Assembly (NCBI RefSeq): GCF_011006175.1
Contig: NZ_CP048795.1
Location: 1,418,491 to 1,482,490, forward strand
Source: Hydrogenobacter sp. T-8
GTDB lineage: Bacteria; Aquificota; Aquificia; Aquificales; Aquificaceae
DNA length: 64,000 bases
Direction: 5' to 3'
This document shows positions 1 through 64,000 of the stretch, piece after piece; positions within the stretch are counted from its first letter, which is position 1; each line of letters starts with the position of its first letter. Under the pieces are notes generated by a model. That model ran no database searches. It was not told the DNA's origin and was given only the letters and a program-made list of their open reading frames with translations. The translations under genes and the position numbers were made by a program.

Positions 1-176
1 CCCCAAGACATGAGAAAGTCAATGTATTCTTTGCCCTCCACATCCCAAAGCCTTGAGCCTTGAGCCCTTGAGACTATTATAGGCTCTCCACCTACAGCCT
101 TAAAAGCTCTAACAGGAGAGCTAACACCCCCTGGCATAAGTGCCTTTGCCTTTTCAAAGAGCTCAATGTTCCTCAT
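1..176 (-). CDS. hemL: Glutamate-1-semialdehyde 2,1-aminomutase, N-terminal fragment
   Basis: The first 58 codons of a gene that runs off the left edge. The product begins [17 protein letters not shown], followed by [12 protein letters not shown] and a [11 protein letters not shown] block, the characteristic start of glutamate-1-semialdehyde aminomutase. This PLP enzyme converts glutamate-1-semialdehyde to 5-aminolevulinate in the C5 route to tetrapyrroles, supplying haem for the cytochromes seen in this window. The ATG (174-176) lies inside the 3' end of the upstream same-strand gene (overlap 14 bp), so the two are probably co-transcribed and translationally coupled. The PLP lysine lies outside the window. 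Confidence 0.9.
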
Positions 177-1056
177 TTAGACCCTCCACATCTTCTGGGT
201 AGGAATAAACCTCAAAGCCATACTCCTTTGCAAGGTTCATCGCCTTTGAGTCCACCATAGGGGATATAATCAAGACCCTATCTACCTCTTTGCCTTCTCT
301 CTTTTTGTAAAACTCCACTTTTCTTTTCAAAACAAACACATCAGGCTTACTAATTGAAGACTTTATCTCCGCAATAAGGGTTTTACCATCCCTTATTATC
401 AGGTCAAGCTCCACTTGGTCTGGTCTTCCAAAGACTTCTCCCTCTTGGTCGTAAGCTAAATACCTTTCCACCTTCACAGGAAAGTCTTCTTCAAGTATGC
501 CTTTTATAGCCTCTCTAAAGGAGCTTTCCGCTCTTAGACCCCACCTTGCACCCAATGCTCCTATGCCTGTGTCGTATTTCCTATGGAGTTTCTTAATCTC
601 TTCCATTAGCTCTCTGTTTATTTTCTGTTGCTCTTCCCATCTTCTTTGTTGCTCTTCCCATCTTCTGTTTTGTTCTTCCCATAGTTTCCTTTGCTCCTCC
701 CATCTTCTATTTTGTTCTTCCCATCTTTTATTCTGCTCTTCCCATCTTCTTTCTTGCTCTTCCCATCTTCTGTTCTGCTCTTCCCATCTTCTATTTTGCT
801 CTTCCCATCTCTTGTTCTGTTCTTGCCAGAGAGCGCTTTGTTCTTGCCATCTTCTTTCCTGCTCTTCTCTGAGTCTCACAAGCTCATCGCCTATTTTTAC
901 CAATTGTCTGTATAGCTTCTCTATATTGTCTTCTGTTTTTTCCCTGTCCGCAAAGTAAGTGGAAAGCTCCTTAACTACGTATTCTCTGAGCTCGGGTTCT
1001 TGCAAAACCTTTCTCAAAAACCTTTTCGCCTTCTCTACAAAAACTCTTTTTGCCAT
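163..1056 (-). CDS. Trp-heptad coiled-coil protein with PD-(D/E)XK nuclease-like domain (DUF3782-like)
   Basis: A 297-residue protein in three parts. Residues 1-60 are a charged helical region. Residues 66-145 form a coiled coil of strict heptads of the type RRWEEQN, with Trp at 70, 77, 84, 91, 98, 105, 112, 119, 126, 133 and 140. Residues 165-290 resemble the restriction-endonuclease-like fold of DUF3782 proteins, with D218 and the E230-x-K232 pair as candidate catalytic residues (AEIKSS). Function is unknown; a nucleic-acid-cleaving role is inferred from the fold only. The heptads are encoded by about 21-bp DNA repeats (roughly 616-860), which could change copy number. The -10-like box at 1064-1069 lies 7 bases from the ATG. 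It overlaps hemL at its 3' end. Confidence 0.8.
616..860 (-). repeat. Imperfect 21-bp tandem coding repeats (Trp heptads)
   Basis: About eleven imperfect 21-bp units within the coiled-coil gene, each coding one heptad with a central Trp codon. On the + strand the recurring block is CTCTTCCCATCTTCT with a variable TTGTTCT/TTCTGCT/TTTTGTT linker. The reading frame is kept throughout, and the units differ by synonymous and conservative changes, so this is a maintained protein repeat and not a recent slippage product. Confidence 0.85.
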
Positions 1057-1063
1057 GGCAAGA

Positions 1064-1069
1064 CTTATA
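1064..1069 (-). promoter_or_regulatory. -10 box of the coiled-coil nuclease-like gene
   Basis: TATAAG on the minus strand ends 7 bases before the ATG at 1056, with no Shine-Dalgarno between. The surrounding AT-rich stretch (1065-1082) also serves as the promoter region for thrC on the other strand. Confidence 0.5.
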
Positions 1070-1110
1070 TTATATTATCTTTACTTTTAGATTCCTCCGG
1101 AGGTAGCAAG

Positions 1111-2340
1111 ATGGCAAGTGTGCTTGGACTAAAGTGCAGAGAATGCGGAAGGGAGTACAGCTTAGAACCCATTCATGTGTGTGAGTATTGCTTTGGTCCC
1201 CTTGAGGTGGTTTATGACTACGATGAGATAAAGAAAAAGGTCAGCAGGGAAAAGATACAGGAGGGTCCAAAAAGCCTATGGAGGTACATTGACCTTCTGC
1301 CGGTAGAAGAGCCAAGGGTTGGTCTAAATGCAGGTTTTACGCCTCTCAAAAAGGCTGAAAACCTTGGTAAGATGCTTGGGCTTGAAAACCTCTACATAAA
1401 GGACGATTCTGTGAACCATCCCACGCTCTCTTTCAAAGACAGAGTGGTCTCCGTTGCCATATCAAAGGCAATAGAGTTTGGTTTTGACACCGCTGCGTGT
1501 GCTTCTACAGGAAACCTTGCAAACTCTGTGGCAAGCCACTCCGCTCAAGCTGGTCTTAATTGTTTTGTTTTCATACCTGCCAACCTTGAGTCCCAGAAGA
1601 TATACGGAAGTCTTGTTTTTGCTCCCACGGTGGTGGCAGTGGAGGGCACGTATGACGACGTAAACAGACTTTGCTCTGAAATTGCCAATGAGCTCCAATG
1701 GGCTTTTGTAAACATAAACATAAGACCCTTTTACGCGGAGGGTTCAAAAACCCTTGCCTTTGAGGTTGTAGAACAGCTTGGATGGAGAGCTCCAGACGCA
1801 GTGGTAGCCCCAGCAGCTTCTGGGTCCCTAATTACCAAGATATGGAAGGGTCTAAAAGAGCTCGTAAGGGTTGGTCTGATAGAGGAGATGAATACAAGGG
1901 TTTACGGTGCACAAGCGGAAGGGTGCTCTCCAATAGCTCAAGCGTGGAAAGAAGGAAGAGACTTTATAAAGCCTGTAAGACCCAATACCATAGCCAAGTC
2001 CATAGCCATAGGAAATCCAGCGGACGGCATATACGCCCTGCAGGTTACCAAGGAAAGCAGAGGAGACTGGGAAACTGCTACCGATGAGGAGATAATAGAA
2101 GGCATTAAGCTCCTTGCGGAGACAGAAGGTATATTCACAGAAACCGCAGGCGGGACAACCATAGCGGTCCTTAAGAAACTGGCACAAAAGGGTGCTTTTA
2201 GAAGGGACGAGGTGGTAGTAGCCTACATAACAGGCAATGGCTACAAGACTATGGAAGTCCTTGACAATCATCTAAAAGAGACTATACATATAAAACCAAG
2301 CCTTGCGGACTTTAAGGAGAAAATACTGGCTCGTGTTTAA
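1111..2340 (+). CDS. thrC: Threonine synthase
   Basis: A 409-residue PLP enzyme converting O-phosphohomoserine to threonine. The N-terminus carries a zinc-ribbon-like pair of CxxC motifs (KCRECG and CEYCFG), as in the long archaeal/thermophile threonine synthases. LSFKDRV around residue 111 holds the PLP lysine, ASTGNLANSVA is the substrate/PLP phosphate loop, and AASGSLITKIWKG and ITGNGYK complete the fold-type II pattern. The ATG at 1111 is chosen over upstream in-frame starts because CCGGAGGT lies 6-13 bases before it and the zinc-ribbon start matches the family. The 3' end overlaps the start of the next gene. Confidence 0.95.
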   Translation: MASVLGLKCRECGREYSLEPIHVCEYCFGPLEVVYDYDEIKKKVSREKIQEGPKSLWRYIDLLPVEEPRVGLNAGFTPLKKAENLGKMLGLENLYIKDDSVNHPTLSFKDRVVSVAISKAIEFGFDTAACASTGNLANSVASHSAQAGLNCFVFIPANLESQKIYGSLVFAPTVVAVEGTYDDVNRLCSEIANELQWAFVNINIRPFYAEGSKTLAFEVVEQLGWRAPDAVVAPAASGSLITKIWKGLKELVRVGLIEEMNTRVYGAQAEGCSPIAQAWKEGRDFIKPVRPNTIAKSIAIGNPADGIYALQVTKESRGDWETATDEEIIEGIKLLAETEGIFTETAGGTTIAVLKKLAQKGAFRRDEVVVAYITGNGYKTMEVLDNHLKETIHIKPSLADFKEKILARV

Positions 2341-2770
2341 ATACCTTGCCCATATCCTCTTTCTCCTCCCCCTTTTTTTTCTAATTTCCTGTTCTCAGGA
2401 GACTTTGCCTAAAATACAGGTAAGGACTCTTGAAGGTAAGGAGGTGTATCTCTCGGACTACAAAGGGCAAAAAATCCTCATTTACGTGTGGAGTAGAACT
2501 TGTGTGGGACACAGCGAGCATCTAAGGAAGTTAAACGACCTACAAGAAAAGAAGAAAGACCACCTTATCATCTCCTATGCGGTGGCTATGGAGCCTGAGG
2601 ATGTAATAAAAAGCTATCAAGAGTTAGATATAAAACCCAGATTTCTCACTCTCGTGGATACAGAGGTAAGGTTTAACGATTATTTTCCCATTACCTTTCT
2701 GCCGTCCACTTACATATTTGACGAGAAGGGTAGGTTCGTAAGTAGCCATCCCGGTCTATATATCCCATAA
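2333..2770 (+). CDS. Thioredoxin-fold lipoprotein (TlpA/ResA-like) with a single active-site Cys
   Basis: About 145 residues if it starts at the GTG at 2333; an in-frame ATG at 2303 would lie inside thrC. It opens with a hydrophobic signal and an LISC lipobox, so the mature protein should be a lipoprotein outside the inner membrane. The rest follows the TlpA/AhpC-like thioredoxin fold: VYLSDYKGQKILIYVW, then the redox-site position, then a cis-Pro loop FLPSTYIFDEKG. Where a CxxC is expected the sequence reads TCVGHS, leaving one Cys. Function is unknown: the family usually reduces cytochrome c or copper-site disulfides, but a monothiol site argues against classical dithiol exchange. Confidence 0.75.
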   Translation: MFKYLAHILFLLPLFFLISCSQETLPKIQVRTLEGKEVYLSDYKGQKILIYVWSRTCVGHSEHLRKLNDLQEKKKDHLIISYAVAMEPEDVIKSYQELDIKPRFLTLVDTEVRFNDYFPITFLPSTYIFDEKGRFVSSHPGLYIP

Positions 2771-2782
2771 AAGTCCAAGCCA

Positions 2783-2791
2783 TGCTATAAT
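2783..2791 (+). promoter_or_regulatory. Extended -10 promoter of valS
   Basis: TGCTATAAT, a perfect extended -10, ends 9 bases before the valS ATG. The predicted transcription start is about 3 bases upstream of the start codon and there is no Shine-Dalgarno. Confidence 0.7.
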
Positions 2792-2800
2792 CCTTTTTCT

Positions 2801-5800
2801 ATGAAGGACATAGGACAATACAACCATAAGGCAATAGAGTCCAATCACTCAAAGAGGTGGATAGAGAAGGCTCTTTATTCTGTAGAAAACCCTTCTTTTC
2901 AAAATAGGTTTTCTGTAGTTATACCTCCACCTAATGTGACAGGTTCTTTGCATATGGGACATGCCTTAAATGCCACTTTGCAGGATATAGTTTGTAGATG
3001 GCAGAGGATGCTTGGCAAGGATGTGGTCTGGGTGCCAGGCTTTGACCATGCGGGTATTGCGACCCAGTATGTGGTGGACAAACGTCTTCAAGAAGAAGGA
3101 CTAAGCAGGTTAGAGCTCGGTAGAGAAGAATTTCTCAAAAAAGTCTGGGAATGGGTTCCTATATCAAGAAACGCTATAAGACAACAGCTTGAAAAGCTCG
3201 GTGTTAGTGTAGATTGGAAGAGGGAGAGGTTTACCCTTGACGAAGGCTTTTCAAGAGCGGTCAGGCACGCCTTTAGAAGGTTATACGAAGAGGGTCTCAT
3301 ATACCGTGCGGAGTACATGGTAAGCTGGTGTCCAAAAGACCTAACCGCCCTTTCTGACCTTGAGGTGGAACACGAAGAAGAAGAGGGAAAGCTCTACTAC
3401 ATACGCTACCCTCTTGAGGACGGTTCAGGCTACATAACCGTTGCTACCACAAGACCAGAAACCATGCTCGGAGACACTGCGGTTGCGGTCCATCCTCAAG
3501 ACGAAAGGTATAAGAACCTTGTAGGTAAGAAGGTTAGACTTCCCCTTGTGGATTGGAAAAGGATAGCTATGGATGGCTCAGAGGTGGAAAACCTTATCCC
3601 CATTATAGCGGATGAAAGGGTAAAGCCTGAGTTTGGAACGGGAGCGGTAAAGATAACACCCGCACATGACCCTCTGGACTTTGAAATAGGAAAGTCTCAC
3701 GGTCTTGCCTTTGTGCAGGTAATGGACCAGTTTGCCAATATGAACCAAAATGCGGGCAAGTTTGCAGGGCTTGACAGATATAGTGCGAGGAAAAGGATAG
3801 TGGAGGAGCTTGAAGAACTTGGACTTCTTGAGAAGGTGGAAAATCATAGACATGCGGTTGGTAAATGTTATCGCTGTAAAACTGTTCTTGAGCCTATGGT
3901 TTCTACCCAATGGTTTCTAAAGGTCTCGGACCCCAGAATAAAAGAAAGGGCTACACAGGTAGTCAAAGAAGGTCTCATAAAATTTGTCCCAGAAAATTGG
4001 AAAAAGATATACCTCCAGTGGATGGAAAACCTCAAAGACTGGTGCATATCCCGTCAAATATGGTGGGGACATAGAATACCCGTATGGTATTGTGAGGACT
4101 GCGGGCACGAAAACGTGTTTACCGACGAAGACTTTGACAGGGTCTATGACAAACTCATCTTTAACCTCATAGCGGACCGCAAAATAAAGGAGGAATTTAC
4201 TCCAGAAGAAGTAGCCAGTATACTCCACTCTCCCTCCTTTGTCCATCCAGAGCTCACCGTGTTGGACTTTTACAAGAAGTTTGCCTTTCATAAATATCAC
4301 TCTACCGAAGTGGATGCTAATTCTCTAAGGCTCTTTTTCACCCAAGACCTAAACCCCATGGCTATTCTCACAGAAAAGAAGAGCAGATACAGGTATGACA
4401 GCAAGAAGAAAACCTACAGGTTTGTTTTGCGTTGTAAAAAGTGCGGTTCTGAAAATCTAAGGCAAGAAACAGACGTGCTTGATACATGGTTTTCCTCTGC
4501 CCTTTGGCCCTTTGGTGTCTTTGGCTGGCCCGAGGAGACACAAGACCTCAAGGGACTATACCCCACAGACCTCTTGGTAACAGGCTTTGACATTATCTTT
4601 TTCTGGGTTGCCCGTATGGTGATGATGGGCACTTACTTTATGGAGGATATTCCTTTCAGGGATGTATACATACATGCTCTTATAAGGGATGAAAAGGGAC
4701 AGAAAATGTCCAAGACCAAGGGTAATGTGATAGACCCTCTTGATATTGTGGAGAAGTATGGTGCGGACGCACTGCGTTTTACCTTGGCTATTCTTACACA
4801 GCAGGGAAGGGATATAAGGCTCTCTGAAAAGCGTTTTGAAGGTTATAAGCACTTTGCCAACAAGCTGTGGAACGCAGGCAGGTTTATACTTATGAACCTT
4901 GAGCCAGACCTACTTACAAAGCTACCCTACTGTGCACCACCAAGGGTAGAAGACCTCTGGATAATTACAAAGTTAAATAGGACCATAGAAAAGGTAAACA
5001 AAGCCCTTTCAGAATACGAATTCTCAGAAGCTGCAAAAGAGCTATATGAGTTTATATGGAGCGAGTTTTGTGATTGGTATATAGAGTTTTCAAAGCTCAG
5101 GCTATACGCCAAACCAGAGGAGAATGTGTCAGAAGAAGAGAGAAAGGCACAAGAAGAAGCCATAAACAGAGAAAAAATAACCGTTCAGGCAACCTTACTA
5201 AACGTATTTGAAAAGACCCTTAGGCTTTTGCATCCCTTTATGCCCTTTATAACAGAGGAACTATGGCTTGAGCTTCCCACAGCCCACAGGGAAAGCATAT
5301 CTTTGGCAGATTATCCCCAGCATAACCCCTCAGAGGTCTACGAAGAGGCGGAAAAGAAGGTAGAAAGGCTAAAGGAAATTATCTCTGCCATACGCTCCCT
5401 CAGAAGCGACTTAAGAATTGAACCTTCACGGAAGATAAGGCTCTACTACAAGGCAGGAGAAAGCAAGGGGCTTGTGCAGGAGTTTATGCCCCACATCTTG
5501 AGCCTTGCAAGATTAGAGAGTTTTCAAGAGGTGCAAACAGAACCACCCAACTGTGTAGCAGGCTTTTCAAGAGATTTTGAGTTTTATCTCCCCGTAGAGG
5601 AGGGTATAAAGGTTCAAGAGCTACTAAACTCCTATTCAAAAAGGCTCTCGGAAATAGAAAAGTCTTTGCAAGGCTTTCAGCAAAAGCTAAGCAACGAAAA
5701 CTTCTTAAGGAGAGCCCCAGAAGAAGAAATTAACAAAGCCAAAGAATTCCTTGAAGAGCTCCGAGAGGAAAAGCAGAAGGTGGAGAGCCTACTTTCTTTT

Positions 5801-5818
5801 CTAAGGCGTTTGGTGTGA
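2801..5818 (+). CDS. valS: Valyl-tRNA synthetase with a ~100-residue insertion
   Basis: A class I synthetase charging tRNA-Val. HMGHA (about residue 51) and KMSKTKGN (about 634) are the ATP-binding signatures. TTRPETMLGDTAVAVHP marks the CP1 editing domain that removes mischarged Thr, DWCISRQIWWGHRIPVWYC the catalytic core, and DVLDTWFSSALWPF the zone after the zinc site. The C-terminal 70 residues are the coiled-coil tRNA-binding arm. At 1005 residues it is longer than usual (about 860-950), because the two CxxC pairs (about 430-433 and 545-548) are separated by roughly 110 residues of unrecognised sequence. It is transcribed alone, from an extended -10 nine bases before the ATG. Confidence 0.96.
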   Translation: MKDIGQYNHKAIESNHSKRWIEKALYSVENPSFQNRFSVVIPPPNVTGSLHMGHALNATLQDIVCRWQRMLGKDVVWVPGFDHAGIATQYVVDKRLQEEGLSRLELGREEFLKKVWEWVPISRNAIRQQLEKLGVSVDWKRERFTLDEGFSRAVRHAFRRLYEEGLIYRAEYMVSWCPKDLTALSDLEVEHEEEEGKLYYIRYPLEDGSGYITVATTRPETMLGDTAVAVHPQDERYKNLVGKKVRLPLVDWKRIAMDGSEVENLIPIIADERVKPEFGTGAVKITPAHDPLDFEIGKSHGLAFVQVMDQFANMNQNAGKFAGLDRYSARKRIVEELEELGLLEKVENHRHAVGKCYRCKTVLEPMVSTQWFLKVSDPRIKERATQVVKEGLIKFVPENWKKIYLQWMENLKDWCISRQIWWGHRIPVWYCEDCGHENVFTDEDFDRVYDKLIFNLIADRKIKEEFTPEEVASILHSPSFVHPELTVLDFYKKFAFHKYHSTEVDANSLRLFFTQDLNPMAILTEKKSRYRYDSKKKTYRFVLRCKKCGSENLRQETDVLDTWFSSALWPFGVFGWPEETQDLKGLYPTDLLVTGFDIIFFWVARMVMMGTYFMEDIPFRDVYIHALIRDEKGQKMSKTKGNVIDPLDIVEKYGADALRFTLAILTQQGRDIRLSEKRFEGYKHFANKLWNAGRFILMNLEPDLLTKLPYCAPPRVEDLWIITKLNRTIEKVNKALSEYEFSEAAKELYEFIWSEFCDWYIEFSKLRLYAKPEENVSEEERKAQEEAINREKITVQATLLNVFEKTLRLLHPFMPFITEELWLELPTAHRESISLADYPQHNPSEVYEEAEKKVERLKEIISAIRSLRSDLRIEPSRKIRLYYKAGESKGLVQEFMPHILSLARLESFQEVQTEPPNCVAGFSRDFEFYLPVEEGIKVQELLNSYSKRLSEIEKSLQGFQQKLSNENFLRRAPEEEINKAKEFLEELREEKQKVESLLSFLRRLV

Positions 5819-5918
5819 TAGGATGTTTATACGCACATGAATACTATCTAACTGAAAAGGGACTTAGTGCTTTGGAATAGTTATGCTCTAAAAACACCGC
5901 TGAGAAGTCTCCACTCTC
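5819..5918. other. Convergent intergenic gap valS/fabZ
   Basis: One hundred bases between the ends of valS (+) and fabZ (-). No tRNA, hairpin terminator or conserved repeat is evident. Confidence 0.5.
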
Positions 5919-6368
5919 TTAACGCTTTAGTTCATGGAGCTCACGCGCCGCTGCGTAAAGCACTGCGGTGGCCACCACTTCAGAGCCTACCTTTGCGGTG
6001 CCTTTCATTTTAGATAGGCTTTTCTTTAGGGATATAACCTCAAGCTCCAGCAGGAGCTGGTCACCAGGATAAACCGGTCTCTTGAACCTTGCTTCATCTA
6101 TACCTGCAAACACTATGGCATACTTTCCTATTTCAAGTCCAAGGGATTTTATCATAAGAATACCACCCACCTGTGCCATGGCTTCAAGAATATAAACACC
6201 CGGCATGAGAGGAAAGTTAGGAAAGTGTCCCTGAAACACAGGCTCATTCACAGACACATTTTTGATCCCCACTATTCTCTTGCCCACCTCCATCTCAACA
6301 ATCCTATCCACAAGGAGTATAGGGTATCTGTGCGGTAAGATTTCCATTATTTCTCTCGTGTTCAGCAT
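5919..6368 (-). CDS. fabZ: 3-hydroxyacyl-[acyl-carrier-protein] dehydratase
   Basis: A 149-residue hot-dog-fold dehydratase of the fatty-acid elongation cycle, forming trans-2-enoyl-ACP. The family signature is intact: [14 protein letters not shown] near the start, the catalytic-His block [12 protein letters not shown], and EAMAQVGG carrying the catalytic Glu. Length is normal. It stands alone, away from plsX-fabH at 37-39 kb. TATAAT on the minus strand (6377-6382) ends 8 bases before the ATG with no Shine-Dalgarno, so the mRNA is probably nearly leaderless. Confidence 0.96.
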
Positions 6369-6376
6369 AGCTAAAG

Positions 6377-6382
6377 ATTATA
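6377..6382 (-). promoter_or_regulatory. -10 box of fabZ
   Basis: A perfect TATAAT on the minus strand, 8 bases from the fabZ ATG. The expected transcription start lies within a few bases of the start codon. Confidence 0.65.
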
Positions 6383-6451
6383 AGCCAAATTTTCATAAAA
6401 TTTTAATCCTTAGTGGTGTATACTTTTGGCATCAAGTGTGGAGGTATTAAC

Positions 6452-6922
6452 ATGAAGAAGATTGTCTACTTGGCTCTTGCTTCTGGAGCATTCTTTGCCT
6501 TTTCCTGTCAGCAGAAGCCTGCGGAACAGCCTGCACAGCAGGCACAGTCTCAAGGACAAGCACAACAGCCAGCACCTCAGGCAGAACAAAAGCCAACAGA
6601 ACAACCTAAGGCGGAAGAAAAGCCTGCACAACAAGAGGCTCAAGCTCCAGCAGGACAGCAAGTAGCTCAAGTAAAGGACATGCAGGCTTTTGCCCAGCAG
6701 AAGGGCTGTTTTGCATGCCATGACATAAACAACAAGAAGGTGGGACCTGCCTTTAAGGAGGTTGCAAAAAGGTTTGCGGGACAGCCTAATATAGAAGAAG
6801 AGCTCGCTAAGAGGATAAAGAACGGTGGTGTGGGAACATGGGGTCAGGTGCCTATGCCTCCTCAGAATGTTACAGAGCAAGAAGCTAAGGACTTGGCTAA
6901 GTGGGTGCTTAGCTTGAAGTGA
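6452..6922 (+). CDS. Lipoprotein-anchored monohaem cytochrome c
   Basis: 156 residues. Residues 1-19 are a lipoprotein signal with the lipobox FAFSC. Residues 20-78 are a low-complexity linker of Gln, Ala, Pro, Glu and Lys. The C-terminal domain is a class I cytochrome c: CFACH (about residues 86-90) binds haem, and QVPMPPQ supplies the Met axial ligand, as in c551/c552. It is likely a periplasmic electron carrier tethered by a flexible arm so that it can reach different partners. The ATG at 6452 is preceded by GGAG and gives a proper signal peptide. The next gene starts inside its stop codon, so the two are coupled. Confidence 0.9.
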   Translation: MKKIVYLALASGAFFAFSCQQKPAEQPAQQAQSQGQAQQPAPQAEQKPTEQPKAEEKPAQQEAQAPAGQQVAQVKDMQAFAQQKGCFACHDINNKKVGPAFKEVAKRFAGQPNIEEELAKRIKNGGVGTWGQVPMPPQNVTEQEAKDLAKWVLSLK

Positions 6923-7155
6923 AGGAAATTCTCAGAGGTTTTATAGAGCTTCACTTTAAAAAACCTGTGGAGGTCTCTCAGTTTCATGTAAGGGACCTCC
7001 TTCTTCTTTCTCTTTTTCTTGACTACTTTGGGCTTGACAATCCTCTCGGTGTCTATGTACTTGACCTATATCCTCTAATGCTTCATGAGTTTCACATCTG
7101 GCATAGAAGTGTAGGTCTTGAAAGAGGAGGGCTTAACTTTCTACCGTGCTGTTGA
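6919..7155 (+). CDS. Small protein ending in Cys-Cys (cory-CC-star-like)
   Basis: 78 residues starting at a GTG (6919) that overlaps the cytochrome stop. The second half matches, from memory, the short family named 'cory-CC-star protein': a VLDLYPLMLHEFHIWHR block (Leu-Tyr-Pro, then Phe-His-x-Trp-His) and an invariant C-terminal Cys-Cys immediately before the stop. Its function is not established. Members are found beside an ArsA-type ATPase, as here, where the ATPase starts 10 bases inside this gene. The terminal Cys pair could bind a metal or be the site of cargo handling by the ATPase; that is inference. Confidence 0.7.
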   Translation: MKEILRGFIELHFKKPVEVSQFHVRDLLLLSLFLDYFGLDNPLGVYVLDLYPLMLHEFHIWHRSVGLERGGLNFLPCC

Positions 7156-7955
7156 AAAGGCTTGTATTCTTTGGAGGAAAGGGAGGCGTTGGTAAAAGCA
7201 CTCTATCCTGTGGTGTAGCCCTTAGGCTCTCTAAGATAGACAAGACGATACTCCTTTCTGTTGACCCAGCCCACTCCCTGTCGGGCATACTGGGAGTGCC
7301 CGTGGGAAGCCACATAAAGCATGTCAAAGAGAGACTTTTTGCGGTGGAGCTGGATGCTCGGGTGCTGGTGGAGGAGTATGCCCAGAGGGTCCTTTCCGCC
7401 CTTGGCGAGCTCCTGCCCTCTGTAAGCTCTGGCATAAGGGAATACGCAAGGTATCTAAAAAGCTCTCCCACCGCTCAGGAAACTGCGGCTCTTGATAGGC
7501 TCTTAGACTACTGCCAAGAGTTTACTTATGTAGTGGTGGACTCTGCGCCCACTGGTCAGATGCTCAGATTTTTTGAAACCGCCCATATGGTAGAAGGATG
7601 GTATGGATTTCTCCATAAGGTTGCCAAAGAGAGACACAAGGTGGAGAGCTTTATGGGGAGGGAAGACAAACTCATAGGGTTTATACAAAACAGAAAGGAG
7701 AGGCTTGAGACACTGCTTCATGTGTTGAGGGAAAAAGCCCTTGTTTTTGCAGTTGCCAATGAGGAACCTCTCTCCCTGCAAGAAGCCAAAGAGATAAGGG
7801 AAAAGCTGAGGGACATGAAGGTTTACACTGTGATAAACCGTTGGCACAGTATGGAGTGCGATTGTATAAAAGTGCCAGAGACCGAAAGACCTTATGGCTT
7901 GGAAGCTTTGGAAGGGTTTAGGGTGGAAGAGATAGTGGAGTTTGTTCTTAGGTAA
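7146..7955 (+). CDS. ArsA/GET3-type ATPase
   Basis: 269 residues of the SIMIBI/deviant-Walker class. GGKGGVGKST at residues 10-19 is the deviant P-loop with the signature Lys. SVDPAHSLS and VDSAPTGQMLRF are the switch regions (the ArsA family usually has DTAPTGH; here DSAPTGQ). It is a single ArsA domain, as in GET3, and not the tandem arsenite pump. No arsB or arsR is nearby, so arsenite efflux is unlikely. The upstream Cys-Cys protein is the likely partner. The GTG at 7146 overlaps that gene; a TTG at 7152 is an alternative. The last 64 bp overlap the convergent P-type ATPase gene. Confidence 0.88.
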   Translation: MLLKRLVFFGGKGGVGKSTLSCGVALRLSKIDKTILLSVDPAHSLSGILGVPVGSHIKHVKERLFAVELDARVLVEEYAQRVLSALGELLPSVSSGIREYARYLKSSPTAQETAALDRLLDYCQEFTYVVVDSAPTGQMLRFFETAHMVEGWYGFLHKVAKERHKVESFMGREDKLIGFIQNRKERLETLLHVLREKALVFAVANEEPLSLQEAKEIREKLRDMKVYTVINRWHSMECDCIKVPETERPYGLEALEGFRVEEIVEFVLR

Positions 7956-10435
7956 GTAAACCATTTCCTCAGCTCTATGCCAAGGAAGGTGAGTATGGGT
8001 AGGAGGACTACATAGGGTATATGCCTTGGTGAGAGGGCGACCGCATGGAAGTAATCCGCAAGCACGGTTATGGCAGATAGCTGGAGCACAGCTCCGAGGA
8101 AAATGCCAAGGTATACATAAGGGTTTAATTTTATATGCTCTATGGGATTTCTGAAGAAGGGTCTTTCGCTTACTTCCTGCACTCCAACCGCCCATTGGCT
8201 CACCACCGCCGAGGTAAAACTTATGGTAAGTGCCAACTCGTAAGGATAGTTTTTCAGAAGGTGTAGAAAAAGGAAGTAGTGCATAAGAGCCATCAAAAGC
8301 CCATTGTAAGCCAAGGTTATGAGCTGTTCTCTACCTATGAAAACCTTCATGGGGTTCTTGGGTTTTTCCCTCATGGGGTCACCCTCATACTTTGTAAAGG
8401 GATAGGCTTTGTCTTGGACGCCGTCGGTCACCAAGTTTATCCAGAGTATCTGCGTGGGATAAAGGGGCAGGGGCAAGCCAGTGATTATTGCCAGAGAGTT
8501 GTATAGAATCTGGAAGGAGTTGGCAGAGAGTAGATACCTTATAACCTTTGAGATGTTCTTGGCTATAAGCCTTCCTCTCTTTATGGCGTTGACTATTATG
8601 GCGAGGTTGTTGTCCACTATTACCATCTTGGCGGCGTCCTTTGCCGCCTGAGAGCCTGAACCCATAGCAATACCCAAATCTGCCACCCTCAAAGCCGGTG
8701 CGTCGTTGGCTCCGTCGCCGGTTACCGCCACTATTTCGCCCCTTGCCTGCAGGACTCTTACTATTCTGTATTTATCCTCTGGCGTAGCCCTTGCTACCAC
8801 GCCTACTCGCCTAAGCACATTGTAAAGCTCATCGTCGCTGTATTTTTCAAGGTCCTTGCCCTCTATGGCTATGTCTTTGTCCTCATATATTCCCACCATG
8901 CTCCCTATGGCTTTGGCGGTCAGCAGGTTATCCCCCGTTATCATTATCACCCTTATGCCTGCCCTCTTTGCGGTCTCCACCGCCTCCTTTACCCCTTCTT
9001 TGGGCGGGTCCATAAAGCCCACAAGTCCCACCACCTCTATCTTCACTTCATCTACACTCTCTGGAACTTTGTCAAGCCTCGCATAACCGAAGGCGAGAAC
9101 CCTCAGCCCTTTCTGTGCCAGCTTATCATGTGCCTGCCAAACCTCCGCAGGACAACCTTCTTTGCACATGCGGGCAAGGCTCTCTAACGCACCCTTCACA
9201 TAAAAGTCAAAGCCAGAACCTCCAGAGACTATAACCGCCATGAGCCTTCTTTTTGTATCAAAGGGATGCTCCCATAGTCTTTCGTAGCCTTTTCTTAGTG
9301 CTTCCCAGTTTACCCTTTCCTCCTCAAGCCATTGCAGGAGTGCCACCTCAAGAGGGTCTCCCTTTAGTGCATCCGCATCGTTGCAAAGAGCGGAGCATAG
9401 AAAGAGCTTTCTTTTGTTATAAGCTACATATTCGCTGACCTTCAGCTTGCCGAGAGTTATAGTGCCTGTCTTGTCAGAGCATATGTAGGTGGCACTTCCA
9501 AGGGTTTCCACCGCTGGAAGGTATTTTACCAACACCTTTTCCCTTGATAGTCTAACCGCACCCACCACAAGGGCTATGGTGACCACTATGGGAAGTCCCT
9601 CTGGCACTGCAGAGACCAGCTGAGCTATGGCAAAAAACACTATGGTTTTTGCATCCCTCCCTTGGAATATTCCTATCGCCACCAGCAAAGACAGGAAGAT
9701 GAGAAGTATAAGTATCCACCTCCTTCCAAAGCTACCCAGGGCTTTTGTGAGGGGGCTTTCTGGGGATTTTTCTTGTAGCCTCTGGGCTATTCTTCCAAGC
9801 TCCGTGTTCTTGCCTGTGGCAAATACTACTCCAAGTGCTTTTCCCCTTACCACAGTAGTTCCCTTATACAGACAGTTGCTCCGTGCGTGAAGGGGTGTAT
9901 CTTCTGCAAGAACAGTCCCCGCCTCCTTTTCTACAGGCAGAGACTCACCAGTTAGCATGGCTTCGTCCACCATAAGCCCCGCACTCTCAATGAGCCTCAT
10001 GTCCGCAGGGACCACATCCCCCTCGCCCAGAAGAACAAGGTCTCCCGGCACAAGTTCCATGCTGTCCACTTCTTTCTCTACACCATCCCTTATGACCTTA
10101 ACCTTTAGAGCGGTAAGAGATTTGAGGGCCTCTATGGAGGCTATAGCCTTAAGCTCCTGATAGAAACCCAAAAGCCCGTTTGCGATCAAGATGCCATAGA
10201 CCACTACCGCATCCTTTAGGTCTCCAAGAAAGAGGGCTATAAAGCCGGCCACAAAGAGTATAAGCACAAAGGGGCTCGTGAACTGTCTTACAAAAACCCT
10301 GAGCTTGCTCTCCTTTTCCTCCCTTAGCAGGTTATACCCGTAAAGGGTAAGCCGTCTTTCCACCTCCTTCTCGCTCAGCCCTTCAGGGCTTGTTTGTAGC
10401 TCCCTCAGGCTCTCCTCCGGATTCTTGTGGTGCAT
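7892..10435 (-). CDS. P2-type cation-transporting ATPase
   Basis: An 847-residue integral membrane pump. The N-terminal cytoplasmic helix is followed by a first membrane pair, the actuator loop with LTGES, and the M4 motif VPEGLP. CSDKTGTIT holds the phosphorylated Asp (Ile where Leu is usual). TGDGANDAPALRVADLGIAMG is the hinge, followed by a six-helix C-terminal membrane domain. M6 keeps NLVTDG as in SERCA-like Ca2+ pumps; in M5 the position of the Ca2+-binding Glu seems to be Gln (SANSFQ). The ion is therefore uncertain (Ca2+, Mn2+, Na+ or H+). The C-terminal tail is encoded over the end of the convergent ArsA-like gene. Confidence 0.9.
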   Translation of the reverse strand: MHHKNPEESLRELQTSPEGLSEKEVERRLTLYGYNLLREEKESKLRVFVRQFTSPFVLILFVAGFIALFLGDLKDAVVVYGILIANGLLGFYQELKAIASIEALKSLTALKVKVIRDGVEKEVDSMELVPGDLVLLGEGDVVPADMRLIESAGLMVDEAMLTGESLPVEKEAGTVLAEDTPLHARSNCLYKGTTVVRGKALGVVFATGKNTELGRIAQRLQEKSPESPLTKALGSFGRRWILILLIFLSLLVAIGIFQGRDAKTIVFFAIAQLVSAVPEGLPIVVTIALVVGAVRLSREKVLVKYLPAVETLGSATYICSDKTGTITLGKLKVSEYVAYNKRKLFLCSALCNDADALKGDPLEVALLQWLEEERVNWEALRKGYERLWEHPFDTKRRLMAVIVSGGSGFDFYVKGALESLARMCKEGCPAEVWQAHDKLAQKGLRVLAFGYARLDKVPESVDEVKIEVVGLVGFMDPPKEGVKEAVETAKRAGIRVIMITGDNLLTAKAIGSMVGIYEDKDIAIEGKDLEKYSDDELYNVLRRVGVVARATPEDKYRIVRVLQARGEIVAVTGDGANDAPALRVADLGIAMGSGSQAAKDAAKMVIVDNNLAIIVNAIKRGRLIAKNISKVIRYLLSANSFQILYNSLAIITGLPLPLYPTQILWINLVTDGVQDKAYPFTKYEGDPMREKPKNPMKVFIGREQLITLAYNGLLMALMHYFLFLHLLKNYPYELALTISFTSAVVSQWAVGVQEVSERPFFRNPIEHIKLNPYVYLGIFLGAVLQLSAITVLADYFHAVALSPRHIPYVVLLPILTFLGIELRKWFTYLRTNSTISSTLNPSKASKP

Positions 10436-10447
10436 GCAAGAATTTTA

Positions 10448-10456
10448 TGGTATAAT
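10448..10456 (+). promoter_or_regulatory. Extended -10 promoter of atpB
   Basis: TGGTATAAT, an extended -10, ends 9 bases before the atpB ATG. No Shine-Dalgarno fits between them. A minus-strand TAAAAT in the same gap is positioned 6 bases from the P-type ATPase ATG. Confidence 0.7.
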
Positions 10457-10465
10457 CTTCTTACC

Positions 10466-11125
10466 ATGCAAGAGCTAAGCCTAAGCCATGTATACTTTGG
10501 CATGCTTGCCATGGCGATTTCTATAGGTCTCATTTCTCTGGCAGGTAGGCCCTCTATCAAGCCTACAAAGTTCCAAGCCTTCTGGGAAGGGTATGTGCGT
10601 TTTGTCAGGAGCATGGTTCTTGAAAACATGGGGCATGAAGGACTAAGGTATGTTCCTCTCATAGCTAGCATAGGGCTATTTGTGTTCTTTTCCAACCTCC
10701 TTGGCATGGTCCCTGGGCTTGAGGCTCCAACGGGTAATGTAAACACAAACCTAGCATTGGCTCTTATAGTCTTTCTTCTATACAACATAGAAGGCTTTAG
10801 ACTGCACGGTGTAGGATACCTAAAGCACTTTGCTGGTCCAAACCCCTACCTTGCACCTGTTTTCTTCCTGATAGAAGTAATTCCCCATCTGGCCAGACCC
10901 ATAACCCTTACGCTGAGGCTTTTTGCCAATATGAAGGGCGGTGCACTACTGTTGGTAGTCCTTGTTGGTCTTGTAGTTCAGAACCCATTCACTATGGTTG
11001 TTTCTCCTGTATTTTTGCTCTTCATAATAGCCATAAAGTTTCTTGCGGTCTTTATACAGTCTTATATATTCATGATATTGTCTGTTGTTTACCTTGCGGG
11101 TGCGGTATCCCATGAAGAACACTGA
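10466..11125 (+). CDS. atpB: F-type ATP synthase F0 subunit a
   Basis: A 219-residue polytopic subunit forming the proton half-channels next to the c ring. The family block ARPITLTLRLFANMKGG carries the essential Arg of helix 5. NLLGMVPG and the C-terminal IQSYIFMILSVVYLAGA are also typical. The ATG at 10466 is chosen because it follows an extended -10 and gives the usual start; an in-frame start at 10427 would cross the promoter. Subunit c follows 24 bp later. No F1 genes are in the window, so the synthase genes are split. Confidence 0.95.
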   Translation: MQELSLSHVYFGMLAMAISIGLISLAGRPSIKPTKFQAFWEGYVRFVRSMVLENMGHEGLRYVPLIASIGLFVFFSNLLGMVPGLEAPTGNVNTNLALALIVFLLYNIEGFRLHGVGYLKHFAGPNPYLAPVFFLIEVIPHLARPITLTLRLFANMKGGALLLVVLVGLVVQNPFTMVVSPVFLLFIIAIKFLAVFIQSYIFMILSVVYLAGAVSHEEH

Positions 11126-11131
11126 AAATAA

Positions 11132-11458
<327 letters not shown>

Positions 11459-11459
11459 T

Positions 11460-11481
11460 GGGGGTGCTTCCCCCTTCTTTT
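11460..11481 (+). terminator. Rho-independent terminator after atpE
   Basis: GGGGG-TGCTT-CCCCC followed by TTCTTTT, immediately after the atpE stop. A 5-bp all-GC stem with a T-rich tail separates the atp pair from the rpmH operon. Confidence 0.8.
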
Positions 11482-11500
11482 ATGACTTTGGAGGTTTAGG

Positions 11501-11644
11501 ATGGCGACGCAAAGAAACATAACGCGGATATCAAACCTTAGACGCAAACGCAAAAGCGGTTTTCTTGCCAGAATGGAGACCAAAAGCGGAAGGGCTATCA
11601 TCAAAAGGAGAAGGCAGAAGGGAAGGAAAAGGTTGACGCCTTGA
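11501..11644 (+). CDS. rpmH: Ribosomal protein L34
   Basis: A 47-residue basic protein of the large ribosomal subunit. The L34 core is present in order: [14 protein letters not shown], then [19 protein letters not shown]. The N-terminus ([11 protein letters not shown]) departs from the usual KRTYQPS start. GGAGGTTTAGG precedes the ATG at 11501. In most bacteria rpmH is followed by rnpA; here the stop codon overlaps the TTG start of yidD, leaving no room for rnpA. Confidence 0.95.
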
Positions 11645-11847
11645 AGAAGATAGTTATTGGGTTCTTAAGATTTTGGCAGGTGTTTATTTCACCTCTCTAT
11701 CCTCCCAGCTGTAGGTATTACCCCACCTGCTCTAACTATGCCATAATGGCAGTGGAAAAGCATGGAATCCTAAGGGGTATGCTAAAAGCCATTTGGAGAG
11801 TTTTAAGGTGCAATCCCTTCTCTAAGGGCGGAGTGGACTATCCCTGA
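11641..11847 (+). CDS. yidD: Membrane protein insertion efficiency factor YidD
   Basis: 68 residues with the invariant pattern [14 protein letters not shown] and a C-terminal [13 protein letters not shown]. YidD is an amphipathic-helix protein thought to assist YidC in membrane-protein insertion. The start is a TTG that overlaps the rpmH stop (TTGA), and its own stop overlaps the yidC ATG by one base (TGATG). That tight coupling makes rpmH-yidD-yidC-hldD a single unit. Confidence 0.93.
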
Positions 11848-13349
11848 TGGAGAGAAAGGATTTAGACCTAAGAGGACTGCTCATCATCTTCGTGGTAATG
11901 ACCCTATTCCTTTTTGGTTATCAGGCTTATCTTATCCTTTTTTCCCCTCAGCCTGAGCCACAAACACAAGAAAAGCCAGAAGAAAAGCCTCAAAATGTCC
12001 CATCCTTGCTACTTGGAACGAAAAGGGAAACCCAAAAACCAACCTCTCTTAAGACCCTTGACTTTGATAAGTTTGCCCTTACGCTTTCAGTAGAGGGTGC
12101 ACGTATTGTCAGCCTTGTGGACAAGAGATATGGAAAGGAGCTTATAACAGAGGAAGAGAAAAGGCTGGGTATATATCCTCTTGAGGTCTTCACAGGCGAG
12201 CCAGAGCTTGACCTTGTGCTAAATTTATCTCCGTATGATATAACCTTAGAGGGCAACAGGATAGTAGCTACCTTGAGTGCGAAGGGCTTTGAGCTCAGAA
12301 AAATTCTTGAATACAAAGGTGATTACTTTACCCTTAAGCTGGAAAGCAAGGGGCTACCGCCTCTTTTTGTAAACGCAGGCATGCAAGTAAGGGAAGATGA
12401 CTTCTTTACCCATTCAGGTCCCGTGCTAAAAATAGGCGACAAGGTGCAAAGGCTTGACCCAAAGAAGGTTGAGGGCAGGGAGCTGATAACTGGCGATATA
12501 AAATTTGCCGGTGAGGAGAGCAGATACTACTTCAAGGGCTTTTCTGGAAAGATTGGTGCGGTGGCAGTTTATAGACTTCAAGGGCAAGAGACTTTAACGC
12601 TGGTAAGGTCTGGAAATGAGCTCCTCTTCTATGCAGGTGCAAAGGAATATTCAAGGCTGAGGGTCATAGGTCTCTCTGATGTTATAGACTTTGGCAGTCT
12701 AAGGCTAATAGTCAAACCTCTCTTTGTCTTCATGTATTGGATATACGAGCATCTTCATTCTTGGGTCTTTTCCATCTTTGCCCTTACACTGATTGTAAGG
12801 CTTCTCATGTTTCCTCTTACCTACAAAAGCACTGTAGCCATGAGCAAGATGGCAGAGCTTGCTCCCAAGATGCAAGAGCTCAAAGAAAAATACAAAAACG
12901 ACCCTGCAAGGTTCCAAGAAGAGATGATGAGGCTTTACAGTGAAGTAGGCTTTAATCCTATGTCAGGATGTCTTCCCATTCTTCTTCAAATACCCGTTTT
13001 CTTTGCCCTTTATAAAGTTCTTACCATAACTACAGACCTTCAGCTTGCGAGTTTTCTGTGGGCTCCAAGCCTCGCACAGAAAGACCCCTATTACATACTG
13101 CCAATTCTTATGGGTGCTACCATGATAGCTCAGCAGTTTATTAGCCCAAGTCCAGAAAAGTCTCAAAACTACGTCATGATAATAACCTCTGTGGTCTTTA
13201 CCTTTCTCTTTGCCAGCTTTCCCGCCGGGCTTGTCCTATACTGGACGCTTAACAATATTTTCAACCTTGGGCAAACTTACATAATAAAGAGGCTAACCTC
13301 CAAAGGTAAGCCTTCACAACCTCAAAGGAAGAAAGGAAAGAAAAAATGA
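11847..13349 (+). CDS. yidC: Membrane protein insertase YidC
   Basis: A 500-residue Gram-negative type insertase. It has an N-terminal signal-anchor helix (about residues 10-31), a large periplasmic P1 domain (about 50-290), and five C-terminal membrane helices with the conserved LTYKSTVAMSKMAELAPKM and NPMSGCLPILLQIPVFFALY blocks. It ends in a basic tail. It inserts membrane proteins alone or with SecYEG; atpE is a plausible nearby client. Its stop overlaps the hldD start by 4 bp (ATGA). Confidence 0.96.
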   Translation: MERKDLDLRGLLIIFVVMTLFLFGYQAYLILFSPQPEPQTQEKPEEKPQNVPSLLLGTKRETQKPTSLKTLDFDKFALTLSVEGARIVSLVDKRYGKELITEEEKRLGIYPLEVFTGEPELDLVLNLSPYDITLEGNRIVATLSAKGFELRKILEYKGDYFTLKLESKGLPPLFVNAGMQVREDDFFTHSGPVLKIGDKVQRLDPKKVEGRELITGDIKFAGEESRYYFKGFSGKIGAVAVYRLQGQETLTLVRSGNELLFYAGAKEYSRLRVIGLSDVIDFGSLRLIVKPLFVFMYWIYEHLHSWVFSIFALTLIVRLLMFPLTYKSTVAMSKMAELAPKMQELKEKYKNDPARFQEEMMRLYSEVGFNPMSGCLPILLQIPVFFALYKVLTITTDLQLASFLWAPSLAQKDPYYILPILMGATMIAQQFISPSPEKSQNYVMIITSVVFTFLFASFPAGLVLYWTLNNIFNLGQTYIIKRLTSKGKPSQPQRKKGKKK

Positions 13350-14290
13350 GATTTTTGGTCACAGGTGGTGCAGGCTTTATTGGTTCAAGCTTGGCGAAAG
13401 CCTTAGAGAAAAAATACCCTAAGGCAAAGGTGTATATCCTTGATGACTTTTCTTCGGGGCATTTTAAGAACCTTATAGGCTTTAGTGGTGAAGTTATTAC
13501 CGCAGACCTTTCAAAAAAGGAGCTTTGGGAGTGGCTAAAGACAAACTTCCAATTTGATGCGGTATTCCACCAAGGTGCGATTACCGACACCACCGTGCAA
13601 GACCAAAGGAGGATGATGGAGGTAAACGCAGACAGTCTGAGGTATATCCTTGATGCTTGTCTTCATTGGAAGGCTAAGCTAATTTACGCCTCATCTGCTG
13701 GAGTATATGGCAACAGCAAGCCACCTATGAAAGAAGAAGAGGGACTTGAGCCAGAAAACATATATGGCTTTTCTAAGCTAACTATGGACAGGATAGCTAT
13801 TAACTTCTTGGAGGAGCATCCAGAAATTCAAGTGGTGGGTCTTAGATACTTTAACGTTTACGGACCTGGGGAACACTACAAGGGCAAAACCGCAAGCATG
13901 ATATACCAGCTATACAGACAGATGAAAGAAGGAAAGCGTCCAAGGCTTTTCAAGTGGGGAGAGCAGAAAAGGGATTTTGTCTATATAGAAGATGTTATAA
14001 GGGCAAACCTCTTGGCTTTTGAAGGAAATATTTCTGGTGTGTTTAATGTGGCTACTGGAATACCAAGAAGTTTTAATGAGATAGTGGACATACTCAACAG
14101 ATACCTTGGGACTAACTATGAAGTTGAATACTTTGACTGCCCTTATGACTTTTATCAAAACTTCACTCAGGCAGACCTTTCAAAGGCAAGGGAGTTTTTG
14201 GGCTACGAGCCTTTGTATAGCTTAGAAGAGGGTATAAGGGATTACCTTGAAAGGCTTGGAGAGACTATGTCTCCAAAAAAGGATGATTAA
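13346..14290 (+). CDS. hldD: ADP-L-glycero-D-manno-heptose 6-epimerase
   Basis: A 314-residue short-chain dehydrogenase-type epimerase making the L,D-heptose donor for the LPS inner core. TGGAGFIGS is the NAD(P)-binding loop. SAGVYG and the Tyr-x3-Lys pair in YGFSKLTMD form the catalytic site. RYFNVYGPGEHYKGKTASM is characteristic of HldD/RfaD. Overlap with yidC by 4 bp places it at the end of the rpmH operon, an unusual partner for ribosomal and insertase genes. Confidence 0.93.
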   Translation: MRFLVTGGAGFIGSSLAKALEKKYPKAKVYILDDFSSGHFKNLIGFSGEVITADLSKKELWEWLKTNFQFDAVFHQGAITDTTVQDQRRMMEVNADSLRYILDACLHWKAKLIYASSAGVYGNSKPPMKEEEGLEPENIYGFSKLTMDRIAINFLEEHPEIQVVGLRYFNVYGPGEHYKGKTASMIYQLYRQMKEGKRPRLFKWGEQKRDFVYIEDVIRANLLAFEGNISGVFNVATGIPRSFNEIVDILNRYLGTNYEVEYFDCPYDFYQNFTQADLSKAREFLGYEPLYSLEEGIRDYLERLGETMSPKKDD

Positions 14291-14378
14291 TTTGGTATGT
14301 ATCCTTTTGCTTATCCAACTAATAGCACTACAGCGTAGCAGAATAATAGCTTTGTGTTTATATATGCTTAAAAGTCAG

Positions 14379-15008
14379 TTAGCTTGTTGTTCTCCTCACC
14401 CTTATCTTACCACTCATGAGGTTGTGAAGTAGGCTCTTAAATAGGTTCTGAAGTGCTTTCTTATACTCTTCTTCTTTTTGCAGTTTCTCGTCTATGGCTC
14501 TTAGGACTTCCGCTATGGCTTTCTGCTCCTCAAGTGGTGGGAGGGGGATGGAGAAAGTCTGAAGTTCTGATTTTGATATTGCTTTAAATGTAGAACCTGT
14601 CCCCAGCTTTTCAATTTTTTCCTTCGCAAAGTTAAAATAGTAGAAAAGGAATTCGTTTTCACCTTCCCTAAGCTCTATACAAGCTAAACCTCTTCCGATG
14701 CAATATTCCCTGTCTGCTATATTTACATCTCCTACTGGTGCTCTAACAGAAAACAAAATAGAGCCAATCCTTGAAGTTTTAATTGGATGAGTTGTATACT
14801 TAGTTACATTGGGATAAATATTTCCAAATTCAGCTTTTCCTTGTAAGAATGGTACCCCCTTGCCATTGCTATTATATGTTTCTCCGGGTGGTGATTGACC
14901 CATTATTATCTCCGCCACCTCCCCCAATCTCACCACCTCCCAATCAACAGGCAAAGGACCCAGTTCTGTATCTTTGAAATCCCTCTCCTCGTAAAACTCA
15001 AAACCCAT
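14379..15008 (-). CDS. Half-size type I restriction specificity subunit (HsdS-like), orphan
   Basis: 209 residues, about half of a normal HsdS. It has one target-recognition domain (LPVDWEVVRLGEVAEIIMGQSP, then IGRGLACIEL) and one conserved helical spacer (IPLPPLEEQKAIAEVLRAID, then KSLLHNLMSGKIRV). Half subunits of this kind can dimerise to read a palindromic target. No hsdM or hsdR lies in the window, so it is orphaned locally or acts with genes elsewhere. TATAAT at 15017-15022 sits 8 bases before the ATG. It may have been acquired horizontally, although nothing in local base use shows this. Confidence 0.85.
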   Translation of the reverse strand: MGFEFYEERDFKDTELGPLPVDWEVVRLGEVAEIIMGQSPPGETYNSNGKGVPFLQGKAEFGNIYPNVTKYTTHPIKTSRIGSILFSVRAPVGDVNIADREYCIGRGLACIELREGENEFLFYYFNFAKEKIEKLGTGSTFKAISKSELQTFSIPLPPLEEQKAIAEVLRAIDEKLQKEEEYKKALQNLFKSLLHNLMSGKIRVRRTTS

Positions 15009-15016
15009 AGCAGAAA

Positions 15017-15022
15017 ATTATA
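15017..15022 (-). promoter_or_regulatory. -10 box of the HsdS-like gene
   Basis: TATAAT on the minus strand, 8 bases before the ATG at 15008; no Shine-Dalgarno. Confidence 0.6.
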
Positions 15023-15062
15023 AAACTTTGGCTTTATATACCAAGCTCTTCCTTCAAAACTC

Positions 15063-15338
15063 TTGGAAGTATACACTGAACAGGTTAAATTCAAGAATAA
15101 GAAGTGGAAGATGGAAGTGTTCTTGAAAATATCTCTGAGGGACTATGGAATAAAGGAGTTTGAGGATACAGGCATGATAATAATAGTAAAAAAAGGGCTA
15201 TCTGGAAAGCCAGACTACTCTATAGATGGGGAAGGTTTTGTGGTAGAGTTCAAAAATGGAGAGATATACATTATAGACATATACGACCCTGAGGTGGCGA
15301 GAAACTTCCGCGAAAAGCTATCTCTTAGCTATGTATAG
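15063..15338 (+). CDS. Hypothetical protein, 91 aa
   Basis: Not recognised. A beta-rich small protein with alternating hydrophobic and charged residues (GMIIIVKKG, GFVVEFKNGEIYIIDIYD). The start is uncertain: TTG at 15063, or ATG at 15111, which follows a purine-rich stretch and would give 75 residues. The 3' end overlaps the DUF429 gene by 8 bp, which supports it as a real, co-transcribed gene. Confidence 0.6.
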   Translation: MEVYTEQVKFKNKKWKMEVFLKISLRDYGIKEFEDTGMIIIVKKGLSGKPDYSIDGEGFVVEFKNGEIYIIDIYDPEVARNFREKLSLSYV

Positions 15339-15924
15339 TGTCCTCGGGCTTGACCTCGCAGGTAGTGAAAAGAGGAAAACGGGCTACGCCTACTGGGAAG
15401 GAAGTAGCCTAAGGGTGGGTGTGGTATATACAGACAGAGAGGTGCTTGAGCTTTCAGAGGGTTTTTCTCTGATAATGATAGATGCTCCGCTTTCCATACC
15501 TGCTGGAAGAAGTAGTCTTGAAGATAGAGGACCTCACTTAAGAGAGTGCGACCTTTTGTTGAAAAAACACGGGCATAGGTTTTTCCCCGTAACCTTGGGT
15601 CCTATGAGGATGCTAACCAAAAGGGCTATGAACTTGGCAAAAGCTATGAAGGAGAGAGGAGCAGAGGTTTTTGAAACCTTTCCCGGTGCTACCTATGACC
15701 TGCTGGGGCTTGACAGAAAGGATAGGAGTTTAATACTTAACTTCTATATGAAATTGCCTCTGGCACTTGAAGAAAGAGAATACTCGCAGGATGAGTTGGA
15801 TGCGGTTGCCTGTTGGCTTGCGGGCATTTGTCATCTTATGGGCAAAAGCCTTGTATTCTCTGGCGTAGATGGACAGATAGTGATAGCAAACAAGGAATGT
15901 GTTGATGGTCTTGACAAAAGATGA
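15331..15924 (+). CDS. DUF429 family protein (predicted RNase H-fold nuclease)
   Basis: 197 residues. The N-terminal VLGLDLAGSEKRKTGYA resembles the first acidic strand of RNase H-like folds. IDAPLSIP and a later DELDAVACWLAG are the other conserved DUF429 blocks. The family is predicted to be a nuclease, with no settled function. It overlaps the preceding small gene; leuA follows after 35 bp with its own Shine-Dalgarno. Confidence 0.82.
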   Translation: MYSVLGLDLAGSEKRKTGYAYWEGSSLRVGVVYTDREVLELSEGFSLIMIDAPLSIPAGRSSLEDRGPHLRECDLLLKKHGHRFFPVTLGPMRMLTKRAMNLAKAMKERGAEVFETFPGATYDLLGLDRKDRSLILNFYMKLPLALEEREYSQDELDAVACWLAGICHLMGKSLVFSGVDGQIVIANKECVDGLDKR

Positions 15925-15959
15925 ATTGCGAATTATTATCATTTACAAGGAGGTAAGGA

Positions 15960-17519
15960 ATGGACAGAGTATATATCTTTGACACCACCCTCAGAGACGG
16001 AGAGCAGGCACCAGGCTTTTCCATGACCACGGAGGAGAAACTACAGATGGCACACCAGCTTGCAAGGCTTGGTGTGGACGTGATAGAAGCAGGCTTTGCG
16101 GCAGCATCAAAGGGGGACTTTGAGGCGGTAAACCTCATAGCCCAAGAGGTAAAGGGACCAATAATATGTTCCCTTGCAAGGGCTTTAGAGAGGGACATAG
16201 AGCTTGCAGGACAAGCACTTGAGCCTGCGGATAGAAAAAGAATTCATACCTTCATAGCCACCTCGGAGATACATATGAAGTATAAGCTACGCATGTCTCC
16301 GGAGGATGTCTTAGAAAGGGCAAAAAGGGCAGTAGAATACGCAAGGAGGTTTACCGACGATGTGGAGTTCTCTTGCGAAGATGCTACCAGAAGTCAAAGG
16401 GATTTTCTGTATAAGGTAATAGAAACTGCCATAAGGGCTGGTGCTACCGTTATAAACATACCAGATACGGTGGGATATACGGTTCCGGAGGAGTTTGCTG
16501 ACCTCATAGAGGGTATAAGAAACAACGTTCCTAACATTGACAAGGCAATAATAAGTGTCCACTGTCATGACGACCTTGGAATGGCAGTTGCCAACTCCCT
16601 CATGGCAGTAAAGCACGGAGCAAGACAGGTAGAGTGCACCATAAACGGCATAGGAGAAAGGGCAGGAAACGCAGCCTTGGAAGAGATAGTTATGGCTCTA
16701 AGGGTTCGCAAGGACTTCTTTGGAGGTCTATACACAAACATAAATACCAAAGAGCTGTATAGGACAAGCAGGCTCTTGTGTAGGATTACAGGCAGTTTTG
16801 TTCAGCCAAATAAGGCGGTGGTGGGCGACAACGCCTTTGCTCACGAGTCTGGTATTCATCAACATGGTGTGCTATCTAATCCTCTCACCTATGAGATTAT
16901 GTCGCCGGAAGATGTAGGCTTTCCATCAACGCGCATAATCCTCGGTAAACATTCAGGAAGGCACGCCCTAAAGAGCAAGCTAAGGGAAATGGGTTTTGAG
17001 TTCTCAGAGGAAGACTTGGACAGGGTTTTTGAGAAATTCAAAGCCCTTGCGGACAAGAAGAAGGAGGTCTACGAAGAGGACATAGAGGCACTGGTCTACG
17101 AGGAGTTTGTAAAGCACGAAGAGGAAGAGCCCATAAGGGTTATCCACTATCAAGTTCAGACAGGAGACAAACTTTTACCTACAGCCACCGTGGTGCTGAC
17201 CTTTAAGGGAGAGGAAAGAACCGCTACCTCTACTGGTAATGGACCTGTAGACGCCATAATAAGAGCAATACAGAAAGCTCTCGGTGTAGAACCTAAGCTC
17301 TTGGACTTTTCTATCAAAGCACTAACTCCTAACACGGACGCTCAGGCGGAGTCAAGGCTTGTGATAGAGCTTGAGGGAGTTAAGGCAAGCGGAAGAGGTG
17401 TGGACGTGGATATAATAAGGGCAAGTGTAAGCGGATTTGTGGATGCACTCAACAGGGCTATAATGAGGAAAAGCTACATAGTTTCAAGGGAAAGCCTAAG
17501 AAAGGAAGGCACAGTTTGA
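15960..17519 (+). CDS. leuA: 2-isopropylmalate synthase
   Basis: A 519-residue enzyme condensing acetyl-CoA with 2-oxoisovalerate, the first committed step to leucine. The TIM barrel opens with TTLRDGEQAPGFSM, with the metal-binding Asp after the Arg. HCHDDLGMAVAN and NGIGERAGNA follow, and HESGIHQHG closes the catalytic region. The C-terminal 130 residues form the leucine-binding regulatory domain (STGNGPVDAIIRA). AAGGAGGTAAGG gives a strong Shine-Dalgarno. It stands alone, without leuBCD. Confidence 0.96.
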   Translation: MDRVYIFDTTLRDGEQAPGFSMTTEEKLQMAHQLARLGVDVIEAGFAAASKGDFEAVNLIAQEVKGPIICSLARALERDIELAGQALEPADRKRIHTFIATSEIHMKYKLRMSPEDVLERAKRAVEYARRFTDDVEFSCEDATRSQRDFLYKVIETAIRAGATVINIPDTVGYTVPEEFADLIEGIRNNVPNIDKAIISVHCHDDLGMAVANSLMAVKHGARQVECTINGIGERAGNAALEEIVMALRVRKDFFGGLYTNINTKELYRTSRLLCRITGSFVQPNKAVVGDNAFAHESGIHQHGVLSNPLTYEIMSPEDVGFPSTRIILGKHSGRHALKSKLREMGFEFSEEDLDRVFEKFKALADKKKEVYEEDIEALVYEEFVKHEEEEPIRVIHYQVQTGDKLLPTATVVLTFKGEERTATSTGNGPVDAIIRAIQKALGVEPKLLDFSIKALTPNTDAQAESRLVIELEGVKASGRGVDVDIIRASVSGFVDALNRAIMRKSYIVSRESLRKEGTV

Positions 17520-24941: not shown

Positions 24942-26174
24942 ATGCCAAGGTTTAAGTATAGAGCCTTTGACGAAACAGGAAACTTTGTAGAAAGTGAAGC
25001 AAATTATCCAACTCAAGAAACTTTGATAGCGGACTTACAACAGAGGGGTTTGAGTATCATAGAAGTAATAAAGGTTGATAAGGAAGAAAAAGAAGAGGGT
25101 AAAAGAGGGTTAGTTCTCAAACTTCCAATAGGTGGTAAAGTAAGCGATAGAGACCTTTCCATATTTTGCAGACAGCTTGGAACAATGATAAACGCAGGGC
25201 TTAACATAATAGACGCTCTTAACATATTGGGAGAACAGCTTCCCAACAAAAAGCTTGCGGAAGCCAGCAAGAAGGTTGCAATAATGGTAAGCGAAGGTAA
25301 ACCCATATCAAACTCTATGGCTGAATTCCCTGCGGTTTTTCCGGAGTTTGTAATTAATTTGGTTAGGGTGGGTGAGGAAACGGGTAATCTTGATATTGCT
25401 CTTATGAGGGCTGCAGATTATTACGAGAAGATGGCAATGATAAAGAGCAAGATAAAGAGCGCAGCCTTTTATCCTACCTTTGTGGTTATAATAGCCACTG
25501 CCATAGTTACGGGTATACTCTATTTTCTGGTTCCAACCTTTGCAGAGATTTATGCTTCTCTTGGTGGTGAACTTCCCGCTCCTACCCAAATGCTTATCGC
25601 TGCCTCTAACGCCCTTAGGTCAAACCTTATCTTTATACTTGGTTTCATAGTGGCTTTTTCTTTAATATTTAGATTTTTACTCAACAATAGCTACCAGTTT
25701 AGAAAATCTGTGCATTCCTTCATGCTAAGAGCTCCAAAGATGGGTGAACTTGTGATGAAAAGCACTATGGCAAAGTTTGCCAGAACTATGGCAACCCTCT
25801 TTTCAAGTGGTGTGGCTCTTGAGAGGGCTTTTGAAATAGCAGGTCAGGTAACGGGAAACGTGGTGATAAGAGAGGCTCTTGAGTCTGCAAAGAAGGGGGT
25901 TATAGAGGGTGAGCCCATGCACAAGGCTCTTGAAAAAACTGGAATGTTTCCAAAACTTATAATAGCCATGGTGAGGGTAGGTGAAGATACGGGTAGGCTT
26001 GATGATATGTTAGACACTATAGCGAGATTTTATGAAGACGAGTTTGATAAGGCTGTGGAGGGGATGATAAAGCTAATAGAGCCCATGCTCATAGTCTTCA
26101 TAGGTGGTATAGTGGGAGCTATACTCATAGCCCTGTACATGCCCATATTCAAGATGGGTGAGTTGATAAAGTAA
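24942..26174 (+). CDS. pilC: Type IV pilus inner-membrane platform protein PilC
   Basis: A 410-residue GspF/PilC protein. It has an N-terminal cytoplasmic start (MPRFKYRAFDETGN) and two homologous repeats (FCRQLGTMINAGLNIIDAL and FARTMATLFSSGVALERAFEI). It also has three membrane segments, around residues 170-195, 225-245 and 375-400. It forms the platform on which PilT/PilB act. GAGGAGGGTAAAG overlaps the pilT end, so the two are co-translated. Confidence 0.95.
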   Translation: MPRFKYRAFDETGNFVESEANYPTQETLIADLQQRGLSIIEVIKVDKEEKEEGKRGLVLKLPIGGKVSDRDLSIFCRQLGTMINAGLNIIDALNILGEQLPNKKLAEASKKVAIMVSEGKPISNSMAEFPAVFPEFVINLVRVGEETGNLDIALMRAADYYEKMAMIKSKIKSAAFYPTFVVIIATAIVTGILYFLVPTFAEIYASLGGELPAPTQMLIAASNALRSNLIFILGFIVAFSLIFRFLLNNSYQFRKSVHSFMLRAPKMGELVMKSTMAKFARTMATLFSSGVALERAFEIAGQVTGNVVIREALESAKKGVIEGEPMHKALEKTGMFPKLIIAMVRVGEDTGRLDDMLDTIARFYEDEFDKAVEGMIKLIEPMLIVFIGGIVGAILIALYMPIFKMGELIK

Positions 26175-26200
26175 GCCTTAGAGTTTATAATTATCAGCTT

Positions 26201-27307
26201 ATGGCTTTAAGCGTAGGAATTGTAGGACTGCCTAATGTAGGAAAATCCACCTTGTTTAATGCTTTAATACAGTCCGCAAAGGCCACAGCCGCCAACTACC
26301 CCTTTTGCACCATAGAGCCCAACGTGGGCACAGTTGAGGTGCCAGACGAGAGACTATACAGAATAGCCCAGCTTGAAAGGTCAAAGAAGGTTACGCCTAC
26401 TTTTATAGAGTTTGTGGATATTGCTGGACTTGTGAGAAACGCCAGCAAGGGAGAGGGTCTTGGAAACCAGTTTCTTGCCCATATAAGGGAAGTGGACGCA
26501 ATTGCTATGGTGCTTAGGTGCTTTCAAAACCCCGATGTGGTTCACGTGGAGGGCACTGTGAACCCCATAAGGGACGCCCAAATAATAGACCTTGAGCTTA
26601 TAGCAAAGGACATAGAAACTGTGGAAAAAAGGAAGGAAAGGGTGGAGAAGATGGCAAGGCTGGGAGACAAAAAGGCAAAAGAAGAGTTGGAAATGCTGGA
26701 AACAATAAGGGCAATTTTAGAGAACATGGAGCCCCTCAGGAAACATGCAAGGGAGCTAAGCTCCGAGACCTTAGAATATGCGAGAAAAAACCTCTTTCTC
26801 CTCACCACAAAACCTCTCATGTATGTGGCAAATGTGAGCGAGGCTGACCTGCCAGAGGGCAACGAGCTTAGCAAAAGTGTTTTTGAATACGCCCAGGCGG
26901 AGGGTTCCCCTGCGGTGCTTGTATGTGCCAAACTTGAGGAAGAGCTTATAGGTCTTGAAAAGCAAGAGAAGGAAGAGCTACTAAAATCCTACGGGCTTGA
27001 AGAACCAGGGCTAAACAAACTCATAAGGTCTGCTTACTCGCTCCTTGAGCTTATAACTTTCTTTACCGCAGGAGAAAAGGAAACAAGGGCATGGACGGTA
27101 AAAAGAGGCACAAAGGCACCACAAGCTGCGGGCAAAATACACTCAGACTTTGAAAGGGGTTTTATCGCTGCGGAGGTGATAAACTACGAGGACTATGTAA
27201 AGGTTGGCTCTATGACTAAGGCTAAAGAGCTTGGTCTTGTAAGGCTTGAAGGGAAAGAGTATGAAGTCAAAGATGGTGATATTATCTATTTTAGGTTTAA
27301 CGTGTAG
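26201..27307 (+). CDS. ychF: Redox-responsive ATPase/GTPase YchF
   Basis: A 368-residue Obg-family protein. GLPNVGKSTLFNALIQS is the P-loop, NYPFCTIEPN the switch, VDIAGLVRNASKGEGLGNQFL the G3 region. The NMSE-type specificity region (YVANVSE) is characteristic of YchF, which prefers ATP. A coiled coil follows, and a C-terminal TGS domain (FFTAGEKETRAWTVKRGT) closes it. It binds ribosomes and modulates oxidative-stress responses. Its 3' end overlaps the convergent glycosyltransferase by 11 bp. Confidence 0.96.
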   Translation: MALSVGIVGLPNVGKSTLFNALIQSAKATAANYPFCTIEPNVGTVEVPDERLYRIAQLERSKKVTPTFIEFVDIAGLVRNASKGEGLGNQFLAHIREVDAIAMVLRCFQNPDVVHVEGTVNPIRDAQIIDLELIAKDIETVEKRKERVEKMARLGDKKAKEELEMLETIRAILENMEPLRKHARELSSETLEYARKNLFLLTTKPLMYVANVSEADLPEGNELSKSVFEYAQAEGSPAVLVCAKLEEELIGLEKQEKEELLKSYGLEEPGLNKLIRSAYSLLELITFFTAGEKETRAWTVKRGTKAPQAAGKIHSDFERGFIAAEVINYEDYVKVGSMTKAKELGLVRLEGKEYEVKDGDIIYFRFNV

Positions 27308-28343
27308 TAAGCTCATACAAAGCTTTTAAAAACTCTTCAGTGATTTTTTCCCGAGAGAACTTTTCTCTGTATATCCTAAAGGATTGAAAAGAAAAGCTCT
27401 GCCATTTTTCCAAAGTAGCTTTAATTTTACAAACGAGGTCTTGAGTATCACCTGCTTTAAAAACATATCCATTTACGCCTTCTTGAACTGCTTCCTTTAT
27501 ACCTCCTACATGGGAGACTACCAAGGCACAACCGCAGGCAAGTGCTTCTACCGCAACTCTTGGGAAGGCTTCTGTGTATTTTGAGGGTATTACACATACA
27601 TGGGCTAGCTTATAATACTTTTCAACTTCAGCGGTGTATCCTACTAAAAAGAGTTTTTCTGATAGATAGTTTAGCTGAATGAACCTCTCAAGCTCTGTCC
27701 TTGCAGAACCATCACCAACCACATAGGCATGTATATCCTCTCTTTCCTTTGTCAATTCAAGAAAGGCTTTAACAAAGTCAAAAACTCCCTTACCCTCATC
27801 TAACTTCCCCACAAAAAGAAGGTTTATGGGCTTTTCAGCTTTTTTTACGTATGTAAACCTTTCCTCATCCACTAAATTGTAGATAACTTTTATCCTTTCC
27901 CTTCTCACGCCCTCTGATATGAGATTACTTTTAACGCGTTCACTTACCGCAAAAAACATGTCCACATAAGGAAAAACAAACTTCCTTACCATCCACTGTT
28001 TCATTCTTTCCATATGTCTAAAGAAGGCAACCTTTGCTCCTGCATATTTACCAGCATACAATGCGTTTGGGTATTCCTTTCCATTGTTTGCTATTATTAC
28101 GTCAACCTTTTCTTTTTTCAGGACCCTTGCTAATCTTATGGTGTTAATTACCGCGAGGCTATTGGGAAAGGAAATGTAATATTTTCTGACTTCCCTTAGA
28201 TGTTTGTCCACAAAGGAATCTTTTGCACATACAAGGAATAAATCTACATCCCTTCTTAGCAGTTCCTTAACCATCTCAACAGTATGTATCTCTGTGCCTC
28301 CAAAGTTTGGGTTTGGGTTGCCGTTAAGCCAGGCTATTTTCAT
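27297..28343 (-). CDS. GT4-family glycosyltransferase
   Basis: A 348-residue GT-B fold enzyme. NPNFGGTEIHTVEMVKEL is the N-domain donor loop. LLFVGKLDEGKGVFDFVKAF opens the second Rossmann domain, and TEAFPRVAVEALACGCALVVS carries the E-x7-E signature. It transfers a sugar from a nucleotide donor to an unknown acceptor, probably for LPS or another surface glycan. It follows the polysaccharide deacetylase with a 4-bp overlap. Confidence 0.9.
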   Translation of the reverse strand: MKIAWLNGNPNPNFGGTEIHTVEMVKELLRRDVDLFLVCAKDSFVDKHLREVRKYYISFPNSLAVINTIRLARVLKKEKVDVIIANNGKEYPNALYAGKYAGAKVAFFRHMERMKQWMVRKFVFPYVDMFFAVSERVKSNLISEGVRRERIKVIYNLVDEERFTYVKKAEKPINLLFVGKLDEGKGVFDFVKAFLELTKEREDIHAYVVGDGSARTELERFIQLNYLSEKLFLVGYTAEVEKYYKLAHVCVIPSKYTEAFPRVAVEALACGCALVVSHVGGIKEAVQEGVNGYVFKAGDTQDLVCKIKATLEKWQSFSFQSFRIYREKFSREKITEEFLKALYELTTR

Positions 28344-29017
28344 AGTATCTTTAGCAAAAACTTTGGTAGAAAATCGTTGCCAAAGACAGTTATGCGTCTT
28401 AGCTCAAAAAGGTTTTCACTGTCTTCAAACCTACCATGCTTTGTGGTAAAGGCTAACTTATAGCCAGCCTTTTGAACTAAGTCTCTTATCCTTTCATCGT
28501 AATCCCCATAAGGATAGCAAAAAGCGGTTATCTCTGAGCCAAGCTTGTCTTCTAAGATAGCCTTTGAGGTGTATATCTCTTCCCATGCTTGTTTTGGGTC
28601 TATCTTGGACAGATAGGGATGGGTCAAGCTATGAGAGCCTATTTCAAAGCCAAGATGATGAAGTTCCTTTATCTTACCCCAGTCCATTATAGGTTTTTTT
28701 ATCCTTAGCTTTTCGTAGTCCCAGCGGTTATATTCGCCCACAAGCCCAACAGGGACAAAGATAAGACATCTGAGGTAATGTTCTATGAAAATAGGCAAGG
28801 CTAAATACCAAAAGTCCATATAGGCATCATCAAAGGTAAGCAAAACGCCTCTTGAAGTGCTTCTATTGGGTATTAGGTCTTGAGTCCTTAAAAAGCTAAA
28901 GCCTAAGAGCTTAAGCAAACGCACCTGTCTGCTCAATTGTTCTTTGCTTACAAAAAGAGTCTTTAGCCTTGCCTCTTTTGGAGGCTTGCCCACATTATGA
29001 TAGGTTAGTATTTTCAC
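28340..29017 (-). CDS. Polysaccharide deacetylase family protein
   Basis: A NodB-homology (CE4) enzyme of about 225 residues. The start ILTYHNVGKPP, the LLTFDDAYMD motif (catalytic base and metal Asp), GSHSLTHPYLS (metal His pair) and FCYPYGDYDERI are all present. It would remove N-acetyl groups from a surface glycan. An ATG at 29044 extends the frame but overlaps the hslO start. The GTG at 29017 is preferred because TATAAG on this strand ends 9 bases before it, the spacing seen at many genes here, and gives the usual family start. It is coupled to the glycosyltransferase. Confidence 0.85.
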   Translation of the reverse strand: MKILTYHNVGKPPKEARLKTLFVSKEQLSRQVRLLKLLGFSFLRTQDLIPNRSTSRGVLLTFDDAYMDFWYLALPIFIEHYLRCLIFVPVGLVGEYNRWDYEKLRIKKPIMDWGKIKELHHLGFEIGSHSLTHPYLSKIDPKQAWEEIYTSKAILEDKLGSEITAFCYPYGDYDERIRDLVQKAGYKLAFTTKHGRFEDSENLFELRRITVFGNDFLPKFLLKIL

Positions 29018-29026
29018 ACCCACAGG

Positions 29027-29034
29027 CTTATATT
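29027..29034. promoter_or_regulatory. Face-to-face overlapping -10 boxes of hslO and the deacetylase gene
   Basis: TATATT on + (29029-29034) ends 8 bases before the hslO ATG. TATAAG on - (29027-29032) ends 9 bases before the deacetylase GTG. The two hexamers share four base pairs, so RNA polymerase can probably occupy only one direction at a time. Confidence 0.5.
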
Positions 29035-29042
29035 TTAAACCC

Positions 29043-29888
29043 ATGTATAGAGACCTTGACGCACAGACCAGAGAAGACCTAAGGCTCTATTTTCAAGACA
29101 GGGACTATATGGTAGTCTCTGTGCCAAAGGATGAGCTTATAAGGGTTTATACCCTGCAGGCAAACCATGCAGTGGCGGTTGCCAAGAGAATACATAACTT
29201 GGAAGGTCAAAGGGCGGAGCTTATGGGCTATGCCATAATGTCCGCTTTGCTTTTGACATCCCTTGTAAAACATGCAACAGAGCAAAAGGTGCTTTTTAAG
29301 GTGCAAACAGATTCTGGAGTTGTAGTCTCAGAGGCGGACGGAAAGGGAAGGGTGAGAGGTTTTATAGAAGGCGACCCACAAGAAGGTTGGGTCTCTGGAG
29401 TTTTAACCGTAGTAAAAGAGCTAAGGCTTGGCGTGCCTTACACGAGCATAGTCCCAGTGGTGGGTAGAAACCTAAAGGAGGCACTTTCCTTTTACTTTGA
29501 GCAATCAGAACAAACAAAAACCTATTTGGATATGCACTTGGAATTTACCTCAGCAGGAGCTCAGGCAAAGGCTTATCTTGTGCAAGTGCTTTCTGGAGTT
29601 TCTCAAAGAAGCATTGACCTTATAGAGGAAAACCTAAGAAACCTCTCCTTTTTAGGCAAAAGACCAGAGGAAATTGCAATTGAAATACTCAAGGATATGG
29701 AACCAAGGCTCATAGGTCTCAAGGAGGTGGAATACTACTGCCCCTGCAGTGAGGAGATAGCCCGCTCAAGCCTAATGCTTTTGCAAGAGGAGGAGCTCCA
29801 AGATATACTAAACGAGGGTCCTGCGGAGGTGGTCTGTAAGTTCTGCAAGAGGGTCTACCGCTTTAGCAGGGAACAGCTTATGCTATAA
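29043..29888 (+). CDS. hslO: Redox-regulated chaperone Hsp33
   Basis: A 281-residue holdase activated by oxidation. The N-terminal domain is followed by the zinc module with the CxC and CxxC pairs (YYCPCSEE and VCKFCKRVY), which release zinc and form disulfides on activation. The family blocks GRVRGFIEG and [11 protein letters not shown] are present. It is transcribed from a -10 shared with the divergent deacetylase. Its stop codon lies inside the -10 region of the rpsB promoter. Confidence 0.94.
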
Positions 29889-29889
29889 T
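29881..29889 (+). promoter_or_regulatory. Extended -10 promoter of the rpsB operon
   Basis: TGCTATAAT overlapping the hslO stop. The predicted transcription start near 29896 leaves a leader of about 70 nt before rpsB, the longest clear leader in the window. Confidence 0.65.
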
Positions 29890-29899
29890 TTCTCTAAGA

Positions 29900-29961
29900 C
29901 CGCACCTTTCCCGAATGGGTTGCCCCGAGGGGGTCTGGGAAAGGGTGGCAAAACCCAAGGA
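29900..29961 (+). promoter_or_regulatory. Structured rpsB leader with two competing hairpins
   Basis: CCTTTCCC (29905-29912) pairs perfectly with GGGAAAGG (29937-29944), enclosing an inner GC stem (CCCC around 29923 with GGGG around 29930). A second hairpin, GGGT (29943-29946) with ACCC (29953-29956), shares bases with the first and sits just before the Shine-Dalgarno AAGGAGG. The two folds are mutually exclusive, a layout suited to autoregulation by S2 or another product. No U-tract is present, so translational control is more likely than attenuation. Confidence 0.5.
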
Positions 29962-29968
29962 GGTTAAT

Positions 29969-30793
29969 ATGGCTGTAGTTTCTATGAGAGACCTTTTGGA
30001 AGCTGGTGTCCACTTCGGACACTCAAAGGGCAGATGGAACCCCAAGATGGCACCCTATCTCTACGGTGTGCGTAACGGTATACACATCGTAGACCTCAAC
30101 AAAACGGTGGTTTTCCTTGAGCAGGCGTATCACTTTATAGCGGACAGTGTGGCACAGGGTGCGGAGGTGCTCTTTGTGGGCACAAAAAAGCAGGCAAAGG
30201 ATGTGATAAAGGAAGAAGCGGAAAGGGCTGGCGTACCATACGTGAACGAAAGATGGGTAGGTGGGCTTCTTACCAACTTTAGGACTGTCCGTAAAAGCAT
30301 CCTTAAGCTCCATACCCTTGAGAGGATGGAAGCGGAAGGTGTCTTCGATGTGCTCCCCAAAAAGGAGGTAAGAGAACTAAAGAGAAAGATGGAAAGGCTC
30401 AGAAAGCTGTATGGTGGCATAGTAAACATGGAAAGGTTGCCCAGCATCATCTGGGTTGTGGACACAGTGAGAGAAGCCATAGCGGTCCAAGAGGCAAAGA
30501 AGCTGGGCATAACGGTGGTGGCGATAGCGGACTCCAACTGCGACCCAGACTTGATAGACTACCCTGTTCCAGGAAACGATGATGCCATAAAGTCTATAAA
30601 GCTCCTTACCTCAAAGATTGCGGATGCAGTGCTTGAGGGCAAGCAGAGAAGGGAAAGCCTTGGAGAGGCTGCAATTGAAGTGCCAAGGAGAAGGGTCATT
30701 GCGGTTGAGGAAGAAGAAAAAGTGCTCTTTGAGAAGGCTATGGAAATGTCCGAGAAATACGAATACATTGACAAAGGCGCAGAGGAGGAGTAA
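29969..30793 (+). CDS. rpsB: Ribosomal protein S2
   Basis: A 274-residue small-subunit protein. The start [24 protein letters not shown], then [30 protein letters not shown] and [23 protein letters not shown], are the S2 blocks. A longer upstream frame from 29915 runs through the leader hairpin and is rejected because CAAGGAGG precedes the ATG at 29969. It is first of rpsB-tsf-pyrH-frr, the usual bacterial order. Confidence 0.97.
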
Positions 30794-30795
30794 GC

Positions 30796-31659
30796 ATGAT
30801 AAGTGCGGAGATGGTAAAGACCTTAAGAGAGATGACCGGTGCAGGCATGTTAGAGTGCAAGAAGGCTCTGGAAGAAGCAGGCGGTGATATGGAAAAGGCA
30901 AAGGAAATACTCAGAATAAGAGGGCTCGCCAAGGCGGACAAAAAGGCAGGAAGGGAAACAAAGGAAGGCATAATCTACGCCTATGTTTCAGAAGATAGAA
31001 AAAGGGGAGTGCTTATAGAACTAAACTGCGAGACAGACTTTGTGGCAAAAAACGAACACTTTGTGGAGCTTGCCCTTAACATCGCAAAGCACATAGCAAG
31101 CATTCCAGAGAACAAGGATAGGGCAGGCACTGGTGAAGATATTGCAAGCCAAGCCTATGCACAGGACACAAACATAAGCGTAGGAGACCTCATAAAGTCC
31201 GCTATAGCCAAGATAGGAGAGAACATACAGCTGAGAAGGTTTGTAAGATACGATACCGAGGGATTTGTGCATGCCTATGTGCATGGCATAGGAAAGGTAG
31301 GCGTGCTTATAGACTACTTTGCTCCAAGCCTTAACGACCAAACCCTTAGGGTTGTGCAAGATGTGGCTCTTCAGATAGCCGCTATGAAACCTGAGTTTGT
31401 AAGCATAGAAAGCGTTGACCCTGAAGCCCTTGAAAGAGAGAGGAGGATACTAACAGAGCAGGCAAGACAAGAGGGCAAGCCAGAGAACATCATAGAAAAG
31501 GTGGTGGAAGGAAGGCTCAGAAAGTTTTATCAGGAAAAGGTGCTATTAGAACAGGCTTTCATAAAGGAAGAAAAGAAAACCGTGGGACAATACATAAAGG
31601 AAAGCCAGACAGGTGTGAAAATCAAACGTTTTGTAAGGTTTGAAGTAGGTGGTGTCTGA
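30796..31659 (+). CDS. tsf: Elongation factor Ts
   Basis: The 287-residue guanine-nucleotide exchange factor for EF-Tu. The N-domain ([25 protein letters not shown]) is followed by the core with [15 protein letters not shown], the Asp-Phe that disrupts the Mg2+ site of EF-Tu. IAAMKPEFV and the C-terminal [16 protein letters not shown] region complete it. Two bp follow rpsB; the stop overlaps pyrH by one base. Confidence 0.97.
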
Positions 31660-32378
31660 TGGAGGAAGCACCTGTATACAAAAGGGTGCTTTTAAAGCTT
31701 TCTGGAGAGGCTTTTGCTGGTGAGCAGGATTTTGGTATAGACCCTAAGTTTCTTGAATATATAAGCCTTGAGATAAAAAGCCTTGTGGAAGTAGGAGTCC
31801 AAACCGCAGTAGTGATAGGAGGGGGCAATATCTTTAGGGGTATAGAAGGGCTTGAGATAGGTATAGACAGGGCAACGGGTGATTACATGGGTATGTTAGC
31901 AACGGTGATAAATGCTCTTGCCTTGCAATCTGCAATTGAGAGGATAGCACAAATTCCTACGAGGGTCTTGTCTGCTATAGAGATGAGGCAGGTGGCAGAA
32001 CCCTACATAAGAAGAAGGGCTATAAGACATTTAGAAAAGGGTCGTGTGGTAATATTCGCTGCAGGGACAGGTAATCCCTTTTTCTCCACAGACACCGCAG
32101 GTGCTCTCAGAGCCATAGAGATAGGTGCGGACCTTCTTATAAAGGCTACAAAGGTAGATGGCATATACACCGATGACCCGCTGAAAAACCCAAAAGCTGA
32201 ATTTATCCAAGAAATAGCCTATCTTGAGGCCATAAACATGGGTATTAGGGTTATGGACTACACTGCCATGACCCTCTGCAAGGAAAACAGGCTACCCATA
32301 TTGGTTCTTAACATAAAGAAGCCAGGGAATCTACTGAGGGCTGTGATGGGTGAAAGGGTTGGGTCTTTGGTGAGGTAG
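31659..32378 (+). CDS. pyrH: UMP kinase
   Basis: A 239-residue amino-acid-kinase-fold enzyme phosphorylating [18 protein letters not shown] is the phosphate loop, [10 protein letters not shown] the ATP site, [20 protein letters not shown] the UMP site, and [16 protein letters not shown]-like sequence the allosteric/UMP region. It is directly coupled to tsf. Confidence 0.96.
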
Positions 32379-32419
32379 GGGATGAGAAGAATACAAACAT
32401 ACACACAAGGAGGACAGCC

Positions 32420-32965
32420 ATGATAGAGGATATTTTTAAAAGTGCGGAAGAGGATATGAAAAAGGCGGTAAACTACTTTAAGAACGAAACTGCAGGGCTA
32501 AGGACAGGTAGGGCAAGCACATCTCTTGTTGAAGAGCTAAAGGTAGAATATTATGGTTCAAAGGTGCCTCTTAAACAGCTTGGAAGTATAAGCGTAAGCG
32601 ATGTAAACCAGCTAACCATCCAGCTTTGGGATGCCAATGCAGTCTCGGGTGTGGAAAAGGCAATAATGGAAAACTTAAACCTTACACCTCAAAGACAGGG
32701 CAATGTGCTAAGGATAACCCTACCACCTCTCACACAAGAAAGAAGAAAGGAGCTTGTAAGGATACTCCATAAAATGACAGAGGAGGCAAGGGTAGCGGTC
32801 AGAAATATAAGGAGAGACGCAAAGGAAATGCTTGAAGACCTTGAGGGAGTTTCTGAAGATGAGATAAAGAGAGCTTTAGAAAGGCTTCAAAAGCTCACGG
32901 ACAAATACATAGAGGAGATAAACGCCATTGCAGAGGCTAAGGAGAAGGAGATAATGGGAGGATGA
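32420..32965 (+). CDS. frr: Ribosome recycling factor
   Basis: A 181-residue factor that, with EF-G, splits post-termination ribosomes. The start contains LRTGRAST, followed by YYGSKVPLKQLGSISV in domain II. The C-terminal three-helix region has VRNIRRDAKEML and the final LTDKYIEEINAIAEAKEKEIM. AAGGAGGACAGCC precedes the ATG. The end overlaps the next gene by 4 bp. Confidence 0.97.
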   Translation: MIEDIFKSAEEDMKKAVNYFKNETAGLRTGRASTSLVEELKVEYYGSKVPLKQLGSISVSDVNQLTIQLWDANAVSGVEKAIMENLNLTPQRQGNVLRITLPPLTQERRKELVRILHKMTEEARVAVRNIRRDAKEMLEDLEGVSEDEIKRALERLQKLTDKYIEEINAIAEAKEKEIMGG

Positions 32966-33666
32966 GGCTTTTTTCCAACACTATACTCCTTGACCCAGAG
33001 GAGCACAAAAACCTCAAGTGGCAATGCCTCAAAGGCAACTGTCCTCAAAGCTGTTGTCTTATTCCCGACAGGACCTTTGTGGTCCTTGAAGAGGTGCTTT
33101 CCCTCTCAAGACACTTTCCTGTGGTTATAAACATTGAGGTTGACGAAGGAGGAAAAGAGCAAAGGCTTCTTTGTGCATACTTTAGATTAAGGGAGGATAA
33201 TAAGGGATGTATATATCTCAAAGATGGTGTAGGCTGTCTTTTAGAGGGGGAGAAACCCTACACCTGCAGACAGTATCCCTTTTTTATAAAGGGTGGCTAT
33301 CTCGCTCTTGACCTTACCTGCCCTGGCTTTTCCGAGGTGGAAGGAGAGGCACTTTGGGAAGGTCAGCTTGTAAATTCCCGCTTTGAACGGGATTTTTATA
33401 TCTACTCCCTTAGACTTGAGGAGGGGAAGGCTCAAACAGAGGATTTCCTTGACTTGCTTTTTGACCTCGGGTTGGTGGTTGGAGGCAGGGTAAGCTATGA
33501 GGGTGTTGAGGTGTCCTTTAACATGGTGGACGAAAAGAGGCTTTTTGAGCTTCCAGAAAATGCCTTAAAGGAGCTTTCAAAAAGGGGATACATAAGGATC
33601 ATCTACGCTCACCTTAACTCATTGCAGAATTGGGAGCGCCTTATAAAAAGGTATATTAGCGGTTAG
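32962..33666 (+). CDS. YkgJ-family cysteine-cluster protein
   Basis: 234 residues. The conserved metal-binding cysteines occur as CLKGNCPQSCC near the N-terminus and GCIYL, GVGCLLE and KPYTCRQYPF further on, the YkgJ/FliB-like arrangement thought to bind zinc or an Fe-S cluster. Function is unknown. Overlap with frr (4 bp) ties it to the translation operon. Its last 11 bp overlap the convergent NlpC/P60 gene. Confidence 0.85.
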   Translation: MRLFSNTILLDPEEHKNLKWQCLKGNCPQSCCLIPDRTFVVLEEVLSLSRHFPVVINIEVDEGGKEQRLLCAYFRLREDNKGCIYLKDGVGCLLEGEKPYTCRQYPFFIKGGYLALDLTCPGFSEVEGEALWEGQLVNSRFERDFYIYSLRLEEGKAQTEDFLDLLFDLGLVVGGRVSYEGVEVSFNMVDEKRLFELPENALKELSKRGYIRIIYAHLNSLQNWERLIKRYISG

Positions 33667-34174
33667 ATAGTATAAAGATAAGGTCTCCAATCTCATCACG
33701 CTGGGAGAGTCTATTGGGCTGTGCCTTTTGCCTTTCAATCCCTGCGTAGGTTTTATTGGAATGTTCCAATCTTCTCGCAAAGAGAAACCTTTTGTTCCAA
33801 TAGGGTTCATCTATCCTGTTTATTGTTATGCCGGTTTTTTCACTGGCATGCACGAACCTGCCATTTCCTATGTATATGCCTACGTGGGATGGGCCAGGTC
33901 TATAGGTAGTAAAGAAGAGAAGGTCTCCGGGCTTTAGGTCTTCAAGTCCTACCTGCACTCCCACACGGGACTGTTCTGCGGTGCTTCTTGGAAGCCTTAC
34001 GCCGTTTACTTCAAAGACCCTCTGCACGAAGGCAGAGCAGTCCATTCTATAGAGTTCATTGGCACCGAATTTATAGGGTCTTTCCATATAGGTGAGTGCG
34101 GTAAGCACTATGTTTTCAGAAGTTGCAAACACAAAACTAAAACTCAGCATTAACCCCGCTATGCCTCCCCTCAT
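33656..34174 (-). CDS. NlpC/P60 (C40) family cell-wall peptidase
   Basis: A 172-residue exported protein with a signal peptide (about 1-17, ending FVFA). The NlpC/P60 catalytic residues are present: Cys in MDCSAFVQRVF, His in PSHVGIYIGNGRFVHAS, with GDLLFF between. It likely cuts D-Glu to diamino-acid links in peptidoglycan stem peptides. It overlaps the upstream FAD-reductase gene by 38 bp, an unusually long same-strand overlap. Later Met starts exist, but they would cut into the signal peptide. Confidence 0.88.
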   Translation of the reverse strand: MRGGIAGLMLSFSFVFATSENIVLTALTYMERPYKFGANELYRMDCSAFVQRVFEVNGVRLPRSTAEQSRVGVQVGLEDLKPGDLLFFTTYRPGPSHVGIYIGNGRFVHASEKTGITINRIDEPYWNKRFLFARRLEHSNKTYAGIERQKAQPNRLSQRDEIGDLIFILSNR

Positions 34175-35279
34175 GCCTTTTGAGTATATATTCTATTTTT
34201 TCCCTTGTCAAGTGTTTTAAAAACTCAAGCCAACCTTTCCAATATATGTCCTTGTAAGTTTTATCCCCTGTGAGCACACGGTAGAAATTTCTCAATGCGT
34301 AATCTTTTCCCATTTTGAAGGCAACCCTTTGAAATCTATAAGCAATTCTTGCTATCTTTCCTGCGTAAATAAGCTCTTCCGCCAATGGTTTCAGCATTAG
34401 TTCGTAGGCTTTTGTTGGTTCAGAAGGATTTTGTATTATGGCTTTCGCGAGGATTTTGCCTGCCCAAAGGGCGTAGTATATGCCTTCACCGAGTAGAGGG
34501 TCTGTCATATTGGCAGAATCTCCTGCGAGCAAAACTCTCTCCTTACCTATTTGAATGTCCTTTTTCCCTTCTGGAAAGGGTATATGCCAACCCTTTGGAT
34601 GTTTAAAGTTTATGTTTTTACTGAGAGCGTAGTCCCTTAGGATTTCAAGCAGGTTTTCCCTTCCAGTGGTTGCAATGCCAAGGCTTATGCCATCACCATG
34701 AGGAAACACCCAAAGATAACCTCTACTTACCCATCCTACCTCAATTAAAACCTTATCCCTTAGACTACCCTCCGTAAACAGCTCAAGACTTCTGAAAAAC
34801 TTTCTTTTCTTGTATCCAAGAAGTTCTGCGGTTTTAGAATGAAAGCCGTCCGCACCAATTAGATAGTCTGTGTAGAAGTTTCCTCTGCTTGTATAGACCT
34901 TGTATTGGTTTCCCTCCTTCTCAAAGCCTATAAACTCCCCAATAAGGAGCTCCGCACCAACTTCAAGAGCTTTTTGCACCAAAAAATGGTCAAACTCAGA
35001 CCTATCAACTATGTAAGCAACCTCTCTGTTTACCTCCACCTCATACTCCTGCAGACCTCTATAGCCAAGTTTCCCAGAGTTTATCGTGTTTAGTATTAAC
35101 CCTTTGTAGCCCTCTGGCAGAAGCCTTAGGGTTCTTGCGGACAAACAGCCCGCGCAGAGTTTAAACCTTGGAAGTTTCTCCTTTTCAACTATTAGGACCC
35201 TAAGACCAGATTTTGAAAGATGGTAAGCAGTGGAAGCCCCAGCGGGACCACCACCTACAACTACAGCATCGTAAAGCAC
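34137..35279 (-). CDS. Geranylgeranyl-reductase-family FAD oxidoreductase
   Basis: 380 residues with an N-terminal FAD Rossmann motif (DAVVVGGGPAGASTAYHLSKSG), the family block KLCAGCLSARTLR, YLIGADGFHSKTAELLG, and the second FAD motif LLAGDSANMTDPLLGEGIYYAL. The family saturates isoprenoid double bonds, for example in quinone or lipid side chains; a related FAD hydroxylase role cannot be excluded. The menaquinone gene mqnA in this window makes a quinone-tail substrate conceivable. Confidence 0.85.
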   Translation of the reverse strand: MLYDAVVVGGGPAGASTAYHLSKSGLRVLIVEKEKLPRFKLCAGCLSARTLRLLPEGYKGLILNTINSGKLGYRGLQEYEVEVNREVAYIVDRSEFDHFLVQKALEVGAELLIGEFIGFEKEGNQYKVYTSRGNFYTDYLIGADGFHSKTAELLGYKKRKFFRSLELFTEGSLRDKVLIEVGWVSRGYLWVFPHGDGISLGIATTGRENLLEILRDYALSKNINFKHPKGWHIPFPEGKKDIQIGKERVLLAGDSANMTDPLLGEGIYYALWAGKILAKAIIQNPSEPTKAYELMLKPLAEELIYAGKIARIAYRFQRVAFKMGKDYALRNFYRVLTGDKTYKDIYWKGWLEFLKHLTREKIEYILKRHEGRHSGVNAEF

Positions 35280-35293
35280 ATATAAAGTTTAAC

Positions 35294-35569
35294 TCACTTA
35301 CCGTAATACTTACTCAGATATTCAACCATCTTTTGAACATCTTCTTCTTTTATGGGTGCCCCAAAAACTTTTATCATCTTGTTTACAGTCGCTTCCCATC
35401 CCTTTTTGTCAAGGAATGGGGAGTTCATCTGTATGTAATCCAAGCTGTGGCATGCTACGCAATTGGCCTCAACAAGGTCTTTACCAGAACCGTTTTTTAG
35501 CTTTACGTTCTCGTCAAGGGCAAAGGTAAGGAGCGGAGTAGAAATAAGGATAAAAACAAGTTTTTTCAT
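35294..35569 (-). CDS. sorB: Sulfite dehydrogenase cytochrome c subunit (SorB-like)
   Basis: 91 residues with a signal peptide (about 1-17) and one haem site CVACH followed by SLDYIQMNSPFLDKKGW, where the Met is a plausible axial ligand. Such small monohaem cytochromes pair with the SorA molybdenum subunit and pass electrons from sulfite onward. It lies 12 bp downstream of sorA with its own GGAGG. Confidence 0.87.
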   Translation of the reverse strand: MKKLVFILISTPLLTFALDENVKLKNGSGKDLVEANCVACHSLDYIQMNSPFLDKKGWEATVNKMIKVFGAPIKEEDVQKMVEYLSKYYGK

Positions 35570-35581
35570 GGTATGTCCTCC

Positions 35582-36817
35582 TTATACAACTTTTATGCTG
35601 ACCTTATGCACCACATTATGATGATAGCCTGCAGGGTTCCATATTAATTCAAAGGTTTGGGTTTGCCCTATGCTGTTTGTAGCCTTTACCATAAGTGTGT
35701 ATTCACCTTTCTTCAACGGTTTGAAAGTGTAAGACCATTGTCTCCATGAGAATCTTCCATAGTCCCTACCCAGTTCTGCATCGTGCCATGTCTTCCCACC
35801 GTCGGTGGAAACCTCAACTTGTTTAATTACGTATCCTCCATCCCATGCTATGCCTTTTATTTCTATAGGCTCACCTCTTCTAAACACCTGGCCATCCTTT
35901 ATATTGGTTATAAGGGAGTTAACCATAATTTCAGTTATAGGCGTATTTACATTGGTCTCCTGAGATACAAACCTATCCCTCATAGGAAATTTACCAAGAG
36001 GTAATCTATAGGCTGGGTTCATCCAAAAACCTTTGTATGCTGTGGATATTACATCTATGCTTATTAGGTGTTTTATCCAGTAAGTGGCAGTCCATCCTGG
36101 AACTACAAGTCTTGCTGGGAAGCCATTCCAATGGGGCAATGGCTCTCCGTTCATTTCGTAAGCTATTATGGTGTTTTCATCAAGAGCCTTCCATATGGGT
36201 ATACTCTTTATGAAATCGGGCGTTTTTTCCGCTACTCCAGTATCTGCCCCGTCAAAAACTACTTCAAGGGCATTGGCTTTTAGACCAGCTTTATTCAGTA
36301 TATCTTTTAACCTTACACCTTTCCATTTTGCATTACCCATTGCACCGTAACCCCACTGTATACCAGGTACGTGAGGTTTCATAAGTCCCCTTCTGTTTCC
36401 GGAACATTGACAAACGGCAACAACTTCCACTTGTTCAAACTTTGTCTTTAGGTCTTCAAGTGTAAGCTCATAGGGTTTTTCTATAGCATCACCACCTATC
36501 CTTAATCTCCAACTCTTTGCATCTACTTCTGGTATGTTTGAAAGGTGATACCTTACAAAAAATGCATCGTTTGGCGTAAATATTTCGTTAAAGTAGGATA
36601 CTGGAGTTTCAAAGTTTGGAGGTCTGTAGGTTTTCTTAATTAAGGGCTTTTTCCCTGGTAAGGTTTCAAGTGTTTGAGATTCAAGTGTACCCTCTGGCAA
36701 GTCTTTTACCGCTGTGCCAAGGAGGTCTGGGTTAACAGAGGCAAACACATACTTGGGTAGCAATAAACCTCCTGCACTTAAAGCAAAGGAACCAAGAAGT
36801 TCCCTCCTGCTCAACAT
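35582..36817 (-). CDS. sorA: Sulfite dehydrogenase molybdenum subunit (SorA-like)
   Basis: 411 residues with a twin-arginine signal (LSRRELLGSFALSAGG), so it is exported folded with molybdopterin. The catalytic domain has VVAVCQCSGNRRG, where one Cys ligates Mo, and the substrate/pterin blocks HWNGFPARLVVPGW and KHLISIDV. The C-terminal dimerisation domain includes EVSTDGGKTWHDA. The monohaem partner favours SorA over SoxC, which pairs with a dihaem cytochrome. The ATG at 36817 is preferred over the GTG at 36823 because AAAGGAGGT is correctly spaced from the ATG. Confidence 0.88.
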   Translation of the reverse strand: MLSRRELLGSFALSAGGLLLPKYVFASVNPDLLGTAVKDLPEGTLESQTLETLPGKKPLIKKTYRPPNFETPVSYFNEIFTPNDAFFVRYHLSNIPEVDAKSWRLRIGGDAIEKPYELTLEDLKTKFEQVEVVAVCQCSGNRRGLMKPHVPGIQWGYGAMGNAKWKGVRLKDILNKAGLKANALEVVFDGADTGVAEKTPDFIKSIPIWKALDENTIIAYEMNGEPLPHWNGFPARLVVPGWTATYWIKHLISIDVISTAYKGFWMNPAYRLPLGKFPMRDRFVSQETNVNTPITEIMVNSLITNIKDGQVFRRGEPIEIKGIAWDGGYVIKQVEVSTDGGKTWHDAELGRDYGRFSWRQWSYTFKPLKKGEYTLMVKATNSIGQTQTFELIWNPAGYHHNVVHKVSIKVV

Positions 36818-36847
36818 TTTCACACCTCCTTTTAGTTGTATAGATGG

Positions 36848-36876
36848 AGTTTAATATGCGTTTAAAAAGCTGTCAA
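36848..36876 (-). promoter_or_regulatory. Sigma-70-type promoter of sorAB
   Basis: A perfect -35 TTGACA (36871-36876) with a 17-base spacer and TAAACT as -10 (36848-36853). This is a classical promoter with a leader of about 25 bases and a Shine-Dalgarno, unlike most single-gene promoters in this window. Confidence 0.6.
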
Positions 36877-36879
36877 CGA

Positions 36880-36931
36880 ATAAGATCTTATATGCTGATA
36901 AGAACAATTAATATCCTAATATCCTTATAAG
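36880..36931. promoter_or_regulatory. AT-rich dyads upstream of the sorA -35
   Basis: ATAAGATCTTAT, a perfect 12-bp palindrome (36880-36891), lies 3 bp upstream of the -35. CTTATAAG within a larger imperfect dyad (about 36921-36937) lies 40 bp further, with two GGATATTA copies (minus strand) between. The position suggests an activator site. Confidence 0.45.
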
Positions 36932-36939
36932 ATATAAAC

Positions 36940-37866
36940 CTAAAACCTTAAAAGGCTTGCACCCCATGTGAGCCCGCCACCCATAGCGGTCAAAAGCACT
37001 AAATCCCCTCTTTTTAGCTTTCCTTCTTTGTATGCCTCACAGAGAGCTATAGGAATGGATGCAGCGCTTGTATTACCATATTTGTGTATGTTGGAATAGA
37101 CCTTTTCCATAGACACACCAAGCCTTTCCGCAAGGGCTTGCATTATCCTTATGTTTGCCTGATGGGGGACAAGGAGGTCCACATCCTCTACGGAGAGACC
37201 CGCTCTTTGAAGAGCCTCTTCACACACCTCTGCCATGGCACGCACTGCCAGTTTAAAGAGCTCCTTTCCTTTCATCCTTATGTATCCACACCTTTCCGCA
37301 TAGAGAATTTCCCAGTAGTTGCCGTCAGAACGCATCACAGAGGAGAGAATCTCACCCTCACCCTCGGAGCTAAGCACCACCGCTCCTGCACCATCACCAA
37401 AAAGAACGCATGTAGCCCTGTCTGTCCAATCCACTATTTGGGAGAGTTTTTCCGCACCCACTAAAAGCACAGTTTTAGCCCTTCTGGAGGATAGCATAGA
37501 ACTTGCTATCTCAAGACCATACAGAAAGCCACTGCAGGCTGCGGATATATCAAAGGCGTAAGCCCTGTTTGCACCAAGCCTTGCCTGAAGAAGACAGGCA
37601 CTTGCAGGAAAGCCAAGGTCTGGAGTAAGGGTCGCAAGGATTATGGCATCAATCTCTTGAGGGTCAATCTGCGCGGACTCTAAGGCTTCAAGGCTTGCCC
37701 TATAAGCCATATCTGTAAGGCTTTCTGAACCTGCTATCCTCCTTTCCTTTATACCCGTTCTTGTGGTAATCCAATCGTCGGAGGTATCCACCATCTTTTC
37801 AAGGTCAAAGTTGGTAAGCACCTTATCAGGCACATAATAACCCATGCCCCTTATGGTTATGCCCAT
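36940..37866 (-). CDS. fabH: 3-oxoacyl-[acyl-carrier-protein] synthase III
   Basis: A 308-residue condensing enzyme that starts fatty-acid synthesis from acyl-CoA and malonyl-ACP. The catalytic Cys is in FDISAACSGFLYGLE, the His in LLVPHQANIRIM and the Asn in NIHKYGNTSAASIP. Length is slightly short of the usual 317-330. One base overlaps plsX, completing the yceD-rpmF-plsX-fabH order common in bacteria. Confidence 0.96.
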   Translation of the reverse strand: MGITIRGMGYYVPDKVLTNFDLEKMVDTSDDWITTRTGIKERRIAGSESLTDMAYRASLEALESAQIDPQEIDAIILATLTPDLGFPASACLLQARLGANRAYAFDISAACSGFLYGLEIASSMLSSRRAKTVLLVGAEKLSQIVDWTDRATCVLFGDGAGAVVLSSEGEGEILSSVMRSDGNYWEILYAERCGYIRMKGKELFKLAVRAMAEVCEEALQRAGLSVEDVDLLVPHQANIRIMQALAERLGVSMEKVYSNIHKYGNTSAASIPIALCEAYKEGKLKRGDLVLLTAMGGGLTWGASLLRF

Positions 37867-38870
37867 TAGACCTTTACCTCTTGAGGAAGGAGTTTTTTCA
37901 AGTTCTCTGAGAGCCTTTCGTTAAAGTGATGGGTTAAAAACTCATTGGCAACCCTTATGGCGTTCTTTATAGCCTTTGCGTTTGCCCTTCCGTGGGTTAT
38001 TATCACAGGCTTCTTAGCTCCAAGAAGGGGAATACCACCATACTCTGCGAAGTCCGCCTTTTTCTTAAAGTTGTTAAGGGCTGGTTTCATAAGAACAGCT
38101 CCCAGCTTTGCCAAAAAGCTCTTTTGCACCTCCTCCTTTATCATCTGAATCACCGCAAAGCCCAAGCTCTCACTGGCTTTGAGTATTACATTACCCACAA
38201 AACCATCGCACACTATCACATCAAAGGTTCCTGCGTATATGTCTCTTCCCTCAGCGTTTCCAAGAAAGTTTAGTTTGCTGGCTTTTAAGAGCGGATAAGT
38301 TTCTTTGACAAGCTCGTTGCCTTTGCCCTCCTCCTCTCCTATGCTTAGAATACCCACCCTTGGGTTTTTTATGCCTAATATCTCCTCCGCATAGGTGTGT
38401 CCTATAACTGCAAAGTGGAGCAGATGCGAGGGTTTACAGTCCACGTTTGCTCCCACGTCAATGAGAACCGTTTTACCTTTTGGATTAGGCAAGGCGACCG
38501 CTATGGCTGGTCTTTCAAGGTCAGGAATAGAGCCTATTACAAACTTGCCAACCGTTAGAACCGCACCCGTGTTTCCCGCAGAGACAAGACCCTCCGCCTT
38601 GCCCTCTCTTACCAACATGCCTGCCACATAAAGAGAGGAGTTTTTCTTTCTCAAGACATTAGAGGGTGCCTCGTGCATCTGCACCACATCCCCTGCATGA
38701 ACTACCTGCAGACCGTCAAACTTCTCCCTTTCAAGGACTTGTCTTATTTTTTCTTCGTCCCCTACGAGGATGCTTTCAAGACCAAGCTCCTTGTAGGCAA
38801 GAATACAACCCTTTACTATCTCCTCGGGGGCGTAGTCCCCTCCCATACAGTCAACTGCTATTTTTGTCAT
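37866..38870 (-). CDS. plsX: Phosphate acyltransferase PlsX
   Basis: A 334-residue peripheral enzyme making acyl-phosphate from acyl-ACP for phospholipid synthesis. The start IAVDCMGGDYAPEEIVKG, then VSAGNTGAVL, the VLIDVGANVDCKP block and GRDIYAGTFDVIVCDGFVGNV are PlsX signatures. It overlaps rpmF by 4 bp (ATGA) and fabH by one base. Confidence 0.96.
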   Translation of the reverse strand: MTKIAVDCMGGDYAPEEIVKGCILAYKELGLESILVGDEEKIRQVLEREKFDGLQVVHAGDVVQMHEAPSNVLRKKNSSLYVAGMLVREGKAEGLVSAGNTGAVLTVGKFVIGSIPDLERPAIAVALPNPKGKTVLIDVGANVDCKPSHLLHFAVIGHTYAEEILGIKNPRVGILSIGEEEGKGNELVKETYPLLKASKLNFLGNAEGRDIYAGTFDVIVCDGFVGNVILKASESLGFAVIQMIKEEVQKSFLAKLGAVLMKPALNNFKKKADFAEYGGIPLLGAKKPVIITHGRANAKAIKNAIRVANEFLTHHFNERLSENLKKLLPQEVKV

Positions 38871-39052
38871 GAAGTCTTAAGAACTTCCCTACCCTTGTAG
38901 TATCCACAATACGGGCAAGCTCTGTGTGGCATCATAAGCTCACCACAGTTAGGGCAGGTGGCAAGGGATAAAGAACTCAGTTTTGCGAAAAAATTCTGTG
39001 CTCTCCTTTGGTCTCTTCTCCACCTTGAGGTTTTTCTCTTTGGAACTGCCAT
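38867..39052 (-). CDS. rpmF: Ribosomal protein L32
   Basis: A 61-residue large-subunit protein. The start AVPKRKTSRWRRDQRRA and a C-terminal zinc ribbon, CPNCGELMMPHRACPYCGYYKG, with all four Cys present (the zinc-binding form). GGAGGCTATAAG precedes the ATG. Its stop overlaps plsX. Confidence 0.96.
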   Translation of the reverse strand: MAVPKRKTSRWRRDQRRAQNFFAKLSSLSLATCPNCGELMMPHRACPYCGYYKGREVLKTS

Positions 39053-39087
39053 CTTATAGCCTCCATAAGGTCTTAGTGGGAATTGTA

Positions 39088-39576
39088 TTATAACACATTC
39101 GCCTTTTTGAGAAGGTCACCAAGGGTGGTGGTTTTTTCCTCAAGGTTTTCATAGAATCCCGCACTACAGTCAGGACTGCAAAGGGGCTTTGTGGGTATGC
39201 TAAGTATTATCTGCTCTCTCACAAGCTCTGTGAGGTCAAAGAACTCTTCATCCTCAAAGAAGGAAACATCAAGCTCTGAAGGCTTTAGATATAGCACGTC
39301 CTTAGTAGGATATGGCTCTATCCTAATGGACTCACTCCTACCTATGTCCTTATGGAACACAGTCAGACATCTGCTACACTCAAGCACCACATAACCTTCA
39401 ATCTCCATGTTTACCCTATATCCACCCTTTTCCTTGGTTATCTCCACATAAACGCTCACAGGCTCTCTTATTTCACCAAGGTCTGGAGGTAGCTTTAGGT
39501 CTTCTGGCTTGAAAACATAGCTCTGGGAGAACCTGTTTTTTGTTTTGAATATCTCTTTGAGGTTTAGCTTTACCAT
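39088..39576 (-). CDS. YceD/DUF177 family protein
   Basis: 162 residues with the DUF177 core: a CSRCL motif in VVLECSRCLTVFH, an acidic segment, FDLTELVREQIILSIPTKPLC, and a final CSPDCSAG. Usually encoded upstream of rpmF, as here; proposed roles involve 23S rRNA accumulation. It is first gene of this cluster and is divergent from yvcK, with 47 bp between the two starts. Confidence 0.88.
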   Translation of the reverse strand: MVKLNLKEIFKTKNRFSQSYVFKPEDLKLPPDLGEIREPVSVYVEITKEKGGYRVNMEIEGYVVLECSRCLTVFHKDIGRSESIRIEPYPTKDVLYLKPSELDVSFFEDEEFFDLTELVREQIILSIPTKPLCSPDCSAGFYENLEEKTTTLGDLLKKANVL

Positions 39577-39623
39577 AATGGTTTAAAATATCTCAAGGCT
39601 GAGGAAATTTCAAGGAGGTCATT

Positions 39624-40601
39624 ATGAAGCTTGTAGCCATTGGAGGAGGAACGGGGCTTTCAACACTTTTGAGGGGGCTAAAAGAGAAGGTGGGAAAAGA
39701 GATTGAAGACCTCTCTGCCATAGTCACGGTGGCGGACAGTGGAGGAAGCACGGGAAGGCTCAGAAAAATATACAACATGCCAGCACCGGGAGACATAAGA
39801 AACTGCATTGTTGCTCTTTCGGAGAGCGAGGAGATAATGCAAAAACTTTTTCAGTTTAGGTTCAAAGGTGGAGAGCTTGAGGGTCATGCCTTTGGAAACC
39901 TTTTCCTTGTGGCTCTTACAGAGATAACAGGTAGCTTTATGCATGCGGTAAACATAGCCTCACAGATACTGAGGACAAGGGGAGAAATAATACCTGCAAC
40001 CCTTGAAAGCGTTCAGCTTTGTGCAGAGTTTAGCGACGGGAAGCTCCTCTGTGGAGAAGAGGATATAACCGAGTATGGAAAGCACGACGGAGTGAGGATT
40101 AAAAGTATATGGATAGAGCCAAGGGAGGCAAAAGCACCCATAGATGCTATTGCAAAGATAGAGTCTGCGGATGTGATAGTTTTTGGTCCTGGGAGCTTAT
40201 ATACGAGCATAATCCCTAACCTACTCATTCAAGACATAAGGGAAGCGGTAAACCATTCCTTAGCCCTAAAGGTTTTTGTGGTAAACGCTATGACCCAGCC
40301 TGGAGAAACCGACAGCTTTACCGCCTATGACCACATAAAGACCTTTAAAGAGTATACGGGCATTGAAAGGATAGATGTGGCTGTGATAAACACAAAAATG
40401 CCATCAAGTTCTGTTTTGAAGAGGTACTTGGAACAAAAGCAAGAACCCGTAGTGCCAGATGTGGCAAGGATAGCAAAGGAAGGTATAGAAGTATATACAG
40501 AGGACCTAATAGGCGATAAGGACGACTTTGTAAGGCACGACCCACACAGGCTTGCAGACCTTATAGTGGAAATATACAAAAAGCATGGCGTATTTTCTTA
40601 A
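39624..40601 (+). CDS. yvcK: YvcK/CofD-family UDP-sugar-binding regulator
   Basis: 325 residues. [17 protein letters not shown] is the nucleotide-binding loop; [15 protein letters not shown] and [13 protein letters not shown] follow; [15 protein letters not shown] and [17 protein letters not shown] complete the family pattern. YvcK proteins bind UDP-GlcNAc and adjust carbon flow into cell-wall synthesis. It has an ATGGTTTAAAAT promoter-like box and a Shine-Dalgarno (AAGGAGG). nadB starts 17 bp before its end. Confidence 0.93.
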
Positions 40602-42108
40602 CTTTGACATTTCAAGGCTTTCTGTAGAAGAAGCTAAGGTGGTGATTTGTGGTAGTGGCATCGCAGGACTTACCAGTGCCATAGTTTTAAAGGAGCTTGG
40701 CATAGAGCCTGTTGTCCTCACAAGGGGGATAGGAAACACCTACTACTCTCAAGGTGGCATTGCCTGTGCCCTTGACCCAAAGGACAGTCCATACCTTCAT
40801 ATGCTTGATACTCAAAAGGCAGGAAGGGGGCTATGCAAAGAGGAAACCCTCAAAATTCTCGTGGACGAAGGCATTCAAAGAATGGCAGACCTCAAAAGGT
40901 GGGGTGTGGTCTTTGACGAGGAGACCACCATAGAGGGAGGTCATTCCTTTCCAAGAGTCTATAAGGTAAAGGACTATACGGGCAAAGCCATATACCAAGC
41001 CTTGTGGAAGAGGGCTCAAAGCTTAGGCATTAGGGTAATAAGGGGAGAGTTAGAGGAAATCCTTGGAGAGGAAAGGGTAGAAGGGCTTGTTTACCATGAG
41101 GGGCAAAGCCTTAGAGTTATAAAAACACCTGCCATCCTTTTGGCAACGGGCGGTTCCGCAAGCATGTTTTTGCATACCTCTAACCCAGTAAAGGTAAGAG
41201 GAGACGCACTGGGCATAGCACTAAGGAAGGGCGTAAAACTAATTAACCCAGAGTTTGTGCAGTTTCATCCCACAGTGGTGAAAAACACCAGCATACTCAT
41301 CTCAGAAGCAGTAAGAGGAGAGGGTGCTATTTTGGTGGATTCCAAAGGTGAGAGGTTTGTGGAGGAACTCCAGCCAAGAGATGTGGTAGCAAGGGCGATA
41401 TACAAAAAGCTAAGACAAGGACAAGAGGTTTTCCTTGACCTAAGACCCATAAAAGCCAAAGGAGTAGACCTCTCCAAGAGGTTTCCCACCATATACTCCA
41501 TGCTAAGGGAAGCAGGCTACAACCCAGAAACCCAACCCATCCCCATCACACCCGCATCTCACTACTTTATAGGTGGCATTGAGGTAGACAGCTATGGAAA
41601 AACCACCTTTGAAGGTCTCTATGCGGTAGGAGAATGTGCCTGCACGGGCGTGCATGGGGCAAACAGACTTGCCTCTAACTCCTTGCTTGAGGGCTTGGTT
41701 TTTGGATACAGAACCGCCTACAGAATTTTTCATGACCTTTCCTTTTTGAAAAAGCCAAAGGAGACCTATTACAAAAACAAAAGGGAAGGGCAAAAAGACC
41801 CACCTTACACCTTTGAAGACCTGAGAAGGCTTATGTGGGAAAACTGTGGACTGGAAAGGGAAGAGACCTCTCTCAAACAGGCACTTGAAAAGCTAAGCAC
41901 ATGGCTACAAACATGGAAAGACTGGAAACCCACCATAGAAAACCGCCAGCTTTTTGACATAAGCCTAACCGCTATGGCTACCCTTAGCTGTGCTCTTTGG
42001 AGAAGGGAAAGCAGAGGCGTGCACTATAGGGTGGATTATCCTTTTGAGAGAGAGGAGTTTAGAAGGGATAGCCTTTTTACTCCTCGTTTTCTTATGTTGG
42101 GAGAGTAG
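40585..42108 (+). CDS. nadB: L-aspartate oxidase
   Basis: A 507-residue flavoenzyme making iminoaspartate for NAD synthesis. FAD motif [32 protein letters not shown], and EGGHSFPRV with the HTxD-like region are seen. [22 protein letters not shown] and [24 protein letters not shown] are NadB signatures. The overlap with yvcK (17 bp) indicates co-translation. A CRISPR array begins 46 bp after the stop. Confidence 0.95.
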
Positions 42109-42153
42109 TCCTTTTTACAGGTCTTTGAGAGTTTCTATTTTTTGTCTTTAAAA

Positions 42154-42449
42154 GTTTTTACCCCTCACGGTGGGTTTAAAACCAAAGAAATAGAGGAGGC
42201 ACAGGAAGTGCTGACAAAGTCGCCATCCCTCACGGTGGGCTTAAAACCGTTGCCATACCAACACCAAAGGACGCCCAGAAAAGGTCGCCATCCCTCACGG
42301 TGGGCTTAAAACTTACAATAGGGTTTTGCTCTCCCTCCTTGTAAACTTCAGTCGCCATCCCTCACGGTGGGCTTAAAACCGTCAAAGGCTGGATAAGGTT
42401 TAGAAAGCCTCTCACTAAAGGTCGCCATCCCTCACGGTGGGCTTAAAAC
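42154..42449. CRISPR. Small CRISPR array: five 29-bp repeats, four spacers
   Basis: Repeats at 42154-42182, 42219-42247, 42284-42312, 42351-42379 and 42421-42449. The last four are identical on + (start GTCGCCATCC, middle CTCACGGTGG, end GCTTAAAAC). The first differs at its 5' part (GTTTTTACCC) and at one later base. Spacers are 36, 36, 38 and 41 bp and unrelated to each other. A degenerate repeat usually marks the leader-distal end, which would put the leader on the right and transcription on the minus strand. The AAAAC end of the + repeat would argue the other way, so orientation is left open. No cas genes are in the window. Confidence 0.95.
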
Positions 42450-42977
42450 CTCAAACCTACACACAAAGAAAAGCAAGAAATATCAAGCATTTTATTAGGG
42501 TAGCACCCCTCTCAAGTGAAGGTAGTTTGCCAAAAGTGTCAGGTCCTGCAAGGTTGAGTGTGGTATTGTCAAATTTAAACCCCTAAGAGACAAGGCTTTG
42601 AAGCATCTGTCATCAAAACATCAAAGCATCATTGCATCTCTATGCTAAAACATAAAAGCATAAGGGCATTAAAATATAACCTACGAAAGACAATCCTCAC
42701 AAAAGGCAAAAATTCAAGAAAAGCATCATATCTCTACCCTATCACCTTTGAGAAAACCCACAGGTCAGAAAGACTATAGGGAAAGACCGCCACAGTGGAA
42801 GTTAACAAACAGAGACCTGTCAAAGCCTTTTAGTCAATACTACCCCCTCAACTTCAAGGAACAAAAACCCTATTCAACTGCCAAAATGTCAAGGGAGGCA
42901 AAGCTCCCACAAAATGCCTTGGGATTATTATAGCTCAAAACCTCTTCCATATCAATCCAACACAAAAACAAAGGGGA
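42450..42977. other. Non-coding region beside the CRISPR array (possible leader)
   Basis: 528 bases, AT-rich, with no convincing gene. A 61-codon frame (42748-42933) starts at TTG with no Shine-Dalgarno and has low-complexity basic composition. The notable content is the 8-bp-phased CAT array at 42603-42673. The CRISPR-proximal part could be the array leader. Confidence 0.6.
42603..42673. repeat. Octamer-phased CAT array
   Basis: CAT trinucleotides, mostly as GCAT or ACAT, begin at 42604, 42611, 42619, 42627, 42635, 42651, 42659 and 42667. All steps are 8 bp, except one step of 7 and one skipped phase at 42643 where the sequence reads ATGC. The linkers are A-rich (CAAA, TAAA, AAAA). The 8-bp period is not a multiple of three, so this is not a coding repeat. 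Confidence 0.7.
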
Positions 42978-42986
42978 TGCTATAAT
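42978..42986 (+). promoter_or_regulatory. Extended -10 promoter of the DUF1232 gene
   Basis: TGCTATAAT, ending 9 bases before the ATG at 42996; the same arrangement as valS. Confidence 0.65.
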
Positions 42987-42995
42987 AAAAAATTC

Positions 42996-43358
42996 ATGGA
43001 GGCAAAGCTAAGTAAATACTACAGGGATATAGACATAAGGGAACTGGGTAGGCTCTTTGAGGAAAAGCTCAGAAGGGTCTCTCCCACTATGGAGTATGTG
43101 AGAAACCTTATACTTGATGCCAAAATGCTCTATAGGATACTCTCTGACGAGGAGTTTGACCTAAAGGAAGAAGCCAAAAGGGACTTTGTGTCCGCACTCT
43201 TATACTTTATAGAAGACAAGGACTCCATACCTGACCGCATACCCATGATTGGATACTGGGATGACTATAAGCTCGTAAGATATGTAAAGGAAAAGCACAA
43301 GGAAGAGATAAACCGCTACTTCTCACAGGTTAAGCACTTTATAGCCAACTACTTCTAA
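42996..43358 (+). CDS. YkvA/DUF1232-like protein
   Basis: 120 residues, largely helical and charged. The segment YFIEDKDSIPDRIPMIGYWDDYKLV matches the DUF1232 core (usually D-x-IPD-x-IP-x-IG-x-x-DD). Function unknown. It has lost the clear membrane helix of many relatives. It overlaps the next gene by one base (TAATG), so it is co-transcribed with the permease. Confidence 0.75.
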   Translation: MEAKLSKYYRDIDIRELGRLFEEKLRRVSPTMEYVRNLILDAKMLYRILSDEEFDLKEEAKRDFVSALLYFIEDKDSIPDRIPMIGYWDDYKLVRYVKEKHKEEINRYFSQVKHFIANYF

Positions 43359-44332
43359 TGGTGGGCTTTCTGCTCTATAGGCTTTTTCAGGCTTTTATAA
43401 CCCTGCTGGGTGTTACCTTTTTGTCCTTTCTTATCATAAAACTTGCACCGGGGGACTACCTTGACCAGCTAAGGCTAAACCCTCAAATATCTCCAGAGAC
43501 CATAGAAGCTCTAAAGAGACAATACGGTCTTGACCAAAACCTCCTTCTGCAATACGTAAAGTGGCTTACCTCTGCTCTTAGGTTTGACCTTGGATACAGC
43601 TTTCAGTATCATGCTCCAGTTTCTCAGCTAATAGGTGAGAGGATTTGGAATACTCTTTTGCTTACTGCCACTTCTACGGTTTTATCTTGGCTCATAGCAG
43701 TCCCTCTTGGTTTGTTGGCAGGGCTAAAGGAAGGCACTTGGATAGACAGGCTTATAAGGGCTTATAGCTACGTTTTTATGTCTTTTCCTTCCTTTTTTCT
43801 CGCTTTTATTATCCTCGTTTTGGTTTCAAAAACTGGCTACTTGCCAGTGGGTGGTCCCTTTAGCCCAGACTTTCATAAGCTAAGCCTCTGGAGTAAAATA
43901 GTGGATGTGCTTTCTCATCTTTTTGTGCCTGTGCTTACTTTGACCCTTGTATCCTCTGCGGGTCTCATAAGGCTCATGAGAAGCAGTGTTATAGAGATAA
44001 AAAACAGCCCCATGGTGGTAATGCTTAGGGCAAAGGGTGTATCCGATTGGGTTATTATTAAACATATACTCAGGAACGCCATGAACCCTTTTACCACTCT
44101 TATTGGCTACGAGATAGCGGGTCTGCTTTCGGGTGCGGCGCTTATTGAGATAATAGTGGGTTGGCCTGGGCTTGGGACTCTTATGTTGGATGCGGTGCTC
44201 TCTCAAGACCTCTTCCTTGTTATGGGAGGTCTATACATTGGCACTATAATGCTACTTATAGGAAACCTTATTGCAGATATCCTTCTTGCTATTGTGGACC
44301 CGAGGGTAAGGGAGAGGGAGATAATAAAATGA
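43358..44332 (+). CDS. DppB/OppB-type ABC transporter permease
   Basis: A 324-residue six-helix permease of the dipeptide/nickel family. The N-terminal helix is followed by LAPGDYLDQLRLNP, the family block LDQNLLLQYVKWL, and the EAA loop that contacts the ATPase (LRAKGVSDWVIIKHILRNAM). VGWPGLGTLMLDAVLSQD lies near the C-terminus. The expected partners (DppC, ATPases, binding protein) are not next to it, so the substrate cannot be assigned. Confidence 0.9.
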   Translation: MVGFLLYRLFQAFITLLGVTFLSFLIIKLAPGDYLDQLRLNPQISPETIEALKRQYGLDQNLLLQYVKWLTSALRFDLGYSFQYHAPVSQLIGERIWNTLLLTATSTVLSWLIAVPLGLLAGLKEGTWIDRLIRAYSYVFMSFPSFFLAFIILVLVSKTGYLPVGGPFSPDFHKLSLWSKIVDVLSHLFVPVLTLTLVSSAGLIRLMRSSVIEIKNSPMVVMLRAKGVSDWVIIKHILRNAMNPFTTLIGYEIAGLLSGAALIEIIVGWPGLGTLMLDAVLSQDLFLVMGGLYIGTIMLLIGNLIADILLAIVDPRVREREIIK

Positions 44333-44345
44333 AGGAGGTTTTGCT

Positions 44346-44897
44346 ATGCCAAAGGTAGCCATTATCCTTGCGGAAGGTTTTGAAGAGGTGGAGGCGGTTG
44401 CACCCATTGATGTGCTAAGGCGTGCGGGTGTGGAGGTTATAATTGCTGGGCTTTCTCCCGAGCCTGTTGCCAGTGCAAGGGGTGTAAAGATAGTTCCAGA
44501 TGCCACCATTGACCAGCTTAATGCGGAGGAGCTTGACCTTGTCATATTGCCCGGTGGTGCAGGTGGAGTGGAAAAGCTAAAACAAGACCCAAGGGTGGAA
44601 AGGCTCATAAAGGCTATGCAGGAAAAGAAAAAGCTCATCGGTGCTATCTGTGCAGCACCTACCGCTTTGGCAAAGTTTGGTGTTCTTGAAGGCAAGAAGG
44701 CAACCGTGTATCCCACCCTTGTGGAAGAAATTAAGCCCGCTCAGTTTGTGGACAACCCAGTGGTAGAGGATGAGAATGTGATAACCAGTCAAGGACCAGG
44801 CACAGCCCTTGAGTTTGGTCTAAGGCTCGCAGAAAGGCTCGTAGGAAAGGAAAAGGCTAAGGAAGTGGCAAGGAGGATGTTAGTTCAATACGAATGA
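44346..44897 (+). CDS. DJ-1/PfpI family protein (YajL-like)
   Basis: 183 residues with the flavodoxin-like DJ-1 fold. AEGFEEVEAVAPIDVLRRAG carries the conserved Glu, and IGAICAAPTALAKFG the nucleophile-elbow Cys. TSQGPGTALEFGLRLAE follows. Proposed activities of relatives (chaperone, deglycase, protease) remain disputed. GGAGGTTTTGCT precedes the ATG. The stop overlaps the next gene by 4 bp. Confidence 0.9.
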   Translation: MPKVAIILAEGFEEVEAVAPIDVLRRAGVEVIIAGLSPEPVASARGVKIVPDATIDQLNAEELDLVILPGGAGGVEKLKQDPRVERLIKAMQEKKKLIGAICAAPTALAKFGVLEGKKATVYPTLVEEIKPAQFVDNPVVEDENVITSQGPGTALEFGLRLAERLVGKEKAKEVARRMLVQYE

Positions 44898-46069
44898 TAC
44901 AGGTTAGGGTAAAGCCCGGTGTAGAGGAAAAGATAAGAGGCTTTTTCCCTTGGGTATATAGACCAGAGATTATAGGCTACTCTAAACCACCTCAAAAGGG
45001 AGACCTTGTGGTAGTAAGGGACTTTGGAGGTAAGTTTCTTGGCTATGGCTATATAAACCCTTCCGCCAACATAAGCATAAGGATACTGTCCTTTGACAAG
45101 GAAGAGCCAATCAATCAGGAGCTCATAAGAAAAAGGCTACAGCAAGCCCTTGAGTATAGAAGGAGGTTAAACATAAACAGCAACGCCTACAGGCTTGTCC
45201 ACTCGGAGGGAGACCTCTTGCCCGGTCTTGTGGTGGACGTATATGGCGAATATGTGGTGGTGGAGTTTACCACCTACGGGATGAATAAGCTAAGAGACTG
45301 GGTAATTCCTGCACTTATTGACCTTTTGAAACCTAAGGGGATTTACGAAAAAACTGACGAGTATGTAGCCTCTGCGGAAGGCTTTAGAGAAAAGGGAGGT
45401 GTTATATACGGAGAAGTGCCAGAGGAGGTCATAATCTGGGAGCATGACCTTGAGTTTATAGTCAACATCCCTCAGGGGCAAAAAACCGGCTTTTTCCTTG
45501 ACCAAAGGTGGGCAAGAAGGCTCATAAGGAGCTTTGTTCGTCCGGGGGATGAGTGTCTTGATGTTTTCTGCCACACGGGGGGCTTTGCCCTTAGTATGAA
45601 AAAGGCGGGTGCGGGAAGGGTTATAGCCATAGACATCTCTGACCTTGCCCTTGAAACTGCAAAGAAAAACGCAGAGCTAAACAAAATTGAAGGCATAGAG
45701 TGGATAGAGGCAAACGCCTTTGACCTGCTTAGACAGTTTCATAAGGAAGGAAGAAAATTTGACCTTGTGGTAATAGACCCACCTTCCTTTGCAAAGAATA
45801 GAGCGTCCGTTCCAAACGCCCTGCGAGGTTATAAGGAGCTTTTAGTGAGAGGCTTGCACCTTACAAAACCCGGTGGATACTTAGCCATATACTCCTGTTC
45901 CTTTCATATAACAAGGGAGCATCTTTTAGAAGTGCTCGCATCCGCAGGCAAAGATACAAGAAGGCAGGTTCGTATTGTGGCGGAGAGCTTTCAAGACCTT
46001 GACCATCCATGGGTCTTGCAGATGCCTAATACCCTATATCTAAAGGGAATATATGCGGAGGTGTTATGA
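44894..46069 (+). CDS. Class I rRNA methyltransferase (RlmI-like) with PUA domain
   Basis: 391 residues. The N-terminal PUA domain (VKPGVEEKIRGFFPWVYRPEI) is followed by the EEHD-like middle domain. The SAM-binding catalytic domain has LDVFCHTGGFALSMKKAGAG, then AIDISDLALETAKKNAELN and VVIDPPSFAKNR. The conserved SCSFH block (about residue 338) is present. The family methylates cytosine C5 in 23S rRNA (C1962 in E. coli); the exact target here is inferred. The stop overlaps uppP by 4 bp. Confidence 0.9.
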   Translation: MIQVRVKPGVEEKIRGFFPWVYRPEIIGYSKPPQKGDLVVVRDFGGKFLGYGYINPSANISIRILSFDKEEPINQELIRKRLQQALEYRRRLNINSNAYRLVHSEGDLLPGLVVDVYGEYVVVEFTTYGMNKLRDWVIPALIDLLKPKGIYEKTDEYVASAEGFREKGGVIYGEVPEEVIIWEHDLEFIVNIPQGQKTGFFLDQRWARRLIRSFVRPGDECLDVFCHTGGFALSMKKAGAGRVIAIDISDLALETAKKNAELNKIEGIEWIEANAFDLLRQFHKEGRKFDLVVIDPPSFAKNRASVPNALRGYKELLVRGLHLTKPGGYLAIYSCSFHITREHLLEVLASAGKDTRRQVRIVAESFQDLDHPWVLQMPNTLYLKGIYAEVL

Positions 46070-46839
46070 TGGAGATAAGTCAAGCCTTTATATTGGGGGT
46101 GGTGGAGGGACTTACGGAGTTCCTGCCTGTTTCTTCCACAGGACACCTTATCCTCACCGCCCATCTTCTTGGCATACCTCACAACACCTTTACCAAGAGC
46201 TTTGAAATTTCCATACAGCTTGGCTCAATACTGGCGGTGGTTTTTCTCTATTGGAGGAGGTTTCTTACAGACCTTGAGCTTTGGAAGAGGATAGCGATTG
46301 CCTTTCTGCCTACAGGAATTCTCGGCTTTAGCCTCTACAAGTTCATTAAGGGATACCTTATAGGCAACGATGTGGTGGTGGTTATAGCTTTAGTGCTTGG
46401 TGGTGTTTTTCTCCTTTTTGCGGACAGAGTGTGCGAAGGTTTTTGTTATCTTAGAGATGCAAGAGAGCTCAGCTACAAAAGAGCCTTTGCCATAGGTCTC
46501 TTTCAGAGCCTTGCCATGGTGCCTGGGGTTTCAAGGTCCGCGTCCACCATAATAGGTGGTATGCTAATGGGTCTAAACAGGAGGGCATCTGCGGAGTTTT
46601 CCTTCCTCCTTGCGGTTCCCACCATGCTTATTGCCACAGGTTATGACCTATTTAAGTCTCATGGAGAGTTTCAAAGTCAAGACTGGCAGGTGCTTTCTGT
46701 AGGCTTTATAACCGCCTTTGTCTCTGCCCTAATAAGCGTAAAGGCACTGCTTGCTTTCCTCTCAAGGCACTCCTTTGTTCCCTTTGGCGTATATAGGATA
46801 GTCGTAGGCTTGGCTTACGCCTACTTTTTTCTGCTATAA
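46066..46839 (+). CDS. uppP: Undecaprenyl-diphosphatase
   Basis: A 257-residue polytopic enzyme (BacA family) recycling undecaprenyl carrier lipid for peptidoglycan and O-antigen synthesis. Both signature loops are intact: VVEGLTEFLPVSSTGHL and LAMVPGVSRSASTIIGG, carrying the catalytic Glu, Ser and Arg. Two adjacent ATGs (46066, 46069) are possible starts. It is the end of a run beginning at the DUF1232 gene. Confidence 0.95.
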   Translation: MMEISQAFILGVVEGLTEFLPVSSTGHLILTAHLLGIPHNTFTKSFEISIQLGSILAVVFLYWRRFLTDLELWKRIAIAFLPTGILGFSLYKFIKGYLIGNDVVVVIALVLGGVFLLFADRVCEGFCYLRDARELSYKRAFAIGLFQSLAMVPGVSRSASTIIGGMLMGLNRRASAEFSFLLAVPTMLIATGYDLFKSHGEFQSQDWQVLSVGFITAFVSALISVKALLAFLSRHSFVPFGVYRIVVGLAYAYFFLL

Positions 46840-46840
46840 T
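46832..46840 (+). promoter_or_regulatory. Extended -10 promoter of tpiA
   Basis: TGCTATAAT, overlapping the uppP stop codon and ending 7 bases before the tpiA ATG. Transcription should begin at or within one base of the start codon. Confidence 0.7.
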
Positions 46841-46847
46841 TTATCTG

Positions 46848-47588
46848 ATGAAGCTCATAGCAGGAAACTGGAAGATGAACCTCACACCCTCTGAAACAAA
46901 AGAATACATCTCAAGGTTTCTCCCTCTTGTGGAAGACATCTCAGACAGAGAAATACTCCTGTGCCCACCTTTTACATCTCTGTGCGTAGCCCATGAGCTC
47001 CTAAGGGAAAGCAAGGTCAAGCTTGGCGCTCAAAACTGCCATTATGAGCAAAAGGGTGCATACACGGGGGAGATTTCTCTCAATATGCTAAAAGACCTTG
47101 GCGTTTCCTACGTGATAATAGGTCATTCAGAAAGAAGATGGATTTTTGGCGAGTCTGACGAGCTAATAAACAAAAAATTGACCACTTGCCTTCAGGGGAA
47201 TATAAGACCTGTGCTTTGTGTGGGTGAAAGGCTTGAAGAGAGAGAGGCGGGTTTAACCTTCAAGGTGGTGGAAACTCAAATAAGGCTTGCACTTTCTGGA
47301 ATAGAACACTACACGGACAGCATAGATATAGCCTATGAACCTGTCTGGGCTATAGGGACAGGAAACCCTGCCACACCAGAAGACGCCCAGCTTGTCCACG
47401 CCTTTATAAAAGACCTGCTCCACCAAATAAACCCACAGCACGCAGGAAAAACAAGGGTGCTATACGGTGGGAGCGTAAACCCAAAGAACGCAGGAGATTT
47501 TATGAAGATGAAGGACGTGGACGGCTTGCTTGTGGGTGGTGCCAGCTTAGACCCTGAATCCTTTGCTCAAATCGTAAAGTCCTTTTAA
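46848..47588 (+). CDS. tpiA: Triosephosphate isomerase
   Basis: A 246-residue TIM barrel. AGNWKMNL carries the catalytic Lys, IIGHSERR the His, AYEPVWAIGTGNPATPE the catalytic Glu and flexible loop 6, and LYGGSVNPKNA the phosphate site. Used in gluconeogenesis in an autotroph. The last 42 bp overlap the convergent LptF/G-like gene. Confidence 0.97.
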   Translation: MKLIAGNWKMNLTPSETKEYISRFLPLVEDISDREILLCPPFTSLCVAHELLRESKVKLGAQNCHYEQKGAYTGEISLNMLKDLGVSYVIIGHSERRWIFGESDELINKKLTTCLQGNIRPVLCVGERLEEREAGLTFKVVETQIRLALSGIEHYTDSIDIAYEPVWAIGTGNPATPEDAQLVHAFIKDLLHQINPQHAGKTRVLYGGSVNPKNAGDFMKMKDVDGLLVGGASLDPESFAQIVKSF

Positions 47589-48605
47589 ACTCAAAATAGG
47601 TATGGGAGCGTAGAGGAGAAGTATCAGGGGCAGGCTCAAGTTTGTGTTTTCTATGGTAGACCTAATAAGGTTTATAAAAAACCAATGGGCGGAGAAGGAA
47701 ACAACAAGTGCAAAAAGTCCGAGTTTTAGACTTCGCCATCTTATGTAAACCCAACCCACTATAAGGCTCATAAAGAGAGGAAGAAAAGAGGTCAATGTTC
47801 GCTTTGATAGCTCGTAGGCGTATTGTCTGTAGTTTATTCCTATGCCTTTACCAAGAAGGCTAAGCACAAAAAGCTCCCTCATGGAGAGGTGCTCTGGCTT
47901 TTCCGCAAGAGGACCTATCTGAGAAAGGTCAATAAATTCAAAGGTTAGCTTTTGAAGTTTTTCTTCGCCAGTAGAGAGGTCTTTAAGGCTCGCCTCGGGA
48001 AAGTCCAACATTTCGCCATGCCACTCTCCAGTCTCTGCGGTTGCTACTTGCGTTATAGACCCATCCTTTACCTTAAGAAGATAAAAGCCATGCACCTTGC
48101 CAGTGGATAAGTCTACAAGCTCAAAGTTGTAAAATTCTTTTTCTCCATTTTTTTCCTGCGTAAGCCACAAGTTTCTCACTATTCCCTTTTCTATCTCCTT
48201 AGCCTTTTTGTATTCCTTTTCTATGCTAAAAAGCCTCTTTTGACTTTGTGGATAGAGCCAATAACTACCAAAAAGGTTAAAAATTGAAAGGAAAAGAGAG
48301 AAAAAGATAGCAAAGGAGAAAAATCTCAAAGGTGAGATGCCAAAGCTTTGAATAAGCAAGTCTATCTTTCTCTGAAAGAGTCTCCTGAGAGCTACAAGCA
48401 AGGCAAGGGCGTTCACAAAAGCACCAGAGTAAAAAAAGGCAGTGGGAAGGAAGTTAAGAGAATAAGATAGCACAACCTCAGGATTTCTATTCTTGAAAAC
48501 CAAGAAAACCTCACCTATCATATAGGCGTATAGTATTCCTATGAGAACCATAAGAAGGAGAAAAAAGGTTTTGATGTGATTAAGAAGAAGGTATTTACTA
48601 AGCAT
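47547..48605 (-). CDS. LptF/LptG family LPS-export permease
   Basis: A 352-residue YjgP/YjgQ protein. There are three membrane helices in the first 110 residues and a periplasmic beta-rich domain (about 130-235). Three further helices follow, including TLTSFLPLFMSLIVGWVYIR. With a partner it forms the inner-membrane LptB2FG extractor moving LPS to the outer membrane. It is a single copy here, and which of F or G cannot be told from sequence alone. Confidence 0.85.
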   Translation of the reverse strand: MLSKYLLLNHIKTFFLLLMVLIGILYAYMIGEVFLVFKNRNPEVVLSYSLNFLPTAFFYSGAFVNALALLVALRRLFQRKIDLLIQSFGISPLRFFSFAIFFSLFLSIFNLFGSYWLYPQSQKRLFSIEKEYKKAKEIEKGIVRNLWLTQEKNGEKEFYNFELVDLSTGKVHGFYLLKVKDGSITQVATAETGEWHGEMLDFPEASLKDLSTGEEKLQKLTFEFIDLSQIGPLAEKPEHLSMRELFVLSLLGKGIGINYRQYAYELSKRTLTSFLPLFMSLIVGWVYIRWRSLKLGLFALVVSFSAHWFFINLIRSTIENTNLSLPLILLLYAPIPILSLKGLYDLSKGFRV

Positions 48606-48621
48606 GGGCTAAAATTTTAAT

Positions 48622-49641
48622 ATGAGAACGCCACTCTATTCAAAACACAAAGAACTCGGTGCAAGGTTTGTGGAGTTTGCAGGCTGGGAAATGCCTCTTG
48701 AATACAAGTCCATAGTGGAAGAGGTAAGGGCGGTAAGAAGCTCTTGCGGGCTTTTTGATGTGTCTCATATGGGAAGGCTAATTATCTCCGATGGCTTTGA
48801 GACACTACAAAAGCTAACTTCCAGAGATATTGCAAAGCTAAAAGAGGGTAGGGTGCAATACAACCTGCTTTTAAACGAGCAAGGTGGAGTAAAGGATGAT
48901 ATAACCCTCTATAGGCTCTCTGAGAGGGAGTTTTTTATGTGTGTAAACGCAGGAAACAAGGAAAAGGTCAAGGAGTGGCTTTTGAGATGGGGGCTTTCTG
49001 TAAAAGACATGAGCCAAGAGTGGATACAGCTTGCCCTTCAAGGACCAAGCTCGCAAGAGGTTCTTAGCAAACACCTACCTGTGGAAGACATAAAGTATTA
49101 CAGCTTTAAGGTCTTTGGAGATATGCTCCTTTCACGCACGGGATACACGGGCGAAGACGGCTTTGAGGTTTATGCACCAGTGGAGAAGGGCTTGGAGCTT
49201 TTTATGGAGCTTTCTAAAGAGTGTATGCCTTGTGGGCTTGGTGCAAGGGATGTCCTGAGGATAGAGGCGGGAATGCCACTGTATGGACACGAGCTTTCGG
49301 AGGATATAACACCCTTTGAGGCTAATCTTGACAGGTATGTAAGCCTTGAAAAGGACTTTTTGGGCAAGGACGCACTTCTACAAAAGAAGGTGGAAAAGAA
49401 GCTCTTTGGACTTGAGCTTTTGCAAAGAGGCGTGCCAAGAGAGGGCTACAAGGTATTTTACAAAGACAGGGAGATAGGGTATGTAAGCAGTGGCACTTAC
49501 TCTCCAACCCTGCAGAAGGGTATAGCATTATGTTTTGTCCATGTAGACCACAGAATTGATGGGCACGAGGTGGAGCTCCAAGTGAGAGACAGAAGGCTAC
49601 CTGCAAAGCTCAGAAGTTACCCCTTCCTTCAGAAGGCATGA
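48622..49641 (+). CDS. gcvT: Glycine cleavage system T protein (aminomethyltransferase)
   Basis: A 339-residue folate enzyme transferring the aminomethyl carbon to tetrahydrofolate. The start TPLYSKHKELGARFVEFAGWEMP, VRSSCGLFDVSHMGR, YNLLLNEQGGVKDDITLYRL, SRTGYTGEDGFEVY and LRIEAGMPLYGHEL are diagnostic of GcvT. TAAAAT ends 6 bases before the ATG, which would make the ATG the transcription start. The last 45 bp overlap mnmH. Confidence 0.95.
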   Translation: MRTPLYSKHKELGARFVEFAGWEMPLEYKSIVEEVRAVRSSCGLFDVSHMGRLIISDGFETLQKLTSRDIAKLKEGRVQYNLLLNEQGGVKDDITLYRLSEREFFMCVNAGNKEKVKEWLLRWGLSVKDMSQEWIQLALQGPSSQEVLSKHLPVEDIKYYSFKVFGDMLLSRTGYTGEDGFEVYAPVEKGLELFMELSKECMPCGLGARDVLRIEAGMPLYGHELSEDITPFEANLDRYVSLEKDFLGKDALLQKKVEKKLFGLELLQRGVPREGYKVFYKDREIGYVSSGTYSPTLQKGIALCFVHVDHRIDGHEVELQVRDRRLPAKLRSYPFLQKA

Positions 49642-50643
49642 GTATATATCCTTCAGTCTTTCAAGGCATCTATCTATTTGGTCGCAGTTGAGCTTAAAGG
49701 ATGGGTGCTTGTGTGGTTTGTAAGTTTTGTCGTAGTATTCCCTTATAAGGAACTCCGCAAACTCCTCTACGCGTTCCTTGCTTAGCAGTTCAAGAGCCAA
49801 CGAGTAATTCTTCTCTCCAAGATACCTTCTTATCCTAAGCAAGGACTCCTTTGCCTCTTCCTGCCAGCCTTCAAACTTAGTATACTCTTCAAGAATGTTC
49901 TTCACCCTCTTCTCCAATGATGCTTCAATTTCTACATATACTCCCTCTTCCTTCTTTTTCCAGAAGGACTCTGGAAGATGTATGTTACCTATTACCCTGC
50001 TCTCATCTTCGGTAAAGATAAGGTCTGATTCTGCTCTTAGAAGGCTCTCATATAGGAGGGCATCAAACATCTTTTGACTTACTCTTTCCCTTATGCCCAT
50101 CCTTCCAAAGGCAGAGCCTCTGTCTTTTGCAAGACCCTCAAGGTCAACCACAGGATAGCCTTCTTCCCTGAGCTTCCTTATTATAAGCGTCTTTCCCACG
50201 CCAGTTTTACCAGCAAGCACTATAAAACTCTTACCTTCAAGGATTCTCTCCATTTCTCTAAGGATAAACTCTCTGTAGGCTCTGTAGCCACCTTCAATCC
50301 TTAGAACCTCAACCCCCATAGATTGAAGAACTTTACATAGCTCCTGACTTCTCAAGCCACCTCTCCAACAGTAAACAATCACATATCTGTGCTTTTCCTT
50401 AAGATCTCTGAAACTTTTCAAAAGACCCTCAAGTTTTGATTCTGCTATCTCATAACCTACGTGCTTTGCCCTATCTACTCCATCGCTCCTGTAGATGAGT
50501 CCTATAAGTCTTTTCTCTTCATCCTCAAATAAAGGCAAGTTAATAGCACCGGGTATATGAAACTCTTGGTATTCTGAGAGGCTTCTTATGTCTACAAGAA
50601 CCTTATCCTCAAGTTGGTATATCTTCTCAGGGCTTATATCCAT
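49597..50643 (-). CDS. mnmH: tRNA 2-selenouridine synthase
   Basis: 348 residues. An N-terminal rhodanese domain (LVDIRSLSEYQEFHIPGAINLP) has the catalytic Cys in YCWRGGLRS. A C-terminal P-loop domain follows (VLAGKTGVGKTLIIRKL). It replaces sulfur by selenium in the wobble 2-thiouridine of certain tRNAs, using selenophosphate from SelD, whose gene lies at 17.6-18.6 kb. This gives a second selenium-dependent pathway in addition to selenocysteine. Confidence 0.93.
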   Translation of the reverse strand: MDISPEKIYQLEDKVLVDIRSLSEYQEFHIPGAINLPLFEDEEKRLIGLIYRSDGVDRAKHVGYEIAESKLEGLLKSFRDLKEKHRYVIVYCWRGGLRSQELCKVLQSMGVEVLRIEGGYRAYREFILREMERILEGKSFIVLAGKTGVGKTLIIRKLREEGYPVVDLEGLAKDRGSAFGRMGIRERVSQKMFDALLYESLLRAESDLIFTEDESRVIGNIHLPESFWKKKEEGVYVEIEASLEKRVKNILEEYTKFEGWQEEAKESLLRIRRYLGEKNYSLALELLSKERVEEFAEFLIREYYDKTYKPHKHPSFKLNCDQIDRCLERLKDIYSCLLKEGVTSELCR

Positions 50644-50670
50644 AGTTTAATAATTTAAGGCGTCTGTATA

Positions 50671-51996
50671 CTACTTCACCAATCTTTCAAGACGAATGGT
50701 TTTATCCTTTAGTTTAAACTCCGCAACACTAAAACCCTTTGATTCTCCACAGGCAACTACATACTCCGCATCCTTGTTTTTCCCTAACGACCGCAGAGGT
50801 TCACCCTTCAACAAACCTATATATAAACACACAGATTTCTCTTGCGGACATTCGCAGGCTATTGAGCTTTTGAGGTCTATCATATTTACCATTCGCTCCG
50901 CAATCCTTTTCCTTGAGGTCTCTCTGTTTTCTGCATAGGGGAAGAAAAAAAGACCATGCAGGAACTTTGATAGGATAACAATGAAGACGGTTATAAGGAA
51001 TAGCCTTCTAAAGGTTTCAACCTTGAGGGCTTTGTGAAGGTAATAGGCAAAAAGGATTGCCAAAAGGGGATAAAGTGGCATTATGTATCTGCCAGCGGAG
51101 TCAGAAACCCAGTAGGGAATGTAGTTGGCTAAGAAAAGCAAGAAAACTCCTCTTAGCTGTGGAGGGAAGTCAAGGTCTTTTCTTGCCACATACAAAGACA
51201 AAGGGAAAAGAAAACTCCAAGGTAGCGTATCTTTGAAATTTACAAGTAGGAAGAAGAGCATATGCCTTAGCCTTGAAAAATCTCCTTCTACTCTGCTAAA
51301 GCTCTCTCTCCATAGGTTTGCTAAGTACTGTATTGGCTCTGGTGTTTGAATTATCCACAAAAGCGGTATAAGAAGGGAAGGTATGTATACAAGAAGGGCA
51401 TCTGGTTTAAAAACTTTCGCAGGACTTTTTTTATAGAGGGCAAAGGTTAGTATAGATATACCCATAAAGGCGTAAGCAGGCAAACCTTTGAGTAAAAAGG
51501 CAAGACCAAAAACCACGCCTGCCAAAAAACCAACAACCTTTGAACCCGTGCTCCACCATATGTAAAGAAGGCAAAGGCCAAGAAATACAAAAAAGGTGAA
51601 GGTAATATCAATCTCTCCAAGAAAGCCGTAGAAAAAAAGCACATTACCAAAGGTTAGGAAAACAAGAGAGGATAGGGTGGCAAGAGAGATGTTTCTAAAA
51701 AGATAATGGGAGAATATGCCCACGAGCAGTGTGGTAAGCAAGAGAAAACTAAGGCTTACAGCCCTTACGGTCATCTCGCTCCAAGGGATTATGTGAGAAT
51801 ACAAAACTATGAGCCAGTTAAAGAGGGGAGGCTTGTTAAAGTAGGGCTCGCCGAGGAAGGTAGGCTGAAGGTAGTTCCCAGAGTGCCACATCTCAAATGC
51901 TATCTGAGTGCGTAGAGACTCCTCGTTCTTGAAGGGATACCTATGGAGGTTTGGCAGGAGGCTAATAAATGCGAAAAGGATAAAAACTAAAAACAT
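50671..51996 (-). CDS. ArnT/PMT-like membrane glycosyltransferase (GT39/GT83 type)
   Basis: A 441-residue polytopic protein with about eleven hydrophobic segments. The first loop contains PFKNEESLRTQIAFEM, the position of the catalytic acidic residue in ArnT/PMT enzymes, followed by PYFNKPPLFNWL. A small soluble C-terminal part contains a CECPQEK motif. It would transfer a sugar from a lipid-phosphate donor to lipid A or protein; the actual substrate is not known. It ends 27 bp upstream of mnmH. Confidence 0.82.
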   Translation of the reverse strand: MFLVFILFAFISLLPNLHRYPFKNEESLRTQIAFEMWHSGNYLQPTFLGEPYFNKPPLFNWLIVLYSHIIPWSEMTVRAVSLSFLLLTTLLVGIFSHYLFRNISLATLSSLVFLTFGNVLFFYGFLGEIDITFTFFVFLGLCLLYIWWSTGSKVVGFLAGVVFGLAFLLKGLPAYAFMGISILTFALYKKSPAKVFKPDALLVYIPSLLIPLLWIIQTPEPIQYLANLWRESFSRVEGDFSRLRHMLFFLLVNFKDTLPWSFLFPLSLYVARKDLDFPPQLRGVFLLFLANYIPYWVSDSAGRYIMPLYPLLAILFAYYLHKALKVETFRRLFLITVFIVILSKFLHGLFFFPYAENRETSRKRIAERMVNMIDLKSSIACECPQEKSVCLYIGLLKGEPLRSLGKNKDAEYVVACGESKGFSVAEFKLKDKTIRLERLVK

Positions 51997-51999
51997 ACT

Positions 52000-53439
52000 C
52001 TAAAGCTTTGGCTCAAGCTCGTAATGCCTATATACGTGCTCCCACCAATAGGAAACTCTAAGGAGCGTTCCCTCATCAAAGGCTTTCCCTATAAGCTGTC
52101 CACCCACAGGAAGACCTTCGGACATGCCTATTGGTATGGATATTCCAGGAAGACCCGCAAGGTTTACGCTTACAGTGAATATGTCTGAAAGATACATGGC
52201 GATGGGGTCTGAGGTTTTTTCTCCAAACCTGAAGGCGGTTGTGGGGCTTGTGGGTGTGGCAATAAGGTCTACCCTCTCAAAGGCTTTTTCAAAATCCTGA
52301 GCTATAAGCCTTCTCACCTTCATAGCCTTAAGGTAGTAGGCATCGTAGTAGCCTGCGGAGAGGGCAAAGGTCCCAAGGAGTATTCTCCTCTTTACCTCTG
52401 GTCCAAAGCCCTCATCCCTGGTCTTTGCATACATTTCAAAAAGGTCCTTGTATTCCCTTGTCCTGTATCCAAACCTGACACCATCGTAGCGTGCAAGGTT
52501 AGAAGAAGCCTCTGAGGGTGCTATGATGTAGTAGCAGGGTATGGCATACTTTACGTGAGGGAGGGAAACCTCTTCTACCTGCATGCCCTCCTTTTGCAGT
52601 TCTTTAAGAAAGTTTTCAAAGGCACTCTTTACACCCTCTTCCAATCCATCTTGCATAAACTCCTTAACTACGCCAACCCTTAGCCCTTTTATTTCCTTCC
52701 CAAGCTCCTCCGTATACTTGGGGACAGGTCTTTTAGTGCTCGTGGAATCCCTCGGGTCATGTCCAGATATGACCTCCATAAGTAGTGCGATATCTTCTGT
52801 CCGCCTTGCAAAGGGTCCTATCTGGTCAAGAGAAGAAGCAAAGGCAACAAGACCATATCTGGAAACCCTTCCATAGGTAGGCTTTAGCCCTATAACACCA
52901 CAAAAACTGGCAGGTTGACGAATAGAGCCTCCCGTATCTGAACCAAGGGAAAGAGGGGCCGAGCCCACCGCCACCGCCACCGCAGAGCCACCAGAAGAGC
53001 CACCGGGCACACTCTGTAAATCCCAGGGATTTCTTGTTGGGTAAAAGGCAGAGTATTCAGTAGAAGAGCCCATGGCAAACTCGTCCATGTTTGTCTTGCC
53101 CACTACTAGGGCACCAGCCTTCTTGAGCCTCTCTATAACGGTAGCATCATAAGGTGAGATATAGCCCTGAAGAATCTTTGAAGCACAGGTGGTAGGATAG
53201 CCCTTCACGTTTATGTTGTCCTTTATGGCAATAGGTATGCCTGCAAGGGGCATCTCCTCTACAATCTTTAAGCTCTTTGCCTCCTCAAGTGCCTGCTCGT
53301 AAATAGGCGTTATATAGGCCTTTACCTTCTCCTCTGTTTGCAAAAACCTCTCGTAGAAGCTCTGAAGCACTTCTTCTGGCTTTAGCTCCTTTTTCTTTAT
53401 AAGGGAAACAAGCTCTACCGCAGATTTTTTCCAAAGCAT
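52000..53439 (-). CDS. gatA: Asp-tRNA(Asn)/Glu-tRNA(Gln) amidotransferase subunit A
   Basis: The 479-residue amidase subunit of GatCAB, which releases ammonia from glutamine to correct misacylated tRNA. The amidase-signature triad is present: Lys in [12 protein letters not shown], then [16 protein letters not shown] with the cis-Ser and nucleophile Ser in [28 protein letters not shown] and [14 protein letters not shown] are typical of GatA. gatB and gatC are not adjacent. Its start is followed 3 bp later by the ArnT-like gene's region downstream. Confidence 0.96.
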
Positions 53440-53456
53440 GATTTATAGTTTATCAT

Positions 53457-53579
53457 ATGCATGTAGGCTTAGAGAGTGCCAAGGGAACAGGTGCTGAGCT
53501 TGAAAGACACCTTCTTTTTCTCCTCTGGCTCTCCGAGGAGTGCAAGAAGAGGGCAGTGGTAAACCTCATTCTTGACTAA
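53457..53579 (+). CDS. Possible 40-aa small protein, divergent from gatA
   Basis: An ATG frame coding 40 residues (starts MHVGLESAKGTGAELERH, ends AVVNLILD). It is amphipathic, with a hydrophobic middle LLFLLWLS. It lies in a 200-bp region otherwise without a gene. There is no clear Shine-Dalgarno. It may be a real small protein or the remnant of a longer gene; nothing is recognised. Confidence 0.3.
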   Translation: MHVGLESAKGTGAELERHLLFLLWLSEECKKRAVVNLILD

Positions 53580-53626
53580 CTGCAAAGGCAAGCACAAGAA
53601 CGTTATCTTTATCAAGAGCTTAAAGT

Positions 53627-53632
53627 TATAAT
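53627..53632 (+). promoter_or_regulatory. -10 box of the 66-aa gene and methyltransferase
   Basis: TATAAT ending 8 bases before the ATG at 53641, the common spacing in this window. Confidence 0.6.
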
Positions 53633-53640
53633 GTATAAAG

Positions 53641-53841
53641 ATGAAGGAGATGCACTTAAGCCCTGAAGAGCTAAGAGATAGATACCACAAGGAAAAGCTC
53701 CAAAGATTCCTGCAAGGTTATCTTTTGAGGTTCAAGAGGACAAGACCAACAGACCCCTTCAAATCAAAGACCATAACAACGCCGCCTGCGCAAGAAATAC
53801 TTTCCTGCAGGGCGTTTAGCGATCTTTTCAACAAAGGATAG
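53641..53841 (+). CDS. Hypothetical basic protein, 66 aa
   Basis: Not recognised. Rich in Lys/Arg, with HLSPEELRDRYHKEKLQRF (helical) and a Pro/Thr-rich second half. Supported by a consensus -10 eight bases upstream and by the methyltransferase gene starting 3 bp after its stop. A second in-frame ATG at 53650 follows GAAGGAG and could be the true start. Confidence 0.6.
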   Translation: MKEMHLSPEELRDRYHKEKLQRFLQGYLLRFKRTRPTDPFKSKTITTPPAQEILSCRAFSDLFNKG

Positions 53842-53844
53842 CTT

Positions 53845-54483
53845 ATGCGGGTCTTTGACCTTTACGCAGACCGATACGACCGCTGGTATGAGCTACCCTT
53901 TGGCAGTTCCGTCTACAGCCTTGAGGTGGAGTGCCTTAGAAGGCTATACAGACCCACCAGGCTTTCCCTTGAGGTGGGTGTGGGCAGTGGCAGGTTTGCA
54001 AAGGCTCTTGGCGTGCGGTATGGTGTAGATACCTCCATAGAACTTCTAAGGAAAGCGAGGGAGAGGGGTATAAATGTAATTCAAGCCCGTGCGGAGGGAC
54101 TACCCTTTAAGGACAAAACCTTTGAAAGCCTTCTTATGGTGGTCTCCATATGCTTTTTTGAAAGACCCTTGGAAGCCCTCTTAGAGGCAAAACGTGTGCT
54201 AAGAAAGGATGGTATGCTACTTCTTGGTCTTGTGCTTTCTGACAGTCCATGGGCTCGTTTCTATCAGCAAAAAGCCCAGCAGGGGCATCCTCTATACTCT
54301 GTGGCGAGGTTTTACTCCTTTGAAGAGATAAAGGGCATGCTCTCTCAGGCAGGCTTTAGGCTTTCAAGGGTTGCCACCACCCTCTTTGACTCACCACAAG
54401 ACACAAAGAAGGTAGAAAACACAGAAATAAAAGAAGGCTACCATCCAGAGGGTGGTTTTTTCTGCCTTATGGCTACCCCTTGA
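53845..54483 (+). CDS. Class I SAM-dependent methyltransferase
   Basis: 212 residues of the UbiE/Methyltransf_11 type. LSLEVGVGSGRFAKALG is motif I binding SAM, followed by VIQARAEGLPFKDKTFESLLMV (motifs II-III) and LLEAKRVLRKDGMLLLGLV (motif IV-V). The substrate is unknown. It is coupled to the preceding small gene (3-bp gap). Confidence 0.85.
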   Translation: MRVFDLYADRYDRWYELPFGSSVYSLEVECLRRLYRPTRLSLEVGVGSGRFAKALGVRYGVDTSIELLRKARERGINVIQARAEGLPFKDKTFESLLMVVSICFFERPLEALLEAKRVLRKDGMLLLGLVLSDSPWARFYQQKAQQGHPLYSVARFYSFEEIKGMLSQAGFRLSRVATTLFDSPQDTKKVENTEIKEGYHPEGGFFCLMATP

Positions 54484-54515
54484 AATTTGACAAAACTTGA
54501 CTAAAATCTTTTAAC

Positions 54516-55658
54516 ATGGCTCAGTCAGCAAAGAGGGATTACTACGAGGTGCTTGGTGTTCCAAGAAACGCCACGCAGGAGGAGATAAAGAAGGCATACC
54601 GCCGGCTTGCCAGAAAATACCACCCAGACTTCAACAAGGACCCAGAGGCTCAGGAGAAGTTCAAGGAGATAAACGAAGCCTATCAGGTGCTTTCAGACCC
54701 GGAAAAGAGGAAGCTCTACGACCAGTATGGACACGCTGCCTTCGGAGCTCAGTCCGGTGGTCAGGAATACCAAGAGGTGGTCTTCCAAAACGTGGGAGAC
54801 CTATTTGAAGAGCTATTTAGAGGCTTTGGCTTTGAAGACATCTTTGAAAGAGCAACACGTAGAAAAAGGCGTGAAAGCAGGAGACCTGTAAAGGGTGAAG
54901 ATATATACTACACGGTGGAGCTAAGCCTTGAGGAAGCCTACAGGGGCACGGTGGTGAGCATTCCTCTGGTGAGAGAGGTTCTCTGCGATGCCTGCGGTGG
55001 AAGCGGTTACGACAGGAGCAAGGGAGAGAGGGTCTGTCCTACCTGTGGTGGAAGGGGGGAGGTGGTTCAAAGGCAGTTTTTCATGACCATAGCACAAACC
55101 TGTCCCACCTGTGGTGGTGAAGGTGTTATAAGAGAACCATGTTCCAAGTGCAGAGGTAGGGGAACCCTTCCTCAAAGGGAAGAGGTAAGGGTAAGGATTC
55201 CAGCTGGTGTAGATACGGGCAGTAAGGTGCTGGCAGAGGGCAAGGGCAACGCAGGCATGTTTGGGGGACCTCCTGGAGACCTTATCATAACCATAAAGGT
55301 AAAACCCCACCCTATCTTTGAAAGAAGGGGTAACAACCTCTATGTGGATGTAAACCTTAAGCTCACCGAGGCGATTCTTGGGACAGAGCTTGAAGTTCCT
55401 ACCCTTGAAGGTAAGAGTGTTAGGGTGAAGACTCCCCCAGGGGTGAAAGAAGGAGACACCATAAGGGTAGAAGGGCATGGTATGCCAAAACTGATGTCCG
55501 AGGGAAGAGGAGACCTCTTTGTGAGGGTTCACATAGATGTTCCCAAGCTGGGCCTTATGGATAAACTATTTGGCGATGGTAGGAGGATAAAACAGCTTCT
55601 TGAGGAGCTTGACAAACTCTTGCCAGAGCCAGAACGCATAAGGGAGAGACAAACATGA
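54516..55658 (+). CDS. dnaJ: Chaperone DnaJ
   Basis: 380 residues. The J domain ([24 protein letters not shown] in YHPDFNKDP) stimulates DnaK. The Gly/Phe region is short. The zinc region has four CxxCxGxG motifs ([32 protein letters not shown]), and a substrate-binding C-domain follows. TAAAAT ends 8 bases before the ATG. The next gene, an HspR-type MerR repressor, overlaps by 4 bp and probably controls this operon. Confidence 0.96.
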
Positions 55659-56038
55659 AGAAGGAAAGAACACGGCTCTACACCATAGGTGTGGTAGCCA
55701 GCATGTTCAACATACACCCGCAAACCCTCAGGCTCTACGAAAGGGAAGGTCTTATAAAGCCCACAAGGAGCAAGGGAAGGACGCGCTACTATACCGAAGA
55801 GGACATACAAAGGCTTGAGTTTATCCTTACCCTCAGCAGGGACTTGGGTGTAAACCTTGCGGGCATTGACATAATCCTTCGCATGAAGGAGCAGATTGAG
55901 GAACTGGAAGCTCAAGTGCAAAAGCTCATAGAGTTCATACAAAGGGAGGTTTCAGAGGTATACCAGAAGGATGAGGGCATAAAGTCCATAGTCCTTGCAG
56001 AGAGGAGGGACATACTCAAGTCCATAAGGAAACAGTAA
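55655..56038 (+). CDS. hspR: HspR-like MerR-family repressor
   Basis: 127 residues. The winged helix-turn-helix start [26 protein letters not shown] with [19 protein letters not shown] matches HspR, not effector-binding MerR proteins. The C-terminal helix is a coiled coil with no metal-binding Cys. HspR represses dnaK/dnaJ-type heat-shock genes. The dnaJ-hspR overlap (4 bp) supports feedback control. No clear HAIR box is seen upstream of dnaJ. Confidence 0.88.
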
Positions 56039-56048
56039 AATATAGTTT

Positions 56049-56534
56049 ATGGACATAAAGGAAACGGACTTGCCTGGCATAGGCAAGAAGTATTCCATAA
56101 GCCTGAGAGAGGGGAGGGAGTTGGTGCTTGTAATATACAACACGGGCAAGAGGGAAATATATCTCATGGAAGAGGAGGAGACCGCCTGTGTCTTTGACCT
56201 AACAGAAGAAGAAGCAAAGGAGCTTGGCTTTTTGCTTGCGGGGGCTCTCTATCAGCCTATAAAGGCGGATAAGATGGAGCTTATCCTAAAAGAGGTAGTT
56301 ATGGAATGGGTAAAGATAGAGGTGGGGTCAAACTTTATAAACAAAACCATAGCGGAGCTTCAGATAAGAAGGACAACGGGTGTGTCTGTTATAGCTATAG
56401 AAAGAAAGGGGAAAATTATACCAAGCCCAGACCCATACAAGGAAAAGATAGAGTTAGGGGACGTGCTAATAGTTGTGGGCACGCGTATGCAGATAAACCA
56501 TTTTCTGGAACTCTGCGGAAGGTGTAGCACGTAG
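56049..56534 (+). CDS. KhtT-like regulatory subunit (TrkA-C/RCK_C domain)
   Basis: 161 residues. The N-terminal domain opens KETDLPGIGKKYSISLREG, as in KhtT-type regulators. The C-terminal RCK_C domain (about 85-155) has LQIRRTTGVSVIAIERKGK and ELGDVLIVVGTRMQ. Such subunits gate a cytoplasmic K+/H+ antiporter in response to nucleotide or pH signals. The antiporter gene follows 1 bp after the stop. Confidence 0.86.
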   Translation: MDIKETDLPGIGKKYSISLREGRELVLVIYNTGKREIYLMEEEETACVFDLTEEEAKELGFLLAGALYQPIKADKMELILKEVVMEWVKIEVGSNFINKTIAELQIRRTTGVSVIAIERKGKIIPSPDPYKEKIELGDVLIVVGTRMQINHFLELCGRCST

Positions 56535-56535
56535 C

Positions 56536-57705
56536 ATGCACAACCCTCAAGACTTCATACTGGCTGGGGGAGTATTTCTGCTCCTTTTCTTTTCTGCTCT
56601 TTTTCTCTCAAGGATAAAGGTTCCCTACATTCTTTCCTTCATGCTCGCAGGTCTTTTAGGTAAGTCCTTTTTACCTCACAGGGCGGAGGATGTATTGATA
56701 ATCTTTGAATACTCTGCGGTTATCCTCCTCTTTTTCTTTATAGGTCTTGAGTATTCCTTTGAAAGGCTGGCAGGCATGAAAAGGGTGTTAAAGCCTAGCT
56801 TCTTAGATTTCCTGTTTAACTTTGTGCCTGCCTTCATTATCACCTACCTTTTCACGAAGGACTTGGTCTTTTCCCTCGTTATGGGTGCGGTGGTATATCC
56901 CAGTAGCACTGCCATAACCGCAAAGCTCCTTATGGACTACAAAAGGCTCGTAAACCCAGAGGCGGAGCTGTTAATTGGAATACTAATTTTTGAAGACCTT
57001 GTGAGCATAGTGCTTTTGTCTGTGCTTACTGGTCTTACCTTTGGGGGTGAGCCGGATGTGATAAGTGTTTCGAGGGGAGTTCTGGCGGTAGTTTTCCTCT
57101 TCGGAGTTTTCTACCTTTTGAAGGCTCCTTCTGAGAAAGCCTTTGATTACCTTGACAGAAAACTGGATGAGGGGCTTGTCCCCTTTATGGTGCTTGGCTT
57201 TTTGCTTCTCTCCTCTGGAATAAGTCTTAAGGTAGGTCTCTCTGATGCACTTGTTGCCTTTATGTTAGGTGTGCTGGTGCCAGAAAAGAGCAGGATATTT
57301 GAGGTCATAGAAAGGTCTCTTTCAGAGCTAAAGGACATATCTGTGGGAGTTTTCTTCTTCATGTTTACCTTCCATGCAAAGCTCAATTTTGACTTTGACC
57401 CTTGGCTTTTAGCCATCCTACTGGCGATTGCTATCTTGCTTAAACTTCTCTCTACCTATTACGGTGCGATTGTCTACGGGCTTACAAAGAGAACTGCTAT
57501 GAGAGCCTCTCTCTCCTTTATCCAGCGAGGGGAGTTTTCTGTTATCTTTGCAAGCTTCTATGAGCCCACCCAATCCCTTACCTTTGCCCTCGTGCTTTTT
57601 ACTGCACTGCTCGGTAGTTTTAGCTTCCTTTTAGCTCCAGGGTTTTCTCAGAGACTTTTCCCAAAGAGAGAAAAGAAAGGACCTCCTCCAGCTCCTCCCT
57701 TTTAG
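56536..57705 (+). CDS. CPA2-type cation/proton antiporter (KhtU-like)
   Basis: 389 residues with about twelve membrane helices. It has GLLGKSFLPH in the first region, FFIGLEYSFERL, the discontinuous-helix block VYPSSTAITAKLL, FEDLVSIVLLSVL (ion-site Asp) and FIQRGEFSVIFASF. Paired with the KhtT-like gene it probably exchanges K+ for H+. The Pro-rich C-terminal tail (KKGPPPAPPF) is encoded across the end of the convergent acyltransferase gene (86 bp overlap). Confidence 0.87.
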   Translation: MHNPQDFILAGGVFLLLFFSALFLSRIKVPYILSFMLAGLLGKSFLPHRAEDVLIIFEYSAVILLFFFIGLEYSFERLAGMKRVLKPSFLDFLFNFVPAFIITYLFTKDLVFSLVMGAVVYPSSTAITAKLLMDYKRLVNPEAELLIGILIFEDLVSIVLLSVLTGLTFGGEPDVISVSRGVLAVVFLFGVFYLLKAPSEKAFDYLDRKLDEGLVPFMVLGFLLLSSGISLKVGLSDALVAFMLGVLVPEKSRIFEVIERSLSELKDISVGVFFFMFTFHAKLNFDFDPWLLAILLAIAILLKLLSTYYGAIVYGLTKRTAMRASLSFIQRGEFSVIFASFYEPTQSLTFALVLFTALLGSFSFLLAPGFSQRLFPKREKKGPPPAPPF

Positions 57706-58279
57706 CCTCTACGCTGTCCTCAGGGAGAACCCAAAGAGGACTACCTATCCTCACTTTTGCCCTTGAAAAGGGTAAAGGGATGGTAAGCCTATCCCACGTT
57801 TTTAACCTCACAGACCAATCAAAATCCACATACACAGGAATTATAGGTGTGCCTGTTTTCTGTGCGAGCAAAATTACACCTGCCTTTACCTTTCCATAGG
57901 GACCCTTTGGTCCGTCCACCGTTATGGCAACCGTGTTTCCCTCTTTGAGGACTTTTACCAACCTAAGAAGTCCTACGCTTCCACCCTTTTGTGGCTTTCC
58001 CTCTTCGCTTGAGCCTCTCACCACCTTGTAGCCAAGGCTAAGAAGGAACCTCTCCGCAATGTCCCCATCTCTGAACCTACTCACTAAGGCGTATATGCCC
58101 CTGTCTATACCGAGCATGGCAACCCCAAGAGCGTTTCCATGAAGAAGGGCTATGACCTTGCCCCTGTATAGCTCGTAGTCTATCCTCTTGTCCCACCTTA
58201 TGGTTTTGTGAATAAGTCTTAGTAAAAAGGCAACGAATGGCGCCAAAAAAACAGAAAGTCTGTGCCTTAACCTTTTCAT
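57620..58279 (-). CDS. DUF374 lysophospholipid acyltransferase family protein
   Basis: 219 residues with an N-terminal membrane helix. The conserved block VIALLHGNALGVAML is where the HX4D-type catalytic site of relatives occurs, and ITVDGPKGPYGKVKAGVILLA is the DUF374 signature. Probably acylates a lipid A precursor or related glycolipid; the substrate is not known. It overlaps the upstream peptidase gene by 4 bp. Confidence 0.85.
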   Translation of the reverse strand: MKRLRHRLSVFLAPFVAFLLRLIHKTIRWDKRIDYELYRGKVIALLHGNALGVAMLGIDRGIYALVSRFRDGDIAERFLLSLGYKVVRGSSEEGKPQKGGSVGLLRLVKVLKEGNTVAITVDGPKGPYGKVKAGVILLAQKTGTPIIPVYVDFDWSVRLKTWDRLTIPLPFSRAKVRIGSPLWVLPEDSVEAKREELEEVLSFLSLGKVSEKTLELKGS

Positions 58280-59598
58280 CTTGCCTCAAGGACAGAAAGT
58301 ATGTTGTCCCTTATCCACTTGGAGTCAAGCCACTGAAGGGGATTTACTTCATACCCTTGCACCAAAATCCCAAAGTGAAGATGGTCTCCAAGGGCAAGAC
58401 CTGTTTTGCCAGTCTTTCCTATGACTTCTCCCTTCTTTACATACTGACCTTCTTTGACACCGACTTCTGAAAGATGACCGTAAAGGCTCATAAGACCCAT
58501 GCCATGGTCTATTACCACCGTGTTTCCATATATGCCAAGGTCTCCAGTAAAGACCACCACTCCCGAATTGCTCGCTGGCACTTGTGCCCTCTCCACAGAG
58601 GCAAAGTCAAAGCCCATGTGCCTACTTTCACTGACCTTTTGCCCATTATAGTAGTAGTGTCTTATTTCTCCATAACCTGCAAGCACCTTGCTCTTTGGCA
58701 GTTGTAAAAAGGCACCTTCCCAAAGGACCCTTGGCTCACTTTTCCTGCCTATCTCCTGAAGTCTTGCCATATCTCTTTGTCTCCATAGCTCGTTTACTCT
58801 CTTAAAGGCTTGTAGGGATTCAAGTCCTTTACCTTCCTCTCCGAGAAGGGGGTATATAACCCTGTTTATGAAGTTATCATCTATGGTTATCTTGTCCTCC
58901 TTAAACCTTACGCTCCTTACCCTTAAGGACAGAGTTTGTTGAGAGCGGTTTCCCACTTTGTCTTTTACTACTACTGTGATACTGTTTAAATCCTGTTGGT
59001 CAAGCCTTATGGGAAAGAGACCAAAATAGTATCCATCGCCAAGAGGATAAAGCCTATACTCATACTGTCCTATAAGAACAAAAGCATCAACCTCTTCTTC
59101 CGTCCTTATCTTTATTGCAGAGGTTCCACCAAGCGTGGGAGAGGAGAGGTAAGAGATAAGGCTAAACCTTGGGGGTATGGTATCTACAAGGGCATCAAAG
59201 GAATAGCTCCTGCTCTGTAAAAAGCCTGAAGAAATCTTCACGTGAAGTCTTGCACTGCCATCTTTAAGACCTGTTTCCTTTGCTCTAAGGGTAAAACTTA
59301 TTTCCTTTGAAGGTTCTGAGAGCTTTGCTTGATATATCTCCCTTTTTTGACCTTCTTGCTCTGCGTAAATCCTTATTTCCTTTATGGGTTTACTGGTTTG
59401 AAGAGTAAAGGTTTTTTCCGAAGGTATAAGGGACAAAGACCTTAGGTATTCTTCCGATATGCTTGGTCTTCCACCTGTAAAGATAAAAAGTGTGTAGAAC
59501 ATTATAAGGACAAGGGAAAAAATTGCCAGCCTCCTTATAAGCCTTATAAGTCCCAGCCTTTTTTCCCTTTTTTCTTCAAGTCTATATCTGTATCTCAT
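58276..59598 (-). CDS. M23-family metallopeptidase
   Basis: A 440-residue exported peptidase. One N-terminal membrane helix (about 25-45) is followed by beta-rich domains (about 60-290). The C-terminal M23 domain has its zinc ligands in SRHMGFDFA and HLHFGIL, and VIDHGMGLMSLYGHLSEV carries the catalytic His. It cuts peptidoglycan cross-links, or acts as an LytM-type regulator if inactive; here the active residues look intact. Confidence 0.9.
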   Translation of the reverse strand: MRYRYRLEEKREKRLGLIRLIRRLAIFSLVLIMFYTLFIFTGGRPSISEEYLRSLSLIPSEKTFTLQTSKPIKEIRIYAEQEGQKREIYQAKLSEPSKEISFTLRAKETGLKDGSARLHVKISSGFLQSRSYSFDALVDTIPPRFSLISYLSSPTLGGTSAIKIRTEEEVDAFVLIGQYEYRLYPLGDGYYFGLFPIRLDQQDLNSITVVVKDKVGNRSQQTLSLRVRSVRFKEDKITIDDNFINRVIYPLLGEEGKGLESLQAFKRVNELWRQRDMARLQEIGRKSEPRVLWEGAFLQLPKSKVLAGYGEIRHYYYNGQKVSESRHMGFDFASVERAQVPASNSGVVVFTGDLGIYGNTVVIDHGMGLMSLYGHLSEVGVKEGQYVKKGEVIGKTGKTGLALGDHLHFGILVQGYEVNPLQWLDSKWIRDNILSVLEAR

Positions 59599-60323
59599 TG
59601 CACCACCACAACGCCATACCAGTTTTCCAACCTCTTTATTTTAGCAGGTCTTAGACCAAGCAGGTCAAGAAAAGCCCTTAGGTCTTCCTTTCCGTAAAGT
59701 CCAGAAAAAACGCCAACCCTTCTAAAGAGTTTCATAAGATACGGAAGCTCCCTTTTAAATATCTCTAACTCAAGGTTTGCCACAAGGAGGTCAAAGGTTT
59801 CTCTTATGTCCTCTGGTTTGGCGTGCCAACACTCAATCTCAACGCAGTTCTCTTTGGCATTATGCACACACTCTTGGACCGCAAGGGGGTCTATGTCTAT
59901 GGCAAGGACCCTGCCAGCTCTTAGTTTTTTGCAGGCTATGGCAAGTATACCCGTGCCAGTTCCCACGTCCAAAACAGACCAACCCTCTTGCAAATACTCT
60001 TGGAGGAGCCCAAGACAGAGGCGTGTGGTAGCGTGTAGCCCAGTGCCAAAGGCTACTCCCTGTCTTATAACCACTGGCTTTATCCAAGAGGGCAAAACCA
60101 TAAACTTCCCTACCCTGCGAGCCCTAAAGACCTTTTCTGGCGGGAGGACTTCTACCTCAAAAACCTCTAAGGGTTCAAGCCCTTCATAGGGTTCATAGAG
60201 TGCAAACTCCACAAAGGACTCACCTTCTGAAAGTATTTCCACGCCCTTTCCATACTCTAAGAGAAACTGATAAAAGCTTTCTGGTTCAAGCCTGTAGACA
60301 TACTTCTTGTGTTTTTGCGTCAT
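59595..60323 (-). CDS. prmA: Ribosomal protein L11 methyltransferase
   Basis: A 242-residue SAM-dependent enzyme trimethylating L11. The catalytic block AFGTGLHATTRLCLGLLQ precedes motif I (VLDVGTGTGILAIACKKL), and the LLVANLELEIF loop corresponds to the NI/NL motif. The N-terminal L11-recognition domain is reduced compared with E. coli. It overlaps the M23 gene by 4 bp. Confidence 0.93.
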   Translation of the reverse strand: MTQKHKKYVYRLEPESFYQFLLEYGKGVEILSEGESFVEFALYEPYEGLEPLEVFEVEVLPPEKVFRARRVGKFMVLPSWIKPVVIRQGVAFGTGLHATTRLCLGLLQEYLQEGWSVLDVGTGTGILAIACKKLRAGRVLAIDIDPLAVQECVHNAKENCVEIECWHAKPEDIRETFDLLVANLELEIFKRELPYLMKLFRRVGVFSGLYGKEDLRAFLDLLGLRPAKIKRLENWYGVVVVQ

Positions 60324-60361
60324 GCCTTTAATTATAAAGGTTTGTGCCTTATATTATTCTC

Positions 60362-62496
<2,135 letters not shown>

Positions 62497-62497
62497 T

Positions 62498-62509
62498 TAA
62501 AATATAACA
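62498..62509. promoter_or_regulatory. Face-to-face overlapping -10 boxes of kdsA and proB
   Basis: On the minus strand TGTTATATT (62501-62509), an extended -10, serves kdsA at 7 bases. On the plus strand TAAAAT (62498-62503) serves proB at 10 bases. Only 20 bp separate the two start codons, so both promoters must share this DNA. Confidence 0.55.
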
Positions 62510-62513
62510 CCCA

Positions 62514-63575
62514 ATGGTTCTTTTGGTGAAGATAGGCTCAAACCTCATACAAACTCAAGAGGGAGATATAGACCTTAGCTTTCTTTCAAGGCTTGCAAGG
62601 GATATAAAAAAGCTAAGGGATATGGGTCATAAGACCCTTATAGTATCTTCGGGTGCAGTGCTATGTGGAGTAAAAAAGCTAAACCTTTCTCATAGACCCA
62701 CAGACCTCCGCACAAAGCAGGCGGTCGCAGGAGTAGGACAAGCTTACCTTATGCATCTATATGACATGGTCTTTTCCAACTATGGGCTTACGGTAGGTCA
62801 GGCTCTTCTTACCGCAGACATATTTAAGGATAAGGAAAAGTTTGAAAACGCAAAGAACGCTCTAAGCAGTATGCTATCCCTTGGCATAGTGCCTGTTATA
62901 AACGAAAACGATACGGTAGCCATATCGGAGCTACTTTTTGGAGACAACGACTTCCTTGCAATTCACACCGCATATATGATGAAAGCGGACCTCATAGTTA
63001 TCTTTTCTACCGCAGGAGGTTTGCTGGACCATGAAGGAAGGGTAGTCCCCGTGGTGGAAGATGTGGACAAAGTTCTTCACCTCGTTAAGGGCGTAAACTC
63101 CCAGTTTGGCACTGGAGGTATGTTAAGCAAGATAACCGCATCAAGGATAGCGGTAAGGCTTGGTATACCAGTAGTCATAACAGGTAAGGAAGATAGCCTA
63201 CTTGATATACTTGAAGGTAGGACTACAGGCACATACTTTAAACCTTCTGAAAAACCTCTCAAAGAGGGAAAAAAAGCCCTCGCCATGCTTGAAGAGCCAA
63301 AGGGTGCCATATACATAGACGAAGGTGCATACAGGGCAATAAAACAGGGTAAGAGCCTTCTCCCTGCAGGTATAAAGAAGGTGGAAGGTAGCTTTCAAAG
63401 AGGAGACGTGGTAGTGCTATACGATGAAAGAGGCTTTCTTGTGGGAAAGGGAAAGGTAAACTTTAGCTCAGAAGAGGTTCGCAAGATTATAGGCAAAAAA
63501 GGAAAAGAGGTAAAGGATTTACTGAAAACTTCCATTGAAGAAGTGGTGCATACAGATAGGCTCGTTATATTCTAA
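62514..63575 (+). CDS. proB: Glutamate 5-kinase
   Basis: 353 residues phosphorylating glutamate in proline synthesis. An amino-acid-kinase domain (LLVKIGSNLIQT, IVSSGAVLCGVKKL, VPVINENDTVA, FGDNDFLA, GTGGMLSKITASRIA) is followed by a C-terminal PUA domain (about 265-350). No proA adjoins. The start codon lies 10 bases from its -10 box, with no Shine-Dalgarno. Confidence 0.95.
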   Translation: MVLLVKIGSNLIQTQEGDIDLSFLSRLARDIKKLRDMGHKTLIVSSGAVLCGVKKLNLSHRPTDLRTKQAVAGVGQAYLMHLYDMVFSNYGLTVGQALLTADIFKDKEKFENAKNALSSMLSLGIVPVINENDTVAISELLFGDNDFLAIHTAYMMKADLIVIFSTAGGLLDHEGRVVPVVEDVDKVLHLVKGVNSQFGTGGMLSKITASRIAVRLGIPVVITGKEDSLLDILEGRTTGTYFKPSEKPLKEGKKALAMLEEPKGAIYIDEGAYRAIKQGKSLLPAGIKKVEGSFQRGDVVVLYDERGFLVGKGKVNFSSEEVRKIIGKKGKEVKDLLKTSIEEVVHTDRLVIF

Positions 63576-63577
63576 AC

Positions 63578-63997
63578 TTACAAATACCCCGCCTCAACAC
63601 CTATACATGCATTCCAAACCACACCTATCTTGTCCTTATACTTTTCTATGACCTCTAAATTTTCACAACCGGGCTGTAGCCACACACACTTGGCACCTAC
63701 TTTAAGTGCTTCCTCAAAGATGGGTTCTATATGTGCTGGGTTTCTAAAGACATTTACAATGTCTATGGGCTCTGGCACTTCGGAAAGGGAGGAAATTACC
63801 TTAATGCCCAGTATCTCCTGCCCTGCATACTTGGGGTTTATCAGATAAACCCTGTGCATACCTTTAGCTACCACTCTCTCTGTTACATAGTATGAAGGTC
63901 TTTCTGGGTCTGGAGATATACCAACTACCGCCACAACCTTTGACTCTTTTAACACTTGCAGAGCATCGTCTTGATGTGGATGATGAAGTTCCTTCAT
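63578..63997 (-). CDS. CoA-binding domain protein (YccU-like)
   Basis: A 139-residue single Rossmann-like CoA-binding domain. VVAVVGISPDPERPSYYVTERV is the CoA phosphate loop, VYLINPKYAGQEILGIKV and IVNVFRNPAHIEPIFEEAL follow, and KCVWLQPGCEN is highly conserved. Function is unknown. The ATG at 63997 is 4 bases from the window edge, so a more upstream start cannot be ruled out. It ends 2 bp after convergent proB. Confidence 0.87.
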   Translation of the reverse strand: MKELHHPHQDDALQVLKESKVVAVVGISPDPERPSYYVTERVVAKGMHRVYLINPKYAGQEILGIKVISSLSEVPEPIDIVNVFRNPAHIEPIFEEALKVGAKCVWLQPGCENLEVIEKYKDKIGVVWNACIGVEAGYL

Positions 63998-64000
63998 GGG

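Follow-up and report, generated by a model that had tools for sequence, protein, structure and literature searches.

When a −10 hexamer ends only a few bases before a start codon, where does transcription begin, and how would such an mRNA be translated? Hydrogenobacter sp. T-8 is a hot-spring bacterium, and a 64,000-nucleotide stretch of its genome (the window, analysed here as a whole) raises this question repeatedly. An initial annotation listed 19 starts in the window that have such a hexamer 6-10 bases upstream and no Shine-Dalgarno (SD) sequence, and predicted leaderless or near-leaderless mRNAs.

Predicted −10 elements in the window

Elements were scored with a −10 matrix trained on 131 first genes of the same organism outside the window, with a 95% shuffle threshold of 4.77 (5% false positives). 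Because the training genes were the organism's own, scores in its own sample are partly circular; this does not touch the position of the hexamer, on which nothing was trained, the strict-word and pattern tests, or other genomes. The hexamer learned in training is specific (T1.86, A2.88, A4.89, T6.97). Fifteen of the 19 starts scored above 4.77 at spacings of 6-10, with selD (3.7), purN (4.5) and purC (4.7) just below. Sixteen of the 19 proposed spacings were reproduced exactly; two moved by one or two bases, and one is ambiguous. Conservation was followed in these 19 genes and nine others picked by eye. Orthologs that aligned only after residue 6 were dropped, so the denominators of the fractions below, which give the congeneric orthologs that kept the element, are selected.

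On the forward strand, the predicted elements of listed genes whose spacing was confirmed are those of valS (extended TATAAT with TGC, 2786..2791, start 2801, spacing 9; kept 5/5), the gene named atpB (TATAAT, 10451..10456, start 10466, spacing 9; 5/5), trpD (TAAAAT, 18740..18745, start 18753, spacing 7; 5/5), purN (TAGAAT, 21548..21553, start 21562, spacing 8; 4/5), a 120-aa gene annotated as DUF1232 (extended TATAAT, 42981..42986, start 42996, spacing 9; 4/4), tpiA (extended TATAAT, 46835..46840, start 46848, spacing 7; 5/5), where the element sits at the 3′ end of the upstream gene, dnaJ (TAAAAT, 54502..54507, start 54516, spacing 8; 5/5) and purF (TATATT, 60350..60355, start 60362, spacing 6; 5/5). 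The purF start is supported by an N-terminus of Met-Cys-Gly, as we take the N-terminal Cys of PurF to be required. A 66-aa ORF, a putative gene, has TATAAT at 53627..53632 (start 53641, spacing 8), with no ortholog in the loci compared and no Pfam match at E 1e-5. On the reverse strand, spacings of 8 were confirmed for fabZ (TATAAT, 6377..6382, start 6368; 5/5), an hsdS-like gene (TATAAT, 15017..15022, start 15008), which has no ortholog among the syntenic loci compared, and selD (TATGAT, 18652..18657, start 18643; 3/4), which is read through an in-frame TGA.

The proposed spacings shifted in two genes. For purC (reverse strand, start 23806; 3/4) the annotation had used TATAAA at 9, and the overlapping TAAAAT at 23814..23819 scores best, at 7. 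The deacetylase gene, placed at 9, has its best-scoring hexamer at 8; this gene and hslO have overlapping elements at 29029..29037, TATATT on the forward strand for hslO (start 29043, spacing 8 as proposed; 5/5) and TAAAAT on the reverse strand for the deacetylase (start 29023; 1/1), with the two starts 20 bp apart. The ambiguous case is a reverse-strand gene (start 1056) annotated as coiled-coil, with candidate hexamers at 1064..1074: TATAAG at spacing 7 scores −0.4, and TATAAT at spacing 12 is better, so its near element is doubtful. Pfam (cut-off E 1e-5; 18 of the 19 genes, all except atpB) agreed with the annotated identities for 16 of the 18, this gene included, although its DUF3782/PDDEXK match neither confirms nor denies a coiled coil; the 120-aa and 66-aa genes had no match.

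Further elements precede genes absent from the original list. Four score below 4.77: those of a P-type ATPase gene (7892-10435) divergent from atpB (TAAAAT, 10442..10447, reverse, start 10435, spacing 6; 5/5; score 4.0), an NlpC/P60 gene (TATACT, 34183..34188, reverse, start 34174, spacing 8; 5/5; 4.2), a rhodanese gene (TTAAAT, 50653..50658, reverse, start 50643, spacing 9; 4/4; 4.6) and a TrkA_C gene (TAAAAT, 56036..56041, forward, start 56049, spacing 7; 4/4; 3.3). The others belong to a ychF-type GTPase gene (TATAAT, 26186..26191, forward, start 26201, spacing 9; 4/5), an amidase gene (TAAACT, 53447..53452, reverse, start 53439, spacing 7; 3/3) and a PrmA-like gene (TATAAT, 60331..60336, reverse, start 60323, spacing 7). 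Among the nine genes picked by eye, the PrmA-like gene (kept in only 2/5) and yceD (score 0.7; kept 3/5) are weak. Against each of three of the five congeners (G010, G004 and G006; 22-23 genes), identity was 0.77-0.83 at positions −15 to −8 and 0.41-0.46 at −60 to −21. Rfam at gathering thresholds gave no matches in the window.

Position of the hexamer and exclusion of SD sequences

The positional enrichment of TATAAT-like hexamers, which the annotation had proposed as its computational check, is strong in Aquificaceae. In a 464-kb sample of the organism's own genome, strict hexamers occurred at spacings of 6-9 before 46 of 190 first genes, against 8.3 expected from other offsets (Poisson 1.3e-19). 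With the window excluded, the count was 33 against 7.1 expected (155 first genes; 1.7e-12), and seven Aquificaceae samples with 636 first genes gave 155 against 28.7. First-gene sets left out genes without an upstream neighbour in the stretch or within 60-70 bases of its end. Without gene calls, TATAATN{7,8}ATG occurs 151 times in the whole genome, the reversed pattern 24 times and the N{17,18} version 35 times. Samples of 50 kb from E. coli (1/25 first genes with a near −10) and from Thermus pTT27 (0/22) are too small to weigh, and the A/T-rich matrix is ill-suited to Thermus.

The near −10 and the SD sequence exclude each other at the starts of first genes. Of the organism's 190, 58 had a near −10, 41 had a strict SD, none had both (Fisher 4.6e-8) and 91 had neither; in G016 the two occurred together at 1 of 91. 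The claim that operon-internal genes carry GGAGG holds as a tendency only: a strict SD precedes 86 of 236 internal genes but also the 41 first genes, a near −10 precedes 27 of the 236, and the supposedly internal pilT (23836, forward) is a divergent first gene. The expectation of an ATG bias in the near −10 class was not borne out, with ATG at 156/184 starts against 327/382 in SD genes; GTG and TTG are not rarer (28/184 against 55/382).

The hexamers have the further marks of a sigma-70 promoter. No −35 had been evident to the annotation, but TTGACA-like words lie about 17 bp upstream of the −10; the signal is weak but peaked at spacers of 16-18 bp (51 against about 26 in 185 genes; the baseline excludes the last spacer, 32, with a count of 2). 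Extended TGnTATAAT elements do exist as proposed but are a minority, with TGn in 31 of the 185.

Tight divergent pairs

Divergent starts 13-25 bp apart were found in 36 of 200 pairs in Aquificaceae and in 0 of 56 in f3, the other large family sampled. At a relaxed threshold, 19 of the 36 had −10s on both strands, against a mean of 7.9 and a maximum of 14 in 200 shuffles; this control padded short gaps with filler and so slightly favours the observed value. The hexamers overlapped in 15 of the 36 and were separate in 4; the shuffle comparison covered both-strand presence. At the strict threshold, both −10s were found in 13. One pair in all three counts (36, 19 and 13), PrmA-like/purF (60323/60344), was counted from an incorrect purF start, and its true gap is 38. 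In the 19 pairs the hexamers were offset by −3/−4 in 13, −2 in 2, +2 in 1 and +4 in 3. Tight pairs are unevenly spread: in G016 there were 4 of 33, and in none of the four did both −10s pass the threshold; G023 had 0 of 16. In Thermus pTT27, two of seven divergent pairs had a spacing of 13-25 bp, which means that Aquificaceae may not be alone in having tight pairs.

Two pairs in the window were followed across genomes (30 of the 38 with a gcvT match and 30 of the 59 with a kdsA match). The lptF/G and gcvT genes (starts 48605, reverse, and 48622, forward; gcvT spacing 6, as annotated) are separated by 16 bp (48606..48621) with the palindrome TAAAATTTTA, which reads as a −10 on both strands. Their starts are 17 bp apart in all 13 same-genus genomes with a gcvT match, its own included. 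The kdsA and proB genes flank 20 bp (62494..62513), with TATATT at spacing 7 for kdsA (start 62493, reverse) and TAAAAT at spacing 10 for proB (start 62514, forward), both spacings as annotated; this distance is 19-21 bp in 12 of 14 same-genus genomes. Outside g1 both pairs were mostly absent; in G019, gcvT lies 177 bases from the contig end.

Such pairs might reflect gene packing, with each promoter inside the neighbouring gene and no shared −10. Any −35 necessarily lies within the neighbour's coding sequence, the strict threshold finds both −10s in a minority, the relaxed overlap covers fewer than half of the pairs and the padded control leans toward the observed count. We nevertheless consider it unlikely, as no shuffle reached the both-strand count, no strict SD was seen upstream of lptF/G, gcvT, kdsA or proB, and the distance within pairs is kept across the genus. 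A shared, two-way −10 would account for these pairs.

The base before the start codon

A pyrimidine stands at −1 in 151 of 184 near −10 genes, against 542 of 981 decoy ATGs (55%; p 1.6e-12) and 202 of 382 SD genes. Its frequency is 0.92, 0.89 and 0.92 at spacings 6, 7 and 8, which suggests that transcription begins on the A of the AUG. At spacings 10 and 11 it drops to 0.64 and 0.53; some of those genes may have a short leader or be false calls.

A near-leaderless arrangement would instead place +1 a fixed 7 bp past the hexamer, 1-4 nt upstream of the start codon, leaving a very short leader. The modal spacing of 7-8 rather than 6, the 63 of 184 genes at spacings 9-11 and the fading pyrimidine at 10-11 would all fit this. 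We think it improbable, because the −1 pyrimidine tracks the start codon at spacings 6, 7 and 8, and because position −2 at spacing 8, which would be +1 by the fixed rule, is a pyrimidine in 82% of genes. The pyrimidine favours leaders of 0 nt at spacings 6-8. Leaderless or near-leaderless transcription, the original reading, is the one best supported by position, SD exclusion, orthologs, the −1 base and the family contrast.

Distribution among families

Strong near −10 enrichment is limited to Aquificaceae. In a comparison of 121 genomes made without gene calls, the TATAAT-ATG pattern occurred 4594 times against 1397 for its reverse in 56 Aquificaceae genomes (3.29x; 5 of the 56 below 1.5), and 2679 against 2675 in 36 genomes of f3 (1.00x). 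A further family, f4, had a mild excess (474 against 361; 8 of 21 genomes above 1.5). Loss of ribosomal protein S1 was considered as the cause of this difference and rejected as a correlate, because rpsA-family matches of E 7e-80 or better are present in 58 of 61 genomes of f1 (Aquificaceae), f2 and f3. The exceptions, G001, G005 and G017 (75, 90 and 69% complete), had only weak S1-domain matches, and the rpsA family's own cut-off was passed by 1 of the 61.

The A/T-rich words could be translation signals, of the S1 type or unstructured initiation regions, rather than promoters. In its available text, a report that U and A are over-represented around −10 of genes lacking an SD in one Aquificae species left both a leaderless promoter and an S1 site possible (PMC5397173), and the matches above indicate that S1 is at hand. 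This reading is very hard to sustain: the motif is one particular hexamer, −35 words precede it by about 17 bp, Aquificaceae have 3.29 times fewer of the equally composed reversed patterns than of the forward ones, and the hexamer is absent in f3, where the sampled loci are mostly A/T-richer and S1 matches strong. That the start codons are wrong, with true SD-led starts downstream and ordinary promoters with normal leaders, is scarcely credible even though blind start calls erred for purF, atpB, selD and probably an rpsB-like gene, since orthologs from up to five species align from residue six or earlier (later-starting alignments having been dropped), purF presumably begins Met-Cys, and shifted starts would blur a spacing peak that is sharp.

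Discussion

Taken as a whole, near −10 leaderless genes, a separate SD class and overlapping −10s in divergent pairs are very probably the best explanation of these data. The housekeeping RNA polymerase of Aquificaceae would use a TATAAT-type −10 at 6-9 bp from the start codon, with weak −35 contacts, and would begin transcription on the A of the AUG, giving an mRNA without a 5′ leader. Like other leaderless mRNAs, it would presumably be translated by direct recognition of its 5′-terminal AUG. Other genes form a second class that would rely on the SD sequence, with the promoter further upstream. From sequence we infer where the leaderless mRNAs begin, how they engage the ribosome and that a shared element is used in both directions.

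Since promoter plus leader would then take up only about 15 bp, the opposite-strand −10s of some divergent gene pairs could overlap, with the two start codons as close as about 17-25 bp. Zero-leader genes would thus allow a minimal divergent unit of two leaderless genes. If one polymerase binding event picks the direction, the two genes would be coupled by exclusion. The full proposal, in which many first genes of Aquificaceae, and not those of the other large Aquificales family, are zero-leader and a palindromic double −10 of 16-20 bp lets a single binding event choose the gene, is plausible, though we stop a little short of calling it probable. The proposed two-gene promoter would be very compact. 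Leaderless-rich Aquificaceae and a signal-free f3 offer a clear contrast between families for studying how lineages shift between modes of translation initiation. Should the proposal hold, start-codon annotation that relies on the SD sequence may misplace genes in these genomes.

Leaderless genes in Aquificae are not new, contrary to the initial annotation, which knew of no description for Aquificaceae. In the text available to us, Zheng et al. 2011 put the predicted share of leaderless genes at 20.7-32.4% in 2 of 5 Aquificae, showed the A. aeolicus motif and defined TA-led leaderless genes by a TANNNT/TATAAT hexamer about 12 bp upstream of the start codon and no SD (PMC3160421). Hydrogenobacter sp. 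T-8 is alike in both respects: TANNNT hexamers about 12 bp upstream exceed chance, and an SD is missing at the same start. That work, so far as available, reports counts together with a logo; the present analysis adds conservation in orthologs, the pyrimidine at −1, a family boundary drawn over 121 genomes and the divergent pairs.

Leaderless transcripts of mycobacteria and Deinococcus-Thermus, as described in the available portions of the literature, have the same geometry of −10 and start codon. The mycobacterial 5′ ends were mapped (PMC3898074), whereas the present case is known from sequence, and the −10 motif here is A/T-rich and near a full TATAAT, unlike in those groups.

Tight divergent pairs with a putative shared two-way promoter of about 16 to 20 bp appear to be the new part. 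Leaderless divergent pairs sharing one −10 were not found among the matches listed, by title and abstract opening, in a search mostly outside subscription journals. The closest known systems are the sigma-70 bidirectional promoters of Warman and Grainger; in E. coli, according to the available parts of these reports, start sites lie most often 18 bp apart with the −10s in a reciprocal −7/−11 register (PMC12825309, PMC10268837). That combination of register and distance was not seen in our 19 pairs (17 and 19-21 bp in the two followed); the hexamers are usually offset by −3/−4, and both +1s would be start codons. As in those promoters, the pairs would carry their putative opposite-strand −10s within one short stretch, and the start codons of the two followed pairs are 17-21 bp apart, close to the 18 bp of E. 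coli.

Methods

The Hydrogenobacter sp. T-8 genome is a single contig of 1,805,817 bases, of which the window is 1418491-1482490. For gene calling, open reading frames were scored on their in-frame hexamer usage, and start codons were picked on coding score alone, with no use of upstream signals. A gene was counted as first in its transcript if its upstream neighbour was divergent or the gap was at least 40 bases, a limit raised to 80 in matrix learning and in one other run. To learn the -10 matrix we applied expectation-maximisation to 131 first genes outside the window, seeding it with TATAAT and favouring no position. Its threshold, 4.77 bits, was set at the 95% point of scores from dinucleotide-shuffled sequence at spacings 5-11 (bases between hexamer and start codon). 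Four runs from random seeds gave AAGGAGGT twice, a TTATAA-like motif once and GGTTTTAA once. Training genes are reused in matrix counts on our 464-kb sample of this genome; the strict-word test, the pattern test and the other genomes are free of reuse. We take family f1 to be Aquificaceae and family f3 to be Hydrogenothermaceae, and genomes G016, G022 and G023 to be A. aeolicus, Thermocrinis albus and Hydrogenobaculum, with G048 and G056 as Sulfurihydrogenibium.

Results

As the initial annotation had proposed, TATAAT-like hexamers are enriched just upstream of start codons. The 190 first genes of the 464-kb sample contain 46 strict words at spacings 6-9, where 8.3 are expected; with the window left out, 155 first genes contain 33, against 7.1. 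Genome-wide, TATAATN{7,8}ATG occurs 151 times, its reversed control 24 times and an N{17,18} version 35 times. The spacings originally listed for 19 window starts hold for 16, are off by one for the deacetylase and by two for purC, and are doubtful for the coiled-coil gene; 15 of the 19 exceed the 4.77-bit threshold at spacing 6-10. Among genes with such a near -10 hexamer, TTGACA-like words peak at spacers 16-18 (51 versus about 26), as expected for sigma-70-type promoters with weak -35s, and TGn precedes the -10 in 31 of 185.

In the same 190 first genes, 58 have a near -10, 41 a strict Shine-Dalgarno sequence and none both. Seven pooled Aquificaceae samples (636 first genes) give 185 and 137, and Hydrogenothermaceae give 15 of 252, near the 5% null, and 98 of 252. 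That operon-internal genes carry Shine-Dalgarno sequences proved a tendency: 86 of 236 have a strict one, yet 27 have a near -10. One of these internal genes is tpiA, whose hexamer lies inside the upstream gene because its start is only 8 bases beyond that gene's end.

Syntenic stretches were compared in five same-genus genomes, using the annotated genes plus added ones and dropping rows whose aligned place lacked a start codon. Upstream identity (22 or 23 genes against each of G010, G004 and G006) was 0.77-0.83 at -15 to -8, 0.66-0.71 at -7 to -1 and 0.41-0.46 at -60 to -21. At valS, the 120-aa gene and tpiA, for example, the hexamer is kept even in those genomes whose DNA further upstream is replaced. 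Orthologs of the coiled-coil, hsdS-like and 66-aa genes were not found in the congeners' syntenic loci.

A pyrimidine (T or C) immediately precedes the start codon at 151 of 184 pooled Aquificaceae near -10 starts; the corresponding figures are 542 of 981 for decoy ATGs that follow a hexamer by chance and 202 of 382 for Shine-Dalgarno starts. The pyrimidine fraction at spacings 6 to 11 is 0.92, 0.89, 0.92, 0.75, 0.64 and 0.53. Bacterial transcription start sites favour a pyrimidine preceding a purine. Together these place the predicted +1 at the start codon's first base for spacings 6-8, where we infer that the mRNAs would be leaderless; at spacings 10-11 a short leader or a false call is possible.

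We computed the pattern/reversed ratio for 121 Aquificota genomes sampled evenly from a larger group: it is 3.29 in Aquificaceae (56 genomes, 51 above 1.5) and 1.00 in Hydrogenothermaceae (36 genomes, two above 1.5). It is 1.31 in family f4 (21 genomes, eight above 1.5), 0.61 in f2 (seven genomes) and 0.82 in f5 (one genome). The five lowest Aquificaceae are G097, G112, G032, G113 and G015; G016 has 47 matches against 20 reversed. Loss of S1 was rejected as a correlate of the family difference, since 58 of 61 genomes over Aquificaceae, f2 and Hydrogenothermaceae have strong S1 matches.

Divergent starts are separated by a median of 53 bp in Aquificaceae (200 pairs, seven genomes) and 127.5 bp in Hydrogenothermaceae (56 pairs, three genomes). 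Starts lie 13-25 bp apart in 36 of the 200 versus none of the 56 (Fisher 1.1e-4). Such tight pairs are scarce in G016 (4/33), and none was seen among 16 pairs in G023. Both strands carry a -10 above the strict threshold in 13 of the 36, and above 2 bits in 19 (shuffle mean 7.9, maximum 14 in 200). Opposite-strand hexamers overlap in 15 of the 36, with cores such as TAAAATATA and TAAAATTTTA, and the offset is -3 or -4 in 13 of the 19. The lptF/G-gcvT pair keeps 17 bp start-to-start in all 13 genomes of the genus with a gcvT match, ours included, while local LptF/G identity falls to 44%; congener G007 has no gcvT match. Among 17 loci examined outside the genus (14 Aquificaceae, three f2), only G027 and G034 have the pair, at 25 bp. 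The kdsA-proB pair spans 19-21 bp in 12 of 14 genomes of the genus and appears at none of 16 loci examined outside it.

Other features of the window

A short CRISPR-like array (42135-42449) has five repeat copies ending CCCTCACGGTGGGCTTAAAAC at steps of 65-70 bases, the first degenerate, and lies in a gap of 887 bases where no gene was called. The selD reading (17627-18643, minus strand), mechanically cut off at 18574, extends upstream across a TGA codon in frame (ASG-TGA-ASK), which makes SelD itself a probable selenoprotein. The gene preceding tsf is presumably rpsB, by position. Upstream of it (29884-29950, plus strand), our genome and four aligned congeners share a conserved TATAAT followed by AAGACCGCACCTTTCCC; Rfam gave no hit for this stretch. 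The ATG at 29915, its called start, is conserved in none of the four, which argues that this start is wrong and that a leader RNA is possible. For a P-type ATPase (7892-10435, minus strand), G048 has a copy with 69% identity, compared with 48-57% for the long matches in other Hydrogenothermaceae and 50-69% in Aquificaceae outside the genus; this hints at transfer between G048 and Aquificaceae.

Discussion

Leaderless initiation had been thought undescribed in Aquificaceae, a view that did not survive the literature. The accessible part of Zheng 2011 classes 20.7-32.4% of genes in two of five Aquificae as leaderless, takes A. aeolicus as a figure example and uses a 20-bp upstream model built on the same idea as ours (PMC3160421). 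In one Aquificae species, non-SD genes are reported to be biased towards U and A around -10 (PMC5397173). The accessible text of a third paper gives SD and -10 motifs without the word 'leaderless' (PMC4227106). The general statement is thus a known prediction. Our additions are the pyrimidine preference at -1, the boundary between families and, most of all, the proposed shared mini-promoters; no earlier account of any of these was found in the literature searched.

On Thermus pTT27 (50 kb), the starts of two of seven divergent pairs are separated by 13-25 bp; other leaderless-rich lineages may therefore carry tight pairs too. In the accessible parts of two E. coli studies, 18 bp is the commonest distance for bidirectional promoters (PMC12825309, PMC10268837). 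Our pair distances would lie near this value if the transcripts are leaderless, but the register of the two hexamers is unlike that in E. coli.
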